Origin: SAR86 cluster bacterium
GTDB lineage: Bacteria; Pseudomonadota; Gammaproteobacteria; Magnimaribacterales; Magnimaribacteraceae
Direction of reading: 5' to 3'
DNA: 64,000 nt
Assembly: GCA_029268615.1 (NCBI GenBank)
Contig: JAQWNM010000007.1
Span: 1-64,000 of the forward strand
Part shown: positions 1-64,000 of the stretch, piece after piece
Layout of the letters: every line of letters starts with the position of its first letter
Position numbering within the stretch: position 1 is the stretch's first letter
The notes under the pieces: generated by a model
The model's input: only the letters and a program-made list of their open reading frames with translations
Database searches by the model: none
Told to the model about the DNA's origin: nothing
Position numbers and translations under genes: made by a program

Positions 1-262
1 GGGAATGGAGCCATACATACTAGGAGCTTACTCAGCTCCTGGACACAATCAAGACGACTTAAAATTGCGAACCGAATTAGCCAGCCCAGTTCAAAATAAA
101 ATATTTTTTGCCGGCGAGGCAACAAGTGTCCTAGAGTATGCCTTTACTCATGGTGCTTTAAACACAGGGCTAAGAGAAGCCAAAAAAATTAAAGAATTAT
201 ATCCATTAGATCTACAATCTTACCCAGTAACGGTTATAAACAACTCCGTAACGGTTGAGTAG
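1..262 (+). CDS. Flavin amine oxidase, C-terminal end (partial)
   Basis: Only the last ~86 residues are present; the frame is open to the left edge, so the start lies outside the window. The sequence shows the C-terminal FAD-binding signature of the monoamine oxidase/polyamine oxidase family: a PYILGAYS-like strand, then FFAGEATS followed by FTHGALNTG, which in this family contacts the flavin near the end of the protein. The family oxidises amines using FAD; the substrate cannot be told from this fragment. The last residues (VTVINNSVTVE) and the stop codon lie inside copy 1 of a repeat that recurs near 991-1044, so the native C-terminus may have been altered by that repeat. Confidence 0.85.
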   Translation, partial: GMEPYILGAYSAPGHNQDDLKLRTELASPVQNKIFFAGEATSVLEYAFTHGALNTGLREAKKIKELYPLDLQSYPVTVINNSVTVE

Positions 263-280
263 TTTCGATCGTCGAACTAA
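227..280 (+). repeat. Imperfect ~54-base direct repeat, copy 1
   Basis: Bases 239-267 match 1003-1031 at 27 of 29 positions, with weaker similarity on both sides (offset 764). The copy overlaps the 3' end and stop codon of the amine oxidase gene. It ends in a small palindrome (AGTTTCGA, TCG, TCGAACT) whose pairing is partly kept in copy 2 despite base changes. There is no T-run, so it is not a classical terminator. The function is unknown. Confidence 0.7.
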
Positions 281-294
281 ATTTAGATTAGAAA

Positions 295-438
295 ATGAAC
301 GATTTTTATAATTTTTTTTGTAAGGTAGAGTTTCTTTGTTATCAAAACGAACCTAACTGGTTGGGATGGTTTGTTATAGTTGTTGTGGGAGTCTATCTTG
401 TTGGTATGATTTTTATAACGTTTGATTTTTTTGATTAA
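295..438 (+). CDS. Putative 47-residue single-pass membrane protein
   Basis: An ATG-initiated frame of 47 codons lies between the two direct repeats. The N-terminal ~23 residues contain several aromatic residues and two cysteines (FFCKVEFLC). A strongly hydrophobic segment follows at about residues 24-43 (WLGWFVIVVVGVYLVGMIF), and the tail is acidic (FDFFD). This fits a small inner-membrane protein with one helix. No clear Shine-Dalgarno sequence precedes the ATG and I do not recognise a family, so it is a candidate only. It lies upstream of the DUF805 gene on the same strand, inside the repeat-bracketed segment. Confidence 0.4.
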   Translation: MNDFYNFFCKVEFLCYQNEPNWLGWFVIVVVGVYLVGMIFITFDFFD

Positions 439-451
439 TGAAAAAATCTAC

Positions 452-498
452 TTCGACGAACAATCGACATCAGTTACAGTGGAGTAATTCACAACGGT
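452..498 (-). repeat. Degenerate inverted copy of the repeat
   Basis: Read on the reverse strand this stretch resembles copy 2. It contains TTCACAACGGT (488-498), the exact reverse complement of ACCGTTGTGAA at 994-1004, and a diverged TTCGACGAAC block corresponding to the palindromic end. With copy 2 it forms an inverted pair around the DUF805 gene. Similarity outside the 11-base exact match is weak. Confidence 0.45.
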
Positions 499-583
499 AA
501 ATAATATCCTTCAGGCGAGATGTTCTTGACTAAAGCACCTCATGAGGACTAATGTTTTACTTTGTAATCTCTAAGAGGAAGGA

Positions 584-982
584 ATGAGCTTTGTAGAATC
601 TATAGAATCAGCATTTAAGAAATATTTTGTTTGGAAAGGAAGGGCATCAAGATCAGAATTTTGGTGGTTTTATCTTTTTTATATCGTAGGCACAATAGTT
701 ACAACCCTAGTAGATTTAATTTACGGCGTGCCTGTATTAAATACAGTCTTTTCTTTAGCACTCCTCTTCCCGTTTCTTAGTGTTTTTATAAGAAGGCTGC
801 ACGATACAGGACATTCTGGGTGGTGGTATTGGATTATCCTTCTGCCCATAGCCATATATAGCTATGAAGGAAGGAACCACAAAGTGTTAATGCCTATATT
901 TGGATTTATGTATGCCATTAAACTGCTTTTTACTTTAAGCGAAGAAGGGGATAATCACTACGGATCAAGCCCTCTGGGCTAG
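584..982 (+). CDS. DUF805 family inner-membrane protein
   Basis: This 132-residue protein matches the DUF805 (YhaH-like) pattern. It opens with an amphipathic FVESIESAFKKYFVWKGRASRSEFWWFYLF segment, typical of the family's N-terminus, followed by membrane helices at about residues 26-45, 48-66 and 78-92. The conserved RRLHDTGHSGWWYW motif sits between helices, and the protein ends with NHYGSSPLG, matching the family's usual YG..P tail. The biochemical role of the family is not known. A strong ribosome binding site (GAGGAAGGA) directly precedes the ATG, which fixes the start. The gene is flanked by an inverted and a direct repeat and faces the XRE regulator gene tail to tail. Confidence 0.88.
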   Translation: MSFVESIESAFKKYFVWKGRASRSEFWWFYLFYIVGTIVTTLVDLIYGVPVLNTVFSLALLFPFLSVFIRRLHDTGHSGWWYWIILLPIAIYSYEGRNHKVLMPIFGFMYAIKLLFTLSEEGDNHYGSSPLG

Positions 983-990
983 TTACATAA

Positions 991-1044
991 TTCACCGTTG
1001 TGAACAATTCCTTAACGGTTGAGTAGTTTCGTTTGCCGAATTAA
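991..1044 (+). repeat. Imperfect ~54-base direct repeat, copy 2
   Basis: Second copy of the element at 227-280, lying between the end of the DUF805 gene and the end of the XRE regulator gene. Its left end (ACCGTTGTGAA) is also the inverted partner of 488-498. The palindromic right half (AGTTTCG, loop, CGAATT) keeps most of the stem found in copy 1. Confidence 0.7.
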
Positions 1045-1259
1045 TTTTTAGGTAATTTAAATAAATCCTCCACCTTACAACCAAGTCTTTTTGCAATTTT
1101 TAATGCAAGAACAGTAGAGGGCACGTATATGCCATTTTCAATTGCATTGATACTTTTCCGAGAAACCTCTGCATCTTCAGAAAGTTCTTGCTGAGTTAGT
1201 CCAGCTGCTTTCCTGAGTTCTTCAAGATTATTTAAAAGATTTTGGTGATGTTTGCCCAC
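1041..1259 (-). CDS. Small XRE-family helix-turn-helix regulator
   Basis: A 72-residue protein made almost entirely of one HTH_3/Cro-type domain. LEELRKAAGLTQQELSEDAEVSRKSINAIENG gives the helix-turn-helix, and the C-terminal LALKIAKRLGCKVEDLF gives the last helices. Such short regulators often accompany small membrane proteins and autoregulate. The start is a GTG supported by AAGGA seven bases upstream. It is the last gene of a four-gene reverse-strand operon (2340 to 1041) with gaps of about 10 bases. It may bind the inverted repeat in the 2341-2497 gap, which is inference. Confidence 0.85.
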   Translation of the reverse strand: MGKHHQNLLNNLEELRKAAGLTQQELSEDAEVSRKSINAIENGIYVPSTVLALKIAKRLGCKVEDLFKLPKN

Positions 1260-1270
1260 TTAAAATCCTT

Positions 1271-1714
1271 TTAATAAGAAGCTTCTGCTTTAGATTCTTT
1301 AAAATCTCCCAAAGAGAAAATTAACATTAGAGCACCAAATACTGCCCAAGCAAAAGCTGCTATTTGATAGATCATCTTATTGGCGCTGGCCAAATCCCAG
1401 TTGGACCAATCTTGAATAGAAAAGATAATAAAAATTCCAAAGCCGTTCAAAGCGTAGCCAATTGAACCTAGTTTGTAATACCTTAAGGCCGAATACTCAT
1501 CATACAGCATATTATTCATTTTCTTATCCCCAAAATAATACGAAGCGCACAGATAACTTGAACCAAGAATAATAAGCACTCCCGGAATAAACATGGCATT
1601 AGAAGGCAGGCTAAGGAAACTTAGATTTAGTAAATCTAATAACAAATATAAAGCGAAGAATATTTGAGCTAAACCACAAGTTGAAACTATTAAAAATCTT
1701 ACAAAATACGTCAT
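1271..1714 (-). CDS. Four-helix membrane protein, unrecognised
   Basis: A 147-residue hydrophobic protein with four likely transmembrane helices at about residues 6-27, 38-60, 84-101 and 115-135. The connecting loop (GDKKMNNMLYDEYSALRYYKLG) is charged. I do not recognise a catalytic motif or named family. It has a good ribosome binding site (AAGAGGT) and lies between a DUF6249-like membrane protein gene and the XRE regulator gene in the same operon. This suggests a membrane component whose expression is set by the regulator; the actual role is unknown. Confidence 0.7.
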   Translation of the reverse strand: MTYFVRFLIVSTCGLAQIFFALYLLLDLLNLSFLSLPSNAMFIPGVLIILGSSYLCASYYFGDKKMNNMLYDEYSALRYYKLGSIGYALNGFGIFIIFSIQDWSNWDLASANKMIYQIAAFAWAVFGALMLIFSLGDFKESKAEASY

Positions 1715-1723
1715 CTATACCTC

Positions 1724-2113
1724 TTACTTTTCTTCGAAGTCTTCAACTGCCTTTGTGATTTCTTCGCTAGTATTTGGATAGATGTAGCCGGCAGCCATGG
1801 TACCTATTCCTATGAAGCCAACTAACAACCCTACGCCCTCAAAAAAAGATCCCATAGAAGCAAAACCAAAACAATAAATTCCGACACCTACAAAAATGGT
1901 TATTAGGCCCCCCCTACGATAGTCGACTGGCTCTTTTTTCCTTTCATCAAAAATACTTAATAAACGCTCAAGCTTAGTTGGGTCATCAAGGTTTTTTGAT
2001 ATTTCTAAAATGGTTTCATTTTTATGTTTGGTTTCATGATAAAGCCAGAAGAAGACTGCCAGGGGCACAATGATTCCAACAGAGATTCCTGCAAGCGGTA
2101 CTATAATTTCCAT
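1724..2113 (-). CDS. DUF6249-like membrane protein
   Basis: The 129 residues show an N-terminal membrane helix (about 5-24), a charged cytoplasmic stretch (HETKHKNETILEISKNLDDPTKLERLLSIFDERKK), then two helices (about 69-85 and 90-110) and a short acidic tail. The layout resembles DUF6249-type proteins, whose function is not known. The C-terminus (AGYIYPNTSEEITKAVEDFEEK) is closely similar to that of the preceding small gene (AGYIYLSESERVNKAVEQFEKR), so the two are probably paralogous. The ribosome binding site (TAGGAGAA) supports the ATG. Confidence 0.7.
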   Translation of the reverse strand: MEIIVPLAGISVGIIVPLAVFFWLYHETKHKNETILEISKNLDDPTKLERLLSIFDERKKEPVDYRRGGLITIFVGVGIYCFGFASMGSFFEGVGLLVGFIGIGTMAAGYIYPNTSEEITKAVEDFEEK

Positions 2114-2121
2114 AATTTCTC

Positions 2122-2340
2122 CTATCTTTTTTCAAATTGCTCAACGGCTTTATTGACTCTTTCACTTTCACTTAAATAGATGTAGCCTGCAAATACAAAG
2201 CTTAAACCTGTTGCGATAACAACCAATCCCATGCCTGTAAATAAAAAACCCAAGGGGTCATATAAGACGACACCAAATAGACTTAATCCAAGCCCTATAT
2301 GCATTATTAAATTTCTTTTTTCGCTTGTAGCGTAGTTCAT
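2122..2340 (-). CDS. Small two-helix membrane protein, first gene of XRE operon
   Basis: This 72-residue protein has two hydrophobic helices (about 12-30 and 33-54) and a charged amphipathic tail. The tail aligns with the end of the next gene's product, suggesting duplication of a membrane module within the operon. AAGGAGAAG just before the ATG fixes the start. No family is recognised. As first gene of the reverse-strand unit it is probably transcribed from a promoter within 2341-2497. Confidence 0.7.
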   Translation of the reverse strand: MNYATSEKRNLIMHIGLGLSLFGVVLYDPLGFLFTGMGLVVIATGLSFVFAGYIYLSESERVNKAVEQFEKR

Positions 2341-2358
2341 TATCTTCTCCTTGCTAAA

Positions 2359-2405
2359 ATGTAACGCAAACTTAACATGATATTTTAGAGAAGTAAAGGT
2401 TACAT
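2359..2405. promoter_or_regulatory. Inverted repeat ATGTAAC...GTTACAT in divergent promoter region
   Basis: Two perfect 7-base half-sites, ATGTAAC (2359-2365) and GTTACAT (2399-2405), lie with centres 40 bases apart, close to four helical turns. They sit just upstream of the XRE membrane-protein operon, in the gap shared with the divergent gene at 2498. This geometry would suit two operators bridged by a dimeric regulator. No binding evidence exists; the XRE protein is the natural candidate. Confidence 0.35.
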
Positions 2406-2497
2406 ATTAAAATATTTAAAATTCTTCATGGAAGAAATATATATAGGTTTTGATAAGTAGTTGCAAATCATATTCAAAAAAATAGATAATAAAACAA

Positions 2498-2968
2498 ATG
2501 AAAGTATTAAAAAGGTTAGGAATCATAGCTCTAGTTTATGTTGTTTTTGTTTTGCTATTTGAGACCGTATTTCTAGGAATGTATCAACCTTCTTTTGAGG
2601 CCGCAGAGGGATGCCCAAACGCAAAAGGACAAAAGACCCTAAGGAGAGATTGCGGCATACCAATGATTGCTATTACAACGACGAACGATAAGGGGATGAC
2701 AAATAGTAGGATGGTAGCCCGCTTTGTTACTAACGAAAAGCTATATGTTTCTGCTCACCATTGGACAAGAGGTTGGCATAAAGCGGCTCTTAAGAATCCT
2801 AATGTACAAGGAGAAATTCAAGGAAATATTAAAGATTATATTGCGGTGCCGATTGAAGGAGAAGAGTTTAATCAAGTGGCAGCTGAGCATCCTTTGCCGC
2901 TTGGAGTAAAGTTCATGATGGGGTTTCCGCCGCCAAGACAAATTCTCCGCTTAGACCCCTTGGAATGA
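2498..2968 (+). CDS. Membrane-anchored DDN-like (nitroreductase/deazaflavin-type) protein
   Basis: The 156-residue protein starts with a hydrophobic helix (about residues 6-28) and then a split-barrel domain. The segment RFVTNEKLYVSAHHWTRGWHKAALKNPNVQGEI matches the core pattern of the DDN/PNPOx-like family (strand, W-x-x-N/A-L-x-x-NP-x-V). Members bind deazaflavin (F420) or flavin-type cofactors and reduce quinones or nitro compounds. F420 use is unproven here and is unusual for Gammaproteobacteria, so cofactor and substrate are open. The stop codon overlaps a short 25-codon frame with no convincing function. It is divergent from the XRE operon. Confidence 0.6.
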   Translation: MKVLKRLGIIALVYVVFVLLFETVFLGMYQPSFEAAEGCPNAKGQKTLRRDCGIPMIAITTTNDKGMTNSRMVARFVTNEKLYVSAHHWTRGWHKAALKNPNVQGEIQGNIKDYIAVPIEGEEFNQVAAEHPLPLGVKFMMGFPPPRQILRLDPLE

Positions 2969-3029
2969 AAAAATTAGTTACTTTTTTATTATTCTTGATA
3001 AACGTTAAGCAAGAAGAAACATTCGCCTC

Positions 3030-3389
3030 ATGGAAAAGATAAATTTTAAATCTAAGTTCAGTAAATTTAATGAAATATGGTCGCCTAAAATTATTGCAGA
3101 AATGAACGACTATCATTTTAAATTAGTAAAGATTAAAAACGATTTTATCTGGCATAACCACGAAGATACAGATGAGGTTTTTGTTGTAATAGAAGGAAAA
3201 ATTAGTATTGAATTCGAAGATGAAGTTATTCAACTAAAGGAAGGTGAGATGATAGTTGTGCCCAAAGGGAGAAAACATAAGCCTTTTGCAGAAGAAGAAT
3301 CAAAGATTATGTTAATTGAACCAAAAGGGGTAATAAATACAGGGGATAAAAAAAATGAACTTACTAAAAAAAATGATCAATGGATATAA
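3030..3389 (+). CDS. Cupin-fold protein (cupin_2)
   Basis: A compact 119-residue single cupin domain. Motif 1 is W-HNHEDTDEVFVVIEGKISIEF (about residues 34-60), with two histidines and a glutamate placed as metal ligands. Motif 2 is EGEMIVVPKGRKHKPFA (about 70-88), with the fourth ligand histidine. The family includes small isomerases, dioxygenases and binding proteins; the mannose-6-phosphate isomerase-like subgroup looks closest. Substrate is unknown. The gene sits alone in a forward run of small accessory enzymes. Confidence 0.8.
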   Translation: MEKINFKSKFSKFNEIWSPKIIAEMNDYHFKLVKIKNDFIWHNHEDTDEVFVVIEGKISIEFEDEVIQLKEGEMIVVPKGRKHKPFAEEESKIMLIEPKGVINTGDKKNELTKKNDQWI

Positions 3390-3441
3390 ATAGCTTTTAT
3401 GAAATAATGCCCTGTATCAATTTATTAACTAACTTATTATC

Positions 3442-4182
3442 ATGAAACTAGTTCTATTGAAGCCCAGAAATATAGGCTTTCTTACGAGGTTAATAAAAGA
3501 AAACCTGACCAATAAAATTCTAAAAAAGCCAGAATTAACTAATTCCGTCAAAGAATATATTCTAAATAATGCATCAAGAAACAATCCGCAAAGCGTTTTA
3601 GATGTTATGGATCAGTACGCAAAGAAAGAAAGGTTTTTAATGAATGTAGGAGATGTGAAAGGTAAAATTTTAATCAAGGAATTAACTAAATTAAGGGAAA
3701 ACCCAGTAGTTCTAGAACTTGGCTGTTTTTGTGGTTATTCCGCTATTCTAATGGCAAAAAATTTGGGCGACAAAGGAAAAATCATATCCATCGAAGTTGA
3801 TATAAATTATGCAAAAGTAGCTCGCGAAATAATTGATTTTGCTGGACTAAAGCACATAATTACTATTATAGAAGGCTCCTCTAAAGAAATAATACCCACT
3901 TTGGAAGATAAATTTGATCTTGTATTTATAGATCACTGGAAGGATCTCTACAAAAGGGATCTAATAGCTATAGAGGAGAGTGGAATTTTAAAAAAAGGCT
4001 CTGTAATTTTTGCAGATAACGTTGGTAAACTAATATCAGCTTTAGTGGGAGAAAAGGGCAATTCAAATAATTATTTAGACTATGTAAGAAACCATGCAAA
4101 ATTTGAGAGTACAAATATTAAGACTTCGTTGGAGTACTCAAATGCAGAAGATGAAGTAGAAATATCAATCTATGCAGGATAA
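3442..4182 (+). CDS. SAM-dependent O-methyltransferase (catechol OMT-like)
   Basis: The 246-residue protein has a class I methyltransferase core. Motif I is VLELGCFCGYSAILMA (about residues 92-107), an acidic ribose-binding position follows in IISIEVDINYAKVA, and DLVFIDHWKDLYKRDL carries the metal-site-like Asp-His region of COMT enzymes. ADNVGK near residue 195 corresponds to the COMT metal ligand pair (D-N). This supports a divalent-cation-dependent O-methyltransferase acting on a catechol-like substrate, which cannot be identified. The N-terminal ~60 residues are helical and basic, as in eukaryote-type COMT. Confidence 0.78.
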   Translation: MKLVLLKPRNIGFLTRLIKENLTNKILKKPELTNSVKEYILNNASRNNPQSVLDVMDQYAKKERFLMNVGDVKGKILIKELTKLRENPVVLELGCFCGYSAILMAKNLGDKGKIISIEVDINYAKVAREIIDFAGLKHIITIIEGSSKEIIPTLEDKFDLVFIDHWKDLYKRDLIAIEESGILKKGSVIFADNVGKLISALVGEKGNSNNYLDYVRNHAKFESTNIKTSLEYSNAEDEVEISIYAG

Positions 4183-4206
4183 ATTTTTTTTAAATAACGT
4201 CGAATA

Positions 4207-5226
4207 GTGTTTATATTTATAAAACTTTTTTTTAAGTTGCCGGGAAGCTTCTTATTGTGGCTTTCAGGGAAGGACCAAATGACTAACGGTCATAGAAGGC
4301 TAGACCCTGGGTTTCAATTATTATTGCATTACATGGGAGACGAAGGTGCTGATTTTAGTTTGCCAGCCTCTAAAATTAGAGAGCAAACCGCAGAACAAAC
4401 AAAGACCTTTAGTGCTTTTGATCGACCTTTCTCTAAGGATGTTTCTTTTAAGGATCATGAAATAAATAGGTCTGGAAATTTAATTCGTATAAGAGAGTAT
4501 GTGCCGAAAGGCATAAAAGAAAACGCAGCCTCTTTGGTTTATTTTCATGGAGGCGGTTGGGCTCTTTTGGATATTGAAAGTCACCACAGGTTTACTGGTT
4601 TCTTGGCAAAAGAACTTAATGCAAAGGTTTTTTCTGTTGATTATAGTTTGGCTCCTGAGAGCCCATATCCCGAAGGTCTTTGTGACTGTGAAGCAGCATT
4701 TAATTGGGTAAGAGAGAGTCATGAAGTTTTGGCAGTAAATCCTGAGAGAATATCTGTTGGAGGAGATAGTGCGGGAGGAAATTTAGCCGCTGCATTATGT
4801 TTAAAACTTAATCAAGAAGAAAAATATCTACCCAAAGCTCAACTTTTATTATACCCAGCAACTGCGTTAGATTTTCTTCACCCATCTATTGAAGAACTTT
4901 CAGAAGGTTTTATGTTAACTAAAGAAGCCATGCTATGGTTTAGAGATCAATATCTGTCTGACCAGGAGTCAATTAAAGAGCCTCTGGTTTCTCCCCTCTT
5001 TGCCGAAAGCCTTTCAGGACTCCCCCCCGCTGTTGTAGTGACCGCAGGTTTTGATCCTCTTCGTGATGAGGGCGATAGGTATGCAGAATCATTAATAAAT
5101 TCAGGTGTCGAAACCCATCATCTTACTTTTGATGGATATATTCATGGGTTTGCAAATATGGAGTTAATATCAGGCGTGGATGATGCTTTAAAGCTTATTT
5201 GTTACGACTTTAAAAAAGTTTTTTAA
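4207..5226 (+). CDS. HSL-type alpha/beta hydrolase (esterase/lipase)
   Basis: A 339-residue alpha/beta hydrolase of the hormone-sensitive-lipase (GDXG) family. The oxyanion-hole motif HGGG is at residues 114-117. The nucleophile motif GDSAGG is at 186-191 with Ser188, the acid is Asp283 in FDPLRDEG, and the base is His313 in YIHGF, so all catalytic residues are present. The family hydrolyses short-chain carboxylic esters. The GTG start at 4207 gives a hydrophobic N-terminus (FIFIKLFFKLPGSFLLWL) that could anchor the enzyme in the membrane; an ATG at 4279 is an alternative. Another hydrolase gene follows closely. Confidence 0.88.
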   Translation: MFIFIKLFFKLPGSFLLWLSGKDQMTNGHRRLDPGFQLLLHYMGDEGADFSLPASKIREQTAEQTKTFSAFDRPFSKDVSFKDHEINRSGNLIRIREYVPKGIKENAASLVYFHGGGWALLDIESHHRFTGFLAKELNAKVFSVDYSLAPESPYPEGLCDCEAAFNWVRESHEVLAVNPERISVGGDSAGGNLAAALCLKLNQEEKYLPKAQLLLYPATALDFLHPSIEELSEGFMLTKEAMLWFRDQYLSDQESIKEPLVSPLFAESLSGLPPAVVVTAGFDPLRDEGDRYAESLINSGVETHHLTFDGYIHGFANMELISGVDDALKLICYDFKKVF

Positions 5227-5231
5227 GCAAA

Positions 5232-5348
5232 ATGCTGGAAAGGAAAAACTCATTCTTTAGAGGCTACCTGCTGATATTTCTTATATTCATCATTGGGCTG
5301 GTCTTTGGAGGAGCTCTTTCTTTGGCCTATGTTTTTTACCTTTCATGA
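5232..5348 (+). CDS. Putative 38-residue membrane peptide coupled to downstream esterase
   Basis: Six bases after the lipase gene an ATG opens a 38-codon frame. Its stop overlaps the next start in an ATGA arrangement (5345-5348), typical of translational coupling. The product has a basic N-terminus (MLERKNSFFRG) and one long hydrophobic helix (YLLIFLIFIIGLVFGGALSLAYVFYL). The N-terminus of the next protein has a comparable basic-then-hydrophobic design with GFLFTISYL. It could be a real small membrane protein or a decayed duplicate of that anchor. The ribosome binding site is weak. Confidence 0.45.
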   Translation: MLERKNSFFRGYLLIFLIFIIGLVFGGALSLAYVFYLS

Positions 5349-6337
5349 TTAAATCTTTTTTAATAAGTTATAAGGGGCTTTCTATTACATTTCTTTTTGG
5401 CCTTTGTTTAGGATTTCTTTTTACGATTTCTTATTTAAATTCTTTAACTGGAAAAGTATTCAGAGATCCGCCTTCTCAAGGATCATTTGAATCATTTAAG
5501 ACTACACATGACGGCCTTGAAAGGTCATTTGATGTTTACATTCCTAGTACTCTCTCTATTAACCCTCCTGCTATATTTGTCTTTCATGGATCTTTTGGAA
5601 AGTCAGAAGACATGAGATGGATCACTGGATACGATTTTGAGTATTTAGCTGAAGAAAAAGGTTTTTTGGTTGTCTATCCGCAAGGGTATAAAAATTTTTG
5701 GAATGATTGCAGGGCTTCCGCTGATTATTTAGCTAACCTAGAAAATATAGACGATTTAGGCTTTTTTAAAAAAGTAGTAAAGTTAATAGTTAAAGATTTC
5801 AAAGTAGATCCTACAAAAATTATAACTACAGGCTTATCGAATGGCGGACATATGGTTTATAAATTAGCTTTGGAGGCTCCGGAGGATGTTTTTATAGCGG
5901 CACCACTAGCGGCAAACCTTCCTGTGGAAGAAAATTCTGATTGCACCCCTTCTGGCTTAGCTGTTCACATGATGATTTTTAATGGCACCAATGACCCTAT
6001 AAACCCTTTTGACGGGGGAGTGGTAAAACTACAGGGAAATGCTAGCAGGGGAGCAGTATTGTCTTCCGATGATACTTATAAATATTGGGTCAATTTAATT
6101 GGTCCAGCTAGGGAAGATACATTTCTTTATGAAGAGAAAGACGGTGATATTAAAACTTCTGTAACAAGAAAACAAAGTAATGGCAAAAGGGTAGTAGCCT
6201 TATATTCTCTTGTGAATTCTGGGCATGTAGTAGCTACGCCTAATACTAATTTAGGCTACTACTATGGCGGCACTGCTGGAGATATAATTACCGCTAATGA
6301 AATCTTTTCTTTATATGAGGAGCTATCGAGTCAATGA
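5345..6337 (+). CDS. PHB depolymerase/feruloyl esterase-like hydrolase (LpqC family)
   Basis: A 330-residue secreted or membrane-anchored alpha/beta hydrolase. Residues ~12-32 form an N-terminal hydrophobic segment. FVFHGSFG (79-85) carries the oxyanion region and GLSNGG (163-168) the nucleophile Ser165. NGTNDPINPFDGG (~213-225) supplies the acidic residue and SGHVVATPN near residue 300 the histidine. This matches the COG3509 (polyhydroxybutyrate depolymerase/feruloyl esterase) pattern, including NDCRAS after the YPQGY strand. Likely role: hydrolysis of extracellular polyester or aromatic ester bonds. Its stop lies in the left arm of a terminator hairpin. Confidence 0.83.
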   Translation: MIKSFLISYKGLSITFLFGLCLGFLFTISYLNSLTGKVFRDPPSQGSFESFKTTHDGLERSFDVYIPSTLSINPPAIFVFHGSFGKSEDMRWITGYDFEYLAEEKGFLVVYPQGYKNFWNDCRASADYLANLENIDDLGFFKKVVKLIVKDFKVDPTKIITTGLSNGGHMVYKLALEAPEDVFIAAPLAANLPVEENSDCTPSGLAVHMMIFNGTNDPINPFDGGVVKLQGNASRGAVLSSDDTYKYWVNLIGPAREDTFLYEEKDGDIKTSVTRKQSNGKRVVALYSLVNSGHVVATPNTNLGYYYGGTAGDIITANEIFSLYEELSSQ

Positions 6338-6356
6338 CAAAGTTGGTCATTTTTTT
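6333..6356 (+). terminator. Rho-independent terminator after the esterase gene
   Basis: AATGAC (6333-6338) pairs with GTCATT (6346-6351) across a 7-base loop and is followed at once by a T-run to 6356. The stem includes the esterase stop codon. It ends the 4207-6337 transcription unit. Confidence 0.7.
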
Positions 6357-6391
6357 AATCAACACTATCTAGCCTCATTAGTTTATTCAGA

Positions 6392-7024
6392 ATGAATTGT
6401 ATTGTTTGCAAAAGTGATTTAGTTTCAGTTTATAAAATTCTTGATAGTAAGAAATATTGGGACTGTAAATTTTGCTCTGCAAGATTTTTAGATAAGGGCC
6501 ATCATTTAGATCCCGCTTTAGAAAGGGAAAGGTATTTATTGCACGAAAATAGAATAGAAGACAAAGCATACAGAGATTTTTTATCAAAGTTAGCAAATCC
6601 TTTGAAAGAAAAGTTGTCAAAAAAAAGTGAAGGTTTAGATTACGGCTGCGGAGAAGGGCCTGCGTTAGCAGATATTTTTAAATCTAATGGATTTGGAATG
6701 AATCTATATGACCCATTTTTTTCCCCCGATAAGGATGTTCTTTTAAAAAAATATGACTTTATTACCTGCACCGAAGTAGTTGAGCATTTTTATTACCCAT
6801 TTCAAGAGTTTATTTTCTTAGATAGCCTTTTAGAGAAAGAAGGATGGCTTGGAATAATGACTTCTTTTTTACCAAAAGACGAATTATTCAAAAATTGGTA
6901 TTATAGAAAAGATCCAACTCATGTGGTTTTTTACGCCACAGAAACTTTTGAAGTGATTGCCGCTCAAAGGGGTTGGGATCTTGAGATTGAATCTAGAGAT
7001 GTAGTTTTATTTTATAAGAATTGA
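6392..7024 (+). CDS. Class I SAM methyltransferase with N-terminal zinc ribbon
   Basis: Of 210 residues, the first ~30 carry two CxxC pairs (Cys3/Cys6 and Cys25/Cys28) in a zinc-ribbon layout. A methyltransferase core follows, with motif I GLDYGCGEGP (81-90). EVVEHFYYP-x-x-F is the motif IV/post-IV region seen in Methyltransf_23 proteins, and RKDPTHVVFY comes further on. Bacterial proteins of this design methylate small molecules or sugar intermediates. The substrate is unknown. The next gene starts about 15 bases after the stop. Confidence 0.78.
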   Translation: MNCIVCKSDLVSVYKILDSKKYWDCKFCSARFLDKGHHLDPALERERYLLHENRIEDKAYRDFLSKLANPLKEKLSKKSEGLDYGCGEGPALADIFKSNGFGMNLYDPFFSPDKDVLLKKYDFITCTEVVEHFYYPFQEFIFLDSLLEKEGWLGIMTSFLPKDELFKNWYYRKDPTHVVFYATETFEVIAAQRGWDLEIESRDVVLFYKN

Positions 7025-7038
7025 ATAGGGAGAGAAGT

Positions 7039-7428
7039 ATGTTTAGTCATGTAATGTTAGGGGCGAATAATATAGAAGAATCAAAAATTTTTTACGATGC
7101 TTTATTAGGGGTTTTGGGTGGAGAGCCGGGGGTTCTATCACCAAATACAACAGGTCAAAAACGTTATTTTTATTTTCTAGATAATATGGCTTTTTGTATT
7201 TCAGAACCAATAGATGGTAATGAGGCGACTCATGGCAATGGGGGCACCATAGGATTCAGCGTAAAAAATACTGAGACAGGAGATGCTTGGCATGCTGCCG
7301 GAATAGAGAACGGAGGCACCGCCTGCGAAGAGCCTCCTGGTATTAGAGAAGGCGGCGGTTTTAAAACCTATCTAGCCTATTTAAGAGATCCTTCAGGGAA
7401 TAAACTTTGCGCTTTACTTAGGATGTAG
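7039..7428 (+). CDS. VOC (glyoxalase/bleomycin resistance) family protein
   Basis: A small metalloenzyme-fold protein of 129 residues. The N-terminal half (FSHVMLGANNIEESKIFYDALLGVLG) and C-terminal half (YLAYLRDPSGNKLCALL) are the paired beta-alpha-beta-beta-beta modules of the VOC fold. His and Glu-type metal ligand positions are plausible at the first strand, but the function (lyase, dioxygenase or resistance) cannot be assigned. The ATG at 7039 is preferred because GGGAGA lies just upstream; a TTG at 7021 in the same frame overlaps the previous gene and has no such site. Confidence 0.82.
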   Translation: MFSHVMLGANNIEESKIFYDALLGVLGGEPGVLSPNTTGQKRYFYFLDNMAFCISEPIDGNEATHGNGGTIGFSVKNTETGDAWHAAGIENGGTACEEPPGIREGGGFKTYLAYLRDPSGNKLCALLRM

Positions 7429-7440
7429 GACATTTTTTTA

Positions 7441-7469
7441 AAAAAGGGCATTATTTAAATGTCCTTTTT
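7441..7469. terminator. Bidirectional rho-independent terminator
   Basis: AAAAAGGGCATT (7441-7452) pairs with AATGTCCTTTTT (7458-7469) over its full 12 bases (one G-U pair) with loop ATTTA. The A- and T-rich flanks give a U-tract on either strand. It lies between two genes that converge (ends at 7428 and 7486) and probably serves both. Confidence 0.85.
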
Positions 7470-7485
7470 GCTTTTTAATTCCAAA

Positions 7486-7962
7486 TTATTTAAAAATTGT
7501 ATTGAGCGCTGCCTCGGCACATACTTCGTCATTTGCCCCGCTATCTCCAGACACTCCTATCCCCCCAATATGGTTGCCATCTTGTAAAATGATAGGTATC
7601 CCTCCTTGCAGTAACATGGTTTCAGGGATGGTAATTAGTCCAGCTCCAAGCTTTTCTCCTTGGAATGCTCTATCACTTAAATCTTTAGTTGTGAGAGGAA
7701 GTCCTGCTGAGGTTTTCCCTTTCAACTTTGCTATTTCTTCAGATGCAGGATATGAGTTATCCATGGCAGCGTAATATTTTAAAGCTCTTGATGAATCATA
7801 AATGGCTATATTTATTTTCCATTTGTTTTCTTTCGCAAGCAAGAGACAAGCTTCTGCCATTTTTCTGGCTGTTTCAAGAGATAAAGACTTTTTTGAAAAC
7901 GTATCAGCATTTAGAGGCATCATCATGACTAAAAGCACGAAAAGACTTAATGTTTTATTCAT
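7486..7962 (-). CDS. Exported GlcG/HbpS (DUF336) family protein
   Basis: A 158-residue protein whose first ~19 residues (MNKTLSLFVLLVMMMPLNA) form a signal peptide, so it is probably periplasmic. The mature part is a DUF336/GlcG-HbpS domain: LSLETARKMAEACLLLAKENKWKINIAIYDSSRALKYYAAMD, then the FQGEKLGAGL and GGIPIILQDGNHIGGIGVSG-type glycine-rich turn and the ending GANDEVCAEAAL. The family includes haem-binding HbpS and GlcG of glycolate operons. The frame extends upstream to 8103, but the start at 7962 is chosen because it gives the signal peptide and follows a purine-rich GGGAA site. Confidence 0.82.
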   Translation of the reverse strand: MNKTLSLFVLLVMMMPLNADTFSKKSLSLETARKMAEACLLLAKENKWKINIAIYDSSRALKYYAAMDNSYPASEEIAKLKGKTSAGLPLTTKDLSDRAFQGEKLGAGLITIPETMLLQGGIPIILQDGNHIGGIGVSGDSGANDEVCAEAALNTIFK

Positions 7963-8216
7963 TTTATTTCCCATAATTTTTTGTATGAGGTTTGTATTTG
8001 AAACTATTATTTTATCTATCACAAGATTATAAAATGAACAGATCTCATCTGTTAGGAAATCAGTTTTTTTCTTTTCCTTGCAAAAGCAGTAAAAACTTTC
8101 CAAGATTTCTTGAGAGGGCTATATTTTTAGATTATTAAACTGGTTAAAGAGCAGAATGAAAAAAAGTTGAAGGTGCTATACAATTTAGATGAGATAAAAT
8201 TATATTAAGGAGCTGA

Positions 8217-8801
8217 ATGGAAAAATTTATAGATAGAATTCTAAAGAATAAATTATTCTTTTTATTATTGATCTTTAGCAATAGTCTTAGTTCTGCCGTC
8301 ACTGTTATAGGTAATTCAGACGCAGCTATATGTTATAGATATGCTGATACAGGCTCTTCATCTAAGACGTCCATATCCATATGCAGAGATGTTTTGTCAG
8401 ATAAGAATGTTCCGGACGATTTATTAGCGGCAACAAGGGTAAATCTTGGGATAATTTATAATAATGCTTTAAGACCTCAAGAGGCTATAAATGAATTTAA
8501 TTTAGCAAAGCTAAATGAGGCTGCTAAGCCAGAGGCAATTCTAAATCAAGGCAATAGTTTTTATCTCTTAAAAAACTTTAGTTTGGCTTTAGAAAAATAC
8601 AAAAGTTCTCTGGCTCACAACATAAAAGATATTTCAGCTGTATTCTTCAACATGGGCCTTGCTTATGAGCAAATAGGTGATAATGACAAGGCTATTAGAA
8701 ATTACCAGAAGGCAATAGATATAAAACCTGATACCTTCATATATCTTCAGGCAAGAGCAAGGCTAGTTGAGCAGGGTCTTTGGAACTTAAAAGAGGGATA
8801 A
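8217..8801 (+). CDS. Exported TPR-repeat protein
   Basis: The 194 residues begin with a basic segment and a hydrophobic signal-like stretch (KLFFLLLIFSNSLSSA, about 12-27). A domain of tetratricopeptide repeats follows; the clearest are at about 108-140 (ILNQGNSFYLLKNFSLALEKYKSSL) and 144-178 (VFFNMGLAYEQIGDNDKAIRNYQKAIDIKP). TPRs mediate protein-protein contacts. No partner is evident; the protein probably acts in the periplasm or at the outer membrane. It stands alone just before the glycan island, with AAGGAG before the ATG. Confidence 0.8.
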   Translation: MEKFIDRILKNKLFFLLLIFSNSLSSAVTVIGNSDAAICYRYADTGSSSKTSISICRDVLSDKNVPDDLLAATRVNLGIIYNNALRPQEAINEFNLAKLNEAAKPEAILNQGNSFYLLKNFSLALEKYKSSLAHNIKDISAVFFNMGLAYEQIGDNDKAIRNYQKAIDIKPDTFIYLQARARLVEQGLWNLKEG

Positions 8802-8876
8802 TATTTTATTTTTATAAATCCAATAGATTCATAATAATCTCTGTTCCCGCCCACTTTCTAACAGTAGAATAGCAAA

Positions 8877-10064
8877 ATGGAAAACATTTTATCTTTGATA
8901 GGTAGAGATCAAGCACTATTTAGTCTTGATATTTCAAGTCATGAGGAGCGTATACAAGAAGTTATCCAAACATCTACCTTTTTAGTTATTGGAGCTGCGG
9001 GATCCATAGGCGAAGCAGTAACCAAAGAAATTTTTAAACGAAATCCAGCTTCTCTTCATTGCGTAGATATCAATGAAAACAATCTTGTTGAGCTTGTTCG
9101 AGATATCAGGAGTTCCTTTGGCTACATTAAGGGGGAATTCAAGACTTTCGTCATAGACTGTGGCTCTGAAGAGTTCGAGGCCTTATTGAGCATGAACTCT
9201 TATGATTTTATATTAAATCTCTCGGCTTTAAAGCATGTGCGAAGTGAAAGTGATCCTCTTAGCTTAATGAGAATGGTTGAAGTGAATATTATAAACACCA
9301 TTAAGACTTTAAAGCTGGTGGAGGATAAATCAATTAAAAAATATTTTTGTGTTTCTACAGATAAAGCCGCTAATCCCGTCAATATGATGGGCGCATCTAA
9401 AAGGATAATGGAAAAATTTTTAATCAAGCATGGGCGTCTAGTGGATATTTCCACTGCTAGATTTGCAAATGTCGCTTTCTCCAATGGCTCTCTTTTAGAC
9501 GGTTTTAGATATAGGATGGAAAAGGGGCAACCTCTTGCTGCGCCATCGGATATTCTTAGATATTTTATAACGCCTCAAGAATCTGGAGAGCTGTGTTTGA
9601 TGTCGTGTTTATTTGGAGAGAGTAAGGATATATTTTTTCCAAAATTAGATGAAAGCTTACATTTAATAAAATTTTCGGACATAGCTATAAAGTTTCTAAA
9701 ACTTAGAGGATACACCCCCTATATCTGCACCTCTGAGGAGGAGGCGCGTAAAGATATAGAAAGTTTCAGGAAAAAAAATACTTGGCCTTGTTTTTTTGAA
9801 GAAAGTAATACAACCGGTGAAAAGGGCTTTGAAGAGTTCTTTACAGAAGGGGAAGAGCTAGATTTAAAAACATATAAGGGTATTGGGGTGGTCAAGCATT
9901 CAGAAGAATTAAATACAGCCTCATTGGAAAACTTTGAGAAAACTATTTATAAATTAAGGTCTCAAAAAAAGTGGAGTAAACCTGAATTAGTAGAATTATT
10001 TGAAACGTGCTTGCCAAATTTTAGTCACAATGAGCGAGGTAGATTTCTAGATGATAAAATGTGA
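8877..10064 (+). CDS. NDP-HexNAc 4,6-dehydratase (FlaA1/PseB/CapD family)
   Basis: A 395-residue extended SDR of the polysaccharide-biosynthesis dehydratase family. The nucleotide-binding motif GAAGSIG spans residues 39-45. NLSALKHVRSESDP (~114-127) and STDKAANPVNMMGASKR (~160-176) are family hallmarks. The catalytic-tyrosine position of YxxxK is Met171 (M-G-A-S-K175), as in the FlaA1/WbpM/PseB group. These enzymes remove water from UDP-GlcNAc, the first step towards 2,4-diamino sugars. The tail beyond residue ~290 is longer than in short PseB proteins. A TAGAAT -10-like box ends six bases before the ATG, suggesting that the island transcript starts here. Confidence 0.85.
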   Translation: MENILSLIGRDQALFSLDISSHEERIQEVIQTSTFLVIGAAGSIGEAVTKEIFKRNPASLHCVDINENNLVELVRDIRSSFGYIKGEFKTFVIDCGSEEFEALLSMNSYDFILNLSALKHVRSESDPLSLMRMVEVNIINTIKTLKLVEDKSIKKYFCVSTDKAANPVNMMGASKRIMEKFLIKHGRLVDISTARFANVAFSNGSLLDGFRYRMEKGQPLAAPSDILRYFITPQESGELCLMSCLFGESKDIFFPKLDESLHLIKFSDIAIKFLKLRGYTPYICTSEEEARKDIESFRKKNTWPCFFEESNTTGEKGFEEFFTEGEELDLKTYKGIGVVKHSEELNTASLENFEKTIYKLRSQKKWSKPELVELFETCLPNFSHNERGRFLDDKM

Positions 10065-10146
10065 GTTAATAAAATTGAGCTAGTATGATTTTATTTATAT
10101 TAAATAAAGAATGTCTAGAATTACTTTCTAAAAAAGGTTAAGAATA

Positions 10147-10782
10147 GTGCAAATAGTACTTTTATCTGACATACATGGAAATCTTCCTGCTCTTGAACGT
10201 GTAATATCAGAAACAAAAACAGAAAACTCTTATATCGTGATGGGCGATGTTGTGAACTATGGCCCTTGGGGGAATGAATGCGTTGAATTACTAGACAGTT
10301 TAGACGATTGCATTACATTGAGAGGAAACCATGAAGATTATTTCATCAATGGAGTTTGCACAGCAAATAGCCATTTGTGTGAAAGATTCTTTGATGTATG
10401 TTTTGAAAAGTTTTCTCAACAACAAATTATTGAGAATTACTTGGATCATTATTATTTAGATGATTTTAAATGTATCCATACGATAGAGGATCAATATATT
10501 TTCGAGGATACAGAAATACCGCTGGATCAAAATTACATAATAGGTCATTCGCATAAACAATTTAAAAAAGAGTACAAAAAATATTCGTTAATAAACCCAG
10601 GAAGCGTGGGTCAGAATCGCCAGTTTATTAATGAGATAAATTTTGCTCTTTTAGATAGAGAAACTGGGGCGGTTGATTTTAGAAGCATGCTTTACGATGT
10701 AGATGCTGTCATAAATGAAATGCTCAAAAAAGGTTATCCTAAGGAATGTTTGGATTATTACAGATTGAAGGATAGAAAGTGA
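10147..10782 (+). CDS. Calcineurin-like metallophosphoesterase
   Basis: The 211-residue protein carries the dimetal phosphoesterase motifs in order: LSDIHGN (residues 5-11), GDVVNYGP (~33-40), RGNHEDY (~59-65), then GHSHKQF (~136-142) and NPGSVGQNR (~154-162). This matches the YfcE/family 2 phosphodiesterase type. It probably cleaves a phosphomonoester or diester. In this setting it may act on a sugar phosphate or nucleotide by-product of the glycan pathway, which is inference. The GTG start is the first in frame. Its stop overlaps the start of the ATP-grasp gene (GTGA), so the two are translationally coupled. Confidence 0.82.
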   Translation: MQIVLLSDIHGNLPALERVISETKTENSYIVMGDVVNYGPWGNECVELLDSLDDCITLRGNHEDYFINGVCTANSHLCERFFDVCFEKFSQQQIIENYLDHYYLDDFKCIHTIEDQYIFEDTEIPLDQNYIIGHSHKQFKKEYKKYSLINPGSVGQNRQFINEINFALLDRETGAVDFRSMLYDVDAVINEMLKKGYPKECLDYYRLKDRK

Positions 10783-11768
10783 ATATATTAGTAACAGGAT
10801 CTGGCTCACTGCTAGGGCAGGGGATTATAAAGTCCTTAAAAAGTTCTAATTTAGATTTTGAACTTTATTCAACTGATTACTTTTCCTCTGCTGTAGGCCT
10901 TTATTGGGCAAATAAATCCTTTTTAATGCCAGATATCCTAAAAGATTCAGTGTCTGAAGATAGTTGGTTAGAAGCATTAAAAGAAATAATTATCTCTCAT
11001 GAGATCGAGATAGTAATCCCGGGCCTTGATTTTGAGATACCGATTCTCGCAAAACATAAAGATGCTATAGAAAAAGATACCGGATCTTTTGTAATTGTGA
11101 GTCCAGAAAAAGTGGTCACAATAGGGAATGATAAATGGGAAACCTATAAATTTCTTAAGGAAAGTGGATTAATTTTTCCGGAGTCTTCTTTGCCCGAAGA
11201 CAGAGAAGATTTTCTGTCAGATAATAATTACCCTTTAATCGTTAAACCTCGTTTTGGACATACTTCAAAAGATGTCTTTATTGTCAATAATATTGAAGAA
11301 TTAAAACGAGCATTAGATAAAGTAGATAGGCCGATTATCCAGGAATATCTCGGTAGTGCTGATGAAGAATATACCTGTAGTACAGTTTTTGTAGAAGAAT
11401 CAATAATAAGCACTATAAGCCTTAAAAGAACTTTAAAAAATGGAAACACTCATGTTGCTTTCTTAGAAGAGTATGAAGAAATAGATGATTACATAAATGA
11501 AGTAACCAAAGTGCTTAGGCCTCATGGCGCTACGAATTTTCAATTGAGATTAACTGAAAAAGGACCAGTCATTTTTGAAATCAATCCAAGGTTTTCTGGA
11601 ACAACCCCAATCAGATCAATATTTGGAGTTAACGAAGTAGAAGCTTCTATACAAGCCATTTTATTTGAAAACTATAATCAAGAGTTTATAAAAAAACCTG
11701 GGGTAGTGATTAGATACATGGAAAGTGAATTTGTTGAATGGAAAAAATATAATTCTTTCAAAAATTGA
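10779..11768 (+). CDS. ATP-grasp ligase of the glycan island
   Basis: The 329 residues have a Rossmann-like pre-ATP-grasp domain (ILVTGSGSLLGQGIIKSL, ~1-105) and a CarB/PylC-like ATP-grasp domain. YPLIVKPRFGHTSKDVFIV (~150-168) binds nucleotide, PIIQEYLG follows, and NFQLRLTEKGPVIFEINPRFSGTTP (~248-272) carries the Mg-binding E..N pair. ATP-grasp enzymes join a carboxylate, activated as acyl phosphate, to an amine or thiol. In this cluster it could attach an amino acid or other acyl group to an amino sugar; the substrates cannot be read from sequence. It overlaps both neighbours by four bases. Confidence 0.82.
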   Translation: MNILVTGSGSLLGQGIIKSLKSSNLDFELYSTDYFSSAVGLYWANKSFLMPDILKDSVSEDSWLEALKEIIISHEIEIVIPGLDFEIPILAKHKDAIEKDTGSFVIVSPEKVVTIGNDKWETYKFLKESGLIFPESSLPEDREDFLSDNNYPLIVKPRFGHTSKDVFIVNNIEELKRALDKVDRPIIQEYLGSADEEYTCSTVFVEESIISTISLKRTLKNGNTHVAFLEEYEEIDDYINEVTKVLRPHGATNFQLRLTEKGPVIFEINPRFSGTTPIRSIFGVNEVEASIQAILFENYNQEFIKKPGVVIRYMESEFVEWKKYNSFKN

Positions 11769-12616
11769 ATATTCTAATAACCGGCTCTCACGGGTTTGTT
11801 GGCAAGAGCTTAACAAATCATTTGGGTAAAAATTATAGCGTTTTTGGTTTAGGACGTTCAAAAAAAAATAAAATTAACCCTAAGAATGAATTTGAGGTTA
11901 ATTTATTAGATAAAGCAGATATAGAAGATTTTCTGAAACAAGTTAAAAAAAATGGTTTAAGAGACTGGCAGACAATTATTCACTGCGCTGGAGTTCCTGC
12001 GTCTCAAAATCCAATAAAAGATGGAATAGTTTTAAAGAATAATAATCATATCAATGAACACGTTGCAGATTTAGCTAGAGAGCTATCGCCGTCAGTTTTC
12101 ATAAACCTTTCCTCTATGTCTGTTTATCCTTATGAAGATGGAAATTTTTCTGAGGAGTCTAAATGCGAACCTTTTAAGAATTCAGATTTCTATTATGGGT
12201 TATCTAAATTGAATGGAGAAATGATTTTGTCTAATGCGTTAGCAGAAACAACCTCCAGACTGGTAAACCTGAGGGTAGCCCAAGTATACGGAGAAGGAAT
12301 GAGAGCGGATAGAATTATTCCGGTCATGCTTAATGAGTTAAAAAAAGAAAATAAAATAACTGTATTTGGCGAGGGAGAGAGAAAGACAAATTTCATAGAA
12401 ATTAGAGATCTTTGCAAAGTTATTGAATATTTTCTTATATCCTCTAATGAGGGAACATACAATGTGGGTAAAGAAAATATATCACTACTAGAACTAGCTA
12501 CAAGGCTGATAAAATCAAAAGGCAATAAGGATTCTTCCGTTAACTTAGTAAAAGAAGGAAAAAGAGAAAAATTTATCCTTGATACTTCAAAATTAAGAAA
12601 ATTAATTGAAATATAG
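11765..12616 (+). CDS. NAD-dependent epimerase/dehydratase (extended SDR)
   Basis: A 283-residue extended SDR with the N-terminal NAD(P) motif TGSHGFVG (6-13), the NLSSMSVYP strand with catalytic Ser, and the YYGLSK catalytic pair Tyr144/Lys148. Downstream, RVAQVYGEGM and NFIEIRDLCKVIEYFL match GalE/RmlD-like sugar-nucleotide enzymes. Epimerase, dehydratase or reductase activity on a nucleotide sugar is expected; specificity is unknown. Start is a TTG overlapping the previous stop (TTGA). It ends a coupled trio (phosphoesterase, ATP-grasp, SDR) and is followed by a 107-base gap containing a hairpin. Confidence 0.82.
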   Translation: MNILITGSHGFVGKSLTNHLGKNYSVFGLGRSKKNKINPKNEFEVNLLDKADIEDFLKQVKKNGLRDWQTIIHCAGVPASQNPIKDGIVLKNNNHINEHVADLARELSPSVFINLSSMSVYPYEDGNFSEESKCEPFKNSDFYYGLSKLNGEMILSNALAETTSRLVNLRVAQVYGEGMRADRIIPVMLNELKKENKITVFGEGERKTNFIEIRDLCKVIEYFLISSNEGTYNVGKENISLLELATRLIKSKGNKDSSVNLVKEGKREKFILDTSKLRKLIEI

Positions 12617-12648
12617 CCTCTAGTTATAATGAAATAAATAATGAGTAG

Positions 12649-12674
12649 ACTATTATTTAATATTCAATAATAGT
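12649..12674 (+). promoter_or_regulatory. Inverted repeat in the gap before hisF2
   Basis: ACTATTATT (12649-12657) and AATAATAGT (12666-12674) are perfect reverse complements around an 8-base centre. No T-run follows, so this is not a standard terminator. It could be an RNA processing hairpin or an operator dividing the island into sub-operons. It lies in the largest gap inside the island (107 bases). Confidence 0.35.
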
Positions 12675-12723
12675 AATATCGCGCCCCATATAGGGATTTA
12701 AATATAATTAAGAAGATTAATTC

Positions 12724-13614
12724 ATGATAAGAATCATTCCAAGGTTAGATATAAAAGGACCAAATGTTGTAAAAGGCCTCTGTTTTGACGGTTATAGAGT
12801 GTTAGGCAAAGCTGATAGATTAGCCGAATTGTATTACAAAGAGGGAGCCGATGAACTTTTTTTTCAGGATGCAGTCGCCAGCTTGTACGAAAGGAATAAT
12901 TTATTAGATATGATAAGCCTCGCAGCCGAAAAGGTTAGAATTCCTATAACTGTTGCTGGAGGGATGAGGAGTATAGACGATGTGGGAGAAGTGTTGAGAG
13001 CTGGAGCAGACAAGGTAGCTATCAATACTGCAGCAACTAAGGATCCTTCTTTTATAGAAAGAGCAGCCAAAAAATTTGGATCTCAATGCATTGTTCTTTC
13101 CATAGAGGCAAAAAGAAGAACAGAAAAAAAATATGAAGCTTGGGTTGATTACGGCCGTCAGCCTACGGGCATAGATGCTTTTGAGTGGGCAAAGCGTGGA
13201 GAGGATTTAGGCGCTGGAGAAATTTATCTTTCGTCTGTAGACCAAGATGGCTCGGGAGAAGGGTATGAAATAGATTTAATCCATGAGGTTTCATCCAAAG
13301 CTTCAATCCCAGTTATAGCCTCTAGTGGGGCTGGAAGTTTGGTTGACTTTCATAAGGTTATTGAAGAAGGAGAAGCAGATGCCGTTTCAGCAGCTTCAGC
13401 ATTTCATTACCATTACTTCGATAAATTTATGGATGATTTAGCAGGCGAGGAAGGCGGAGAGTTAAGAATGGGGAAACAGGAAGATTTAGGGAATTTAGAA
13501 TTTATTAGGGAAGGATATGGAGGCTTTGATGCCATTCAAGTAGATCCCTTTTCTATAAAATCTGCCAAAGATTATCTTCAAGATAAAGGCATAAAAATAA
13601 GAATAAGCCAATAA
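12724..13614 (+). CDS. hisF: HisF2/WbuZ-type synthase subunit for acetamidino sugar formation
   Basis: A 296-residue HisF-like (beta/alpha)8 barrel (RIIPRLDIKGPNVVKG, ITVAGGMRSIDDV, AGADKVAINT, SSVDQDGSGEGYE, IPVIASSGAG). Next to HisH and WbuX it belongs to the HisF2/WbuZ (AglZ) group. That group is thought to pass glutamine-derived ammonia to an N-acetyl sugar amidotransferase rather than to make histidine. The Asp equivalent to Thermotoga HisF Asp11 is kept as Asp9. The Asp130 equivalent is Glu128 (SIEAKR in place of the usual DAKR), consistent with loss of the histidine-pathway cyclase reaction. The C-terminus is longer than in true HisF. hisH follows after 11 bases. Confidence 0.87.
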   Translation: MIRIIPRLDIKGPNVVKGLCFDGYRVLGKADRLAELYYKEGADELFFQDAVASLYERNNLLDMISLAAEKVRIPITVAGGMRSIDDVGEVLRAGADKVAINTAATKDPSFIERAAKKFGSQCIVLSIEAKRRTEKKYEAWVDYGRQPTGIDAFEWAKRGEDLGAGEIYLSSVDQDGSGEGYEIDLIHEVSSKASIPVIASSGAGSLVDFHKVIEEGEADAVSAASAFHYHYFDKFMDDLAGEEGGELRMGKQEDLGNLEFIREGYGGFDAIQVDPFSIKSAKDYLQDKGIKIRISQ

Positions 13615-13625
13615 ATCTAGTATAA

Positions 13626-14261
13626 ATGCAGAAAATAACTTTGATAGATTATGACATGGGTAATACTTTCAGTGTCACTAGAGCCCTTGAATCTTTTGGG
13701 TGTGAAGTAGAGTTTTCAAATGACCCTAGCATAATAGAAAATTCTAGCAAACTAGTGCTTCCGGGTGTTGGCGCCTTTGAAGATGGAATAAGCAACCTTA
13801 AATCTCTTAATCTTGACAAGGCTATTATCAATTTCGTAAATAAGGGAAACCCTATTCTTGGTATCTGCGTTGGAATGCAATTAATGATGAGCAGGTCAGA
13901 AGAAAATGGAAATCATGAAGGGTTAAATATTGTCGAAGGAGACGTTTTAAGGTTTGACGAAAGTAAGTCTGAAAACAACAAGTTTAAAATACCTCAAATT
14001 GGGTGGAATCAACTTAATATTAAGTCAAATTTATCAAAAAGTAAGATTCTAAGTGCAATGAATGAAGAGCCCAGTATGTATTTTTTACATTCTTACTTTG
14101 TTGATCCTTTAGATAAAGATATAGTTTTAGCCGAAACTTCATATGGAGAGAATACATTTTGTTCAGCGTTTGAAGACAATAATATTTATGGTTTTCAATT
14201 TCATCCAGAAAAAAGCGCAGAAGACGGACTTCAACTCTTGAAAAATTTTATTGAACTTTAA
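13626..14261 (+). CDS. hisH: HisH-type glutamine amidotransferase subunit
   Basis: The 211-residue class I glutaminase has the complete triad: Cys81 in GICVGMQL, His193 and Glu195 in FHPEK. The LPGVGAFEDG oxyanion-strand motif (~45-54) is typical of HisH. It hydrolyses glutamine and delivers ammonia through the paired HisF-like barrel. Placed between hisF2 and the PP-loop amidotransferase gene with gaps of 11 and 6 bases, it is the nitrogen donor of the acetamidino module (WbuY role) rather than a histidine enzyme. No other his genes are in the window. Confidence 0.9.
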   Translation: MQKITLIDYDMGNTFSVTRALESFGCEVEFSNDPSIIENSSKLVLPGVGAFEDGISNLKSLNLDKAIINFVNKGNPILGICVGMQLMMSRSEENGNHEGLNIVEGDVLRFDESKSENNKFKIPQIGWNQLNIKSNLSKSKILSAMNEEPSMYFLHSYFVDPLDKDIVLAETSYGENTFCSAFEDNNIYGFQFHPEKSAEDGLQLLKNFIEL

Positions 14262-14267
14262 TTAATT

Positions 14268-15482
14268 ATGACTGAAAAAAAATTCACTACGCTAGATAAA
14301 CAGTGGGACGAGATACCTAAAGAGGTAGTTTTTTGTAAAAACTGTGTAGTTTCAAATCAAAGACCTAGAACAAAGTTTAATGACGAGGGCATTTGCTCTG
14401 CTTGTGTTTGGGCTTTAGAAAAAGATGTAATCATTGATTGGGATCAAAGAGAAAAAGAACTGGAAGAACTTTGCGATAAATTTAGAAGTAATGATGGAAG
14501 TTTTGATGTGGTTGTCCCCGGCAGCGGAGGTAAAGATAGTGCATTTGTAGCACATCAACTCAAGCATAGGTACAACATGCACCCTTTATGCGTTACTTGG
14601 TCTCCTTTTGAATATACGGATGCGGGGTGGACGAACATCAAAAATTTTATTAATGCGGGTTTTAACAATATTTTGGGCCAACCCGATGGAGCATTGCATA
14701 GAAAATTAACTAAGCTAGCCTTTGAGCTTAAAGGTGATGCATGGGAACCGTTTGCGTATGGTCAAAAAGCTTGGGCCTTTCATATAGCTACTAGATTTGG
14801 GGTCAAACTAATAATGTATGGTGAAAATGGAGAACTTGAATATGGAGGTTCAGAAAAATATAAGCATTCACCCAAAGAGGGCCCAGAAGAATGGGAATAT
14901 GAATACTTTAAAGGTGCAAGCGTCGATGATCTTGTAGATAAAGGCATAGAAAAAGGAGTTTTAGAGAAAAGTGAGGTCGAAGAAAATACCTTTCAACTAT
15001 ACAAGCCTCCTAATCCAGAAGATGTATTACAATCTGGAGCGGAAATGCACTGGTATTCTTATTATCAAAGGTGGACGCCTCAGGAGAATTATTATTATGC
15101 CTATAAACATACTGGCTTTAGGCCTAATCCAGAAGGTAGGTCTGAAGGTACATATACTCAATATGTTAGCTTAGATGATAAACTAGATGGCATTCACTGG
15201 TATCAGAGTTATGCAAAGTTTGGCATGGGTAGAGGCTCTAGGGATGCACAAACAGACATAAGGCGTGGGCACATAACAAGAGACGAAGGAGTGGCTTTGG
15301 TTGAGAAGTATGATGGAGAAATACCCAAACGGGATCTTGCTTTTTTCCTAGATTACATAGATATAGATGAAGATTTTTTCTGGGAAGTGATTGACCAGTA
15401 TAGAGAAATTTCTAATGTTTGGGAAAAGGTAAATGGAGAGTGGGTGATGCCCCATTTACCTAAGAAAACAACAAACTACTAA
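14268..15482 (+). CDS. wbuX: N-acetyl sugar amidotransferase (WbuX/PseA type)
   Basis: A 404-residue PP-loop enzyme. The ATP pyrophosphatase motif SGGKDS is at residues 86-91. Two CxxC pairs (Cys23/Cys26 and Cys43/Cys46) form an N-terminal zinc site. The family (WbuX in E. coli, PseA in Campylobacter) converts an N-acetyl group on a sugar to acetamidino by ATP-activated amide amination, using ammonia from HisH/HisF partners. Both partners precede it directly. Expected product: an acetamidino-bearing sugar, plausibly a nonulosonic acid since neuB-type and CMP-transferase genes follow. Its length is usual for the family. Confidence 0.9.
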   Translation: MTEKKFTTLDKQWDEIPKEVVFCKNCVVSNQRPRTKFNDEGICSACVWALEKDVIIDWDQREKELEELCDKFRSNDGSFDVVVPGSGGKDSAFVAHQLKHRYNMHPLCVTWSPFEYTDAGWTNIKNFINAGFNNILGQPDGALHRKLTKLAFELKGDAWEPFAYGQKAWAFHIATRFGVKLIMYGENGELEYGGSEKYKHSPKEGPEEWEYEYFKGASVDDLVDKGIEKGVLEKSEVEENTFQLYKPPNPEDVLQSGAEMHWYSYYQRWTPQENYYYAYKHTGFRPNPEGRSEGTYTQYVSLDDKLDGIHWYQSYAKFGMGRGSRDAQTDIRRGHITRDEGVALVEKYDGEIPKRDLAFFLDYIDIDEDFFWEVIDQYREISNVWEKVNGEWVMPHLPKKTTNY

Positions 15483-15541
15483 AAAATTTTTTACACTCCG
15501 AGTAGTTTTATATTAGGAATTCATTGAAAGAATAGTTTGGT

Positions 15542-16477
15542 ATGCATGATTTAAGTCATTCAGTAATGTTTCATCACTTTCACAATGAAACACATCCACA
15601 AGGCCAGGGTTCTCTTGACACGAACAATTTTAATAAAATGTTAGACTGGTTAAAATCTAACTATAACTTGCTTTCAGCAGATGATTATTTAAAAAAGGCT
15701 TTGAGTTCTTCATTAGAAAAAGATGATATCTGTCTTTCTTTCGATGATGCTTTGTTGTGTCAATATGAAGTGGCATTTCCAGTATTAGAAGAAAGAAATA
15801 TTAAGGCATTCTTTTTTATCTATTCATCACCTCTAAATAATCAGGTTGATTATTTAGAAATTTTTAGATTTTTCAGAACAATTAGCTATGAAACAATACA
15901 TGAATTTTATGCTGATTTCTTTTCTGTTTATAAAATAGAAAATTTTAATGAATTCCTCAAAGAAAAGGAAAAATATAATAAATTGGACTATTTGAGTGCC
16001 TTTGAATTTTATTCAAATGACGATAAATGGTTTAGATATATAAGGGATCAAGTTCTCACCAGTGAAAGTTATCAAGCTATAATGTTAAAACTTCTAGAAA
16101 AGAAAGATTTCGATATGGAGGCAGCTACGTCTCAGCTTTGGATGACTGACGAGCACATTAGTGATTTAAACTCAAAGGGTCATATTTTAGGCTTACATTC
16201 TTATAATCACCCAATGACAATACAAAAGTTGTCGTATTCCGAACAGCAACTAGAGTATAAAGAGAATTATGATCATTTGAAGAAAGTTATTGGAGAGACT
16301 AAAATTATAACCATGTCCCATCCTTGTGGAAACTATAATCAAGATACTTTAAAAGTTTTGAAGGATATGGGAATAAAAGTAGGTTTTCTTTCTAGCATGG
16401 CCGGTACAAAAATTAATTCTCTTCTAGAGCTTCCTAGGGAAGATCAAGCAAATGTAGCAAGAGAAATGAATCTATGA
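15542..16477 (+). CDS. Polysaccharide deacetylase (NodB/CE4 family)
   Basis: The 311 residues contain the CE4 signature: SFDDA (66-70) gives the catalytic base and metal Asp, and HSYNH (~204-208) matches HSxxH for the other metal ligands. SHPCGNYNQDTLKVLKDMG (~264-282) corresponds to motif 3 onward. A helical insertion lies at about 105-190. No signal peptide is seen, so it probably acts in the cytoplasm on a sugar-nucleotide or lipid-linked substrate. Its stop overlaps the formyltransferase start (ATGA), a coupling that hints at removal of an N-acetyl group and its replacement with formyl. That pairing is inference. Confidence 0.8.
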   Translation: MHDLSHSVMFHHFHNETHPQGQGSLDTNNFNKMLDWLKSNYNLLSADDYLKKALSSSLEKDDICLSFDDALLCQYEVAFPVLEERNIKAFFFIYSSPLNNQVDYLEIFRFFRTISYETIHEFYADFFSVYKIENFNEFLKEKEKYNKLDYLSAFEFYSNDDKWFRYIRDQVLTSESYQAIMLKLLEKKDFDMEAATSQLWMTDEHISDLNSKGHILGLHSYNHPMTIQKLSYSEQQLEYKENYDHLKKVIGETKIITMSHPCGNYNQDTLKVLKDMGIKVGFLSSMAGTKINSLLELPREDQANVAREMNL

Positions 16478-17253
16478 GAATTACTGTTTTTACTAGTAAT
16501 CAAGCCCGCCATATATCCTTGATAGAAAATTTAGCAAACATTTGTGACGAACTTTATTGTGTTCAAGAATGTAATACAATTTTTCCTGGATCTGTTGAAG
16601 ATTTTTATAAAAAGACAGATATTATGCAAGAGTACTTTGGGTCTGTATTAAATGCAGAAAAAAAAATATTTGGGAAACCTTCTTTTCTTCAAAAGAATAT
16701 AGTTAGTTTTTCCATCAAGGTAGGCGACTTAAGTTTATTAGATAAAGAATCCCTTTCAAAATGCCTCCAGTCTGATATTTATATTGTTTTTGGTGCCAGT
16801 TATATCAAAGGATGGCTTGCCGAATATTTAACTTCAAAAAATACAATAAATATACACATGGGGGTTTCTCCTTATTACAGGGGTTCTTCATGTAATTTTT
16901 GGGCTTTATATGATGAAAACCCTTCCTATGTAGGCGCTACTATTCACAAATTATCTAAAGGATTAGACAATGGACCTATTCTTTATCATTGCTTGCCTAA
17001 ATATAAAGGAGAAAGCGTTTTCGAGTTCACCATGAATTCGGTAAAGATAGCCCATCAGTCTCTCATTGAGAGGATATCAAGTGAAGAGATATTTGATATA
17101 AAGCCTATTGAACAAGATCGCTCCTTAGAAGTGCGATATACTAAAAATATGGATTTTACTGACAAGGTAGCCTCTGAATTTTTACAGAGAGCCATTATAT
17201 TAGACAAGACGAGCTTTAATTATCCTGATCTTGTGAATCCTTATTTTGGATGA
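16474..17253 (+). CDS. Formyltransferase-family enzyme (sugar N-formyltransferase candidate)
   Basis: A 259-residue protein with the formyl-transferase N-terminal fold. The catalytic trio is present as Asn126 and His128 (INIHMG) and Asp165 (GLDNGPI), spaced as in methionyl-tRNA and sugar N-formyltransferases. YYRGSSCNFWALYDENPSYVGATIH is the usual core between them. It should transfer formyl from N10-formyl-tetrahydrofolate to an amine. Its position in a diamino-sugar island and coupling to the deacetylase gene suggest an amino sugar acceptor. It lacks a clear C-terminal Fmt tRNA domain, so it is not fmt itself. Confidence 0.82.
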   Translation: MRITVFTSNQARHISLIENLANICDELYCVQECNTIFPGSVEDFYKKTDIMQEYFGSVLNAEKKIFGKPSFLQKNIVSFSIKVGDLSLLDKESLSKCLQSDIYIVFGASYIKGWLAEYLTSKNTINIHMGVSPYYRGSSCNFWALYDENPSYVGATIHKLSKGLDNGPILYHCLPKYKGESVFEFTMNSVKIAHQSLIERISSEEIFDIKPIEQDRSLEVRYTKNMDFTDKVASEFLQRAIILDKTSFNYPDLVNPYFG

Positions 17254-17320
17254 TTGTTAAGGGTTAAAACTGGATCTTTATTAAATAAGCATTTTTACTT
17301 CGTATAAGACTTTGAAAGAC

Positions 17321-19096
17321 ATGTATATTTTAGGAATAAGTATTAGCCATAATTCTTCAGCAGCTTTAATGCGTGACGGAGAGATTGTTAGTGCTTGTTG
17401 CGAAGAAAGATTTACGAAAACTAAAAATTATATTGGCTTCCCCAAACAATCAATTGATTACATCCTTAGAAAAGAAGGAATATTAGGTTCAGATTTAGAT
17501 AACGTTGTTTTTACAACTGTTAATAATTCGGGGATTTACGTTAAGTCCAAGAATAGCACTTCTTTTAATCTGCAGGATTATTATAACTATTATGGCCCCA
17601 AGTATTTTGGAAAAAGAATGAAAGGAGAAGATACTCTCGATTATAAGAAATGGTTAAGGGACGATATAAAATTTAATCAAGATGTGGAGTATTTAGATTT
17701 TAAGTTTTTAACAGATGAGGTTCTGTCAGATCCAGTTAAAGATGAAGAGCTTTTTGCTGACAAATGCTGTGAATTTTTGATTGAAACATGGGGTGTAGAA
17801 AGCAGAAAAATAGTCTTTGCAGATCACCATACATGCCATGCTAATTATGCTTATTTTGGTTCACCTTTTCGTGATAAAGCCTGCATAGCAGTTACTTTAG
17901 ACGGATGGGGAGATGGCAGGAATCAAACTGTATGGGAAATAAAAAACAATGATTTAAATTTATTAGCTGATTCAGATCAAAATGATTTGGGAAGAATTTA
18001 TAAATTTGCAACTTTATTATTAGGGATGAGACCAGATGAGCATGAATTTAAAGTTATGGGCATGGCTCCCTATGCAAAGGAATCATATGTAGAAAAAGCC
18101 AAATCAGTAATAAAAGATATATCAGATGTAAAAGGCTTAAAAATAGTATCGAAGAACCGACCTCCAGATCTTCTCTCTTATCTTGAAAAGGAATGGAAAT
18201 TTCATAGATTTGATAATATTGCTGGAGCCGTCCAACTTTATACTGAAGAAATAGTAAGCAAACTATTTACGAATATCTTTGAAGAGACGGGGATTAAAAG
18301 GTTTGTTATTAGTGGCGGAATAGCTATGAATATAAAGATGAATAAAGTTTTAGGAGAATTAGACACAGTAGAGGAGTTTTTTGTTTGCGGATCAGGTGGA
18401 GATGAGAGCTTAGCTATAGGAGGTTGTTATTTTATAAATGCTAAAAAAAGTAAACCGCTTGACCATTTATATTTAGGCTATGACGCTGAAGATGATATTT
18501 CAAATTTAGAAACTATAATTAAGGATAAGAATTTTAGAATAATAAGTGATCCAGGAAATGAATTAGTAGCTAGCCTATTAAAAGATGGAGATATAGTAGG
18601 CTTGATTGATGGGAAAGCAGAATTTGGAGCTAGAGCTTTAGGTAACAGAAGTATTTTAGCAAATCCCAGCCTCAAAGGCTCTGTTCAAAGAATTAATGAG
18701 GCTATCAAGAATAGAGATTTTTGGATGCCCTTTGCCCTTTCAATATTGGATGAAGTGCATGAAGAATATATAAGCAATCCTAAGAATTTTAGCTCGCCAT
18801 TTATGGCTATTGGTTTAGATTCAAAAAAGAGTACATATGAATCTATACAAGCAGGCACTCATCCTTATGATAGGTCTGTAAGACCTCAATTTGTGAGAAA
18901 GGATGCAAACTTAAATTACCATAGTTTAATAGATGAATTCTATCGAATATCAGGGATTCCAGCCCTACTAAATACTAGCTTTAACTTACATGGTGAACCA
19001 ATAGTTAACAATATTAATGATGCTGTTAGGACGTTTGAACTTTCTGGTTTAGACCATCTCTTTATTTGCAATAAATTCCTATTGAGTAAGAATTAA
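17321..19096 (+). CDS. Carbamoyltransferase (NodU/CmcH family)
   Basis: A 591-residue carbamoyltransferase. The N-terminal Kae1-like domain starts with YILGISISHNSSAAL and holds the metal-site HHTCH (residues 169-173) and LDGWGDG (193-199). SGGIAMNIKMN follows. The C-terminal YrdC-like portion includes EFGARALGNRSI and NTSFNLHGEPIV, both strongly conserved. Family members move a carbamoyl group from carbamoyl phosphate to a hydroxyl on a sugar or antibiotic. The glycan island is the likely source of the acceptor. The ATG at 17321 is preferred to an in-frame TTG at 17312 because the family begins at MYILGIS and GAAAG lies just upstream. Confidence 0.88.
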   Translation: MYILGISISHNSSAALMRDGEIVSACCEERFTKTKNYIGFPKQSIDYILRKEGILGSDLDNVVFTTVNNSGIYVKSKNSTSFNLQDYYNYYGPKYFGKRMKGEDTLDYKKWLRDDIKFNQDVEYLDFKFLTDEVLSDPVKDEELFADKCCEFLIETWGVESRKIVFADHHTCHANYAYFGSPFRDKACIAVTLDGWGDGRNQTVWEIKNNDLNLLADSDQNDLGRIYKFATLLLGMRPDEHEFKVMGMAPYAKESYVEKAKSVIKDISDVKGLKIVSKNRPPDLLSYLEKEWKFHRFDNIAGAVQLYTEEIVSKLFTNIFEETGIKRFVISGGIAMNIKMNKVLGELDTVEEFFVCGSGGDESLAIGGCYFINAKKSKPLDHLYLGYDAEDDISNLETIIKDKNFRIISDPGNELVASLLKDGDIVGLIDGKAEFGARALGNRSILANPSLKGSVQRINEAIKNRDFWMPFALSILDEVHEEYISNPKNFSSPFMAIGLDSKKSTYESIQAGTHPYDRSVRPQFVRKDANLNYHSLIDEFYRISGIPALLNTSFNLHGEPIVNNINDAVRTFELSGLDHLFICNKFLLSKN

Positions 19097-19154
19097 TACT
19101 TTGTATAAAGCCTATTTGGTTTAAGCTACACTCAATATTTTCAGTGGTTTTATT

Positions 19155-20372
19155 ATGATTCAGGAAATAAGTATTCTCTCTAAAAACATTAATACTTCAA
19201 ATAAATGGTTATTGATTGGGGTCAAAGAAAGGGAGATTCTTAATGAAAATAATTTTAAAAATCAAGACAATAAAAATAAAATTAAATTTTTCTTTCTCAT
19301 ATTTTTAAGCTTCTTAAATATTTTAGTTACTTTTTTTATACATAAATGGTCCGGTTTGAAAGGGGGATTTGAATCTCTTCCCGAACATTTGGTAGTGAAA
19401 TCTGACAGAAGTTATAGGCATCATAATTATTTAAGGCATATAAATAAAAATAAAGTTTATCCCTATAGAATTTTTGAAGTTTTTAATCGAAAGAGTTATG
19501 CAAAGCTAAAGAAGTTAAAATTTTCTAAAATTCTATTTCATTTTATAAAGCAATATCAGTTAATAAATAAGTTTTGTGAGGAATATAGAGGACTTAGGAT
19601 TAGTAAACTGGTTAAAGAAAATGCCTTATTAAATTTAGCTCCTTACTCCTTCTTTTTAGCTTTATTTGAAGAGATAAAGCTAGATACCCCTAAGATAAAT
19701 ATTTTTCATAGCGGCTCTCATTTATTGGCTCTGGCAGCAAATAATTCGGGAATTTCATCTACTCATTTAACACACGGCCTTGTTATCAACAATTTGTATT
19801 CTAGTTATGCTGACGATGATCACATTTATGTTTATTCAAAGGAGGAGGCAAATTTTTTTGAAGAGTTTTGGCCAAATGCAAAAGTTTCAATATATCCAAT
19901 GCGAAAAGTGGAAACAAAGTTAAAAAAAATAATAGGCTTCTTACAATATGAGTCTACCTTCGATGATGTCAAAAAAAAAGACCTGTTGGATTTATTAAAT
20001 TTCTTTAATGGGATGTCTTATCAAGTCCTTGTAAAGCCTCACCCTGCTACTGATATTGAATCTATTAAAGCCTTAAAAGCTTTATCAAATGATTTAAATA
20101 TATTAGAACATGATGAAATTTCTACAAATGAATTGCTGGTCGAGCAATCTCCAATGTTTACTTTTGGTTGGTCATCTACCGCACTATGTGAATCATTAAG
20201 AAGTGGAATAATCCCTATTAATTTATCTCCTGAAGATGATGAGCATATGTTTATGCCTTATCCTTTTTCTAAAAGGGCTTTATCTTGGGCAAAAGACAAA
20301 GAATTAATTAAAGGTATAGTTGAAAATAAAGTAGATTACCTAGGCGCTCTTGCTCATTTAATAGATCAATAA
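19155..20372 (+). CDS. Candidate GT-B glycosyltransferase, possible nonulosonyltransferase
   Basis: No family is certain. The 405-residue protein has a hydrophobic segment at residues 43-63 (membrane-associating) and basic stretches. Its C-terminal half holds KPHP (294-297) and GWSST (338-342, Ser340-Ser341-Thr342) followed by a PINLSPEDDE loop. An HP motif and an S-S/T motif at this order and spacing are the marks of bacterial sialyl/polysialyltransferases of the GT38/GT52 type, and also occur in some CDP-polyol transferases. As the gene lies directly before the NeuB-type synthase gene, transfer of a CMP-nonulosonic acid is the favoured reading. The N-terminal D/E-D/E-G motif is not obvious. 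Confidence 0.5.
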   Translation: MIQEISILSKNINTSNKWLLIGVKEREILNENNFKNQDNKNKIKFFFLIFLSFLNILVTFFIHKWSGLKGGFESLPEHLVVKSDRSYRHHNYLRHINKNKVYPYRIFEVFNRKSYAKLKKLKFSKILFHFIKQYQLINKFCEEYRGLRISKLVKENALLNLAPYSFFLALFEEIKLDTPKINIFHSGSHLLALAANNSGISSTHLTHGLVINNLYSSYADDDHIYVYSKEEANFFEEFWPNAKVSIYPMRKVETKLKKIIGFLQYESTFDDVKKKDLLDLLNFFNGMSYQVLVKPHPATDIESIKALKALSNDLNILEHDEISTNELLVEQSPMFTFGWSSTALCESLRSGIIPINLSPEDDEHMFMPYPFSKRALSWAKDKELIKGIVENKVDYLGALAHLIDQ

Positions 20373-20432
20373 TTTAGGTATTAAAAATTACAAATTTTGT
20401 TTTCTGTCTAGAAATTTAAGTACACTAGGATA

Positions 20433-21446
20433 ATGTTTAACTCAAATAATCAGGTCTATGTCATAGCAGAGGCAGGGGTAAATCATAATGGTGACTTAAT
20501 AAGAGCATTAGAAATGATATCAATAGCCAAAGATGCGGGTGCAGATGCAATAAAATTTCAAACAGCAGTACCAGAAGATGTGGTTACTAGATCCGCTTCT
20601 AAAGCAGAGTATCAAAAAAATCCAAATGATAATGGGCAGACTCAATTAGATATGATAAAAGAAATACACCTCCCTTTATCTGATTATAAGACACTGAAAC
20701 ATGAATGCGACGCATGCGGTATAGAGTTTATGTCTTCGGCATTTGATCTCAAAAGTCTTAAATACTTAAGAGATTTAGGTCAGAATTTTTTTAAGGTTCC
20801 GTCTGGTGAAATAAATAATTACCCATATTTATACGCTGTCGGCAAAATCTCTAAACCGGTCATTTTATCAACTGGTATGTCTACTTTAGTGGAGGTAAAT
20901 CAGGGAATAGATGTTCTGTTGGAGGCGGGGCTCACAAAAGAATTTATCACATTGTTACATTGCAATACAGAATATCCAACCCCTATTGAAGATGTTAATT
21001 TAAATGCTATGTTAACTTTAAGGGATGAATTCAATCTTTCAGTGGGTTATTCAGATCATACTCTTGGACAGGAAGTATCTATTGCAGCAGTTGCGATGGG
21101 CGCAAAGGTTATCGAAAAGCATTTCACCTTAGATAAGGAGCTACCTGGACCTGATCATCGAGCTAGTTTGGGGCCGAATGAATTATCTAACTTTGTAATA
21201 GCTATAAGAAATATAGAAAAATCCTTAGGATCTTTTGTTAAAAAGCCTTCACCTAGTGAATTTAAGAACATTGAAATTGTCAGGAGATCAATAGTGGCAA
21301 AAGAATCTATTAAAAAAGGAGATTTGTTTACAGAAGACAATGTGACAACTAAGAGGCCAGCACTTGGAATTTCTCCTATGAAATGGAAGGAGATACTAGG
21401 AACTAAAGCTTCAAAAGATTATCATCTGGATGACTTAATAGAATAA
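20433..21446 (+). CDS. Nonulosonic acid synthase (NeuB/LegI/PseI family)
   Basis: A complete 337-residue synthase. The N-terminal NeuB barrel has VIAEAGVNHNGD, AIKFQT, FMSSAFD, FKVPSGEINNYPYL, ILSTGMST, LHCNTEYPTP, VGYSDHT and KHFTLDKELPGPDH. A C-terminal SAF/antifreeze-like domain (~275-337) contains RRSIVA and DLFTEDNVTTKRPALGISP. It condenses phosphoenolpyruvate with a hexosamine to give a nine-carbon acid. LHCNTEYPTP (Asn-Thr rather than the Thr-Ser common in sialic acid synthases) favours a legionaminic/pseudaminic-type substrate, but family placement needs a tree. It precedes the LegC-type aminotransferase gene. Confidence 0.9.
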   Translation: MFNSNNQVYVIAEAGVNHNGDLIRALEMISIAKDAGADAIKFQTAVPEDVVTRSASKAEYQKNPNDNGQTQLDMIKEIHLPLSDYKTLKHECDACGIEFMSSAFDLKSLKYLRDLGQNFFKVPSGEINNYPYLYAVGKISKPVILSTGMSTLVEVNQGIDVLLEAGLTKEFITLLHCNTEYPTPIEDVNLNAMLTLRDEFNLSVGYSDHTLGQEVSIAAVAMGAKVIEKHFTLDKELPGPDHRASLGPNELSNFVIAIRNIEKSLGSFVKKPSPSEFKNIEIVRRSIVAKESIKKGDLFTEDNVTTKRPALGISPMKWKEILGTKASKDYHLDDLIE

Positions 21447-21498
21447 AGATATGCTGACTAAAATTAAAGACATTCAATCTAGATCTTAGACTTTTAAA

Positions 21499-22647
21499 AT
21501 GATTGAAGAATTCAATACTCTGGTAAGAGATTTATATAAAACCTCAGATGTTATTTCTTTGCATGAACCATGCTTCATTGGCAAAGAAAAAGAATATTTA
21601 TCTGAAGTTATAAGTTCTACTTTTGTTTCCAGCGTTGGAAAATCAATAGGAGAATTTGAAAAGAAAATTGCAAGTTATATGGGCTTAGATCATGCTGTAG
21701 CAACTTCAAATGGAACTTCAGCTCTACACTTGTCTCTATTAGTATCAGGAGTTAGTCAGAATACTGAAGTAATAACTCAGTCTTTAACTTTTGTAGCGAC
21801 ATGTAATGCTATAGATTATTGTGGAGCAAGCCCAGTTTTTGTTGACATAGATAAAGAAACTTTGTCTATGTCGCCATTAAGTTTATTAGAATTTTTGGAT
21901 AAATATGCAGAAGTCAGAGATGACGGCTCATGTTGGAATAAAACATCAGGAAAAGAGATAACGGCTTGCTTGCCTATGCACTCATATGGCTTTCCAGCCG
22001 CCATTGAAGAAATAAACCTTATTTGTTCTAGATTCAACATTCCTTTAGTTGAAGATTGTGCAGAATCTTTGGGAAGTTTTTATCACAAAAAACATACTGG
22101 CTCTGAGTCACTTTTATGTGCTCTCAGTTTTAATGGCAATAAAATAATTACTACAGGTGGTGGAGGCATGGTGTTAACAAACAACCTTGATTTATCAAAT
22201 AAAGTAAGACACCTCTCTACAGTAGCAAAGATAGAGCACCCTTGGGAATTCAATCACGATAAGGTGGGTTTTAATTATAGGATGCCAAATTTAAATGCAG
22301 CTCTTGGACTGGCACAAATTGAATCCTTAGATAAATTTTTGGTTAGTAAAAAATCTTTAGCTAGCTGTTACTATGATTGGGGAAAAGAAAGAGGAATGGT
22401 TTTTCATAGAGGGCAACAAGATACTTCACCAAATTACTGGCTAAATTGTTTAATCACTGAAAATCTTGAATCAAGAGACAAGTTTATTAGAGAAACAAAT
22501 AAAAATAATATAAGAACTAGGCCTTCATGGAATCCTGCCCATTCTTTACCCCCTTATCAAGATTGCCAAAGAGATAGACTAGAAAATACATCTTGGGCTT
22601 TTGAAAGACTTGTGAATGTTCCTAGTTCTCCAATTTTAGATCTATGA
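21499..22647 (+). CDS. LegC-type sugar aminotransferase (DegT/DnrJ/EryC1)
   Basis: A 382-residue PLP enzyme of the DegT family. The PLP lysine is Lys215 in SFNGNKIITTGGGG. ATSNGTSALHL (~68-78) and VEDCAESLGSFY (~184-195) bind the cofactor, and NYRMPNLNAALGLAQIE is a family signature. The overall pattern matches LegC, which aminates C-4 of a 4-keto-6-deoxy nucleotide sugar towards legionaminic acid. It would act on the product of the dehydratase encoded at 8877. The stop overlaps the Gfo/Idh start (ATGA). Confidence 0.87.
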   Translation: MIEEFNTLVRDLYKTSDVISLHEPCFIGKEKEYLSEVISSTFVSSVGKSIGEFEKKIASYMGLDHAVATSNGTSALHLSLLVSGVSQNTEVITQSLTFVATCNAIDYCGASPVFVDIDKETLSMSPLSLLEFLDKYAEVRDDGSCWNKTSGKEITACLPMHSYGFPAAIEEINLICSRFNIPLVEDCAESLGSFYHKKHTGSESLLCALSFNGNKIITTGGGGMVLTNNLDLSNKVRHLSTVAKIEHPWEFNHDKVGFNYRMPNLNAALGLAQIESLDKFLVSKKSLASCYYDWGKERGMVFHRGQQDTSPNYWLNCLITENLESRDKFIRETNKNNIRTRPSWNPAHSLPPYQDCQRDRLENTSWAFERLVNVPSSPILDL

Positions 22648-23648
22648 GTAGAGTAGACAATTTTCTTATAATAGGCAGTGGAAGTATGGCCCGTCGTCAT
22701 TCTCAAAATTTGAGGCTATTGTTTCCTAAAAGCAAAATAGGTAATTTACCCGGTTCGTCTTCCAACTCAAATATAGAAAACTCCTTGGTAGACGAATTAT
22801 TTCAAAGTCCAGAAGAGGCAAGGAAATTTAACCCTAAATTTGTGGTAGTTGCATCATCGGCTAATTTACATTTAACTAATGCGGCAGAGTTTTTGCAACA
22901 TGATATACCAACATTAATAGAGAAGCCCTTATGTAAAGACCTGGAGGAATTTAAAAAATTTAAAAGGCTTTTATTCAGTAAAAAAAACCTTTTAGATTTT
23001 GGCTATTGCTTAAGATACCAAGAGGGAGCCTTAAAATTTAAGGAAATAATTACTTCCAGAATTCTGGGGAAGGAATATTCTATCATTGTAAACGTAGGGC
23101 AATATTTACCTGAGTGGCGACCGGGGCTAGATTATAAAAAAAGTGTTTCAGCAAATAAGAGTTTGGGTGGTGGTGTTTTATTAGAGCTCAGCCATGAATT
23201 AGATTATTTAAATTGGATATTCGGCATTCCAGATTCAGTATTTTGTAATATTTTGAGTATAGGGAATTTAGATATAGATGTTGAAGATAATATTGATGCA
23301 ATATTAATGAAATCAAGAGGTTGTAATATTAATCTCCATATGGACTTTTTACAAAAACCACCTACTAGGTTTTGCAAAGTTATAGGTGAAAATGGAGTTT
23401 TAATATGGAACCTCTTAGAAAATTCAATTTCTTTAGAAAATAAAAATGAGAAAAAAACATTATTTGAAGAGCCAGATTTGGATCGTAATAAAATGTTTTT
23501 AGATATGTTGTCTCGCTTTTCTATTTTAGCGAATGGTGAGTTAAACCCTCTTATTTCTCTTGAAGAAGCTCTAAATGTTATGCATCTTATATCTGGTTTA
23601 GAGCTATCTCATCTTCAGAGGTGCGCAATAAATATAAAGAGAATTTAA
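22644..23648 (+). CDS. Gfo/Idh/MocA family oxidoreductase
   Basis: The 334-residue protein has the N-terminal Rossmann motif IIGSGSMARRH (~9-19), the EKPLCKDL motif (~93-100) that orients nicotinamide, and GGGVLLELSHELDYLNWIFG (~174-193), typical of the C-terminal dimer domain with its catalytic histidine region. It probably oxidises or reduces a nucleotide sugar or acyl-sugar. Such genes often sit next to neuB/CMP-synthetase genes in nonulosonic acid loci. It overlaps the aminotransferase gene by 4 bases and the CMP-sugar synthetase gene by one (TAATG). Confidence 0.85.
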   Translation: MSRVDNFLIIGSGSMARRHSQNLRLLFPKSKIGNLPGSSSNSNIENSLVDELFQSPEEARKFNPKFVVVASSANLHLTNAAEFLQHDIPTLIEKPLCKDLEEFKKFKRLLFSKKNLLDFGYCLRYQEGALKFKEIITSRILGKEYSIIVNVGQYLPEWRPGLDYKKSVSANKSLGGGVLLELSHELDYLNWIFGIPDSVFCNILSIGNLDIDVEDNIDAILMKSRGCNINLHMDFLQKPPTRFCKVIGENGVLIWNLLENSISLENKNEKKTLFEEPDLDRNKMFLDMLSRFSILANGELNPLISLEEALNVMHLISGLELSHLQRCAINIKRI

Positions 23649-24331
23649 TGACAATGAAAACTTTTGCTTTTATATTTGCCAGAGGCGGCTCTAAAGGTCT
23701 TCCGGGCAAGAACTTAAAAAAATTAGGCAATACCCCTTTAATAGGCCATTCAATAAATCTTGCTAAGTCTATAGATCTAGTTGACGAAGTTTTTGTATCC
23801 ACAGAATCAAAAGAAATAAAAAGCGTCTCAAAAGATTTTGGTGCAGAAATAATAGATAGACCATCATCGCTCGCTTTAGATGAGAGCTCTGAATGGGAGG
23901 CTTGGCAACATGCTGTAAAGCATTTAGAGTCTAAGAATAGACATTTTGATTATTTCCTTAGCCTGCCGCCTACTGCACCTCTTAGGCAAGAGTCAGATGT
24001 ATTGAAGTGTTTTGATTTAATTGCGAGTAATGTAGATGTCGTCATAACAGCTTCACCCTCTCAAAGAAATCCTTACTTTAATATGATTTTTAGAGAAAAA
24101 GATGGCACTTCTAAATTAATCTTTGAAACCAATCCAGTTCATAGACGCCAGGATGCTCCAGAAGTGTATGACGTTGCAACGGCAGCATATTTATCAAAAC
24201 CATCTTTTATTCTTAATAATAATGGAATTTTTGATGGAAAAGTCAAGTCAGTTATAATTCCTAGAGAAAGAGCTGTGGATATTGATGACCAAACTGATTT
24301 TTTACTAACTAAAACTCTGTATGAAGAATAA
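23648..24331 (+). CDS. CMP-nonulosonic acid cytidylyltransferase (NeuA/LegF family)
   Basis: The 227-residue cytidylyltransferase has the nucleotide-binding motif FARGGSKGLPGKN near the N-terminus and LPPTAPLR in place of the usual LQPTSPLR. VDIDDQTDFLL, the C-terminal metal and substrate loop, is intact. It charges the nonulosonic acid with CMP for transfer. The ATG at 23648 overlaps the previous stop (TAATG); an ATG six bases on is also possible, while an in-frame GTG at 23621 lies inside the previous gene and is unlikely. The product lacks the C-terminal phosphatase domain of some NeuA enzymes. Confidence 0.88.
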   Translation: MTMKTFAFIFARGGSKGLPGKNLKKLGNTPLIGHSINLAKSIDLVDEVFVSTESKEIKSVSKDFGAEIIDRPSSLALDESSEWEAWQHAVKHLESKNRHFDYFLSLPPTAPLRQESDVLKCFDLIASNVDVVITASPSQRNPYFNMIFREKDGTSKLIFETNPVHRRQDAPEVYDVATAAYLSKPSFILNNNGIFDGKVKSVIIPRERAVDIDDQTDFLLTKTLYEE

Positions 24332-25094
24332 CTTAAATTTAAAAGGAAAAACAATCATCCTAGCAGGGGCTTTAGGAAGAATAGGTAAAACCTTATCTAA
24401 TGATCTTCTTGAACAAGGTGCATCTGTAATAGCTTTAGATATTCAAGAATCTAACCCTAAAGAGCACAAACATCAGGAGCATAAAGATTATGATTATCAA
24501 ATGGGAGATGTATCAAATGGTGCGTCAGTTGATTCTTTGTTTGATTATGGGGTAAAAAAGTACGGAAAAATAGATGGAGCCATAAATACTTCTTACCCAC
24601 GTAATGAGAACTTTGGAAGACATTTTTTTGACGTAGAGTATGAAGATTTTTGTGAAAATATCTCTTTACATTTAGGAGGATATTTCTTGTTCATGCAAAA
24701 ATGCGCTAAATTTTCTGCTTTAAATGATCTGTCCTTTTCTTTGGTTAATTTTTCTTCAGTATATGGTGTAATTGCACCAAAATTTGATATGTATGAAGGA
24801 ACAGATATGACTGTTGCAGTCGAATATGCAGCCATAAAACCAGCTATTCAACATCTTACAAAATATGTTGCTGCCTATACTAAAGGCTCTAATTTTAGAG
24901 TTAATTGTATTTCCCCAGGAGGTATTCTTGATGGTCAAGATCCAAAGTTTTTAGAAAGATACAAAAAAAATTCTAGAACGAAAGGCATGTTAGACCCTGA
25001 AGATCTTAGTGGAACGGTTTTGTTTTTATGCTCTGATATGTCTAAATCTATTTGCGGTCAAAATATTATTGTTGATGATGGTTTCACTTTATAA
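24321..25094 (+). CDS. Short-chain dehydrogenase (PtmA-like)
   Basis: A 257-residue classical SDR. GALGRIG (16-22) replaces the usual TGxxxGIG, the catalytic residues Ser145/Ser146, Tyr169 and Lys173 (EYAAIK) are present, and VNCISPGGI and GQNIIVDDGFTL close the fold. It resembles PtmA, the SDR of Campylobacter flagellin-modification loci, next to the CMP-synthetase gene. It probably oxidises or reduces a pathway intermediate. It overlaps the previous gene by 11 bases and is the last clear sugar gene of the island. Confidence 0.83.
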   Translation: MKNNLNLKGKTIILAGALGRIGKTLSNDLLEQGASVIALDIQESNPKEHKHQEHKDYDYQMGDVSNGASVDSLFDYGVKKYGKIDGAINTSYPRNENFGRHFFDVEYEDFCENISLHLGGYFLFMQKCAKFSALNDLSFSLVNFSSVYGVIAPKFDMYEGTDMTVAVEYAAIKPAIQHLTKYVAAYTKGSNFRVNCISPGGILDGQDPKFLERYKKNSRTKGMLDPEDLSGTVLFLCSDMSKSICGQNIIVDDGFTL

Positions 25095-25149
25095 ATATTA
25101 ATTTATAGTATTTATTGAGGGCCGCTGACAATTTTTTTAAATAAATAAC

Positions 25150-25818
25150 ATGAGTCAATATAAGTACCTTAGCATTCCCGCAATATTTATCTTAGAGGCA
25201 GAGATGCCCCAAGAGATGCTTGATGAGATTAATAGTTATTTAGATAAGGCTATTAATTCTGATTTATCTTTAACAAATGCTGACAGATTAATAGGTCAGG
25301 GAGAAACGATAGAGCAATTGAGGCTTGACCCTAAAGAAAAAGCGTTTGGAGCCTTTTCTGAAATAGTTTTAACTTTGGGAGTAGAATATATCAAACGATA
25401 TTCTGAAAACACAAAAGAATACTTCAGAAAAACTAAGAAATTAGAGATAGATTCTCTTTGGTCCGTCCATAGCTATGCAGGAGATTACAACCCCCTCCAT
25501 GATCATCTAACAAAAACTACGATGGGTATTTCGTTTACGGGCTGGACTAAAATCCCAGAACAAATAGGTTCGCACGGCATCGATATGTATAATGCTTCAG
25601 GAGCTAGCGATGGCTTTATTAATTTTACTTGGGGAAGTACTTCTCTTACAGATAAAGAACGTTTAAGGCCCAAAAATAACATTTTACTAGAACCTAAAGA
25701 AGGCAAACTACTTTTCTTTCCTTCCTGGGTTCAACATACAGTTTATCCTTTCAGGGGCGAGGGAGAAAGAAGGACTATAGCTGGAAATATAAATTGTTGG
25801 GATGTTGAAGACAAATAA
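25150..25818 (+). CDS. Putative 2-oxoglutarate/Fe(II) oxygenase
   Basis: A 222-residue protein resembling the 2OG-FeII_Oxy_5 group. HSYAGDYNPLHDHL (107-120) has the proximal iron ligands in HDH (117-119). A double-stranded beta-helix follows, with FFPSWVQHTVYPF (189-201) giving the distal ligand His196, and Arg207/Arg208 can bind the 2-oxoglutarate carboxylate. The reaction would be hydroxylation of an unknown substrate. It starts 55 bases after the SDR gene on the same strand, so it may tailor the same glycan or a protein; this is inference. Confidence 0.7.
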   Translation: MSQYKYLSIPAIFILEAEMPQEMLDEINSYLDKAINSDLSLTNADRLIGQGETIEQLRLDPKEKAFGAFSEIVLTLGVEYIKRYSENTKEYFRKTKKLEIDSLWSVHSYAGDYNPLHDHLTKTTMGISFTGWTKIPEQIGSHGIDMYNASGASDGFINFTWGSTSLTDKERLRPKNNILLEPKEGKLLFFPSWVQHTVYPFRGEGERRTIAGNINCWDVEDK

Positions 25819-26403
25819 ATGAACTTTACAGTTAATATAATAATTTTTTATAAGCACTTCTTCTGGAGAGCTATAACCAATATTTTTATAATTTCAATTT
25901 TAGTCCTGCTGCCTTTAAAAATTTTTTCCTTGGACCCCTGTCCTGAAGAACCAACAGTAGTTTGGGACAATTGCTCAGGATCTTTCCTATATCAAGGTGG
26001 AGAAATGTATTCAGGTGATTGGAAAGACAATTTATTTCATGGAGAAGGAGTATATTTTTACCAAAATGGAGATAGATATATAGGAGAGTTCAAGGAAGAT
26101 CTTCCAGATGGACAAGGAGCTTATTCATACCAAAATGGGGATATCTATTCTGGCGGATGGCAAAAAGGAAAAAGACATGGCAAGGGAGTTTACGCACACA
26201 AAGTAGGTGAGTGGGAAAATGACCTTTATATAGGTAATTTTGTAGAAGACAAGAAGCAAGGTTATGGGAAATATACTTACGCAGACGGTACAAGTTATGA
26301 GGGTTTATTTTTTGAAGATTTAAGGCATGGCTTAGGTCGCTATATCTATCCAGATGGAACTTATTTGGATTTAAATTGTGTAAAGGATAACTGTTCGGAG
26401 TAA
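25819..26403 (+). CDS. Exported MORN-repeat protein
   Basis: The ATG follows the previous stop with no gap. Residues ~14-38 form a hydrophobic signal or anchor ending near KIFSLDPCPEE. The rest is a row of MORN repeats (YxGxWxxGxxHGxGxYxxxxG), at least five between ~residues 52 and 182, e.g. MYSGDWKDNLFHGEGVYFY and YEGLFFEDLRHGLGRYIY. MORN sheets bind lipid or proteins and in bacteria are often periplasmic or surface-associated. A short Cys-containing tail follows. The function is not known. Confidence 0.85.
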   Translation: MNFTVNIIIFYKHFFWRAITNIFIISILVLLPLKIFSLDPCPEEPTVVWDNCSGSFLYQGGEMYSGDWKDNLFHGEGVYFYQNGDRYIGEFKEDLPDGQGAYSYQNGDIYSGGWQKGKRHGKGVYAHKVGEWENDLYIGNFVEDKKQGYGKYTYADGTSYEGLFFEDLRHGLGRYIYPDGTYLDLNCVKDNCSE

Positions 26404-26413
26404 GGAGATAACT

Positions 26414-27433
26414 ATGAGTACTTTAGAAAAAAAGAATAGGTTTTGGGTAATGAAAGATAGGCCATCTGGGCATAACTTTTCAGATGTATTAGAGCTTTTA
26501 GAAGAGTCTAACTTGGAAGTTCCTGTTGGGTGTTTTGCAACTAAGAATTTGTATATATCTATGGATGCTGGCACGCGTATGTACATGACAGACAGAGAAG
26601 ACTCATATCAGCCCCCAATACCTATTGGAGAAAAGTTGATGGGAACTGTTCTTAGTGAGGTTATTGAAAGCAATCATCCTGATTTCATAGTTGGAGAAAA
26701 ACTTAGGTCTTATGGTCAATGGGCAGATTTTTCAGTTGTAGATCCTAGTGCCATGTATCCAAGTAAAGTGGATGATTCTAAGATTGATATAGTAAATTAT
26801 GTAGGCATCTTCGGGGCAAATGGATGGACAGCCTATACCGGGGTAATAGATACAGGCAGAGTTAAAGCAGGAGATACTTTTGTTGTGTCTGCAGCTGCGG
26901 GATGTACTGGCTTAATGGCAGGACAAATAGCAAAAATCTCTGGGTGCAAAGTAATTGGAATTGCTGGATCTGATGACAAATGCAATTTGATTATTGATGA
27001 ATATGGCTTTGATGGAGCTATCAATTACAAAAAAGAAGATATTTCGGCAGAACTCAAATCATTGTGCCCTGAAGGCGTGAATGTTTATTTTGATAACGTA
27101 GCTGGATCCACTTTAGACGCTGTATTAGAGAATATGGCAAATTTTGGAGTTATAGCAGTTTGTGGTCTTATGGAAAATTATGGCTCAACAGAGAGGTTGC
27201 CGGGGCCTTATAACTATGATCTTATATTAATGAAAAGGTTAAGGTTTGAGGGATTCTTTTCTCCTGATTTTTATCATCGAGAATCAGAAATTAATCCCAT
27301 TCTAGAAAGATGGAACGACCAAGGCCTTTTAAAGTTACCTATCGAGATTACTGAAGGATTAGAGAATTTAGTTGAGGCTTATTCAAAACTTTTTCAGGGA
27401 ACTAATATTGGAAAAGTTGCACTTAAAGTTTAA
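26414..27433 (+). CDS. MDR-family NADP-dependent oxidoreductase (YncB/curcumin reductase-like)
   Basis: A 339-residue zinc-free medium-chain reductase. The N-terminal GroES-like part is followed by GANGWTAYTGVIDTGRVKAGDTFVVSAAAGCTGLMAGQIAKISGCKVIGIAGSDDK, which covers the start of the NADP Rossmann domain (~130-195). FDNVAGSTLDAVLENM and the ITEGLENLVEAYSKLFQGTNIGKVALKV ending are typical of YncB/prostaglandin-reductase-like alkenal/one oxidoreductases. They reduce the double bond of enones or alkenals. AAGGAG precedes the ATG. It converges with the MazG-like gene with no gap. Confidence 0.86.
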   Translation: MSTLEKKNRFWVMKDRPSGHNFSDVLELLEESNLEVPVGCFATKNLYISMDAGTRMYMTDREDSYQPPIPIGEKLMGTVLSEVIESNHPDFIVGEKLRSYGQWADFSVVDPSAMYPSKVDDSKIDIVNYVGIFGANGWTAYTGVIDTGRVKAGDTFVVSAAAGCTGLMAGQIAKISGCKVIGIAGSDDKCNLIIDEYGFDGAINYKKEDISAELKSLCPEGVNVYFDNVAGSTLDAVLENMANFGVIAVCGLMENYGSTERLPGPYNYDLILMKRLRFEGFFSPDFYHRESEINPILERWNDQGLLKLPIEITEGLENLVEAYSKLFQGTNIGKVALKV

Positions 27434-27847
27434 TTAGAGATCCCCTTCAGCTCTTATTTCACTTTGGTCAATAGTAAATTGCTTGCCATATCTAGCTTCT
27501 AATTTCTTTTGGTTCTCTGAGATTACTTCAACCGGGTCAAGTCCAAGAGACATACAAGCTGTAACCCAGTACCACATTATGTCTCCAAGCTCTCTTTTCA
27601 TATGAAATATATTATCTTCATCAGCTGGCTTTCCTTGTAGAATCATTTTTTTAACTATTTCTACAAACTCTCCCCCTTCACTTCCTAGGCCCAAGGCGCC
27701 GGTTAATAGCCTAGGCACATCTATCGGAGAATTTTCTTGTATCCTATCTAGTGATTTTTTTAGAGCTTCGATATTTAAGCTTGGATCGCTAGTTACTTTA
27801 GTTACAAAATCACAATAAGTTGAAAAGAATTCTTTTGCTTCTGTCAT
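27434..27847 (-). CDS. MazG-like nucleotide pyrophosphohydrolase
   Basis: The 137 residues contain a single MazG-like helical domain. EGGEFVEIVKKM gives the first E-x-x-E pair and HMKRELGDIMWYWVTACMSLGLD supplies the second acidic pair (E...D), which together bind Mg and hydrolyse NTPs to NMP and pyrophosphate. It is half the length of full MazG and probably a house-cleaning enzyme for abnormal nucleotides. It is divergent from uvrD, with a palindrome in the gap. Confidence 0.75.
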   Translation of the reverse strand: MTEAKEFFSTYCDFVTKVTSDPSLNIEALKKSLDRIQENSPIDVPRLLTGALGLGSEGGEFVEIVKKMILQGKPADEDNIFHMKRELGDIMWYWVTACMSLGLDPVEVISENQKKLEARYGKQFTIDQSEIRAEGDL

Positions 27848-27867
27848 ATTGGTTATCCTTTTTTAAA

Positions 27868-27890
27868 TATAATAACTTAAGATTATTATA
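27868..27890. promoter_or_regulatory. Palindrome between the MazG-like gene and uvrD
   Basis: TATAATAA (27868-27875) and TTATTATA (27883-27890) form a perfect 8-base inverted repeat around CTTAAGA. Each arm holds a TATAAT-like -10 sequence for one strand, so it may combine divergent promoter elements or be an operator. It does not match the E. coli LexA box pattern (CTGT-N8-ACAG). Confidence 0.3.
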
Positions 27891-27970
27891 TTCTCATTTT
27901 ATTTTATTTATTTAAAAAAAGAAGATGAAGTTGTTAGGCTAATTATATTTATCTTCTATAAAATAGACTT

Positions 27971-30145
27971 ATGGACGTATCAAAAATTTTTGAAAATCTA
28001 AATGAAGCCCAAAGAAAAGCAGTTTCATCTGAGAATGCTTCTTTATTAGTTCTTGCAGGGGCAGGGTCAGGCAAGACAAGAGTCATAGCCCACAGAGTAG
28101 CATGGTTGGTGGAAATTCTAGAAATAAATCCACAGTCAATTCTAACCGTAACTTTTACCAATAAAGCTGCAAGAGAAATGAGAGATAGAATTGAGAACAT
28201 AGTGGAAGCGCAGTTAGGAAATTTTTGGTGTGGCACTTTTCATGGAATCTCACATAGGCTGTTAAGGAGACATTGGGAAGAGTCTGGGTTAAGAAAAGAT
28301 TTTTCTATCTTGGATAGCGAAGATCAGCTAAGGGTCATTAAAAGAGTATGTAAATCAATGTCGATAGATGAAGATAAGTGGCCGCCAAGACAAGCCCAGT
28401 GGTATATAAATAAACAAAAAGATGAAGCGAGGAGGCCATCAGAAATAGACTCTGATAAGGATTACTTTAATGAGCAGATGACAAAAATATATACACAATA
28501 TGAAGAAGTTTGTCACCGAGAAAGTCTAGTTGATTTTGGTGAATTATTATTTAGGACTTTAACTCTTTTAAAATCTAATCCAGATATTCTTTCCCATTAT
28601 CAAAGACATTTTAATCATATTCTTGTAGACGAATTTCAGGATACTAATGAAATACAATATCAATTTTTAAAGTTACTTAAAGGACCAGATGGGAATATAA
28701 CGGCTGTAGGAGATGATGATCAATCTGTTTATGGTTGGAGAGGGGCAAAGAGTGAAAATTTAATGAGGTTTTCCAAGGAATTCTTAGGTTCAGAAACTAT
28801 AAAGTTAGAACAAAACTATAGATCCTCTCAAGTTATTTTAGATGCTGCTAACACTGTGATTAGGAATAATCCATCCCGTATGGGCAAGGAGCTCTGGACA
28901 GAGGCAAAAGAGGGAGAGGCTATATCAGTTTATAGAGCCTTTAATGAGGAGGATGAAGCAAAATATGTAGTTTCTTCAATAAAATCTTGGTTAGCTCAAG
29001 GAGGAAGTTTAGATGAAGCTGCTATTTTATATAGATCTAATGCCCAGTCGAGAGTTCTGGAAGCTGCAATCTTGAGAGAAGACTTGCCTTACAGGATATA
29101 CGGAGGCGTTCGTTTTTATGAGAGAGCTGAAATAAAAAATGCCATGGCTTATCTTAGATTGGCTTCAGGTAACGAAGATGATGCAGCTTTTGAAAGGGTT
29201 ATAAATATTCCAACTAGGGGAATAGGTAAAAAAACATTAGAGTTAATAAGGCTGGAAGCAAAGAATAGTAATTTATCTTTATGGAAATCTTCTGAAAATT
29301 TGGTTGATACAAATAGCCTTTCACCTAAAGCCCTTCAATCAGTTCAAGGTTTTTTATCTATCGTAAAGAATCTGAGGCTAGAAATAAAAGACTTAAATCT
29401 AAGGAATTTAGTGGATCATGTGGTCCAAATGAGCGGCCTTATAGAGTTTCATAAAAAGGAACCGGGAGAGAAAGGGAGAACAAGAGTAGATAATCTAGAA
29501 GAGCTTGTATCAGCTGCAGGAGAATTTGAAATGATACCTATAGAAGAAGATGAAGAAGAATCTAGCCCTGTAAGGAAATTTATAGATCATGCTGCCTTAG
29601 ATGCAGGAGAGACGCAAGCCTTAGAGCATGAGTCAGCAATCCAATTAATGACCCTTCATTCTTCAAAGGGCTTGGAGTTTCCATTAGTATTTATTACAGG
29701 ATTTGAAGAAGGTCTTTTTCCACATCAAAGATCTATAGAAGAAGCTGGGCAATTAGAAGAAGAGAGGAGACTCTGTTATGTAGGAATCACTAGATCTATG
29801 AAGAAGCTCCATTTCATTCATGCTGAGACTCGAAATTTATATGGTTCTGAAACATATAATCCTCCTTCACGCTTCTTGGAAGAAATACCCAAGGAGCTTA
29901 TCAATGAGATAAGAGCAGCAAGAGAAAAACGTACATATCAGAAAAAGAATTCACCAGTAAATTCAGGACAAGTACCAGAGACAGATTTCTCTTTGGGGCA
30001 AAGAGTGAAACATACAAAATTTGGTGAAGGCGTAATTTTAAATTATGAAGGTCAGGGAGCAAATGCTAGGGTTGAAGTTAAATTTGGAAAAAGTTCTAGT
30101 AAATGGCTTATGGTAGAGTTTGCTAACTTATCTCCTGTATACTAG
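27971..30145 (+). CDS. uvrD: DNA helicase II, UvrD/Rep family
   Basis: A 724-residue superfamily 1A helicase, the usual UvrD length. The Q-motif region LNEAQRKAV and Walker A AGAGSGKT (residues 29-36) are followed by TFTNKAAREM, VDEFQDTNEIQY (motif II), GDDDQSVYGWRGA (motif III), LEQNYRSS (motif IV), TLHSSKGLEFPLVF (motif V) and EERRLCYVGITRS (motif VI). It unwinds DNA 3' to 5' in mismatch and nucleotide-excision repair. The C-terminal tail (FSLGQRVKHTKFGEGVILNYEGQG...WLMVEFANL) is the Tudor-like RNA-polymerase-binding domain typical of UvrD/PcrA, favouring UvrD over Rep. Confidence 0.93.
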   Translation: MDVSKIFENLNEAQRKAVSSENASLLVLAGAGSGKTRVIAHRVAWLVEILEINPQSILTVTFTNKAAREMRDRIENIVEAQLGNFWCGTFHGISHRLLRRHWEESGLRKDFSILDSEDQLRVIKRVCKSMSIDEDKWPPRQAQWYINKQKDEARRPSEIDSDKDYFNEQMTKIYTQYEEVCHRESLVDFGELLFRTLTLLKSNPDILSHYQRHFNHILVDEFQDTNEIQYQFLKLLKGPDGNITAVGDDDQSVYGWRGAKSENLMRFSKEFLGSETIKLEQNYRSSQVILDAANTVIRNNPSRMGKELWTEAKEGEAISVYRAFNEEDEAKYVVSSIKSWLAQGGSLDEAAILYRSNAQSRVLEAAILREDLPYRIYGGVRFYERAEIKNAMAYLRLASGNEDDAAFERVINIPTRGIGKKTLELIRLEAKNSNLSLWKSSENLVDTNSLSPKALQSVQGFLSIVKNLRLEIKDLNLRNLVDHVVQMSGLIEFHKKEPGEKGRTRVDNLEELVSAAGEFEMIPIEEDEEESSPVRKFIDHAALDAGETQALEHESAIQLMTLHSSKGLEFPLVFITGFEEGLFPHQRSIEEAGQLEEERRLCYVGITRSMKKLHFIHAETRNLYGSETYNPPSRFLEEIPKELINEIRAAREKRTYQKKNSPVNSGQVPETDFSLGQRVKHTKFGEGVILNYEGQGANARVEVKFGKSSSKWLMVEFANLSPVY

Positions 30146-30170
30146 TTAATCAATCCCTTAAAATATAAAT

Positions 30171-31265
30171 ATGAAAAAAAATATTGTTTTATCTTTAGCT
30201 TTTTTATTATTAGTTAACTGTGGTCAGGGAAAAGAATCAAATACCGATACCCTTAACTCTAATTCTTCTGAAGTATACAAATGGAATATGGTGACAACTT
30301 GGCCAAAGAATTTTCCAGGACTGGGAATGGCTGCAGAGAACCTATCTAAATATGTTGAAGAAATGAGTAATGGCCGCTTATTAATTAAAGTTTATGGAGC
30401 TGGAGAGTTAGTACCTCCAATGGGAGTTTTTGATGCTGTATCTCAAGGAAATGTTGAATTAGGCCATGGAGCTTCTTATTACTGGACTGGAAAAGTAAAA
30501 TCTTCTCAATTCTTTACCGCAGTTCCTTTTGGCTTAACCGCCCAAGAAATGAATGGATGGTTGCATCATGGGGGAGGTTTAGAATTATGGGAAGAAGCTT
30601 ATAGCCCTTTCAATATTATTCCTTTAGCTGGAGGAAATACAGGTGTTCAAATGGCTGGATGGTTTAATAAAGAAATAAATTCTATCGAAGACATAAAAGG
30701 TATAAAAATGAGGATACCAGGACTAGCAGGAGAAGTATTTACTAGATTGGGAGCTGAGACTGTTCAACTGGCTGGGAATGAAATTTTTCTTTCTTTACAA
30801 CAAGGAGTGATAGATGCTGCAGAATGGGTAGGACCCTACAATGATCTAACTTTTGGTTTTCACCAAGTAGCGGATTATTATTATTATCCTGGGTGGCACG
30901 AGCCAGGCTCAACTCTTGAGATAATAGTAAATAAAGAGGCTTTAGACTCATTACCTTCAGATCTCAAAGCCATTATGAAATATGCTGCTAGAGCTGTAAA
31001 CCAAGAGATGTTAGATGAGTACACGGCAAGGAATAACAGCGCTTTAATTGATTTAGTTAATAAGCATGGCGTAAAATTAAGAAAACTTCCAAACGATGTT
31101 TTAAGAGAATTAAGAATATTATCAGATCAAGTTATGAAGGAGTTTGTTGCAGACGATCCAATGGCTTCTAAAGTTTATGAATCTTATAGAGACTTTAAAA
31201 GAGATGTAATTAATTATCATGCAATCTCAGAAAAAGCTTTCATAGATGCAAGGGCTCTAGATTGA
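30171..31265 (+). CDS. TRAP transporter substrate-binding protein (DctP/TakP family)
   Basis: The 364-residue protein has a lipoprotein-type signal (FLLLVNC, cysteine near residue 17) and then a DctP domain. The segments TTWPKNFPGLGMAAENLSKYVEEMSNGRL, GIKMRIPGLAGEVFTRLGA (with the carboxylate-binding Arg), AAEWVGPYNDLTFGFHQVADYYYYPGWHEPG and the long C-terminal helix resemble the TakP/2-oxoacid-binding group. It probably binds an organic acid in the periplasm and delivers it to DctQM, whose genes lie at 32843-34706 on the other strand. Its stop overlaps the lipB TTG start. Confidence 0.88.
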   Translation: MKKNIVLSLAFLLLVNCGQGKESNTDTLNSNSSEVYKWNMVTTWPKNFPGLGMAAENLSKYVEEMSNGRLLIKVYGAGELVPPMGVFDAVSQGNVELGHGASYYWTGKVKSSQFFTAVPFGLTAQEMNGWLHHGGGLELWEEAYSPFNIIPLAGGNTGVQMAGWFNKEINSIEDIKGIKMRIPGLAGEVFTRLGAETVQLAGNEIFLSLQQGVIDAAEWVGPYNDLTFGFHQVADYYYYPGWHEPGSTLEIIVNKEALDSLPSDLKAIMKYAARAVNQEMLDEYTARNNSALIDLVNKHGVKLRKLPNDVLRELRILSDQVMKEFVADDPMASKVYESYRDFKRDVINYHAISEKAFIDARALD

Positions 31266-31879
31266 AGAGTATTTCTTTTAAAGAGTTAGGCATTCAAGAT
31301 TATAAAAAGACTTGGGCATCTATGATCAATTATGTCCTTTCAAGAGCTCAATCAGATATAGATGAGGTTTGGTTCTTGGAACATAAGTCTATTTTTACAT
31401 TGGGCTTGGGCGCTACTGAGGAAAATATACTTGATCCAGGGAGTATCCCTGTTCTTAGATCAGATAGAGGTGGCCAAGTAACTTATCACGGCCCAGGACA
31501 GCTAGTAGTTTATTTCATTATTAATATTAGGAGGTTGGGTTGGGGTCCAAAAACTTTAATAAGTAATTTAGAAAAAATTGTTATTGAAGTTTTATCTGAT
31601 TTCAATATTCTAGGGACTAGGGAGCCTGGTAAGCCTGGAGTTTATGTAGAGGGAAAAAAAATAGCTTCTATCGGGCTTAAAATTAAAAGAGGTTATAGCT
31701 ATCACGGTGTCAGCCTAAATGTAGATATGGATTTGGAACCATTTAAACGTATAAATACATGTGGTTATGATTCTTTAGAGGTTACTCAAATGAAAGATCA
31801 TTGTCATATTTCATTTGATGAAGTTAGAAGTGCCTTTAAACGAAGTATACAAAAAAATTTACCCCTTAAAGCAGCATGA
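31262..31879 (+). CDS. lipB: Octanoyltransferase LipB
   Basis: A 205-residue octanoyl-[ACP]:protein transferase, the first step of lipoate assembly. [16 protein letters not shown] (~74-89) is the family signature, [10 protein letters not shown] contains the catalytic lysine, and NTCGY carries the acyl-accepting cysteine. It moves octanoate from ACP to the lipoyl domains of E2 and GcvH proteins; a gcvP gene lies at the end of this window. The TTG start overlaps the dctP-like stop by 4 bases, and the stop overlaps lipA (ATGA), so all three are coupled. Confidence 0.93.
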
Positions 31880-32838
31880 AATATTCTATAGATTTGATAC
31901 CTTCTAAGACTATCAAGGAAGATGGAACGATTGCTATCAAGAACGGAATAAAACGAAATAAAAATTCTATGATTTCTCCATCCAAAAAACCAAAATGGTT
32001 GAGGATAACTACTTCCAATACTCAAGAATTTTTAACCACCAAAAGTGTAGTTCAGGACAATAATTTACATACTGTCTGTGAAGAAGCAATGTGTCCAAAT
32101 ATATCTGAATGTTGGAGTCATGGCACTGCAACCTTTATGTTAATGGGCTCTGTATGCACTAGGGCATGTAAATTTTGTGCCGTTGATACAGGAAATCCTA
32201 AAGGAAAATTAGATCCAAAAGAGCCCAAGAATGTAGCTCAGTCAATCAAATTAATGAAACTCAAGTATGCGGTACTAACTTCTGTAAATAGAGATGATTT
32301 AGAAGATGGAGGAGCGGAGCATTATGCTAAAACAATTCAAGAAGTTACTAATTCTTGTCCTGAGGTTATCGTAGAAGCACTGGTACCTGATTTTTGTGGA
32401 ATAGAGTCTTCTATACAAATTCTAGTTAATTCAGGTGTACACGTTTTCGCACAAAATCTAGAAACTGTAGAAAGTCTGACTTATAAGGTAAGGGACCCTA
32501 GAGCTGGCTATCGTCAAACTCTTAATGTTTTGTCTTTAGCTAAAAAGATAAAGCCAAATATAATCACAAAAACTAGTTTGATGTTCGGTTTAGGCGAAAG
32601 TGATCTAGAGATTGAGAATGCAATGGATGATATATTATCTTCAGGAGTAGACGTTCTGACAATGGGCCAGTACCTCAGGCCTACATTAAATCATCTGCCG
32701 GTAGAAAGATGGGTGACACCTTCAGAGTTCAAGAATTATGAAGCTCTTGCTTTTTCAAAAGGATTTGTTGAGATTGCATCAGGTCCTTTAGTTAGATCAT
32801 CCTATAGAGCAGATAAAATAGCTCATTTAGTAAGATAA
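31876..32838 (+). CDS. lipA: Lipoyl synthase LipA
   Basis: A radical-SAM enzyme of 320 residues. The auxiliary [4Fe-4S] cluster is bound by C-x4-C-x5-C (Cys68, Cys73, Cys79) and the SAM cluster by CxxxCxxC (Cys94, Cys98, Cys101). The C-terminal RSSYRAD contains the conserved Ser ligand of the auxiliary cluster. It inserts two sulfurs into octanoyl groups placed by LipB. It is complete and of normal length, overlapping lipB by four bases and ending four bases from the convergent dctM gene. Confidence 0.95.
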
Positions 32839-32842
32839 AGAA

Positions 32843-34216
32843 TTAAGGCCCGTATACTAGATTAGGAAGAGTTGTTATTAATTCAGGGAAAATGGATAAA
32901 ATAACTAACAGAAAAATTTGAATTATTATAAATGGAATTACCCCTCTATACATTGCCATCGTTGGTAAATTGTCAGGGGCTACACTTCGAAGATAAAAAA
33001 GCGCGAACCCAAAAGGCGGTGTTAAAAAAGAAGTTTGTAGGTTAATAGCTATCATTATGCCGAGCCAAATAGGATCAACCCCCATAGCTAAAAGAACCGG
33101 ACCTACGATAGGAACAACAACAAATGTGATTTGAATAAAATCTAGAATGAAACCCAAGAGGAAAATCATAATCATGACAACTAATACAGCGCTGAAAACA
33201 CCTCCAGGCATTTGACTAAAAATATTAGAGACTAAATCATCCCCTCCAAATCCTCTAAAAACCAAAGAGAAAATTGATGAACCTATGAGGATCATAAAAA
33301 CCATTGCAGTAATCTCGGCCGTAGTTTCTACTGCCGAAGTTAAGTTTTCCTTAGTAAGAGATTTTCTAGTATAAGATAAAATAAGGGCTCCTAGAGCTCC
33401 TACTCCAGAAGCTTCCGTAGGAGTGGCTATCCCTAGTAATATTGAACCCAGAACCATAGTTATTAATGCTAAAGGAGGCACTAGTGTTATAAGAATGACC
33501 TTCAGCCTACCTTCCTTGATTTTAATTTCATGAGCAGGAGCACTTTCAGGAGAAAAATATGCTTTTAATAGAACATAAAGTGCATACATTAATACTAAAA
33601 TTCCTCCAGGAATTATTGCTCCCATAAACAAATCGCCTACTGATATAGTTTTTGCCGAAAAGTTTCCTATACTCAATTGAGATTGTTGGTAAGCTGCTGA
33701 CAAAACGTCACCAAGGATTACAAGTGCTATAGATGGAGGAATGATTTGCCCTAAAGTTCCAGTTGCGCATATTGTTCCTGTGGCTAAACTTTGGTCATAA
33801 CCTCTTTGGAGCATAATTGGCAGAGAGATTAAACCCATCGCTATTACGGTTGCTCCAACTATGCCTGTACTAGCAGCAATCATAGCTCCTACAATAATTA
33901 CAGATATTGCTAGGCTCCCCCTAAAGCCACCAAAAAGATTTGCCATATTAGCTAATAAATCCTCTGCTAAATTTGATTTTTCTAGAAGTACACCCATGAA
34001 TACAAAAAGTGGTACAGCTACAAGAGTAGTATTGGTCATATCTCCAAACATCCTATTTGGAATAGTTCCCAATAAAGATGCATCAAAATTACCAGTAATG
34101 ATTCCTATAGCCGCAAATATTAAGGCTGTTCCTCCAAGAGAAAAAGCAACAGGAAATCCAGCTAAAAGGACGCAGCAAATAACCATAAACATAAGAAGCG
34201 GTATTAATTCAACCAT
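32843..34216 (-). CDS. TRAP transporter large permease (DctM)
   Basis: The 457-residue protein is a 12-helix DctM subunit. It opens with LIPLLMFMVICCVLLAGFPVAFSLGG and later has the glycine/proline-rich GTLGQIIPPSIALVILG and NLQTSFLTPPFGFALFYLRSVAP motifs characteristic of the TRAP large permease. It uses the sodium gradient to import the acid bound by the DctP partner. Its start overlaps the end of the dctQ gene by 8 bases. The substrate-binding protein is encoded on the opposite strand beyond lipBA, an unusual split. Confidence 0.92.
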   Translation of the reverse strand: MVELIPLLMFMVICCVLLAGFPVAFSLGGTALIFAAIGIITGNFDASLLGTIPNRMFGDMTNTTLVAVPLFVFMGVLLEKSNLAEDLLANMANLFGGFRGSLAISVIIVGAMIAASTGIVGATVIAMGLISLPIMLQRGYDQSLATGTICATGTLGQIIPPSIALVILGDVLSAAYQQSQLSIGNFSAKTISVGDLFMGAIIPGGILVLMYALYVLLKAYFSPESAPAHEIKIKEGRLKVILITLVPPLALITMVLGSILLGIATPTEASGVGALGALILSYTRKSLTKENLTSAVETTAEITAMVFMILIGSSIFSLVFRGFGGDDLVSNIFSQMPGGVFSAVLVVMIMIFLLGFILDFIQITFVVVPIVGPVLLAMGVDPIWLGIMIAINLQTSFLTPPFGFALFYLRSVAPDNLPTMAMYRGVIPFIIIQIFLLVILSIFPELITTLPNLVYGP

Positions 34217-34706
34217 GTTTAAATGTAGTGAAAGATTTAAGAATTTCCGAAATACTTTGTAGCCATAATAAAAAGCTCATAAGTAGTAAAAGGGTTTTCT
34301 GTAAATAAACAAAAGGCAAGCCTTCAGGTTCAGGAGAGGTTTCCATAATCTTCCACGAAAATTCTACAAACCCAAAGGAGTAAAAGAAAATAACTAGGCA
34401 TAAAGGTTGTAATAAAAATATATTACCTAGCATATTAATTATAGACTTATTTTTATCAGACATATCTCTATAGAATATATCTACCCTCACATGGGCATCT
34501 CTTTTAAAGGCAAAAGACGCTCCTAGAAGGAAAAGCCCTCCATGAAGATAAAGCACAACATCTTGGAGTAGTACTGAACCAAGACCTAAGGCATATCTCA
34601 TGATTACAACGACACAAGTAATAAGGACCATAAGCAAAACGAACCAAGAAGCAATTTTTCCAGTTAGCTCAGATACTCTATCTAGATTATTAATTAATTT
34701 ACCCAA
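34209..34706 (-). CDS. TRAP transporter small permease (DctQ)
   Basis: A four-helix, 165-residue DctQ subunit. MRYALGLGSVLLQDVVLYLHGGLFLLGASFAFKRDAHVRVDIFY (~41-84) is the family core including the conserved R-x-D after helix 2. It pairs with DctM in the membrane. The start is a TTG with a strong ribosome binding site (AAGGAGA). That site and the TTG lie in the two arms of a 6-base hairpin (34704-34721), so translation may be restrained. Confidence 0.88.
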   Translation of the reverse strand: MGKLINNLDRVSELTGKIASWFVLLMVLITCVVVIMRYALGLGSVLLQDVVLYLHGGLFLLGASFAFKRDAHVRVDIFYRDMSDKNKSIINMLGNIFLLQPLCLVIFFYSFGFVEFSWKIMETSPEPEGLPFVYLQKTLLLLMSFLLWLQSISEILKSFTTFKHG

Positions 34707-34721
34707 AGGGATTCTCCTTTG
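34704..34721 (-). promoter_or_regulatory. Hairpin enclosing the dctQ ribosome binding site
   Basis: On the reverse strand CAAAGG (34721-34716) pairs with CCTTTG (34709-34704) around loop AGAATC. The Shine-Dalgarno AAGGAG spans arm and loop, and the TTG start codon closes the 3' arm. This could lower or regulate dctQM translation. Confidence 0.4.
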
Positions 34722-34747
34722 TTGTTATGCTCTTTCTTGTCTATAAT
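34719..34747 (+). promoter_or_regulatory. Sigma-70-type promoter of the acyl-CoA dehydrogenase gene
   Basis: TTGTTG (34719-34724), a 17-base spacer and a perfect TATAAT (34742-34747). Transcription would begin at about 34754, the A of the start codon, and no ribosome binding site is visible, so the message may be leaderless. Confidence 0.65.
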
Positions 34748-34753
34748 TTATCT

Positions 34754-35956
34754 ATGGATTTAAAATTTACTAAAGAAGAACTAGACTTTCAAACAGAAGT
34801 TCGTTCCTGGATTAAAGAAAACTATTCTACAGGAATGCAGGAAAGATATATAAAAAGTGCAAATGGTCATTTAACAAAAGATGAACATGTTCAGTGGCAA
34901 AAGGCTTTGTATAAAAAGGGATGGGCAGGAATTAATTGGCCTAAGGAATTTGGGGGAGCCTCTTTTGGGCCTTCACAAAAATATCTTTTTAATAAAGAGA
35001 TGGCTGCAGCTCATGCTCCTTCTGTTGTTGCTTTCGGAGAAAAAATGGTAGCCCCGGTGATCATGGCTTTTGGGAATGAACAACAAAAAGAAAAGTATTT
35101 ACCTAATATTTTATCTTCAGATACATGGTGGTGCCAAGGGTATTCAGAACCAGGTTCTGGATCTGATTTAGCCTCTTTAAATACAAAAGCAGAGGATAAG
35201 GGCGATCATTACCTTGTAAATGGAGCTAAAACATGGACTACTATGGCTCAGTATGCGGATATGATTTTTTGCCTTGTTCGAACTTCAAAAGAAGATATTC
35301 CTCAAAAAGGGATTTCATTCTTACTCATTGACATGAAGTCTTCTGGAATAGAGATACAACCCATAAATACTTTAGACAATACCCCTATAGGACACCATGA
35401 AGTAAACACAGTTTTTTTTGAAAATGTAAAAGTCCCTAAAGAAAATTTAATAGGTGAAGCAGGAAAAGGATGGACTTATGCTAAATATTTATTAGAGTTT
35501 GAAAGAGGAAATGGATATTCAGCAGAACTTTTTTCCCAACTACAAAAAATTAAAAAGGTCCTGAAAGGAGATGATGGATCTAAATTTAAAAATATTCACT
35601 ATCACAAGAAAATAGCTGATCTCGATATCCAAATTTGCGCTATGGAAGCAACAGAGCTAAGAATTTTAGGCAGTTTATCAACAGGAGAGAATGTTGGCCC
35701 AGAATCTTCACTGCTTAAAACTAGAGGAACTGAAATAGGCCAAGCACTGACTGAATTGGCTGTGGAAATTGTAGATTACTATGCGCTACCTTTCAATAAT
35801 CCTGGACCAGATTTAGGTCATAATGAAGATCCTATAGGTTATGAATTTGCTAACACTTCAGCCCCAAGGTATTTTAATTATAGAAAAGCAACTATTTATG
35901 CTGGTTCTAATGAAGTTCAGCGGAATATAATGGCCAAATTAGTTTTGGGCTTGTAA
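34754..35956 (+). CDS. Acyl-CoA dehydrogenase family protein
   Basis: A 400-residue flavoprotein. The N-terminal helical domain (MDLKFTKEELDFQTEVRSWIKENY) is followed by GINWPKEFGG, WCQGYSEPGSGSDLASLNTKAEDKGDHYLVNGAKTWTTMAQYAD (FAD-binding mid domain) and the C-terminal helical domain ending YAGSNEVQRNIMAKLVLGL. It introduces an alpha-beta double bond in an acyl-CoA and passes electrons to ETF. The long SFGPSQKYLFNKEM form is typical of the large ACAD subgroups acting on unusual acyl chains. Start ATG 34754 is chosen from the promoter position; an upstream in-frame ATG at 34727 lies inside the promoter spacer. Confidence 0.9.
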   Translation: MDLKFTKEELDFQTEVRSWIKENYSTGMQERYIKSANGHLTKDEHVQWQKALYKKGWAGINWPKEFGGASFGPSQKYLFNKEMAAAHAPSVVAFGEKMVAPVIMAFGNEQQKEKYLPNILSSDTWWCQGYSEPGSGSDLASLNTKAEDKGDHYLVNGAKTWTTMAQYADMIFCLVRTSKEDIPQKGISFLLIDMKSSGIEIQPINTLDNTPIGHHEVNTVFFENVKVPKENLIGEAGKGWTYAKYLLEFERGNGYSAELFSQLQKIKKVLKGDDGSKFKNIHYHKKIADLDIQICAMEATELRILGSLSTGENVGPESSLLKTRGTEIGQALTELAVEIVDYYALPFNNPGPDLGHNEDPIGYEFANTSAPRYFNYRKATIYAGSNEVQRNIMAKLVLGL

Positions 35957-35958
35957 TT

Positions 35959-36735
35959 ATGATTATAGTGATAGCTCCAGCAAAAACATTAGATTATGAA
36001 ACTGATCTTCCTACAGAAGATTATACTATCGCTTCTCATCTTTCTAAGACAAAAAAACTTATAAAAGAGCTAAGATTAAAAGATCCTGATAAGTTATCAA
36101 GCTTGATGGGTATAAGTGACAAGTTAGCAGTTTTAAATTTTGAAAGGAATATGAACTGGTCCTCTCCAAAGAAGCTATCCAGGAATTCTAGGCAAGCTCT
36201 TTTTACCTTTAAAGGAGATGTATATATAGGGCTGGAAGCATATTCTATGTGTGATGAAGGTATTAAATATGCTCAGAAGCATTTGAGAATTTTATCAGGG
36301 CTATATGGGCTATTAAAACCCCTAGATTTGATTTCTCCATATAGACTAGAAATGGGAACAAAATTAGAAGTTGGAAATCACAGAAACCTTTACGAGTTTT
36401 GGGGCAATGATCTTACTGAATCAATTAATAGAGACTTAGATGATCAGAAAAATACCACGATAGTGAATTTAGCATCTGTAGAATATTTTTCTTCAATAAA
36501 TAAAGAAAATTTATCAGGAAAAGTTGTAAGCCCTATATTTAAAGATTATAAAAATGGTCAATATAAAATCATTAGCTTTTTTGCTAAAAAGGCTAGAGGC
36601 ATGATGGCTCGTTTTATAATTGAAAATAAGATAGATGATCTTAATGGATTAAATAATTTTAATGTTGCTGGTTATAAATATAATAGTAAGGAGTCTACAG
36701 ATTTATTTCCTGTTTTTCTGAGGCGACAGATTTAA
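35959..36735 (+). CDS. yaaA: YaaA (DUF328/UPF0246) peroxide-stress protein
   Basis: A 258-residue member of the YaaA family. MIIVIAPAKTLDYE at the N-terminus, LMGISDKLAVLNFERN, ALFTFKGDVYIGLEA and RILSGLYGLLKPLDLISPYRLEMGTKL are family landmarks. YaaA lowers free iron and limits Fenton damage under peroxide in E. coli and binds DNA; I infer the same general role here. It begins 3 bases after the acyl-CoA dehydrogenase stop and overlaps the convergent crotonase gene by four bases. Confidence 0.9.
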   Translation: MIIVIAPAKTLDYETDLPTEDYTIASHLSKTKKLIKELRLKDPDKLSSLMGISDKLAVLNFERNMNWSSPKKLSRNSRQALFTFKGDVYIGLEAYSMCDEGIKYAQKHLRILSGLYGLLKPLDLISPYRLEMGTKLEVGNHRNLYEFWGNDLTESINRDLDDQKNTTIVNLASVEYFSSINKENLSGKVVSPIFKDYKNGQYKIISFFAKKARGMMARFIIENKIDDLNGLNNFNVAGYKYNSKESTDLFPVFLRRQI

Positions 36736-37583
36736 CCGCTAAACTCCCCATCAAGATACTTTCTTCTAGGAAGTAAGTTTTCAAATTCAGCTTCTTTCTT
36801 TTCAGCTTTTGCTTTGAATGCAACTGACATTTCATCATTTATCCCCATTGCCGTATTCCAAAGAGCAACATAATTTAGAGATTCTTCAATAGAGTGATCT
36901 CTACTAAAGTTCAACATTTCCTTAGTTGAAGTTATTGCTAAAGGGCCTTTAGAAGCTATTTCTTTAGCTATTAACATCACTTCTTTAATCATTTCTGCTT
37001 GCGTATCATAAATTTTATTTACTAGTCCAAATTTCATTGCCTCTTCAGGCATAAATCTTCTACCGGTATATGCCAGTTCCCTGACTACTCCTTCTGGGAT
37101 TAATCTTGGAAGTCTCTGAAGAGTTCCAACATCAGCAGCCATGCCAATATTAATTTCCTGAATACAGAAAAAAGCATCATTTGTGCAGAATCTCATATCA
37201 GTAGCGGTAGCTAGATCTACTCCACCGCCTACACAAGCTCCTTGGATTGCTGCAATTACAGGAATTCTAGCTTTCTCTAAGCAAGAAATACTGTGTTGAA
37301 GATCCAGAGTAACTCTGAAACCGGCTTCTTTTCTCATTCCTAAATGAGCTTTTGGTTGTTCAGAACTGCCAACAAAATTAGCTAGGTCCATTCCAGCACA
37401 AAAGTGTTTTCCTTGAGCAGAAAGAACAATAACCCTCGCCTTTCCTTCATCTGATATTTTTTCAATTAATGAAGGAAGTTCAGACCAGAAAGCTTTATTC
37501 ATTGAATTAAACTCATCTGGTCTGCTCATTTGTATATGCGCAATATTATTTTCAATTTCGTATGTAAAACAGGTATAAGTCAT
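36732..37583 (-). CDS. Crotonase-family enzyme, dienoyl-CoA isomerase-like
   Basis: The 283 residues have the crotonase fold, with the oxyanion-hole segments HFCAGMDL and AIQGACVGGGVDLATATDMRFC. The EINIGMAADVGTLQRLPRLIPEG segment closely follows delta3,5-delta2,4-dienoyl-CoA isomerase (ECH1). That enzyme uses an Asp in the VDL-TATD region, the Glu of EINIG and the Asp of AADVG, all present here. It probably shifts double bonds during breakdown of unsaturated fatty acids, or acts as an enoyl-CoA hydratase. AAGGA precedes the ATG, and the gene follows a small coiled-coil protein gene by 14 bases. Confidence 0.87.
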   Translation of the reverse strand: MTYTCFTYEIENNIAHIQMSRPDEFNSMNKAFWSELPSLIEKISDEGKARVIVLSAQGKHFCAGMDLANFVGSSEQPKAHLGMRKEAGFRVTLDLQHSISCLEKARIPVIAAIQGACVGGGVDLATATDMRFCTNDAFFCIQEINIGMAADVGTLQRLPRLIPEGVVRELAYTGRRFMPEEAMKFGLVNKIYDTQAEMIKEVMLIAKEIASKGPLAITSTKEMLNFSRDHSIEESLNYVALWNTAMGINDEMSVAFKAKAEKKEAEFENLLPRRKYLDGEFSG

Positions 37584-37597
37584 TTTTTTCCTTGTTG

Positions 37598-37774
37598 TTA
37601 AGTTTGATTAAGGGATTGTTTGATCTCATTCATTCTATTTTTTAAGTCATCTACTAAATCAAATGCTTTATGATGAGATAGTACAACTTTTCTCTCTCTG
37701 CTTAATAAATTAAGACCTTTAATTACCTCTTCTAAATTTTCTTTTGTTTTTTCTTCGTTTATCATTGTGCTCAT
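37598..37774 (-). CDS. 58-residue charged helical protein, unrecognised
   Basis: An ATG with a strong ribosome binding site (AGAAGGA, 4 bases upstream) opens a 58-codon frame directly before the crotonase gene. The product is highly charged and lacks Pro and Gly apart from one Gly (NEEKTKENLEEVIKGLNLLSR...AFDLVDDLKNRMNEIKQSL), so it is probably a helical hairpin or coiled coil. It ends in NQT. No family is recognised. The arrangement suggests a two-gene operon with the crotonase. Confidence 0.7.
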   Translation of the reverse strand: MSTMINEEKTKENLEEVIKGLNLLSRERKVVLSHHKAFDLVDDLKNRMNEIKQSLNQT

Positions 37775-37824
37775 TCGTCCTTCTTAATAGGATATTATTG
37801 TAAAATAATTTATTTAATAAGAAT

Positions 37825-38625
37825 ATGGATTTAGAAAAACTAGCTAAAAAAGTTTTGGAGATATCTTCTTCAGCTTCTAAGGCTGTTATGGCTGTATATG
37901 ATAGTGGAGATATAAACCAAGAGAATAAAGATGATGGTTCTCCTCTTACGGAAGCAGATCTGAATTCAAATAGAATAATATGTGATGGTTTAAAAGGCAT
38001 CCAATTAGATATACCTATATTATCAGAGGAGCAGTCAGTTGAAGCTGATTTATCAATTAATACTTTTTGGCTTGTGGACCCTTTAGACGGTACAAAGGAG
38101 TTTTTAAATAGGAATGGAGAATTTTCAGTAAATATCGCTTTAATATCAAATAATTCACCAGTTTTGGGTATAGTTCAAGCTCCTGCTATCGATGAAGTTT
38201 ATTTAGGAATGGCTGAAATAGGTGCTTTTAAGATAAAAAGTAAATCTAAAGAAAGAATAAGCTCAATCCCCATGACAAAAGATCTATGTAGGATTGTAGT
38301 AAGCAGAAGTCACCAGAGTAGTAAAGACACTAGATTAATAAGGATGGCAGGCAGAAATTTTAAAAAGGTGGAACTACTTAAGGCTGGAAGCTCTTTAAAG
38401 CTCTGCAGGGTTGCAGAGGGTTTAGCAGATGTCTATCCTAGACTTGGCCCTACATATCAATGGGATATTGCTGCTGGTCAGGCAGTTTTAGAAGCGGCCG
38501 GAGGAGAAGTTAGGGCCTTGAATGGCAACAGGTTAAGTTACATATTTAATCGAGATCAACTTAACCCTGAGTTTCTTGCTTTAGGGAATAAAGGTGAAGA
38601 TTGGCAGCCACTTCTCATAAAGTAA
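37825..38625 (+). CDS. cysQ: 3'(2'),5'-bisphosphate nucleotidase CysQ
   Basis: The 266-residue inositol-monophosphatase-fold enzyme has all Mg ligands: SEEQ (67-70, Glu), DPLDGTKEF (85-93, two Asp) and WDIAAGQAVLEAAGGEV (Asp near 215). The TKEF after DPLDG is specific to CysQ rather than SuhB. It converts 3'-phosphoadenosine-5'-phosphate to AMP, removing a by-product of sulfate assimilation. It is divergent from the 58-residue protein gene and lies 5' of rpoH. Confidence 0.9.
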   Translation: MDLEKLAKKVLEISSSASKAVMAVYDSGDINQENKDDGSPLTEADLNSNRIICDGLKGIQLDIPILSEEQSVEADLSINTFWLVDPLDGTKEFLNRNGEFSVNIALISNNSPVLGIVQAPAIDEVYLGMAEIGAFKIKSKSKERISSIPMTKDLCRIVVSRSHQSSKDTRLIRMAGRNFKKVELLKAGSSLKLCRVAEGLADVYPRLGPTYQWDIAAGQAVLEAAGGEVRALNGNRLSYIFNRDQLNPEFLALGNKGEDWQPLLIK

Positions 38626-38668
38626 TATATTCAATTTATTTTCTAGAATTCAGCTATAAACTCCTTTT

Positions 38669-38698
38669 TTGGTAAAATTACCCTTAAATATGTAGAAT
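38669..38698 (+). promoter_or_regulatory. Candidate promoter of rpoH
   Basis: TTGGTA (38669-38674), an 18-base spacer and TAGAAT (38693-38698). Initiation would fall near 38705, a few bases before the ATG at 38709, again with no visible ribosome binding site. Confidence 0.4.
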
Positions 38699-38708
38699 AG
38701 TGAACAAA

Positions 38709-39593
38709 ATGGCTATAGAAAAGATAAAAACAGAGAGCAAATCTAGCAATACAGCATTGCAGCCAATGGATATATCTTTGCCGGGTAAAGATTTACAGGC
38801 TTATATTAATTCCGTGCATGGCATTGGTATTCTTACTAAGGAAGAAGAGAAGCAATTGGCAGAGGACTATTATTATAATGGAGATTTAGAGGCAGCGAGA
38901 AAACTAGTTTTGGCTCATTTGCGGTTTGTAGTCCATGTGGCCAAGTCATATTCTGGTTATGGATTATCTGAAGCTGATCTAATTCAAGAGGGTAATATCG
39001 GTTTAATGAAAGCTGTAAAACGTTTTAATCCAGAGGTAGGAGTTAGGCTAGTTTCTTTTGCGGTTTATTGGATTAAAGCAGAAATTCATGAATATGTTTT
39101 AAGAAATTGGAAAATAGTAAAAATAGCTACTACTAAGGCCCAAAGAAAACTATTCTTTAATTTAAGAAGCAAGAGCAAGAAGCTTAACTGGCTCTCTGAA
39201 GAAGAAATTGGTGCAATATCAAAAGATTTAGGTGTAACTCCTGAAGAAGTCAGCGAAATGGAAAAAAGATTAAGTGGCTTAGACATTCCTTTCGATCCGT
39301 CTAACGATGATAGCGATAATGAAACTTCTTTTGCACCAGCAAATTATCTAGAAGATAGAGATGCTGACCCTTTGGAGATCCTTGAAGAACAAAACCTATC
39401 AGAGATAAATAAAGAAAAGCTTCATTATGCACTTAAACAGCTCGATCCTAGAAGTAGAGATATTTTGAATGATAGATGGCTTAACGAAGATAAATTAACG
39501 CTTCATGAACTAGCGGATAAGTATAAGATTTCAGCAGAAAGAATTAGACAAATTGAGCAAAGCGCAATGGAAAAAGTGCGAATAAATTTGTAA
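38709..39593 (+). CDS. rpoH: Heat-shock sigma factor RpoH (sigma-32)
   Basis: A 294-residue group 3 sigma factor. Region 2 has LVLAHLRFVVHVAKSYSGYGLSEADLIQEGNIGLMKAVKRFNPEVGVRLVSFAVYWIKAEI. The RpoH box QRKLFFNLR follows immediately and distinguishes it from RpoD/RpoS. Region 4 ends TLHELADKYKISAERIRQIEQSAMEKVR. It directs RNA polymerase to chaperone and protease genes. A GTG nine bases upstream (38700) is an alternative start, but the predicted promoter favours the ATG. Confidence 0.93.
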   Translation: MAIEKIKTESKSSNTALQPMDISLPGKDLQAYINSVHGIGILTKEEEKQLAEDYYYNGDLEAARKLVLAHLRFVVHVAKSYSGYGLSEADLIQEGNIGLMKAVKRFNPEVGVRLVSFAVYWIKAEIHEYVLRNWKIVKIATTKAQRKLFFNLRSKSKKLNWLSEEEIGAISKDLGVTPEEVSEMEKRLSGLDIPFDPSNDDSDNETSFAPANYLEDRDADPLEILEEQNLSEINKEKLHYALKQLDPRSRDILNDRWLNEDKLTLHELADKYKISAERIRQIEQSAMEKVRINL

Positions 39594-39632
39594 TTCAATT
39601 AATTCACAGTTTCCTTAACTAAGAACACTAAT

Positions 39633-39833
39633 ATGATCATAAGGGCGAATGGCGAGTCTCTAGAGATTGAAGATAGTTCAACAGTAAAATCCTTATTGAA
39701 AAAGTTAGATATTCCAGAGACTAGGATAGCAGTGGAATTAAATAAAGAAGTTATATCTAGATCTAAAATTTTAGAAACGGTTTTACAAGACGGTGATGAA
39801 ATAGAGATTGTAAAGGCAATAGGAGGAGGGTAA
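39633..39833 (+). CDS. thiS: Sulfur-carrier protein ThiS
   Basis: A 66-residue beta-grasp protein ending in the required Gly-Gly terminus (KAIGGG). [13 protein letters not shown] is the family's last strand. ThiF-type enzymes adenylate the C-terminus and ThiG takes sulfur from its thiocarboxylate. The stop overlaps the thiG start (TAATG), as expected of a ThiS-ThiG pair. Confidence 0.93.
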
Positions 39834-40609
39834 TGGATCCTTTAGTGATAGCAGGGAAACAGTATAATTCTAGATTACTTGTAGGAACAGGGAAGTACAA
39901 AGATTTTGAAGAAACACTTCAGTCTATAAAAGCAAGTGGAGCAGAAATAGTAACAGTTGCTATTAGAAGAACAAATATAGGTCAAGATATTTCAGAACCT
40001 AATATATTAGATTATCTATCACCAGAAAGCTTTACTATCCTTCCCAATACAGCCGGGTGCTATACATGTGAAGATGCTGTAAGAACTTGTAAATTAGCAA
40101 GAGAATTATTAGAAGGTCATAATTTAGTAAAGCTCGAAGTGCTCGGTAATGAAAAGACACTATATCCCGATATGCCAGAAACTATAAAAGCAGCAGAGAT
40201 CTTAGTAAAAGATGGTTTTGATGTAATGGTTTATTGCACTGATGATCCAATACAAGCAAAAAGGCTGGAAGAGATAGGTTGCGTATCAGTTATGCCTTTA
40301 GCCTCACCCATAGGCTCAGGCTTAGGAATTATTAATCCTCATAATATAAAAATAATTCTTGAAGATGCAAATGTTCCTATCATTGTAGATGCAGGAGTAG
40401 GAACGGCATCTGATGCCACAATAGCAATGGAGTTAGGCTGTGAAGGTGTTCTAATGAATACAGCAATAGCTTTAGCAGATAAGCCTATACTAATGGCAAG
40501 CGCCATGAAGAAAGCTATTGAATCTGGAAGAGAGGCATATTTAGCAGGAAGAATGATAAAAAGGCCTTACGCTTCTGCTTCTTCTCCTGTAGACGGAATA
40601 ATAGACTGA
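39833..40609 (+). CDS. thiG: Thiazole synthase ThiG
   Basis: The 258-residue TIM barrel matches ThiG throughout. [33 protein letters not shown] begins the protein, [17 protein letters not shown] holds the imine-forming lysine, and [24 protein letters not shown] and [31 protein letters not shown] bind phosphate. It builds the thiazole phosphate of thiamine from deoxyxylulose phosphate, dehydroglycine and ThiS sulfur. thiF, thiO/thiH and thiC are not in this window. Confidence 0.95.
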
Positions 40610-40616
40610 TAGGCTA

Positions 40617-41279
40617 TTGGAAAGAAAACTAAAAAGTTTTGTTTTGCATGGCAGAATGACAAGAGCTCAAGGTTATGCCATAAAAAATTATTGGCATATT
40701 TTTGGAATATCTAATGAGAATACAAAAGACTTAGATCAAATCTTTGGAAGACGTGCAAAGAAAGTTTTAGATATAGGATTTGGAGCTGGCGAAACTTTAA
40801 TTGATTTAGCTCAAAATAATCTAGAAAAAGATTTTATAGGAATAGAAGTGCATAAGCCTGGTATAGGCTCTTTAATAAGTAAGATTAATAAATTATCTTT
40901 AAAAAATATTAGAGTTGTCCAGCAGGATGCAGATATTTATTTACAAGAATTAAGTAATAAGAATAAGTTTGAAGCCGTAATACTCTTTTATCCTGATCCT
41001 TGGCCAAAAAGGAAACATAAAAAAAGGAGGCTTGTAAACGAAGAATTTATTATCAAATTAGAGAGAGTTTTGGAAAATAAAGGGATCTTAATTTGCAAAA
41101 CAGATTGGAAAGATTACGGCGAGCAAATCTATAATTTATTATCAAGCAATAAAAATTGGATAGAATTATCGTATCCTCAATTGCCTAGTGATTTTAAATT
41201 TTTTACCGAGACAAACTTTGAAAAAAAAGCAAAACTTGAAGGAAGAGAATCAAACTTTCTTTTATTCAAGAAAGTTTAA
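40617..41279 (+). CDS. trmB: tRNA (guanine-N7)-methyltransferase TrmB
   Basis: A 220-residue class I methyltransferase. KKVLDIGFGAGETLIDLAQ (SAM motif I), FIGIEVHKPGIGSLI and the TrmB-specific LFYPDPWPKRKHKKRRLVNEEFI are all present, with TNFEKKAKLEGR near the C-terminus. It methylates G46 of tRNAs. The TTG start lies 8 bases after thiG. It overlaps the convergent rdgB stop by four bases. Confidence 0.93.
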   Translation: MERKLKSFVLHGRMTRAQGYAIKNYWHIFGISNENTKDLDQIFGRRAKKVLDIGFGAGETLIDLAQNNLEKDFIGIEVHKPGIGSLISKINKLSLKNIRVVQQDADIYLQELSNKNKFEAVILFYPDPWPKRKHKKRRLVNEEFIIKLERVLENKGILICKTDWKDYGEQIYNLLSSNKNWIELSYPQLPSDFKFFTETNFEKKAKLEGRESNFLLFKKV

Positions 41280-41863
41280 ATCCTGAGTTGTTTTAAAAAT
41301 TTATCAAAAGCAATAGCTCTATGACTTAAAAGATTTTTTTTTGCTTCTGGCATTTCTGCAAAAGTTAAATTTTCTTTAGGGATAAAAAAAATTGGATCAT
41401 ATCCAAATCCTGAATTTCCAGATGGAGATTCAGTTATATAACCTTCTATACTTCCTTCAAATATAGAAGGTTTTTCACCATTTCCTTTGTTATAAGCTAT
41501 ACAGCATGTGAATTTTGCTTTTCTTTTTATTGTATCTATTCCAGATAGTTTATTTAAAAGTTTTTTAATATTATCTTCTGAAGATCCAGATTTAGAGTAC
41601 CTAGCAGAATAAATACCAGGCGCACCTTTTAAGTATTCTACTTCTAGCCCCGAGTCGTCAGCTAAACTTGGCTTTCCAGTCTTTTCAAATATATGTAAGG
41701 TCTTTAAGGCAGCATTTTCTGAAAAAGAATTCCCTGTCTCTTCTGGAAACGGAATGGCTGCGGAGGGAGGCAGTATAAATTGAAGGTCTTCTTTTTTGAT
41801 TAAATTACTAAACTCTTGAACTTTATGAATATTCTCAGTTGCTAAAATAATTTTTCTTAACAT
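41276..41863 (-). CDS. rdgB: XTP/dITP diphosphatase RdgB (HAM1)
   Basis: The 195 residues match the HAM1 family: ILATENIHKVQEF (substrate entry), GNSFSENAALKTL, SLADDSGLEVEYLKGAPGIYSARYSK with the metal-binding DDSGL, GNSGFGYDPIFF, TFAEMPEAKKNLLSHRAIA. It hydrolyses dITP and XTP to monophosphates, keeping deaminated purines out of DNA. It is last in the metX-metW-rdgB run and probably co-transcribed. Confidence 0.94.
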   Translation of the reverse strand: MLRKIILATENIHKVQEFSNLIKKEDLQFILPPSAAIPFPEETGNSFSENAALKTLHIFEKTGKPSLADDSGLEVEYLKGAPGIYSARYSKSGSSEDNIKKLLNKLSGIDTIKRKAKFTCCIAYNKGNGEKPSIFEGSIEGYITESPSGNSGFGYDPIFFIPKENLTFAEMPEAKKNLLSHRAIAFDKFLKQLRI

Positions 41864-41870
41864 GATCTAT

Positions 41871-42458
41871 TCAGTCTGAAAGTTTATACATGGCATAGTG
41901 AGAAAGTAGATTTGGTAATATATTCAGATGAGTTGAAGTTTTATTCGAGGAAGAAATTAATATTCTATCCATGATATTTATATTTAAGGAATTGCAGAGG
42001 TCTTCAAAATCTTTCAAAGTACATATGTGTAAATTTTCAGATTCATACCATGAACTAGGATGAGGTCCAGATATAGGCATTCTTCCTTTTAAGAGTAGAG
42101 ATAATCGGCTACTCCAATGAGCAAAATTAGGAATTGTTACAATGCTATTTTTACCTATTCTTGTAATTTCTTTAAGTGCTTGATCTGGTTTTTTTAGAAC
42201 ATGAATTGTCTCGCTAAGAATTACAGTCTCAAAACTCTTAGTCCCTATATTCTCTAGGCCATCATCAATATCTTGCTGGATAATGTTGAGGCCTTTTTTT
42301 AAGCAAGCCTCAATATTTTTATTACCTATTTCTATTCCATAACCTTTTATTGCAAGGGAATTAGATAATTCTTCTAAAAGCTCTCCTTCTCCACAGCCCA
42401 GATCTAAAACTGAACTTCTAGGTTCTAACCATTTTGACATTAGCTTTAAGTTATTCAT
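41871..42458 (-). CDS. metW: Methionine biosynthesis protein MetW
   Basis: A 195-residue methyltransferase-fold protein with VLDLGCGEGELLEEL (motif I, ~18-32) and the MetW landmarks GIEI, QQDIDDGLENIGTKSFETVILSETIHVLKKP and NFAHWSSRLSLLLKGRMPIS. It works with MetX in forming O-acyl-homoserine in proteobacteria; its exact role is not settled. It begins just after the metX stop, the usual metXW pair. Confidence 0.92.
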   Translation of the reverse strand: MNNLKLMSKWLEPRSSVLDLGCGEGELLEELSNSLAIKGYGIEIGNKNIEACLKKGLNIIQQDIDDGLENIGTKSFETVILSETIHVLKKPDQALKEITRIGKNSIVTIPNFAHWSSRLSLLLKGRMPISGPHPSSWYESENLHICTLKDFEDLCNSLNINIMDRILISSSNKTSTHLNILPNLLSHYAMYKLSD

Positions 42459-42459
42459 A

Positions 42460-43563
42460 TTAATTAGTTAAAAAAGCATTAATAGCATTTACATATCTTT
42501 CTTCTGGAAATAAGAAAGAGTCATGCCCATGAGATGAATTTACCTCTAGATAGCTTACTTCCTTTTTTGAAGCTAGAAGAGCATCTACAATTTCTTTAGA
42601 CCTTTCAGGTGCAAACCTCCAATCAGTTGTAAAAGATACTACTAGTATTTTTGATTGAATTGGAGAGAGAGTTTTAATTAGATCTCCATCATTCTCGAGT
42701 GCTGGATCAAAGTAATCTAGAAGTTTTGTCATTAGAAGGTAAGTATTTGCATCAAAGCGATCTGAAAACACATCCCCTTGATGTCTTAAATAACTTTCGA
42801 CTTGGAAATCAACCTCAAATCCAAAATTTAATTTTCCTTCTCTTAGCTCTCTGCCAAATTTATTTCTCATAGCCTCATCAGATAGATAGGTTATATGGCC
42901 TACCATTCTAGCTAGACCTAGTCCTTTTTTTGGAGATTCATTATTTTCAAGATAGCGGCCTTGATGAAAATCAGGATCAGAAATGATCGCTTGCCTTGCA
43001 ACTTCATTAAAAGCGATATTCTGAGCACTTAATTTAGGAGCGGCGGCAATTATAGCTGCTTTTTTTATCCTATCTGGATAGGATATACTCCATTGCAATG
43101 CTTGCATACCTCCCAAGCTACCTCCTATAACGGCATGCCATTTATCTATCCCTAATAAATCAGCTAATTTTAGTTGAGAATTTACCCAATCTATAACAGT
43201 TAAAACAGGGAAATCAGGACCAAAAGGTCTATTTGTAACTGGATTTATAGAAGCAGGACCTGTAGTCCCATGGCAACCGCCCAGGTTATTAGGCGAGACT
43301 ATGAAAAATTTATTAGTATCTATGGCTTTATCTGGACCAATTAATTCATGCCACCAACCCTGCCTTCCTTCTTCATTTAGTCCAGCGGCATGGTGATTTC
43401 CGCTTAAAGCATGGCAAATAAGAATTGCATTATTCCTTTCAGCATTAAGATTTCCATATGTTTCATATACAATTTCATAAGAATCAAGATCTCTTCCGCA
43501 CTCAAGGTTTATCTTCTCTTCAATAAAAGCTTTTGTAGGTATAACTTTTCCTATTTCCATCAT
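42460..43563 (-). CDS. metX: Homoserine O-acyltransferase MetX
   Basis: A 367-residue alpha/beta hydrolase-fold acyltransferase. The [11 protein letters not shown] and [17 protein letters not shown] segments form the active site, GGSLGGMQ (147-154) carries nucleophile Ser149, and the late [10 protein letters not shown] supplies Asp/His. It activates homoserine for methionine synthesis. Despite the metX name, homologues paired with metW in Gammaproteobacteria often use succinyl-CoA, so acyl specificity is open. The ATG lies 18 bases beyond the U-tract of a riboswitch-linked terminator, so it is probably shut off by S-adenosylmethionine. Confidence 0.93.
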
Positions 43564-43581
43564 TCTTAATCAATAAAACAT

Positions 43582-43613
43582 AAAAAAACCTGTCAGCTTT
43601 CACTCAACAGGTT
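43582..43613 (-). terminator. Riboswitch-controlled terminator before metX
   Basis: On the reverse strand AACCTGT pairs with ACAGGTT around a 13-base loop and runs into seven Ts. It directly follows the SAM-II aptamer. AGCTG in the loop can pair with CAGCT of the aptamer 3' end, a plausible antiterminator switch. Confidence 0.8.
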
Positions 43614-43619
43614 ATGAAG

Positions 43620-43671
43620 GTTTTAGCTGTATTTTCTTTAGCGCCCGCAATCTTTAACAAATCAGCGCATT
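43620..43671 (-). ncRNA. SAM-II riboswitch upstream of metX
   Basis: Reading the reverse strand the conserved SAM-II elements appear in order: GCGCTGATTT (P1 5' arm and L1), ATTGC, the P1 3' arm GGCGC, TAAAG, then ACAGCTAAAA, the 3' strand of the pseudoknot. These match the consensus known from metX/metA leaders, including the marine metagenomic metX example used for the crystal structure. S-adenosylmethionine binding stabilises the pseudoknot and lowers expression. Here the aptamer is followed by a rho-independent terminator, so control is probably transcriptional. Confidence 0.93.
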
Positions 43672-43674
43672 GTC

Positions 43675-43704
43675 ATTATAGTCTAAGTTCCTTATCTATG
43701 CTAA
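43675..43704 (-). promoter_or_regulatory. Promoter of the metX riboswitch transcript
   Basis: On the reverse strand a perfect TATAAT occupies 43680-43675. TTAGCA about 18 bases upstream (43704-43699) is a weak -35. Transcription would begin about 7 bases downstream, right at the first aptamer helix. The region overlaps the end of yggT. Confidence 0.6.
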
Positions 43705-44276
43705 AAACCCATTAAAACTCCATAGGGAACACCCACTTGAATGGCAAAATTTCTGAATATTGTTTCTAAAAAATTTAAAGCAATAAAAGCTAATATAGGA
43801 GAAAAATCGATTCCACCCATAGGAGGTATTAATTTTCTAAAGGGCTGGAAAAGGGGTTCTGATAATTGAAATATTATTCTCACAGCTGGATGACTACTAG
43901 ATGGTGATATCCAGCTTAGTATTATTCCTGCAAACATTGAATAAAATAGTATTTTAATTATTAAAAGAAAAACAGAAAAGAAGGACCACTCTAATAAATT
44001 AAAAAAATTAGCATTTAAGGCTCCAGAGATCACTATCAGGTATAAGCAGAATGACTGAATAATAATTGCACTAAAAAGACTGGCTATATCTATTCCAAAA
44101 ATAGGCTTTATTGCAGTCCTAATAATCCCAGTAGGAATATCAGTGATTTTAATAATTCCTTGAACTATAGGATTAAAATAGTCAACTTTAAAAAGTCTAA
44201 ATAAGAAACCAAAAAGAATAGCTAGCGTTAAAACATCACCGAGCGCTTTAATTAGATATATAGTTGCTTCAGACAT
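43701..44276 (-). CDS. yggT: YggT family membrane protein
   Basis: The 191 residues contain two YggT repeats, each a pair of membrane helices with the conserved proline-rich loop: VDYFNPIVQGIIKITDIPTGIIR in the first and ISPSSSHPAVRIIFQLSEPLFQPFRKLIPPMGGIDFSPILAFIALNFL in the second. YggT proteins are found beside proC/yggS across Gammaproteobacteria and have been linked to osmotic or cell-division functions; the mechanism is unknown. It starts 3 bases after proC. Confidence 0.88.
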   Translation of the reverse strand: MSEATIYLIKALGDVLTLAILFGFLFRLFKVDYFNPIVQGIIKITDIPTGIIRTAIKPIFGIDIASLFSAIIIQSFCLYLIVISGALNANFFNLLEWSFFSVFLLIIKILFYSMFAGIILSWISPSSSHPAVRIIFQLSEPLFQPFRKLIPPMGGIDFSPILAFIALNFLETIFRNFAIQVGVPYGVLMGF

Positions 44277-44279
44277 ATT

Positions 44280-45086
44280 TTAATTCCCCAACTCTTCAGA
44301 TCTTTTTTTTGCTTCTTTTATGGCTAGCATAATACTTTCCTTGATACCTTCTTTTTCAAATACTTCAAGGGCTTTCTGAGTCACGCCCGCCGGAGAGGTA
44401 ACCTTTTGTCTTAAGATAGTAGGCGAATCAGCGCTTAATTTTGCAAGTTGAGCAGATCCAATTATCATTTCAGCTATTAAATTTTTCGTTGTATTCTGGT
44501 CTAATTCTAATTCTTTGGAAGATTCTAAAAGAGATTCAATTAAATAGAATATATAGGCTGGTCCCGAACCTATTAAAGCGGTATAAAGATCTAAAGAACT
44601 TTCTTTTAGCCAGCAAGTAGTTCCGACAGAATTAAAAAGATTTTCAGCTATTTTTTTATCATTTGGGCTAACTTCGCTGTTAAATGAAAGAGCAGATACA
44701 GCAAGCTTAATACTAGCAGGAGTATTGGGCATTGCTCTGATAATTCTCTGTTCATTAGTCAGATTAGCCTCTATATCTTTGATTAAAACTCCAGCTACTA
44801 TAGATATTAGTAAGTGTCTTTCTTTAGAAACTACTTGGCTTATACTTCTTAGAACGTCACTTATATTATGAGGCTTAACTGCTAAGACTACTGTATCGCA
44901 AGAATCAAAAATATCTATATTATCGTTAGAAGTTAGAATTTCAAAAGAGTCCCTCATATTTTCTAAATGTTCTGGTTCAGGTGAGCTTGCCATTAGGTTC
45001 TTAGGATCATGACCACTATTTATAAGTCCAGATACTAAAGCAGATGCCATATTTCCAGCACCTATGAAACCTATATTACTTTTCAT
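44280..45086 (-). CDS. proC: Pyrroline-5-carboxylate reductase ProC
   Basis: A 268-residue reductase. GFIGAGNMASALVSGL (~6-21) binds NAD(P)H. VVLAVKPHNI follows, and RAMPNTPASIKLAVSAL and LIGSGPAYIFYLIESL mark the substrate and dimer region. LRQKVTSPAGVTQKALEVF is the family signature near the C-terminus. It reduces pyrroline-5-carboxylate to proline. It is coupled in a run yggS-proC-yggT with 2-3 base gaps. Confidence 0.94.
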   Translation of the reverse strand: MKSNIGFIGAGNMASALVSGLINSGHDPKNLMASSPEPEHLENMRDSFEILTSNDNIDIFDSCDTVVLAVKPHNISDVLRSISQVVSKERHLLISIVAGVLIKDIEANLTNEQRIIRAMPNTPASIKLAVSALSFNSEVSPNDKKIAENLFNSVGTTCWLKESSLDLYTALIGSGPAYIFYLIESLLESSKELELDQNTTKNLIAEMIIGSAQLAKLSADSPTILRQKVTSPAGVTQKALEVFEKEGIKESIMLAIKEAKKRSEELGN

Positions 45087-45088
45087 AT

Positions 45089-45778
45089 TTATTTCCTTTT
45101 TCCAAAGATATTAGTTCCTATTCTTACCATTGTGGAACCTTGTTTAATGGCAAGAGGATAATCATTTGACATTCCCATAGAGAGTTCTTGAGCATTAGGA
45201 AAATTAACTTGCAGAGTTGAAAGAGCTCTTCTAAGCTTGGAAAAGCTTTCTTTTTGCATGGAAGTATTAACTGTTTTTTTTGGAAGAGTCATCAGTCCTC
45301 TAATTTCAAGATTTTTTAAGGATAATAATTCATCAGAAAAACATTCTAAATCATTAATTTTGATTCCAGATTTAGTTTTCTCATTATCTACATTAATTTG
45401 GATACATATATTTAGTTTTGTTGACATCTCTTCCCTAAATTTATTTAGTCTTTCAGCTATTTCGATTCTATCTACGGTATGAACCCAGTCAAAATTAAAA
45501 GCTATTTCTTTACATTTTTTCTTTTGTATAGATCCAATGAAGTGCCAATGAATTTTTTGATTTTTTAGCTTAATTATTTTAGGTAGAGCCTCTTGGAGAT
45601 AATTTTCTCCGAAATCTTTTATACCTGCATTATAAGCATAAGATATTTCTTGAAAAGATTTAGCTTTACTTGCACCTATTATTTTCAATGATTTATTATT
45701 TATATCAATATCATTAGTTAGTTTATTGATATTTTTTTTCAATTCTTTCACTCGATTTTCAATTTTATTGGCTGCCAT
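45089..45778 (-). CDS. yggS: YggS family PLP-binding protein
   Basis: The 229-residue alanine-racemase-like barrel has GASKAKS with the PLP lysine, FGENYLQEALPKI, WHFIGSIQKKKCKEI, HTVDRIEIAERLN, IQINVDNEKTKSGI, MTLPKKT, SMGMSNDYPLAIKQGSTMVRIGTNIFG. It buffers pyridoxal phosphate and influences amino-acid metabolism rather than catalysing a reaction. It lies between argS and proC. Confidence 0.94.
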   Translation of the reverse strand: MAANKIENRVKELKKNINKLTNDIDINNKSLKIIGASKAKSFQEISYAYNAGIKDFGENYLQEALPKIIKLKNQKIHWHFIGSIQKKKCKEIAFNFDWVHTVDRIEIAERLNKFREEMSTKLNICIQINVDNEKTKSGIKINDLECFSDELLSLKNLEIRGLMTLPKKTVNTSMQKESFSKLRRALSTLQVNFPNAQELSMGMSNDYPLAIKQGSTMVRIGTNIFGKRK

Positions 45779-45782
45779 AATC

Positions 45783-47576
45783 CTACATACTCTCAGGAGC
45801 GCTTACCCCAATTATTTCCAGACCATTTGCCAAAACTTGTTTTATTGCTCCAATGAGAAGTAGTCTAGAAGATTGAAGTTCTTTGTCTTTTATAAGAATT
45901 CTTTCGTTGTTGTAGTAGGAATGGAAATTAGAAGCTAATTCTCTTAAGAAATAACAGACAAGGTGTGGTTCGTATTTTTCAGCTGCATTTCGTATTATTT
46001 CAGGGTAAACTTTAAGTTGTTTGCAAAGTTCAATTTCGGCAGGTGAATTTAAAAAACTAAGATAATCTTCCCGTTCTAAGGCGATCTCGGAATTAAACTC
46101 ATTAGAACTTTCTTTTAGGATGCTACATATTCTTGCATGGGCATATTGGATGTAGTAAAGAGGGTTATCTTTAGATTGATCTTTAGCTAAGTCCAAATCG
46201 AAATCCAAATGCTGGTCTGCTTTCCTCATGATGTAAAAGAACCTAGCTGCATCTTGAGAAACTTCATTTATTAACTCATTTAAACTAACAAAATTCCCTC
46301 CTCTAGTTGACATAGAAACTTTCTTTTTGTTTCTTATAAGATTGGCAAATTGAACAAATATAATATGCAATTTGTCTTTATCATGCCCCAAAGCTTCTAT
46401 AGCTCCAGAAACTCTTGGGAGGTATCCATGATGGTCTGAGCCCCAAATATTTATGATTTTATCAAATCCTCTGTTGTATTTATTATGGTGGTAAGCTATG
46501 TCAGAAGCAAAATAAGTATTTTCAAGGTTTTCTCTAATGACCACTCTGTCTTTGTCATCACCAAAAGCTGAAGATCGGAACCAGATAGCTCCTTCTTTTT
46601 CAAAAATAAGTTTTTTACTTTTTAGATCTTTAACTACTATATCAACGGAGTCAGATTTTTTGTCATCATATAAAGTGGATTCATAAAACCAATTATTATG
46701 TTTGACTCCAAAAGACTCTAAATCCTTCTGAATATTACTTAATATAGAATGAAGAGCATATTCTCTTATTTCCTCGAATTCTGGCTGTTGTTTTTCTTTT
46801 TTCTTTAAGTTTATTTTCCAACCTTTGGTAAAATTTGTCAGTTCATCGAGAGCTTTATCATTTGAACAATCTTTCATTTTTTTAACTAATTCTTCTAAAA
46901 ACTCATTGGAATAGAGTTGATGAAGAGAATTATTTGGTTTAGGTAATTTAAAGGCTATTTGTTTTATATATTCACCTTGATAGCAGTTTTCAGGATAAGA
47001 TATCTCTAATTCTTTCCATCGTTCAATATATCTAATGAATACACTTAAAGTTAAGATGTCCATTTGTCTTCCGAAGTCATTGACGTAATATTCCTCTTCT
47101 ACAGATTGTCCAGTAGCCCTAAGAAGGTTAGATATAGTAGAGCCATAGGCTGCGCCTCGGCCATGACCAACATGAAGAGGGCCAGTGGGGTTGCTGGAAA
47201 CATACTCAATTAGAATATTAAGGGACTTATTAGTTGATTCAATCCTTCCAAATTTATTACCCTCTAGATGAACAATAGAGATAATTTTCAAATGAGAATG
47301 ATCTGAAATAAAAAAGTTAATAAATCCTGGTCCTGCTATTTCAGTTTTTTCTAAGTTTTGTATTTTAGTAAAAGATGAAACTAATATTTCGGCAAGTTCA
47401 ATAGGAGATTTATTTAATTCTTTTGCAAGAATTAGAGCTATATTTGTAGAGAAGTCTCCATGAATCTTATTCTTGGTTTCACTTATTTCAATTTTAGAAA
47501 TAACATTTTCAATGTTCTCAACATTTTTAATTTGATGTATTGATTCTTTTATCAGGTTGAAGAGTTCTTTTTTCAT
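45783..47576 (-). CDS. argS: Arginyl-tRNA synthetase
   Basis: A 597-residue class I synthetase. The additional N-terminal (Add1) domain covers ~1-110. NPTGPLHVGHGRGAAYG holds the HIGH-equivalent motif and VSMSTRGGNFV corresponds to KMSKS. The C-terminal DALR anticodon-binding domain (RICSILKESSN... EPHLVCYFLRELASNFHSYYN) is complete. Normal length, and the only tRNA synthetase in the window. Confidence 0.95.
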   Translation of the reverse strand: MKKELFNLIKESIHQIKNVENIENVISKIEISETKNKIHGDFSTNIALILAKELNKSPIELAEILVSSFTKIQNLEKTEIAGPGFINFFISDHSHLKIISIVHLEGNKFGRIESTNKSLNILIEYVSSNPTGPLHVGHGRGAAYGSTISNLLRATGQSVEEEYYVNDFGRQMDILTLSVFIRYIERWKELEISYPENCYQGEYIKQIAFKLPKPNNSLHQLYSNEFLEELVKKMKDCSNDKALDELTNFTKGWKINLKKKEKQQPEFEEIREYALHSILSNIQKDLESFGVKHNNWFYESTLYDDKKSDSVDIVVKDLKSKKLIFEKEGAIWFRSSAFGDDKDRVVIRENLENTYFASDIAYHHNKYNRGFDKIINIWGSDHHGYLPRVSGAIEALGHDKDKLHIIFVQFANLIRNKKKVSMSTRGGNFVSLNELINEVSQDAARFFYIMRKADQHLDFDLDLAKDQSKDNPLYYIQYAHARICSILKESSNEFNSEIALEREDYLSFLNSPAEIELCKQLKVYPEIIRNAAEKYEPHLVCYFLRELASNFHSYYNNERILIKDKELQSSRLLLIGAIKQVLANGLEIIGVSAPESM

Positions 47577-47601
47577 ATATCTTGTAGTTAGTAGATATAA
47601 T

Positions 47602-48168
47602 TTACTTACTTCTTCCTTGATATTCGCCCGTTCTAGTATCTATTGTAATTACTTCTCCTTCCGATACAAAAAGAGGTACCTTAACAACTATGCCAGTTGA
47701 TAAAGTTGCAGGCTTGGTGCCTCCTTGAGCTGTATCTCCTTTAAGTCCTGGATCAGTCTGAGTTACTTCAAGATCTACAAAATTGGGAGCTTGGATCATG
47801 ATAGGATTATTATCCCAAAAGGTTAGTTTATAAATATCTTCTTCTTTGAGCCAGTTAGAAGTAGAGCTTATCAAGTTTTTATTAAGACCAACTTGATCGT
47901 AAGTTTGAGAGTTCATAAAGAACCATTCATTTCCATCGTTATATAAATACTGCATTTCATATTCAGTAACATCAGCAGATTCTAGAGATTCCCCAACTTT
48001 ACAGGTTTTTTCTCCAACCCTCCCTGTAAGTAGATTTCTATATTTGATTTTACTAAAAGCTTGACCTTTACCAGGTTTTACAAATTCGTCCTCAATTATT
48101 GAACAAGGGGCATTATCTATTATAACTTTTAGCCCAGGCTTGAAATCGCTTGTTGAAAATGAAACCAA
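47602..48168 (-). CDS. efp: Translation elongation factor P
   Basis: The 188-residue three-domain EF-P has an N-terminal KOW-like domain with Lys34 in the loop KPGKGQAF, equal to the residue beta-lysylated by EpmA in E. coli. GDTAQGGTKPATLSTGIVVKVPLFVSEGEVITIDTRTGEYQGR is the C-terminal domain signature. It rescues ribosomes stalled at polyproline. Lys34 and its context predict an EpmA/EpmB-type modification; those genes are not in this window. Confidence 0.95.
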   Translation of the reverse strand: MVSFSTSDFKPGLKVIIDNAPCSIIEDEFVKPGKGQAFSKIKYRNLLTGRVGEKTCKVGESLESADVTEYEMQYLYNDGNEWFFMNSQTYDQVGLNKNLISSTSNWLKEEDIYKLTFWDNNPIMIQAPNFVDLEVTQTDPGLKGDTAQGGTKPATLSTGIVVKVPLFVSEGEVITIDTRTGEYQGRSK

Positions 48169-48169
48169 A

Positions 48170-49045
48170 TTACTCTCCTTTTTCTTTAATGGCAGCTAAA
48201 CTGCTGCCAAATCTAATTAAAACATCACCAAAACGTTGCTTCTTTTTATACCTATCTCTCTCTAATCTTTTTAAGTCAATATTCTCTGAGATTAACATTA
48301 TAACCGTTGATCCAAACGAAAAATGACCTAAATATTGGGTTTGGTCGATAATATTTTGGTTATTATTAGGACCTAATTCCCAACTTTTAAGGATGTGATT
48401 GTATTGATAGTTATCTTTTTGATGCCAGAAGGGTATTATTCCGCTAACAATTGATGCTCCAACGAAAACTAAGATATATGAGAAATAATCAGTTTTTACT
48501 TCCATCCAAGCTCTTTCATTTTTTATGTATAAATAAGGTATATTTTTTTGAGAAGTGTCATTGACACTATTAAGTTCACCTGGAATATATCTAGTTCTAA
48601 GAACTTTTCCGCTAGCTGGAGCGTGAATTCTGTGATAGTCACTTGGGTCAAGATAAAGTGTAATAAAAGCTTTAAGATTAAGTTCTTCCACGATATTTTT
48701 ATCTTGTAATAAATCTGAAGTTGAATAGTTAAAATTTTTGGCTTGAATTAAGATTTTTTTATCTATCAAACCATAATCAGAAATTATTCCATCAACAGGA
48801 GATAATATTTCTAATTTATTTTTAGAAATAAATCTTCTCTGAATTAATTCTCTAGTAAAAAAGTCATTAAAACTTTCATATTCCTCTGGATTTTTATAAA
48901 TAGCTTCTTCCATCCTTGGCTTATAGGCCCATATGAATAACTTGATTAAACTATTTTTTAGCCAATTAATTTTAGAGAAAGCAATCTTTCCAGCTAATAA
49001 AGTTAAAACTCTATGAGGTATTAATAGATTAATAATTTTATACAT
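48170..49045 (-). CDS. psd: Phosphatidylserine decarboxylase
   Basis: The 291-residue proenzyme has NDFFTRELIQR, the SPVDGIISDYG strand, LDPSDYHRIHAPASGKVLRTRYIPGELNSV with the catalytic Asp-His, and FSFGSTV where cleavage before the serine creates the pyruvoyl group. A basic C-terminal extension (KRLERDRYKKKQRFGDVLIRFG) is present. It makes phosphatidylethanolamine at the inner membrane. It lies directly before efp. Confidence 0.94.
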   Translation of the reverse strand: MYKIINLLIPHRVLTLLAGKIAFSKINWLKNSLIKLFIWAYKPRMEEAIYKNPEEYESFNDFFTRELIQRRFISKNKLEILSPVDGIISDYGLIDKKILIQAKNFNYSTSDLLQDKNIVEELNLKAFITLYLDPSDYHRIHAPASGKVLRTRYIPGELNSVNDTSQKNIPYLYIKNERAWMEVKTDYFSYILVFVGASIVSGIIPFWHQKDNYQYNHILKSWELGPNNNQNIIDQTQYLGHFSFGSTVIMLISENIDLKRLERDRYKKKQRFGDVLIRFGSSLAAIKEKGE

Positions 49046-49060
49046 AACTTTTATAGCCGT

Positions 49061-49684
49061 TTAATTTTTATTATATTGATAGTCAACTTTAAATAAGTAA
49101 TAAGATCCTATTATAGGAAAAATTATAATCCAATAACTTGAGACAGAACTAAGTGCCATAAAATAAAAGGCCCAAAATGGAGACATCAAGCTAAAAAATT
49201 TCACTCTTTGATTTTGAACTTTTGGATTATATAAGAAGAAAATGCCAGTTAACCATAACAAAAGAGCAAACAGATCTAGCATTCCAAGACTATAAGAGCC
49301 AGGCATATGATGAATAGAAAGAATAGGAAGTACAATAAAAAAGTTCATTAAAGCTGTTCTAAGAAAACCATAAACATACATTTCTACCTTAGTTAAGTTT
49401 ATGGAATTTAACTCTTCTGGCATTTTTAGTTCTAGTTTTCCTATTAAAAGAGTTATTGCTGAAATGCTTAATGTAATATTCAAAATCCATTGCCTTATGG
49501 AAATACTTTGAGAATAAATAGTTGCCTGAATTAAGAAAAGCAACCAATTTGATATTAGAATGGTAATACCAAGAATGAATATTCTATTTAATTTATCTCT
49601 TTTTTTAGTGTTTAAAAAATAAACAATAGAGTAAGTAAACAACAGGAAAACTAAATACCATGAGAAGAGGTTAAATAAGGACAC
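49061..49684 (-). CDS. Hypothetical multi-pass membrane protein
   Basis: A 207-residue hydrophobic protein with about six membrane helices (near 4-24, 33-52, 65-82, 106-123, 130-150 and 165-198). KLELKMPEELNSINLTKVEMYVYG in the middle is soluble and charged. I recognise no catalytic motif or family. It is first in the reverse-strand run ahead of psd, with a 15-base gap, so it may be a lipid or envelope-related protein, which is only inference from position. Confidence 0.7.
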   Translation of the reverse strand: MSLFNLFSWYLVFLLFTYSIVYFLNTKKRDKLNRIFILGITILISNWLLFLIQATIYSQSISIRQWILNITLSISAITLLIGKLELKMPEELNSINLTKVEMYVYGFLRTALMNFFIVLPILSIHHMPGSYSLGMLDLFALLLWLTGIFFLYNPKVQNQRVKFFSLMSPFWAFYFMALSSVSSYWIIIFPIIGSYYLFKVDYQYNKN

Positions 49685-49806
49685 AAATTTCTCGTTGATT
49701 TGTTAGAAAATACACTTTATAGTCGCACGTCAGGTTTTATTATTAGATCTAAATCTGCAATTAAATAAAGATTTTATCATCTTTATGTAAGGGGAGAATA
49801 ATGAAT

Positions 49807-49842
49807 AGACAAAGTTGTCTGATTTTTTAATCTATTTATAAT
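49807..49842 (+). promoter_or_regulatory. Promoter with overlapping inverted repeat before the TonB2 operon
   Basis: TATAAT (49837-49842) is preceded, with a 16-base spacer, by TTGTCT (49815-49820). The -35 box is the right arm of the palindrome AGACAA-AG-TTGTCT (49807-49820), so a bound regulator would block it. No Fur-box pattern is visible. Confidence 0.5.
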
Positions 49843-49875
49843 GAAGCCATTCTATAACTCATTAAGGAGGAGCGA

Positions 49876-50643
49876 ATGTTTAGTTTTTTAATTAGATTCG
49901 CAGCGTTTATAAGTTTGATAATCTCAACTTACTCAGCTATGGCTGATCAAATAAGGCCTATTTTAGATATTGGTCTTGAAAGGCAGAAACTAGAAACAAC
50001 ATCTCAAATAAAAATTGACCAAATGGAAGACGATACTTCATTGATAGTCAATGAATATAAACAAGTTAGTAAACAGGTCGAGGGCTTACGGGTATACAAC
50101 GCTCAATTAAGAAAACAGATTCAAAGACAAGAAGAGCGTTTAAAGGAAATTGATAAGACTTTAAAAGAAGCCCAAGTTATGCAACGCCAAATACCTCCTT
50201 TTACTAGAAGGATGTTGGCAGGGGTTGAGAAATCAATTGAATTAGATATGCCTTTTCACTTAGCAGAACGAAAGGAGAGGATTGCTTTTGCTAAGGCAGC
50301 TCTTGATAATCCTACAGTTTCGCCTGCTGAAGGCTTGAGACAAGTTATGGAAGCATTTACGGTAGAAGCTGAATATGGCAGAAAACTGGATGCTTATAAA
50401 GATACAGTTGAAATTGATGGTAACCCAACTGAGGTGAACATTCTCAGAATAGGTAGACTTTCTTTGATCGCTCAAACAGCAGATGAGACTGAGGCTTTGG
50501 CTTGGGATAATAAGTCAAGAAGTTGGATAGAACTTGGGTCGAGTTATAGAAACCCAACCAGGAAAGGTTTAAGAATAGCTAATAGGTTAGCTACAGTTGA
50601 TATGCTTGAAATGCCTGTTCCTTACGCGGAGGAAAGCAAATGA
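49876..50643 (+). CDS. Exported DUF3450 family coiled-coil protein
   Basis: The 255-residue protein has an N-terminal signal (FLIRFAAFISLIISTYSAMA). A long coiled coil follows at ~25-105 (KQVSKQVEGLRVYNAQLRKQIQRQEERLKEIDKTLKEA), then a domain with GLRQVMEAFTVEAEYGRKLDAYKDTV and INILRIGRLSLIAQTADETEALAWD-like DUF3450 features. In vibrios and related bacteria it precedes the TonB2 genes and is thought to be a periplasmic accessory of that system. A strong AAGGAGG site sets the start. The stop overlaps the next gene. Confidence 0.87.
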   Translation: MFSFLIRFAAFISLIISTYSAMADQIRPILDIGLERQKLETTSQIKIDQMEDDTSLIVNEYKQVSKQVEGLRVYNAQLRKQIQRQEERLKEIDKTLKEAQVMQRQIPPFTRRMLAGVEKSIELDMPFHLAERKERIAFAKAALDNPTVSPAEGLRQVMEAFTVEAEYGRKLDAYKDTVEIDGNPTEVNILRIGRLSLIAQTADETEALAWDNKSRSWIELGSSYRNPTRKGLRIANRLATVDMLEMPVPYAEESK

Positions 50644-52040
50644 AATCGTTAAAGAAAATAGCTTTATTACTACCTTTAATATTGATTCTGCCTTTATCGT
50701 CGGCAGAGACTGAAACTACAGATGATGAAGTTGATTCACCTTCAACACCTCAAGAACTTTTAGAAATAGTCCGACAGGGTCAATTTGCTGATTCCCAAGA
50801 TCAGAGACAGAGAGAACAGAGATTTAGGACTGAAAAAAACAAACAGACTAAACTTTTAGCAGATGAGAAAGCAGAAAGAGCTAGGTTAGAAAGGATAGCA
50901 AAACAATTAGAAGTCAAATTTGAAGCAAATGAAGCCCTATTAGTTGTTGCTGAAGCACAATTAAAAGAAAATCTAGGTTCTTTAAACGAAATATTTGGTC
51001 ATATAGCTGGAACAGCTACAGAAGCTAGAGATATTTTTCAGGAATCTGTTACGGCAGGTCAATTTGGTAAGGAAAGAGAAGAATTTATGTCTACCTTAGC
51101 CAAGAAAATGGCTGAAGGCATTAAGCTTGCTTCTATATCTGAACTAGAAACTCTTTGGTATGAACTTCAAAGAGAAATTACTGCTCAAGGTGAAGTAACA
51201 AAATTCTCAACAAATGTAATTGGTACTGATGGCGAAGTTGAAACTAGGGATGTAGTTAGAGTTGGAGTATTCAATACCGTATCAGATGGAGAATATTTGC
51301 AATACTCCTCTGGAAGAGGGATGTATGAAGAATTGCCATCTCAACCACCAGGAAGGTATACATCCTCTACGGGAGATCTTTTTGGGAGTGATACTTTCCC
51401 TGTTCAATTTGCTGTAGACCCAACCGGTCCGCAAGGAGGAACCTATTTATCAAGTCTAATTACCATGCCAGGCACTATTGAAAGAATGTCACTTGGAGGT
51501 CCGGTAGGCTATATCATATTAATTGTAGGATTTTTAACAGTGCTATTATTCGCTTGGAGATTTTATTTCTTGTACGGAGTTAGGAATGCAGTGAATGATC
51601 AATTGGCAGCAACTTCAATTTCAGTAGATAATGCCCTAGGAAGGGTATTAAAGGTTGCTGAAGATAACAAAGATTCTGATACAGATACTTTAGAATTGAA
51701 GATGGCTGAGCAAATTCTTCAAGAGAGGCCCCCTATTGAGGCTTGGATATGGATGATCAAACTAGTCTCTGTAGTAGCACCATTAGGTGGACTTTTTGGA
51801 ACAATTATTGGAATGATTGAAACCTTTACAATGATAACCTTATTTGGAACTGGAGATCCAAAGACAATGGCAAGTGGAATTTCAGTAGCCTTAGTGACAA
51901 CTTGGTTAGGATTGATGGTGGCTATACCAACAACTTTTATGCATGCAATTGTGAACAATTACTCTAAAGGAATACTGGCAACAATAGAGGAGCAAAGTGT
52001 TGGAATGGTAGCTGAACGTTCTGAGAGTCAGGCTAGTTAA
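50640..52040 (+). CDS. TtpC/ExbB-type proton channel subunit with periplasmic extension
   Basis: A 466-residue protein, far longer than plain ExbB. It has a signal peptide (~1-22), a periplasmic coiled-coil part (~40-270), a helix near 285-310 and then a MotA/TolQ/ExbB domain (~365-455). Landmarks are IKLVSVVAPLGGLFGTIIGMIETFTMITLFGTGDPKTMASGISVALVTTWLGLMVAIPTTFMHAIVNN. This layout matches TtpC, needed for TonB2 energisation in Vibrio. It forms the inner-membrane complex with the products of the next three genes. Confidence 0.9.
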   Translation: MKSLKKIALLLPLILILPLSSAETETTDDEVDSPSTPQELLEIVRQGQFADSQDQRQREQRFRTEKNKQTKLLADEKAERARLERIAKQLEVKFEANEALLVVAEAQLKENLGSLNEIFGHIAGTATEARDIFQESVTAGQFGKEREEFMSTLAKKMAEGIKLASISELETLWYELQREITAQGEVTKFSTNVIGTDGEVETRDVVRVGVFNTVSDGEYLQYSSGRGMYEELPSQPPGRYTSSTGDLFGSDTFPVQFAVDPTGPQGGTYLSSLITMPGTIERMSLGGPVGYIILIVGFLTVLLFAWRFYFLYGVRNAVNDQLAATSISVDNALGRVLKVAEDNKDSDTDTLELKMAEQILQERPPIEAWIWMIKLVSVVAPLGGLFGTIIGMIETFTMITLFGTGDPKTMASGISVALVTTWLGLMVAIPTTFMHAIVNNYSKGILATIEEQSVGMVAERSESQAS

Positions 52041-52053
52041 AAGGAAAAAGTAG

Positions 52054-52578
52054 ATGTTTTTTTTCTACGATGCCGCGGACGCCTTATTTGAGTTTTTACA
52101 GAGAGGCGGAGACGTTCTTTACCTTATAGGAATACTTGTATTCGTTCTGTTTTTTTTGATCTTAGAGAGAATCTGGTATTTTCAATATACTCATAATGAT
52201 GTCATTAATTCCACAATTCATAAATGGGAATCTAGGGCAGATAAAAATTCATGGGAATCTCTGGCAATTAGACAAATGTTAATTTCAACCACAACTGAGA
52301 ACATAAAGCAAAATTTATCTCTCATAAAAGTTTGTGTAATAGTTGCTCCGTTGTTTGGTATATTTGGTACCATCACTGGCATGATAGAAGTGTTTCATCT
52401 ACTTGCAGTAACTGGAGGAGGGGATGCAAAAGCTATGGCTGGAGGTGTATCTAGAGCAACAATACCTGCTATGGCAGGTCTGGCAATAGCGATACCTGGG
52501 CAAGTAGCAAAACAGATTTTAGAAAATAAAGCTAAAAATGAGATAGATTCTTTATCAGATCATTTAGTATCTGAATAA
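52054..52578 (+). CDS. exbB: ExbB proton channel protein (TonB2 system)
   Basis: A 174-residue ExbB with three membrane helices at about 17-37, 92-115 and 135-155. VIVAPLFGIFGTITGMIEVFHLLAVTGGGDAKAMAGGVSRATIPAMAGLAIAIPGQVAKQILENK is the MotA/ExbB signature. With ExbD it harvests the proton gradient to drive TonB. It is the second ExbB-type protein of the operon, as in TonB2 clusters. Confidence 0.9.
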   Translation: MFFFYDAADALFEFLQRGGDVLYLIGILVFVLFFLILERIWYFQYTHNDVINSTIHKWESRADKNSWESLAIRQMLISTTTENIKQNLSLIKVCVIVAPLFGIFGTITGMIEVFHLLAVTGGGDAKAMAGGVSRATIPAMAGLAIAIPGQVAKQILENKAKNEIDSLSDHLVSE

Positions 52579-52596
52579 ATAGATAGGAATATAGTT

Positions 52597-53007
52597 ATGA
52601 GAAGATCACCAATAAGTCAGGCAGTTGCAAAAGAAGATGATATTAATATAACTCCTATGTTGGATGTGGTTTTTATTCTTTTGATATTTTTCATTGTTAC
52701 TGCTAATTTTATTAAAGAGCCTGGATTAGAAGTAAACAGGCCTGATGCTGAAACGTCTAATATACAAGAAAATGCAGCCATTTTAATTGCTATAGGTGCT
52801 ACAGGAGATATTTGGATAGATGGAAGGAGAGTGGATGTTAGACAAGTAAAAGCAAATATTACAAAATTATTGGCAGACAATCCTCAAGGCACAGTTGTAA
52901 TTCAAGCAGATGAAAGAGCCACAGCGGATAAAATTATTGCAGTTATGGATCAGTCTAGAGATGCTGGCGTTTATGCAATATCATTGGCATCGGAACCAAA
53001 AATTTAA
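52597..53007 (+). CDS. exbD: ExbD biopolymer transport protein
   Basis: The 136-residue ExbD shows a short cytoplasmic N-terminus with DDINITPMLDVVFILLIFFIVTANF (~14-38), in which the first Asp after PM is the proton-carrying residue. A periplasmic domain ends VVIQADERATADKIIAVMDQSRDAGVYAISLASE. It works with ExbB and the TtpC-like protein on TonB. Normal size. Confidence 0.93.
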   Translation: MRRSPISQAVAKEDDINITPMLDVVFILLIFFIVTANFIKEPGLEVNRPDAETSNIQENAAILIAIGATGDIWIDGRRVDVRQVKANITKLLADNPQGTVVIQADERATADKIIAVMDQSRDAGVYAISLASEPKI

Positions 53008-53028
53008 TATTAGAAATAAAATTAAAGT

Positions 53029-53667
53029 ATGGATTTTTCGGAAGGACAAATTAAGAAGCTAGGCTCTACCTCGGTAGTTGCCTTGATTGGAACAGTAGCG
53101 CTTTTTTATATGATGCAGGCTCTGATAGCAGTAGGAGATGTAGAACTTGATGACAAAGCTATTAGAATAGTGGACGTCACTATGCCAGAAAGAGATCTAG
53201 AATTGATGGCAGATATGGATAGGCCAAAAGAAGAAGAGCCACCCCCGGACACTCTTCCACCTGAGTTTGATCTTACTCCCCCAACGGATATAGATAATTC
53301 TGCACCTAGGCCTAAAATGAACTTCAAAGGCAAAAGAAGTGGTGTATTTGCAGATGGATCTTATGTACCAATTTTTAAAGTACCTCCCATATATCCAAGA
53401 AGAGCTCAAGAAAGAGGCATAGAAGGTTGTGTGATGTTAGAATTTGTAGTTACTAAACTTGGATCGGTTAGAGATCCAGTTGTAGTTTGGTCTCAACCGA
53501 ATGGAATGTTTGATAGAGCTGCAGTTCGTTCAGCTCTTAAGTTTAAATATAAGCCAATGATTAGAGACGGTAATCCTGTAGAAGTTACGGGGGTTTTAAA
53601 TCAAATTACATTTGTTATTGAGGATGCTGGTAAGACTTCAGAATATGTTCCAGAAGGTTGCGCATAG
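53029..53667 (+). CDS. tonB: TonB energy transducer
   Basis: The 212-residue TonB has a membrane anchor (~12-32, VVALIGTVALFYMMQALIAV) and a short proline/acid-rich spacer (RPKEEEPPPDTLPPEFDLTPP). The C-terminal TonB domain has VPIFKVPPIYPRRAQERGIEGCVMLEFVVTKLGSVRDPVVVWSQPNGMFDRAAVRSALKFKYKP. The spacer is short, typical of TonB2-type proteins, which need partner subunits to reach outer-membrane receptors. No TonB-dependent receptor gene is in the window. Confidence 0.93.
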   Translation: MDFSEGQIKKLGSTSVVALIGTVALFYMMQALIAVGDVELDDKAIRIVDVTMPERDLELMADMDRPKEEEPPPDTLPPEFDLTPPTDIDNSAPRPKMNFKGKRSGVFADGSYVPIFKVPPIYPRRAQERGIEGCVMLEFVVTKLGSVRDPVVVWSQPNGMFDRAAVRSALKFKYKPMIRDGNPVEVTGVLNQITFVIEDAGKTSEYVPEGCA

Positions 53668-53673
53668 AATGGT

Positions 53674-55107
53674 ATGAAGAAATTTTTAATTAATTTTTTA
53701 ATAGTTTTTATAAGTATTAATTTAGTTCCAATGCTTGTAGAGGTTTCTCCTATTGATTTTAAGAGTAACTCTTTATTTGCGGCTGATGATAATAAAGCAA
53801 AAACTAAGAAAAAAAGAAAAAGAACAAAACTTCCTTCTAGGAAGGCTCAAAAGGTCTTCCAGCAATTACAGCCCCTTATAGAAGCTGATCTATGGACAGA
53901 ATCTGCCGATTTATTGTCACAGATTAGATATGACAGGGAAGACATTTATACAGGTACAGATAGAGCAACAGCTTGGTACTATTATGGATATATTTACTTC
54001 TCTCAAGAGAAATTCAAAGAAGCAATAAACGCTTATCAGAGTTTGATAGATGAGCCTGATGGAGATTACAGACAAAAAAATAATGCTCTGTATTCTTTGT
54101 CTCAACTTGCCTATATCCAAGAGGATTATCGACTGGCTGTTAAGTATTTAATACGGTGGCTAGATGAAGAAGAGTTTCCAAGTTCAGATGCTTATGCCCT
54201 TTTAGCTCAAGGTTATTATCAACTTAAAGATTGGTACAAAGCTATAGATGCCATCCAGGTAGCTATAGATATCCAAGAGGCTAAAGATATACCTATCCTT
54301 GATGAAGAAGGAAATGAAACTAAAAAAACAAGAAAGGGAGTAGGGGCAGAAAATCATTACTTGTTAAAAATGGCTCTTTATTCAGAGACTAAACAGAAGT
54401 TAGATCCTTTACCTATTTATGAGATTTTGGTTACACATTATCCAAAAAAACTCTATTGGGTAGGTTTAGCTGGTCTTTATGGAGATAGAGATAGATTACT
54501 AGACCAACAAGGTGCTTTAGAAGCAGCCTTTGATGACGGCCTGTTAGACAAGTCTGCCGAGTTTGTAGCATTGTCACAATTACTAATGATGCATCAAAAT
54601 CCCTATAAGGCAGCAAAAGTATTAAATGCAGGAATAAAGATTGAGGCGGTTAAGCAAGATGAGAAGAATTTAAAACGTTTAGCTCAAGCTTGGCATGCAG
54701 CAAGAGAATTAGATAAAGCAGTGCCAATTTATTCAAGGGCTGCAAAACTTTCAAAAGAAGGAGAACTTTATATTTTTTTAGGTCAAGTGCATTTTGCTTT
54801 AGATGATTATAAGGATGCAGAAAAAGCTATAAAAGAAGGTATAAAAAAAGGAAAACTAAAGGATCCGGCTACTGCTCATATGTTATTAGGTCAAATAAAT
54901 TTTGAAAACCAAAAATGGGAAGATGCAGTAACGTCTTTTAGAAAATGTATAGATGTCGCTGAAAAGCAATACAGTGATAAGAAGAAGAAGCAAAAAGAAA
55001 AGAAAAAGAAAGTTCAAGATTCAGCAAGAAAATGGATTACCTATACTATGGGTGAAGAGGAAAGAGTTGTAGCTCTTGACTTAAAGAGGAAAGCTTTGGG
55101 TATTTAA
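53674..55107 (+). CDS. Exported TPR protein of the TonB2 operon
   Basis: A 477-residue protein with a signal (LINFLIVFISINLVPMLV) and a lysine-rich linker (KAKTKKKRKRTKLPSRK). Repeated TPR-like helices run to ~455, e.g. AWYYYGYIYFSQEKFKEAINAYQSLI, AYALLAQGYYQLKDWYKAIDAIQVAI, LYIFLGQVHFALDDYKDAEKAIKEGI. Tetratricopeptide proteins close many TonB2 operons and help energise particular receptors in Vibrio (TtpB-like); the same role is inferred. It begins six bases after tonB and converges on folA with a 4-base overlap. Confidence 0.85.
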   Translation: MKKFLINFLIVFISINLVPMLVEVSPIDFKSNSLFAADDNKAKTKKKRKRTKLPSRKAQKVFQQLQPLIEADLWTESADLLSQIRYDREDIYTGTDRATAWYYYGYIYFSQEKFKEAINAYQSLIDEPDGDYRQKNNALYSLSQLAYIQEDYRLAVKYLIRWLDEEEFPSSDAYALLAQGYYQLKDWYKAIDAIQVAIDIQEAKDIPILDEEGNETKKTRKGVGAENHYLLKMALYSETKQKLDPLPIYEILVTHYPKKLYWVGLAGLYGDRDRLLDQQGALEAAFDDGLLDKSAEFVALSQLLMMHQNPYKAAKVLNAGIKIEAVKQDEKNLKRLAQAWHAARELDKAVPIYSRAAKLSKEGELYIFLGQVHFALDDYKDAEKAIKEGIKKGKLKDPATAHMLLGQINFENQKWEDAVTSFRKCIDVAEKQYSDKKKKQKEKKKKVQDSARKWITYTMGEEERVVALDLKRKALGI

Positions 55108-55589
55108 ATTATCTTTTCTAAGGTTACAAAATTATATTTAAATTCTGACTTCATATCTTGTTGTTCTTGCCTAGAAATTTCACGCCATTCAGATTGGGGC
55201 CAAAAAGGAAAAAAAGTATCTCCTTCAATGTCTAAATTCACTTCAGTAATAATAAGTTTATTAGATAAAGGAAGGAAAGCTTCATATATCTTTTGTCCAC
55301 CTATAATAAAAATTTCTTTTTTATCTCCATCAATCGTTGCTATAAAATCTTTAATAGATTTGAAGATTAGCACTCCATCTATCTTTTCCAAAGAAGATGT
55401 AATTACTATATTTGTCCTGTCTGGAAGGGGTCTACCTATAGACTCATAAGTTTTTCTTCCCATTACAACTATGGATCCTAATGTTTGCTTTTTAAAATGT
55501 TTTAAATCTTCAGGAATGCTCCACGGGATTCTTCCAGAAGAGCCAATTACTTGATTGTTGGATACTGCTGCTATTATTGTAAAGTTCAA
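55104..55589 (-). CDS. folA: Dihydrofolate reductase
   Basis: The 161-residue DHFR has IIAAVSNNQVIGSSGRIPWSIPEDLKHFKKQTLGSIVVMGRKTYESIGRPLPDRTNIVIT. The catalytic carboxylate is the Glu of PEDLKHF, with the NADPH motif GRKTYES. IFIIGGQKIYEAFLPLSNKLIITEVN is the C-terminal half. It regenerates tetrahydrofolate after ThyA, encoded immediately upstream; the formyltransferase of the glycan island also depends on this folate pool. Confidence 0.94.
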   Translation of the reverse strand: MNFTIIAAVSNNQVIGSSGRIPWSIPEDLKHFKKQTLGSIVVMGRKTYESIGRPLPDRTNIVITSSLEKIDGVLIFKSIKDFIATIDGDKKEIFIIGGQKIYEAFLPLSNKLIITEVNLDIEGDTFFPFWPQSEWREISRQEQQDMKSEFKYNFVTLEKII

Positions 55590-55591
55590 GG

Positions 55592-56386
55592 TTAGATAGC
55601 TACCGGAGCTGGAATATGTGGATGATATTCATAGCCATCAAGTTCGAAATCTTCATATTCAAAGTCAAAAATATTATTAGTTTCTTTCTTAATTTCCATT
55701 TTAGGAAGCTCAAAAGGAGTTCGAGATAGTTGTTCTTCTACTTGTGCTAAGTGATTTAAATATAAATGTGCATCTCCTAAAGTGTGCACAAATTCTCCGG
55801 GCTCTAAGTTAGAAACCTTAGCTGCCATTAGAAGAAGTAATGCATATGATGCAATATTAAAGGGGACTCCTAAGAATATATCAGCACTTCTTTGATAGAG
55901 TTGGCATGAGAGCTTATTATTGAGTACATAAAATTGAAAAAACGCGTGACAAGGCGGTAAAGCCATTTGATCTATTAGACCGACATTCCAAGCACTGACA
56001 ATCAATCTTCTAGAATTTGGATTAGATTTTATTTCAGATAAGACGTTCGTTATTTGGTCTATAGAGTTTCCATCTTGGGCTGGCCATGATCTCCATTGAG
56101 AACCATAAACAGGACCTAATTCTCCTCTTTCATCCGCCCATTCATCCCAAATACTTACACCATTCTTTTTTAAATATTCTATATTCGTTGATCCTTTTAA
56201 GAACCAAAGCAGTTCATATATTATCGACTTTAAGTGGGTTTTCTTTGTAGTAATCATAGGAAATCCCTTTCCTAAATCAAAGCGCATCTGATGCCCAAAA
56301 ATACTTATAGTTCCTGTTCCTGTTCGATCTTCTTTCTTTATGCCAGTATCTCTTACTAGCTTCATTAGATTTAAATATTGTTGCAT
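55592..56386 (-). CDS. thyA: Thymidylate synthase ThyA
   Basis: A 264-residue enzyme identical in length to the E. coli type. [44 protein letters not shown], the nucleophile-bearing [33 protein letters not shown] and [14 protein letters not shown] are present. It methylates dUMP using methylene-tetrahydrofolate. It is followed by folA after 2 bases and preceded by lgt, a familiar gammaproteobacterial order. Confidence 0.96.
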
Positions 56387-56390
56387 TTTA

Positions 56391-57170
56391 TTAAACTTTT
56401 TTATAAGAAATAAATAATAGCATGATGCCGATTAAAATCATGGGAATACATAGGATTTGCCCCCTTGTAAAAATATCTAGATACTCATATCCAATGTGAG
56501 GATCTGGTTCTCTAAAAAATTCTGTTACAAATCTTAAAGTGCCATAACCTATTAAAAACATTGCAGAAATAGATTTACTAGGCCTTTCACTTCTTGAAAA
56601 CCAGTATAAAAATATAAATAAAATAATACCCTCAGTGGCAGCTTGGTATAGTTGAGATGGATGTCTTATTAAACCAGTAGGGTCATTAGGATAAATTACT
56701 CCCCAAGATACATCTGTAGATCTACCTAATAATTCAGAATTTAAAAAATTACCAATTCTTACGCTTCCTAAACCCAAGGGAATAGCAGGAGCAATGAAAT
56801 CAGTTGATTCAAAGAAAGTGGATTCCCATTTCCTTTTTGAAAATATATATGTAAATAGCAGAACGCCAAGCAGTCCTCCATGGAATGATAAACCCCCTTT
56901 CCAGATATAAAAGAGGGATAAGGGGTCCGCTATTAACTGATTTATATTGTAGAAAACCATATAACCAATTCGGCCACCTAAAATAGCCCCAAAAAGACCA
57001 TAAAAAATAAATTCTTGTAATTTATCATCATCCCATTTCTTTACAGTTCTAATTCTATATCTAGAAATACCATATATAAGAAGTATCGCAATAAGCCATG
57101 TAAGTCCATACCACCTTATTGCTAAAGGGCCTATTTCAAAAATAATAGGATCAATATAGGGCAGGATCAT
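56391..57170 (-). CDS. lgt: Prolipoprotein diacylglyceryl transferase Lgt
   Basis: The 259-residue integral membrane enzyme has the Lgt motifs [36 protein letters not shown] and the signature [24 protein letters not shown], then [13 protein letters not shown]. It adds diacylglycerol to the lipobox cysteine of exported lipoproteins. The start overlaps the end of the symporter gene (4 bases). Confidence 0.94.
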
Positions 57171-58918
57171 TCTGGTTTTCTAATATCATTTATTAATTTT
57201 ATAATATTTTCTGGTACTTTTGGGGTAGCGAATGATACGGAATAGGCTACTAAGAAATTTAACATCATACCTAAAAAACCTATTCCCTCTGGAGATATCC
57301 CCAAGAACCAGTTCGTAGAATCATTAGCAGCAGGATTAATATATTTAAAATATATTATATAACTTGAGGTGAAAATTAAACCTGCAATCATTCCAGAAAT
57401 AGCACCTTCTTTATTAGTTCTTTTAGAAAAAATTCCTAAGAATAGGACTGGAAAAAAAGTTGAAGCTGCAAGACCAAAGGCAAAAGCAACTACTTGAGCA
57501 ACAAAACCTGGCGGGTAGATACCAAATAGTCCAGCTATAACAATTGCAAAGCCAGCAGCTATTCGAGCATATCTTAGCTCTTGTTTTTCAGTTATGCTGG
57601 GCATAAAAGTTTGTTTTAGTAAATCATGAGAAATTGAAGAAGAAATAACTAATAAAAGGCCAGCAGCAGTAGATAAAGCTGCAGCTAAGCCTCCAGCTGC
57701 AACTAACGCTATCACCCAACCAGGTAAGTTAGCTATCTCCGGATTAGCTAATACAATAATATCTTTATCTATATATACCTCATTGTTATTCGTTAAATCA
57801 GATTCATTTTTTACTAACCTTTCTCCATAAAGACCCTTTTCGTTAGTGAAGATAGGTTTTATTCCATTTAAAGAGTTTCCAGATTCGTAGTTAATGATTC
57901 CATCATTATTTTTATCTTTCCAGGAAATAAGACCTATATTTTCCCAGTTACTAAACCAATCAGGAGCATCTGAATACTTAAGGTCAGTTAGAGAATCAAT
58001 TAGATTCATTCTTGCAAAAGCAGAAACAGCTGGCGCTGTTGTATAAAGTAAGGCGATAAATATAAGGGCATAACCTGCTGATTTTCTTGCATCACTAACT
58101 TTAGGAACAGTAAAAAATCTTACAATCACATGCGGCAATCCGGCAGTGCCCATCATGAGAGCTGCAGTTATACAAAAAATATCCAATGTACTCTTGCTAC
58201 CTTGTGTATAGCCATTAAATCCTAAGTCTACTGTCACTTGATCTAATTTTTCTAAGAGATAGGTGGAACTATTTATTAATTGGTCGCCAAAGCCTAACTG
58301 AGGCACTGGATTGCCAGTCATCATGATTGAAATAAATATAGCAGGTACTAAGTAAGCAAAAATTAAAACACAATATTGTGCTACTTGAGTATAGGTAATT
58401 CCTTTCATGCCACCTAAGACAGCGTAAAAGAAGACTATTACCATTCCAATAATCACTCCTAAATCAATATCTACTTCAAGAAATCTAGAAAAAACAATTC
58501 CCACTCCTCTCATTTGACCGGCCACATAAGTAAAAGATACAAAAATAAGACATAAAATTGCAACGAGTCTTGCTGTTTTAGAATAATAACGTTCACCTAT
58601 AAAATCAGGTACCGTAAACTTTCCAAATTTCCTAAGATATGGCGCTAGTAAAAGAGCTAGTAAAACGTATCCTCCTGTCCAGCCCATTAGGTATACACTT
58701 CCGTCATACCCTACGAAAGCTATCAAACCTGCCATAGACAAGAATGAAGCTGCAGACATCCAATCAGCAGCAGTTGCCATGCCATTAGCAATAGGATTAA
58801 CACCCTTTCCGGCAACATAAAACTCAGAAGTAGATTTTGCTTTGGTCCACAGGGCTATTGATATGTAAAGTATAAAACTAGAGCCTACAAATAGATAAGT
58901 TAAGGCTTGAACTGACAT
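57167..58918 (-). CDS. Sodium:solute symporter large subunit (VC_2705-type)
   Basis: A 583-residue SSS-family protein with about 13 membrane helices. NGMATAADWMSAASFLSMAGLIAFVGYDGSVYLMGWTGGY and PDFIGERYYSK are family landmarks. It belongs to the subgroup that travels with a DUF4212 small subunit, whose gene lies just upstream. A periplasmic insertion (~305-395) contains a calcium-loop-like DKNNDGIINYES (335-346). The substrate is probably a small organic acid such as acetate (ActP relatives), but this is inference. Confidence 0.88.
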   Translation of the reverse strand: MSVQALTYLFVGSSFILYISIALWTKAKSTSEFYVAGKGVNPIANGMATAADWMSAASFLSMAGLIAFVGYDGSVYLMGWTGGYVLLALLLAPYLRKFGKFTVPDFIGERYYSKTARLVAILCLIFVSFTYVAGQMRGVGIVFSRFLEVDIDLGVIIGMVIVFFYAVLGGMKGITYTQVAQYCVLIFAYLVPAIFISIMMTGNPVPQLGFGDQLINSSTYLLEKLDQVTVDLGFNGYTQGSKSTLDIFCITAALMMGTAGLPHVIVRFFTVPKVSDARKSAGYALIFIALLYTTAPAVSAFARMNLIDSLTDLKYSDAPDWFSNWENIGLISWKDKNNDGIINYESGNSLNGIKPIFTNEKGLYGERLVKNESDLTNNNEVYIDKDIIVLANPEIANLPGWVIALVAAGGLAAALSTAAGLLLVISSSISHDLLKQTFMPSITEKQELRYARIAAGFAIVIAGLFGIYPPGFVAQVVAFAFGLAASTFFPVLFLGIFSKRTNKEGAISGMIAGLIFTSSYIIYFKYINPAANDSTNWFLGISPEGIGFLGMMLNFLVAYSVSFATPKVPENIIKLINDIRKPE

Positions 58919-58923
58919 TACTT

Positions 58924-59184
58924 CTAATCTTCTTTATTAGTATATTTTTTATCTAATTTTTTCATCAAAAAAACATAAATAAATATTATTAGAACAAAAG
59001 AAAAAATACTTCCTTGCTGTGCAAACCAAAACCCTAATTTAAAACCGCCTATTTTAAATCCATTCAACCAATCTACAAATAATATCCCAAGAGCAAAAGA
59101 ACACAAAAACCAGATAAGTAATAATATTAAAATTATTTTTATATTTGATTTCCAGTAAGATTTATTAATATCTTGGTCTATCAT
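58924..59184 (-). CDS. DUF4212 small subunit of the sodium:solute symporter
   Basis: The 86-residue protein has two helices (~15-38 and 58-75) with WKSNIKIILILLLIWFLCSFALGILFVDWLN and GFKLGFWFAQQGSIFSFVLIIFIYVFLM, matching the DUF4212 pattern in which FWFAQQGSI is the best conserved part. It is encoded five bases before the large subunit, as is usual for this two-gene transporter. It overlaps the TSUP gene by four bases. Confidence 0.9.
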   Translation of the reverse strand: MIDQDINKSYWKSNIKIILILLLIWFLCSFALGILFVDWLNGFKIGGFKLGFWFAQQGSIFSFVLIIFIYVFLMKKLDKKYTNKED

Positions 59185-59993
59185 CTAAGAAGTAAGTTAA
59201 GTGCCATGATTATAATCAATAAAGAAAAAGTTCTCCTCAAAGCTTTTTGATTAACACCTATAGCAATATTTGCTCCGATTGGAGCTGTGATCATACTTAC
59301 TAAACCTATGACACAAGCCGCAGGCAAATAAACAAATCCTATTGTATATTCAGGAAGTTCCATATCTTGAAATCCTACAATCATATATGAAACAGAGCCG
59401 GCCATGGCTATTGGAAAACCGCAAACAGCAGAGGTTCCGATAGATTTTTTCATGCCAAGGCCTCTATGGAAGAAATAAGGAACAGAGAATATTCCTCCAC
59501 CAATGCCGAAAACTCCAGACAACCAGCCTATGAAACCCCCGACTACTACGGGACCAACCTTGTTTGTATTTGGAGATGCATCAGGAGGTGGAAATTGAAA
59601 CATCATTTGAAGAGCTGTTGCAATTAAGAATAGGGATACTAGATTTTTTAAAGTTTCACTTTCTAAGTAGCTTGCTGTGACACCTCCTAAGGCAGAGCCA
59701 ATAATTATTCCAGGTACTACTATTTTTATTAGATCCCATTGGACATTGAGGTTTCTACTATGAGCTAAACTAGAAGAAATAGAACTAAAAACTATTACAC
59801 CTAACGAAGTTCCTAGAACTAGATGGGCAATGATTAAAGAGGAAATTTCCAAGTAACCAAAGATATAAAATAAAGCTGGAATAATAACTATTCCACCTCC
59901 AATACCAAAGAGTCCAGCTAAAATACCTGAGATAGATCCCAGTAAAAGATATAATATAATTTCAATCACAGTAGAAATTACATTATCCAGCAT
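59181..59993 (-). CDS. TSUP family (TauE/SafE) permease
   Basis: A 270-residue permease with two homologous halves. LLGSISGILAGLFGIGGGIVIIPALF and GFIGWLSGVFGIGGGIFSVPYFFHRGLGMKKSIGTSAVCGFPIAMAG carry the repeated glycine-rich signature. Family members export or import sulfite, sulfoacetate or related anions; the substrate is unknown. First of the reverse run with the symporter and lgt; 31 bases separate its start from the divergent NRDE gene. Confidence 0.88.
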   Translation of the reverse strand: MLDNVISTVIEIILYLLLGSISGILAGLFGIGGGIVIIPALFYIFGYLEISSLIIAHLVLGTSLGVIVFSSISSSLAHSRNLNVQWDLIKIVVPGIIIGSALGGVTASYLESETLKNLVSLFLIATALQMMFQFPPPDASPNTNKVGPVVVGGFIGWLSGVFGIGGGIFSVPYFFHRGLGMKKSIGTSAVCGFPIAMAGSVSYMIVGFQDMELPEYTIGFVYLPAACVIGLVSMITAPIGANIAIGVNQKALRRTFSLLIIIMALNLLLR

Positions 59994-60024
59994 TAAAGCT
60001 CGTCTATAAACTTATATTTACATT

Positions 60025-60777
60025 ATGTGCTTAGTTGTCTTTAGTTTTGAACCCCCCACTGATCATAAGTTTGTTTTATTTGCTAATCGGGATGAGTTTT
60101 ATGAAAGACAGGCAAGTCCAATGCAATGGTGGAAAGATAACCATGAAATATTGGCTGGAAAAGATATAAGTTCAGGAGGAACTTGGTTGGGTATAGGAAA
60201 AGATGGAAGATTTGGTGCTATTACTAATTATAAAGAACCAGTGAATAAAGAAAAAAATATAGTATCAAGAGGTTTACTCATTAAGGAGTATTTAGAAAAT
60301 CCTGGATTTAACGCATTAGCTTATTTTGATCAAATTGATGGAAACAGTTATTCTGGATTTAGCCTAATCTTAGGAGATAAGAGTGGGGTTCATTATTTTT
60401 CTAATCGATCATCTGCAGTAACTAGTCTTATTAGCGGAACTCATGCTCTATCAAATATCCTTTTAAATTCAGAAGAATCTAAAGCTAATAGTGTAAAAAA
60501 GGACTTTAATAAAAGTAAAGAATCTATTAAAGATCATTCAGGATATATTGAATTTATGTTTCATGATAAAGGCAACATAGAGGAAGAGAACTCATCTTAC
60601 TTAACTCCATCAATAGGGGAGATACCATATAGGTTTATTACCTCTAAATCGTATGGCACACGTTGCACAACTGTTCTAACGATAAGTAAAAATGGGTTAT
60701 ATGAAGTTTCCGAAATGAGATTTAAAGCTAGAGGAGAAAAGTGCGGAAAGTCTATTTTTTCTTTTTACCCTGAATAA
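60025..60777 (+). CDS. NRDE (TANGO2) family protein
   Basis: The 250-residue protein begins MCLVVFSFEPPTDHKFVLFANRDEFYERQASPMQWW, containing the NRDE motif and the catalytic-like second-residue cysteine of Ntn-type members. DISSGGTWLGIGKDGRFGAITNY is the next conserved block and GTRCTTVLTISKNGLYEVSEM the C-terminal one. The family is linked to haem or acyl-CoA handling in other organisms, with no settled activity. It overlaps the convergent rppH gene by 26 bases. Confidence 0.88.
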   Translation: MCLVVFSFEPPTDHKFVLFANRDEFYERQASPMQWWKDNHEILAGKDISSGGTWLGIGKDGRFGAITNYKEPVNKEKNIVSRGLLIKEYLENPGFNALAYFDQIDGNSYSGFSLILGDKSGVHYFSNRSSAVTSLISGTHALSNILLNSEESKANSVKKDFNKSKESIKDHSGYIEFMFHDKGNIEEENSSYLTPSIGEIPYRFITSKSYGTRCTTVLTISKNGLYEVSEMRFKARGEKCGKSIFSFYPE

Positions 60778-61261
60778 ACTTATTATATGCTGGAAGCAAT
60801 AGAGTTAAAGCTTTCCTGTAAAGCTCCTGTTTAAAATGAACTCCTGCATACACTGGAAACCAATAGCTGATCCATTGCCATTCATCAAATTCAATATGAT
60901 CGTGTCTTTTTAAATTAATTTTGGATTCAGAGCTTACCAATTCTGCTAGGAACCATTTCTGTTTTTGGCCTTTATAGTTAGAAGGGATATATTTTCCTAT
61001 TTTGCTGATTGGAATATCATAGTATAGCCATTCATCCAAACAGGTAATTATATTAATATCATGTGGTTCTAGTCCTACTTCTTCATATGTCTCTCTGATA
61101 ATCGCCTCTTCTGGCGTTTCGCCTTTATCTATTCCTCCCTGAGGGAATTGCCATCCTTTCTCTCTCTTTCTTTGGCACCATAAAAGCTTTCCATCTTTAT
61201 TTATTATAATAATAGCAGCATTTAATCTATATTCGTCTGTTGAACTGAAGAGTGCGGTCAA
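60752..61261 (-). CDS. rppH: RNA pyrophosphohydrolase RppH
   Basis: A 169-residue Nudix hydrolase. The Nudix box occupies residues 42-64 (GGIDKGETPEEA then RETYEEVGL). The preceding YRLNAAIIIINKDGKLLWCQRKREKGWQFPQ and the later WFLAEL match RppH, which removes pyrophosphate from the 5' end of mRNAs to start decay. The start is a TTG with AAGGAGA upstream. That site lies in a small palindrome (AAGGAG-A-CTCCTT). Confidence 0.92.
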   Translation of the reverse strand: MTALFSSTDEYRLNAAIIIINKDGKLLWCQRKREKGWQFPQGGIDKGETPEEAIIRETYEEVGLEPHDINIITCLDEWLYYDIPISKIGKYIPSNYKGQKQKWFLAELVSSESKINLKRHDHIEFDEWQWISYWFPVYAGVHFKQELYRKALTLLLPAYNKFIQGKKKK

Positions 61262-61315
61262 AGGAGTCTCCTTATATAATGTTTCTTAGAACTTAAAAAA
61301 TTGATATTTTATACT

Positions 61316-61963
61316 ATGTCATTAGTTATCTTTGATCTTGATGATACATTACTTGCTGGAGATAGTGAGACAGCATGGGCTAATTTTATGGTAAAGAACG
61401 GAATTGTAAAAGAAAAGGGTTTTGTATCGCAACTAGAAATATTTGAAAAGGCCTACAGGGAAGGCAAGTTAGATATAAATCTATATATTAAATTTTTATT
61501 AAATCCAATCAAAGGGATGTCTTTTTTAGAGGTAAAATCTCTATCAGAATTATTTGCGAAAGAAATATTTAATGACTTTACTGACAGATTAACAAATGAA
61601 TTAATTTCAAGACATTCTGAAGATCAGTGCATTATAGTTTCAGGTACTTTGGATTTTATAGTTCATGAGATCTCTAATTTAATAGGAATTGAGGAAAGTT
61701 TATCAACCTCAGCAGAATTAAAGAATGGTATCTTTACAGGAGAAATAAAAGGACTCCCCAATTTTGGAAAAGAAAAGGTTAAAAGTATTAAGGAATGGTT
61801 AAACAATAATTCAAAAATAGATGATATTGAGGTATTTGCTTATTCAGATTCTATTTATGATTTACCTCTCTTAGAATATGCAGATAAGCCTTTTGCTGTA
61901 AGTCCAGATTATGGCTTGAGAAAAATTGCACTAGAGAAAGGTTGGGAAATTATAGATAGATAA
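61316..61963 (+). CDS. HAD-IB family phosphatase (SerB-like)
   Basis: A 215-residue HAD hydrolase. The nucleophile motif IFDLDDTLLAGD is at residues 5-16, motif II is IIVSGTLDF, the motif III lysine is in FGKEKVKSIKEW, and motif IV AYSDSIYDLPLLEYA has two acidic residues. The layout matches the HAD-IB phosphoserine-phosphatase-like group found beside rppH in pseudomonads. The substrate is probably a phosphomonoester. The ATG at 61316 is preferred because homologues begin SLVIFDLD; an in-frame TTG at 61301 is less likely. Confidence 0.85.
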   Translation: MSLVIFDLDDTLLAGDSETAWANFMVKNGIVKEKGFVSQLEIFEKAYREGKLDINLYIKFLLNPIKGMSFLEVKSLSELFAKEIFNDFTDRLTNELISRHSEDQCIIVSGTLDFIVHEISNLIGIEESLSTSAELKNGIFTGEIKGLPNFGKEKVKSIKEWLNNNSKIDDIEVFAYSDSIYDLPLLEYADKPFAVSPDYGLRKIALEKGWEIIDR

Positions 61964-61969
61964 AAAAAG

Positions 61970-64000
61970 CTATTCAAAACCTTCCATTGAAGGACAGCTA
62001 CACATTAAATTTTTGTCACCATATACGTTATCAACTCTTCCGACAGGAGGCCAGTATTTATTCTCGATAAGATCTTTCATTGGGTAAGCAGCTATTTGAC
62101 GTGAATAGGGCTGATCCCAGTTATCTCTAGTAACATAGTGAGCTGTATGAGGAGAATTTTTTAACATGTTATTTTCTTCATCAAATTCACCTGATTCTAT
62201 CTTCATTATTTCTTGTCTTATAGAGATCATTGCATCGCAAAATCTATCTATTTCTTTTTTAGATTCACTTTCTGTTGGTTCAATCATTAGGGTTCCAGTA
62301 ACAGGCCAAGACATTGTTGGTGCATGGAAACCATAATCAATTAATCTTTTAGCTATATCTTCTACTTCTATATTTGCACTCTCTTTTAGAGGCCTTACAT
62401 CGATAATACATTCATGAGCTACTAAACCTGTATCACCCTTATAAAGGATTTCATAGAAATGTTGGAGTCTAGAAGCTATATAATTTGCATTGAGAATAGC
62501 AATTTGTGAGGATCTTTTTAGCCCATCTGAACCCATCATCTTAATATACATCCAACTTATAGGGAGTAAGCTAGCACTTCCCCAGTCTGTAGCTGAAACA
62601 GGACCTACTGGAGAATTAATCATATTATGATTACTTGGAAGAAAATCTACAAGTTTTTTCACAACACCGATAGGTCCAATACCAGGTCCTCCCCCTCCAT
62701 GTGGGATACAGAATGTTTTATGTAAATTAAGATGCGAAACATCCCCTCCAAATTCTCCGGGGCAACATAATCCAACCATTGCATTGAAGTTTGCTCCATC
62801 TATATAAACTAACCCTCCATATTCATGAACTAGAGAGCACACTTCTTTAACTGTTGTTTCAAAGACTCCATGAGTTGAGGGATAGGTTATCATTAAAGCT
62901 GATAGATTCTTCGAATATAATTTTGTTTTTTCTGTTAAGTCTCTTATATCTATATTGCCCTTACTATCACATTCAATAGGAATAACCTTCATTCCTACCA
63001 TTTGCGCAGAAGCAGGATTGGTACCATGGGCTGATTTTGGAATAAGGCAGATATTTCGCGCTTCATCACCGCGATTTTTGTGATATGCATCTATAGCTAA
63101 AAGGCCTGAATATTCACCCTGTGATCCAGCATTAGGCTGTAGTGAAATAGCCGAATATCCTGTAATATCCTGAAGCATAATTTCTAATTCAGAAATTAGT
63201 TGCTGATAACCTTTTATTTGTGATGACGGGGCAAGTGGATGTATTGAAGAAAATTCAGGCCAACTCACAGGTAACATTTCAGACGTGGCATTTAGCTTCA
63301 TGGTACAAGACCCAAGAGGGATCATGGCTCTATCCAAGGCTATGTCTTTATCACAAAGTTTTCTTATATATCTCATCATTTCTGTTTCAGTGTGATACTT
63401 ATTAAAAACATTATGATTAAGATATTTTGATTTTCTTATTAGGTTTCTAGGAATTGAACTCTTTATTGCATTACCTTCTTGTTTTTCGAGTGCCTTAGAA
63501 AAAAGACTTGCTATATTCTGCATATCATCATGAGTAGTTGTTTCATCAAGAGATATGCCAAGATTATCTTCATTAATTCTTCTTAGATTAATTTTGTTAG
63601 TTAAAGCTTGATTAAAGATGTCTTGTGTTTTCTTTCCAGTCTTCACCACAACAGTGTCAAAGAAAGAATCTGATTCAAGATCAAAGCCACTTTTCTTAAT
63701 ATTATTTGCTAATAATCTTGTATATAAATTTATTCTTTCTGCAATATTTTTAAGACCAGCTGCGCCATGATAGATGGCATAGAAACCAGCCATAATAGCT
63801 AAAAGAGCCTGAGCAGTGCATATATTACTAGTCGCTTTTTCTCTTCTGATATGTTGTTCACGTGTTTGCAGAGCAAGCCTATAAGCTATATTTCCATGAT
63901 TATCTATAGAAGCTCCCACAATTCTACCTGGCAATGATCTTCTATAATCTTCTTTGGTAGCCATAAAAGCTGCATGAGGTCCTCCAAATCCCATAGGTAC
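61970..64000 (-). CDS. gcvP: Glycine dehydrogenase (P protein), C-terminal ~676 residues, partial
   Basis: The frame runs through the right edge; the first codons seen ([12 protein letters not shown]) are internal to the protein, so the N-terminal third is outside. [18 protein letters not shown], then the second half with [11 protein letters not shown], the GSQGEYSGL motif and [31 protein letters not shown] (PLP lysine in HKT) and [13 protein letters not shown] are all typical GcvP. It decarboxylates glycine and loads aminomethyl on lipoylated GcvH, which depends on LipA/LipB encoded in the same window. The C-terminus is intact. Confidence 0.95.

Follow-up and report, generated by a model that had tools for sequence, protein, structure and literature searches.

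A SAR86 cluster operon predicted to make an N-formylated and/or amidinated legionaminic-type nonulosonic acid, and its recurring deacetylase-formyltransferase pair

The window, that is, the whole stretch of 64,000 nucleotides that was analysed, carries 17 forward-strand open reading frames of at least 211 amino acids each between positions 8877 and 25818, according to its list of reading frames. Six of the junctions overlap, by 4, 4, 4, 4, 1 and 11 bp, when the ATG at 23648 is chosen over the GTG at 23621 as the start of the CMP-synthetase; the remaining intergenic gaps are 6-107 bp. The same-strand arrangement and the overlaps of 1-11 bases agree with the original prediction, which had counted about 16 genes rather than 17. 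A clear Pfam or NCBIfam family was found for 16 of the 17 genes, the exception being 19155-20372, with a weak match to PF07388. The base composition of the island is not distinct, and promoter and terminator scans gave no excess over shuffled sequence. The genes are the following:

8877..10064, + strand, NDP-sugar 4,6-dehydratase, candidate LegB (PF02719, 3.8e-42)
10147..10782, + strand, calcineurin-like phosphoesterase, triad gene 1 (PF00149, 5.6e-15)
10779..11768, + strand, ATP-grasp ligase (PRK12767, 'carbamoyl phosphate synthase-like'), triad gene 2 (NF009402, 317.7 vs 218 bits)
11765..12616, + strand, extended SDR (NAD-dependent epimerase/dehydratase), triad gene 3 (PF01370, 2.4e-33)
12724..13614, + strand, HisF2/WbuZ-like synthase subunit (PF00977, 2.5e-60; TIGR03572 WbuZ, 251.4 vs cut-off 299.7)
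13626..14261, + strand, HisH-like glutamine amidotransferase (TIGR01855, 212.6 vs cut-off 105.4)
14268..15482, + strand, WbuX/PseA-type N-acetyl sugar amidotransferase (TIGR03573, 336.8 vs cut-off 203.2)
15542..16477, + strand, CE4-type deacetylase, pair partner 1 (PF01522, 3.4e-18)
16474..17253, + strand, small formyltransferase, pair partner 2, overlapping the deacetylase by 4 bp (PF00551, 2.4e-6)
17312..19096, + strand, O-carbamoyltransferase of the NodU/TobZ/GdmN family (PF16861, 4.8e-54; PF02543, 8.2e-38)
19155..20372, + strand, polysialyltransferase-like glycosyltransferase, candidate CMP-NulO transferase (PF07388, 9.5e-5, weak)
20433..21446, + strand, NeuB/LegI synthase (TIGR03569, 469.7 vs cut-off 399.65 bits)
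21499..22647, + strand, LegC aminotransferase (TIGR04181, 493.1 vs cut-off 420 bits)
22644..23648, + strand, Gfo/Idh oxidoreductase, PtmF-like (PF22725, PF01408)
23648..24331, + strand, CMP-nonulosonate synthetase, LegF/PtmB-like (PF02348, 4.9e-19)
24321..25094, + strand, PtmA-like SDR (NF006619, 325.9 vs 255; PtmA equivalog, 225.6 vs 350)
25150..25818, + strand, 2OG-Fe(II) oxygenase-like protein, last gene of the operon (PF13759, 2.2e-13)

All enzymes named in the original prediction were found. NeuB, LegC and WbuX score above curated cut-offs, and HisF2, the CMP-synthetase and PtmA belong clearly to their families at scores below the equivalog cut-offs (HisF2 misses all three, and PseF, the best equivalog for the CMP-synthetase, stays under its own). 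That inventory left out the PF02719 dehydratase, the phosphoesterase, the epimerase-type SDR, the Gfo/Idh oxidoreductase, the glycosyltransferase and the oxygenase, and it did not remark on the absence of LegG and LegH from the operon.

The core enzymes are of the legionaminic type. The operon NeuB falls below the PseI cut-off, and the PtmF-like protein, the CMP-synthetase and the PtmA-like SDR are 42%, 55% and 58% identical to their counterparts in genome G075, the first of these being the gene in the PtmF position. The TIGR04180 LegB model gives no match to the operon dehydratase and occurs in G075; here the PF02719 dehydratase stands in. It is 57-59% identical to dehydratases of NulO or LegC loci in relatives, one of them the PF02719 dehydratase of G102, a relative whose cluster runs dehydratase-LegC-LegH-NeuB-NeuC. 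PtmE is absent from the operon. NeuC/LegG is encoded outside it, on contig C5, in a glycan locus beside rml and glycosyltransferase genes; this is the only Epimerase_2 gene of the genome, and it scores 478.5 bits with the hydrolysing NeuC model TIGR03568 (cut-off 235.9). No LegH over the TIGR03570 cut-off was found in the genome (best 69.8 vs 160.8 bits), against 184.9 bits for the LegH of G102. The core is incomplete within the operon, and the pathway is divided between contigs. Compared with the CMP-legionaminic acid pathway of Campylobacter jejuni/coli and Plesiomonas, which comprises LegB, LegC, LegH, LegG, LegI, LegF, PtmA, PtmE and PtmF (PMC4481668), the operon likewise unites LegC, LegI/NeuB and LegF-, PtmF- and PtmA-like enzymes, with a LegG-type NeuC elsewhere; it differs in lacking LegG and PtmE, in the want of a LegH over the cut-off in the genome, in the replacement of TIGR04180 LegB by the PF02719 dehydratase, and in three extra modification cassettes.

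The glycosyltransferase misses the PF07388 cut-off narrowly (22.5 vs 23.3 bits). This model matches three of six members of the family (E up to 0.1, best 2.4e-7), and in a six-sequence alignment an HP at 296-297 is invariant and an S-S/T motif is present. All five of its homologues from other genomes have NulO genes as neighbours and belong to NulO clusters. Sequence searches of the PDB and a scan of viral sequences gave no match for it, and a single-sequence AlphaFold model was unusable (mean pLDDT 33.9).

The deacetylase and the formyltransferase had been taken as separate decorations, and this view did not survive comparison with other genomes, which makes them one functional pair. Of 13 homologous loci examined, 11 have the two genes side by side, with either one first and usually no more than 10 bp between them; the two unpaired deacetylases have NeuB within 4.5 kb. 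Each of the best five deacetylase matches in other genomes, at loci not chosen on both genes, has a formyltransferase match within 280 bp. The 11 paired loci include three distinct ones from a viral collection, and all three distinct viral-collection loci that were reached by searching with the formyltransferase have the deacetylase alongside. These viral copies come from IMG/VR metagenomic contigs only, and the phage records searched gave no match to either gene. Residues D68, D69, H219 and H223 of the FDD and HxxxH metal-site motifs are invariant among six deacetylase homologues, as are N126, H128 and D165 among five formyltransferase homologues; the latter correspond to the catalytic Asn, His and Asp of PseJ-like formyltransferases. 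Judged from these sequences, the two-gene unit probably swaps acetyl for formyl. Retention of the inspected catalytic residues of both enzymes, together with the 17 intact and tightly spaced frames and a NeuC of the right type in the genome, makes it very improbable that the island is a non-functional or transient mosaic at a hypervariable site, as might be thought from the split core and from the variation among relatives on the left side of uvrD.

Among solved structures, PseJ, of pseudaminic acid synthesis, comes closest to the formyltransferase (1.7e-6; PDB 6ci2, 6ci4, 6ci5, 6edk); the latter differs from PseJ in that its subfamily goes together with a deacetylase. The formyltransferase might simply replace LegH and give a 7-N-formyl acid, with the deacetylase acting on a polymer or proofreading. 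The parallel would be with PseJ, which takes the part of PseH and acts on a free 4-amine. The want of a LegH over the cut-off in the genome fits such a replacement, and a different formyltransferase does occupy the LegH slot of G075 and also occurs beside NeuB in several relatives. However, those LegH-slot enzymes have no deacetylase alongside and match the paired family with lower scores, no obvious N-terminal signal sequence was seen on inspection of the deacetylase reading frame, and the occurrence of the pair with either gene first speaks for a need for the deacetylase. We therefore regard simple replacement of LegH as rather unlikely.

The acetamidino module is complete, with HisF, HisH and WbuX adjacent and separated by internal gaps of 11 and 6 bp, as in the HisF2-HisH-WbuX/PseA modules of Legionella, Campylobacter and Pseudomonas; here WbuX is over its cut-off. 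Unlike those modules, it is joined to the deacetylase-formyltransferase pair. The pair touches or is close to the WbuX module here and in three other genomes, adjoining HisF-HisH-WbuX in the window, in G101 and in G173, and adjoining WbuX in G136. Such neighbourhood would suit a sequential action, in which the pair exchanges acetyl for formyl and WbuX-HisF-HisH then produces an N-formimidoyl (formamidine) group. We consider this improbable: the pair also occurs without WbuX, the term 'formimidoyl' was not found among the 20 best literature matches, and the amidine modules known to us give acetamidino.

The carbamoyltransferase has both its N- and C-terminal domains and relatives in the PDB at 1.8e-47. 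Its nearest relative, in G154, also lies within a NulO cluster; the family is found away from NeuB as well, and a second carbamoyltransferase is encoded elsewhere in the genome. The phosphatase-ATP-grasp-SDR triad recurs in Gammaproteobacteria, a Firmicute and Sinorhizobium. The ATP-grasp ligase is 28-42% identical to those of triads elsewhere, the SDR is 42% identical to that of a Firmicutes NulO cluster (L002), and the phosphatase family is swapped for a PHP phosphatase in L002, L101 and Sinorhizobium. In Sinorhizobium, where it lies beside sulphation genes, and in G176, the triad has no NeuB nearby. A role of the ATP-grasp protein in making carbamoyl phosphate was set aside, because its homologues accompany the phosphatase and SDR and not a carbamoyltransferase. 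Epimerisation at C8 or C4 by the triad found no support: of the characterised 8-epimerising genes, epaA is a cytidylyltransferase-aldo-keto reductase fusion and epaB an adh_short_C2 SDR, families other than those of the ATP-grasp triad. An amide-linked acyl group as the product of the ligase, as originally proposed, is only a guess.

We infer the reaction chemistry, the positions modified, the order of steps and the action of the pair on a nonulosonic acid from the sequences. The dehydratase and LegC would give a 4-amino-6-deoxy-GlcNAc nucleotide, from which NeuC, encoded on the other contig, would remove the nucleotide with inversion of C2; NeuB would then add pyruvate from PEP, the LegF-like enzyme would form the CMP sugar, and the polysialyltransferase-like protein would transfer it. 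The deacetylase may uncover the amine still bearing the GlcNAc acetyl (the future N5), and therefore this acetyl could be exchanged for formyl at N5, the formyltransferase acylating the free amine with N10-formyl-tetrahydrofolate. Because no LegH was found, the second amine (the future N7), free after LegC, may receive formyl directly. HisF-HisH-WbuX would convert one N-acyl group to an amidine. On this basis we favour, with some reservation, an operon that makes an N-formylated and/or amidinated legionaminic-type nonulosonic acid and supplies the enzyme for attaching this acid to a surface glycan. The modified acid of the original prediction is borne out by the NeuB and LegC equivalogs, the CMP-synthetase, the NeuC gene and the similar clusters in relatives, and its N-formyl and acetamidino groups by conserved catalytic residues and repeated association with NulO genes; the placing of all four decorating activities on one single sugar is not. 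Likewise, the 'stacked' modification enzymes are all there, but as cassettes that recur separately in other genomes.

Since the pair, the triad and the carbamoyltransferase are all found at places without NeuB as well, some of them may act on a neighbouring residue. Within the sequence fetched, NeuB is missing from the neighbourhood of the pair in G034, G284 and G020 and in the viral locus L127, and there the pair may modify other N-acetyl sugars. The operon could accordingly serve a multi-sugar repeating unit, in which the legionaminic core is one residue and the pair, the carbamoyltransferase and the triad modify its neighbours. The second carbamoyltransferase of the genome would also fit this reading, which is a serious but not the favoured one: the operon has a single glycosyltransferase, and within the same bacterial order the cassettes recur in many cases inside NulO clusters.

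N-formyl and acetamidino nonulosonic acids are already known. The 5-N-formyl-legionaminic acid pathway of Halorubrum sp. PV6, whose formylated product was detected chemically (PMC6137143), shares with our operon a legionaminic core and a formyltransferase. The text of that paper does not mention a deacetylase, whereas the window pairs one with the formyltransferase and has amidine, carbamoyl and ATP-grasp functions besides. An N-formyl nonulosonic acid has also been detected chemically in a Pseudoalteromonas polysaccharide, as cited in PMC3210612. The phage-carried two-gene unit has a precedent in the Acinetobacter baumannii prophage genes epaA-epaB, whose products convert pseudaminic acid (PMC12053666), although these act by C8 epimerisation, whereas exchange of an N-acyl group is expected of our pair, known among viruses only from metagenomic contigs. 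The combination of decorations and the N-acyl exchange cassette appear to be undescribed in the literature searched. We tentatively propose that the pair is a mobile cassette, common to bacterial nonulosonic acid islands and viruses, which replaces the GlcNAc-derived N5-acetyl by formyl.

Replacement of the GlcNAc-derived acetyl needs a deacetylation step, which is not named in the pathway descriptions searched, and the pair is a concrete, assayable two-enzyme candidate for this deacetylation-formylation. If the proposal is true, the pair would constitute a biosynthetic route to nonulosonic acids that carry a 5-N-formyl or, with WbuX, a formimidoyl group. It would also give phages a means of recoating the cells they infect. 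That the pair is found on viral contigs suggests that recoating with surface sugars belongs to the phage-host interaction. The operon further shows 'heavily decorated' nonulosonic acid islands to be assemblies of portable cassettes, a help in predicting surface sugars from genome sequence.

The island at 8877-25818 is filled by 17 genes, all on one strand in the ORF listing of the window, with the following order and identities, assigned by Pfam and NCBIfam profile matches:

Genes 1-4, forward strand: PF02719 dehydratase; calcineurin-like phosphoesterase; ATP-grasp ligase; extended SDR
Genes 5-9, forward strand: HisF2; HisH; WbuX; CE4 deacetylase; formyltransferase
Genes 10-13, forward strand: carbamoyltransferase; polysialyltransferase-like glycosyltransferase; NeuB; LegC
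Genes 14-17, forward strand: Gfo/Idh (PtmF-like); CMP-synthetase; PtmA-like SDR; 2OG oxygenase

Six gene junctions overlap (by 4, 4, 4, 4, 1 and 11 bp) and the remaining gaps are 6-107 bp, so the genes likely form a single transcript; the original prediction had described the island soundly. Promoter and terminator scans gave matches no more numerous than in shuffled sequence. The MORN-repeat protein gene at 25819-26403 begins right behind the 2OG oxygenase gene, possibly in the same transcript.

Judged from profile scores, the core of the operon is legionaminic-type, because NeuB and LegC score above their curated cut-offs while the PseI and PseC models remain below theirs. LegC, PtmF, CMP-synthetase and PtmA all find their nearest relatives (42-58% identity) in one full cluster, that of genome G075, ordered WbuX-HisF-HisH-LegB-LegC-NeuC-NeuB-formyltransferase-PtmE-PtmF-LegF-PtmA. 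LegG/NeuC is absent from the window operon. The sole Epimerase_2 gene of the organism's own genome (1.77 Mb, 96% complete; the window is the start of its contig C7) lies on contig C5, scores 478.5 with the hydrolysing NeuC model against a cut-off of 235.9, and neighbours rml-type nucleotidyltransferase and dehydratase genes, two glycosyltransferases and methyltransferases. No LegH (TIGR03570) over the cut-off was found in this genome; the best weak match scores 69.8 against 160.8, such matches probably being generic hexapeptide proteins, and the LegH of a relative (G102) scores 184.9. Many genomes of the lineage encode a NulO synthase: a NeuB match occurs in 64 of the 151 searched.

The deacetylase and formyltransferase recur as a pair, also on putatively viral contigs:

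15542-16477, forward strand: CE4 deacetylase
16474-17253, forward strand: formyltransferase
L127:7099-8798: pair on an IMG/VR contig (85 kb)
L134:5114-6828: pair on an IMG/VR contig (201 kb)
L135:5962-7702: pair on an IMG/VR contig (43 kb)

The window deacetylase retains the FDD and HxxxH motifs; the best solved relative of the formyltransferase is PseJ, and N126, H128 and D165 are invariant within its family. Among the loci fetched, a formyltransferase lies 0-158 bp away, in both gene orders, from 11 of 13 deacetylase homologues, a count including some loci fetched since both genes had scored, and each of the eleven best-scoring formyltransferases adjoins a deacetylase. Two unselected checks weigh more: with the deacetylase as sole query, the five best hits in other genomes all had a formyltransferase match within 280 bp, and with the formyltransferase as sole query, a deacetylase was adjacent in all viral-collection loci found (L127, L134 and L135/L136, the last two apparently one sequence and counted once). 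L134 carries a NeuB and a CMP-synthetase-like gene within ~5 kb of the pair, and L127 an RNA ligase PHROG near it. No formyltransferase stands beside the deacetylase in Sinorhizobium americanum and G050, where it is <4.5 kb from NeuB.

The future N5 nitrogen bears the GlcNAc-derived acetyl from the outset, and the future N7 nitrogen is a free amine after LegC. For an N7 formyl group the formyltransferase alone would suffice; an N5 formyl group would require the deacetylase first and then the formyltransferase. We infer that the pair exchanges acetyl for formyl, which is chemically plausible because 5-N-formyl-legionaminic acid is reported in Halorubrum sp. PV6 and its virus (PMC6137143), and a 7-formamido analogue of pseudaminic acid in a marine Pseudoalteromonas polysaccharide (PMC3210612). 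The pair and the amidine module could possibly yield a formamidine, since HisF-HisH-WbuX adjoins the pair in the window, G101 and G173, and WbuX does so in G136.

The triad of phosphoesterase (10147-10782), ATP-grasp (10779-11768) and extended SDR (11765-12616), all forward, keeps its gene order in two Gammaproteobacteria (G176, G283), a Firmicutes NulO cluster (L002) and Sinorhizobium megaplasmids, the ATP-grasp partners being homologous along their full length (26-42%). The phosphatase is calcineurin-like in the window and G176, whereas the remaining three have a PHP protein; that different phosphatase families fill this position suggests a dephosphorylation step within the module. The triad is not specific to NulO sugars, because the Sinorhizobium copies, beside cysD-nodQ-cysQ, stand outside any NulO cluster. 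On Sinorhizobium medicae plasmid pMl3 (L137:11264-13925), cysD-nodQ-cysQ is followed immediately by genes for a PHP phosphatase, an ATP-grasp protein and an NAD(P)-dependent oxidoreductase, suggesting work on a sulphated surface glycan. ATP-grasp homologues occur in 92 plasmid records.

The polysialyltransferase-like protein at 19155-20372 belongs to a family in which 3 of 6 members match PF07388 (best 2.4e-7), the window protein itself being slightly below the cut-off. It keeps the HP and S-S/T motifs, which we take to mark bacterial sialyltransferases, and is likely a CMP-nonulosonate transferase, because all five homologues in other genomes (G002, G067, G082, G144, G279) are housed in NulO clusters. 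A second polysialyltransferase-like gene of the same genome (C7:139749-140939; 31% identity) adjoins a tyrosine-phosphatase-family gene, with no sugar-synthesis genes near. The genome also has a second same-family carbamoyltransferase (C14:19973-21742; 29% identical).

One stretch in G002, a genome with a homologue of this glycosyltransferase, holds together a TPR gene related to window 8217-8801, a NeuB and uvrD, and other relatives differ left of uvrD, which, thin as this evidence is, suggests a variable site. A search of 293 genomes revealed no other in which the deacetylase, formyltransferase, carbamoyltransferase and ATP-grasp ligase all have close homologues. In relatives (L084, L088, L089, L093, L095), several islands of the NulO or formyl/deacetylase type come after two genes, one of 487-489 aa and a HisH-like one of 510-522 aa. 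Judging by size and weak similarity these are probably guaB-guaA, and the stretch behind them is likely a hotspot for glycan islands.

The heavily decorated nonulosonic acid of the original prediction holds in part: nonulosonic acids with amidine and with N-formyl groups have been described before, but we know of none with a carbamoyl group. The deacetylase-formyltransferase cassette, its viral-contig copies and the phosphatase-swapping triad appear to be undescribed in the open-access literature searched. Longer formyltransferases (~300 aa) without a deacetylase directly adjoin NeuB, at 0-350 bp in G025, G060, G101 (C1) and G105; in G075 the enzyme (L097:8193-9107) occupies the slot that is usually LegH's. 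Legionaminic-type acids with an N-formyl group may therefore be common among these bacteria.

Follow-up and report, generated by a model that had tools for sequence, protein, structure and literature searches.

In the window, by which we mean the whole stretch of 64,000 nucleotides of SAR86 cluster bacterium DNA analysed here, an intact gene of 405 codons lies beside genes for the synthesis of a nonulosonate. Its product is best explained as a membrane-attached GT-B transferase that takes a nonulosonate, probably of the legionaminate type, from its CMP form, and that is related to glycosyltransferase family GT38 with a putative histidine as base. We consider this reading reasonably probable. 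The initial annotation had proposed a CMP-nonulosonate transferase, and this is still what best accounts for the motifs, the GT-B models, the threshold-level Pfam match to GT38, the linkage to NeuB- and NeuA-type genes and the finding of no other glycosyltransferase match among the 18 cluster ORFs scanned. The protein is no plain member of the sialyltransferase families, because a histidine-glycine pair (HG) replaces the acidic motif of those enzymes.

The gene and its neighbourhood

Reading of the interval for open reading frames found no rival ORF on the minus strand, which has stops throughout. Residues 45–63 form a hydrophobic segment of 19 residues with a mean Kyte-Doolittle value of 2.33, a putative membrane anchor. 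A segment of the same length, with a mean of 1.64–2.33, is found within the first 128 residues in all nine members of our alignment of relatives (referred to here as A3).

The gene belongs to a run of genes on the same strand, extending from 8877 to 25818. Upstream are genes for a PF02719 dehydratase, an ATP-grasp protein, an epimerase, HisF-like and HisH-like proteins, a WbuX-type amidotransferase, a polysaccharide deacetylase, a formyltransferase-like protein and a carbamoyltransferase. Downstream are NeuB, a LegC-family aminotransferase, an oxidoreductase, a cytidylyltransferase, a PtmA-like dehydrogenase and a 2-oxoglutarate oxygenase (Table 1). NeuB is only 60 bp downstream of the candidate and scores over the TIGR03569 cut-off. 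Two features pointed out initially, the adjacent synthase gene and the membrane-associating segment near the N-terminus, are thus both borne out.

The HisF-, HisH- and WbuX-type genes suggest a sugar modified with an acetamidino group. From its gene content, the cluster would make a legionaminate-type sugar, perhaps carrying such a group. Among the 18 cluster ORFs scanned (8217–25818) no match to a NeuC/LegG-type epimerase was found, and the sugar pathway is therefore incomplete in the window. The carbamoyltransferase is NodU-like, and its gene (window 17312–19096) is directly upstream of the candidate; it suggests a carbamoylated sugar in the glycan.

Table 1 Features of the candidate gene and its neighbours, with window coordinates
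Feature	Position	Strand	Evidence
Candidate CMP-nonulosonate transferase	19155..20372	+	405 aa; PF07388 at threshold; GT-B AlphaFold model
Hydrophobic N-terminal segment, putative membrane anchor	19287..19343	+	Kyte-Doolittle
H207-G208, invariant HG at the place of D/E-D/E-G, putative catalytic base	19773..19778	+	9/9 in A3
K294-P-H-P297, (K/R)xHP CMP-binding motif (predicted)	20034..20045	+	8/9 aligned relatives
E326, possible counterpart of MhPST E323 (ribose)	20130..20132	+	Spacing
W339-S-S-T-A-L-C-E346, S-S/T motif and following Glu	20169..20192	+	Conservation in A3
HisF-like, HisH-like and WbuX-type N-acetyl sugar amidotransferase genes	12724..15482	+	WbuX 336.8 over 203.2; HisF-like; GATase
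NeuB-type nonulosonate synthase	20433..21446	+	TIGR03569 469.7 bits, cut-off 399.65; Pfam NeuB 4.1e-92
LegC-family aminotransferase	21499..22647	+	TIGR04181 493.1 bits, cut-off 420
CMP-nonulosonate synthetase-like cytidylyltransferase	23621..24331	+	PF02348 4.9e-19; PseF 126.1 bits, below cut-off 205.7
PtmA-like short-chain dehydrogenase	24321..25094	+	NF006619 325.9 over 255; NF050062 PtmA 225.6, below 350

Family and predicted fold

Pfam gave one meaningful match, to A-2_8-polyST (PF07388, GT38), covering the C-terminal half. By hmmscan it scores 22.5 bits against a cut-off of 23.3, and in a PF07388 search of the genome the candidate reaches 24.6 bits against the same cut-off. The profile was also run on eight relatives, two of which pass (G200 with 30.6 and G193 with 31.0), the other six being without a match. 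Alignment of the nine A3 relatives with six PF07388 proteins using hhalign gave a probability of 84% and an E value of 7e-6, again over the C-terminal half only, with HP placed on HP and SST on SST. The corresponding probabilities were 36% for Capsule_synth, 1.9% for CDP-glycerol transferases and 1.0% for GT52, the last being represented by a single sequence, so that GT38 is the family preferred by profile-profile comparison.

The D/E-D/E-G triplet that defines GT38 (E153 in the Mannheimia haemolytica polysialyltransferase, MhPST) and that also marks GT80 is absent anywhere in the candidate protein, and for this reason we do not place it in GT38. The family had at first been called unclear. 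For the C-terminal half, which sides with GT38 in the profile comparisons, this can now be sharpened; it is still a fair description of a protein that has HG where the base motif belongs and is no plain member.

The GT52 profile PF07922, together with PF04464 and PF05159, is not among the Pfam matches of the candidate at E values up to 1, and none of the three matches anything in the whole genome at 1e-6. The candidate has no match in NCBIfam, PADLOC or PHROGs and no relatives in the PDB (phmmer and profile A3), and sequence searches of plasmids, phages and viral contigs gave none either. By sequence there was no confident match to a family that does not use CMP.

Two AlphaFold predictions were run, each from the same three sequences, with either the candidate or its relative L028 placed first. 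The candidate model has a pLDDT of 69 and a pTM of 0.53, and the L028 model 67 and 0.50. Both contain two Rossmann domains, and most of each chain can be matched to GT-B structures; a fold lacking this arrangement, which would speak against the proposed function, was not seen. For the candidate model Foldseek places two GT38 structures, 5wcn and 5wc6, first and second (E 6e-7 and 2.5e-6). With VIA these have Z scores of 11.6 and 12.0, values tied with those of other GT-B enzymes, the match at 12.0 being 4.4 Å over 252 residues with 18% identity; the GT38 identities of 18–19% are the highest among the VIA matches listed. For the L028 model, UDP-GlcNAc 2-epimerases and other GT-B enzymes lead, and GT38 is at rank 49 by Z (9.9) and is not among the best 50 Foldseek matches. 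GT52, GT80, KpsC and TagF itself are not among the fold matches listed for either model. The GT-B fold is supported by both models, and its kinship to GT38 by one.

These results bear on the possibility that the protein, as a GT-B enzyme for the same surface glycan, works with a different donor, such as a UDP- or dTDP-sugar, and stands beside the nonulosonate genes without transferring their product. The L028 model fits UDP-binding GT-B folds best. There is a precedent in Bacillus subtilis SpsB, an HP-bearing protein encoded beside Leg genes, where Leg is reported to reach the spore surface without SpsB (PMC7439481). Moreover, glycan genes cluster anyway, so the linkage to NeuB describes the context of the gene and names no donor. 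Against this, (K/R)xHP paired with S-S/T signals CMP/CDP in the solved cases reported (PMC5517516, PMC12887879), and, besides the candidate, no ORF among the 18 scanned in the cluster matches a glycosyltransferase family. We regard use of another donor as rather unlikely.

Putative CMP-binding motifs and base

The (K/R)xHP motif is described as a CMP-binding motif common to sialyltransferases and retaining Kdo transferases (PMC12887879), where it serves the cytosine and the phosphate (PMC12887879, PMC5517516). In MhPST, cytosine is reported to be read by a lysine and backbone atoms, the phosphate by a histidine and a Ser-Thr pair, and the ribose by a glutamate (PMC5517516). The candidate has KPHP at residues 294–297 and SST at 340–342, and the distance of 43 positions from P297 to S340 is as first read. 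S341-T342 is 45 residues past H296, compared with an H-to-S spacing of 48 in MhPST. In the AlphaFold model of the candidate, HP comes after predicted strand 290–295 and SST before helix 342–349. In A3, [WF]xS[ST] is found in all nine members, with a glutamate four residues past the S/T in seven.

In 20,000 composition-keeping shuffles of the candidate protein, [KR]xHP by itself turned up in 5.8%, and together with an SST 38–50 residues later in 0.01%. Among the 63 window ORFs of at least 150 aa, only the candidate has this combination. A chance origin of HP and SST was dropped in view of the 0.01%.

The candidate has a putative counterpart for each CMP contact of MhPST, and the ribose glutamate could be either E326, at the GT38-like place, or E346, as in KrkA. 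The column of E326 in A3 contains Glu in five of nine and Gln in two, and in the hhalign alignment the GT38 glutamate falls one column off it. E326 as a conserved ribose ligand was dropped, since Glu is present in only 5/9 as against 7/9 for E346. The correspondences with MhPST follow the order and spacing of the motifs, because no residue-by-residue alignment came out of the PF07388 searches of the PDB, in which neither profile A6 nor its member L029 reached the MhPST chain.

GT38, GT52 and GT80 are reported to have in common a D/E-D/E-G motif that includes the catalytic acid (PMC2169525, PMC5517516). It reads DEG, EDG or DDG in all six PF07388 proteins. Where this motif would fall, each of the nine aligned relatives has HG, the residue before it being T, S, L, Q or E, and in the weak hhalign match to Capsule_synth T-H-G is aligned on E-E-G. 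HG is 87–99 residues from HP in the eight of nine A3 members that keep HP, compared with 127–140, counted from the second acid, in the six PF07388 proteins. It is just after strand 201–204 in the candidate model and directly after strand 187–192 in the L028 model, with a pLDDT below 50 there in both. In TagF, H444 of a WHG motif is described as the likely base, with QHG or QYA at that place in other enzymes (PMC11666461). Because HG replaces the acid motif, and because the WHG histidine of TagF is the likely base, we propose that H207 is the likely general base, with no acidic residue in that role.

On this basis we infer the donor, the acceptor, the side of the membrane and the roles of the residues as follows. 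The nonulosonate made by the neighbouring genes would be transferred from CMP onto a glycan acceptor at the inner membrane, on its cytoplasmic side. The C-terminal Rossmann domain would bind CMP as in GT38, with the cytosine held by K294 and P297, the phosphate by H296 and S341/T342, and the ribose by E346 (or E326). The N-terminal domain would supply H207 of HG as the general base.

A histidine at this place also raises the question of a TagF-like CDP-polyol or hexose-phosphate transferase, in which HG would be the base histidine and HP would hold the diphosphate. In TagF, H444 and H584 occur in the same order, and QHG is reported in hexose-phosphate transferases (PMC11666461); TarL (8va1) is at row 17 of the Foldseek matches of the L028 model, with an E value of 1.1e-4. 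However, PF04464 has no match and the profile match to CDP-glycerol transferases is very weak, as given above. No glycerol-3-phosphate cytidylyltransferase scored over the cut-off in the candidate's genome or in six relatives, weaker cytidylyltransferase-like matches being present in all seven, and the neighbouring genes would make CMP-nonulosonate. We judge such a transferase decidedly unlikely. Still less credence can be given to a CMP-Kdo transferase of the GT99, GT107 or GT140 type, which resembles the candidate in (K/R)xHP, S-S and a Glu four residues on, as in KrkA (PMC12887879), and which has in Capsule_synth the second-best profile match, but whose QxxxD motif with its nucleophilic Asp (the criterion for Capsule_synth/GT99 and GT107) is absent from the candidate and, after HG, from eight of nine aligned relatives, while PF05159 is unmatched and the clusters carry NeuB. 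The ninth A3 member has QLSFD just past HG. The same likenesses, and the same lack of QxxxD, hold for the retaining Kdo/Pse transferases including GT118, and the aligned Capsule_synth protein has EEG in contrast to HG.

Among the closest known systems are the GT38 polysialyltransferases (PF07388; MhPST, 5wc6/5wcn), which provide the best profile match and the best Foldseek match of the candidate model and share the GT-B model, both CMP motifs and an N-terminal hydrophobic segment. The candidate differs from them in HG, in the shorter HG-HP spacing, in matching over the C-terminal half, and in that the L028 model does not single GT38 out. Tannerella forsythia GtfS and TFUB4_00887 are reported as transferases of Pse and Leg derivatives, knock-outs of which lose the sugar (PMC6388019). 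Compared by their description, they also have HP and are tied to CMP-nonulosonate genes, but are reported with both D/E-D/E-G and HP (PMC6388019).

Relatives and their linkage to nonulosonate genes

A first scan of the genome contigs found no relative. A search of the candidate's own genome found the candidate and a paralog with 31% identity as the only such genes. Counting the candidate's own genome each time, matches were obtained in 2 of 61 genomes of relatives, 6 of 203 at the level of the order, 3 of 369 of the class and 3 of 398 of the phylum; a wider profile matched 5 of 266 class genomes, again including the candidate's own, one match of these, in G258, being dropped because it reads as a GT4-like protein. 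This gives 11 homologous loci: the candidate and its paralog (both in G000), G002, G122, G193, G200, G170, G558, G279, G575 and G665. Two of these were left out of A3, namely G170 (E 1.5e-4, C-terminal only) and G279 (split over two contigs).

NeuB is within 15 kb on the same contig in seven of the 11 loci (the candidate, G122, G193, G200, G170, G558 and G279). In G002, NeuC-, NeuD- and LegC-like genes adjoin and NeuB is on another contig. The paralog, G575 and G665 have no NeuB nearby; in G575 a cytidylyltransferase-like ORF, below cut-off, is about 1 kb away. The relatives in G558 (L020:9070–10422) and G279 (L021/L022) keep HG and WxST and have HP replaced by RPTP or RPTI. They have lost the HP histidine and yet are in nonulosonate clusters, so the active site is not uniform in the family. 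This loss and the three loci without a nearby NeuB weigh against our main reading, whereas the linkage in the other loci speaks for it.

Few transferases for legionaminate-type sugars are known, as far as the open-access literature shows, and others may exist. The nonulosonate transferases with evidence that we found there are GtfS/TFUB4_00887 (PMC6388019), Maf proteins and the Pse transferase KpsS1 (PMC12887879). Titles and abstracts of open-access papers yielded no description of an HG-type nonulosonate transferase, and a search for SAR86 with legionaminic acid returned a match on Leptospira instead. We tentatively suggest, as a possibility short of an even chance, that the proteins form a separate family of CMP-nonulosonate transferases with a histidine (HG) base, combining the CMP-binding half of a sialyltransferase with a TagF-like base and carried in the nonulosonate clusters of Proteobacteria, uncultured marine ones among them. 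The signature HG ... (K/R)xHP ... [WF]xS[ST]xxxE could flag such enzymes in genomes where GT38, GT52 and GT80 searches fail, and would make it testable whether a histidine base can drive sialyl-type transfer.

Some further observations were made in the course of these comparisons. The paralog (G000:C7:139731–140957; L004:8732–9961) shares the contig with the candidate, at a distance of about 119 kb. By reading, it has a phosphatase-like ORF on one side and acyl-CoA dehydrogenase-like genes on the other; the 19 kb compared contain nothing related to the nonulosonate genes. Two proteins outside A3, L061:9013–10218 (G392) and L062:9138–10418 (G363), have no Pfam match and by reading contain QHG/PHG, KSHP/KLHP and TT or ST with a Glu, in the general pattern S/T-T/V-xx-E; they adjoin LegC/NeuD-like genes or NeuB, and may widen the family. 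The cytidylyltransferase ORF at L017:7456–7902 has 148 aa, as against 232 aa in the close relative L018, so that the gene may be broken or the assembly faulty there; the L018 chain has X residues that come from Ns in the assembly. Finally, L016:15176–17065 encodes a NeuB of 629 aa with a SAF domain and a C-terminal xylose-isomerase-like TIM barrel (PF01261).
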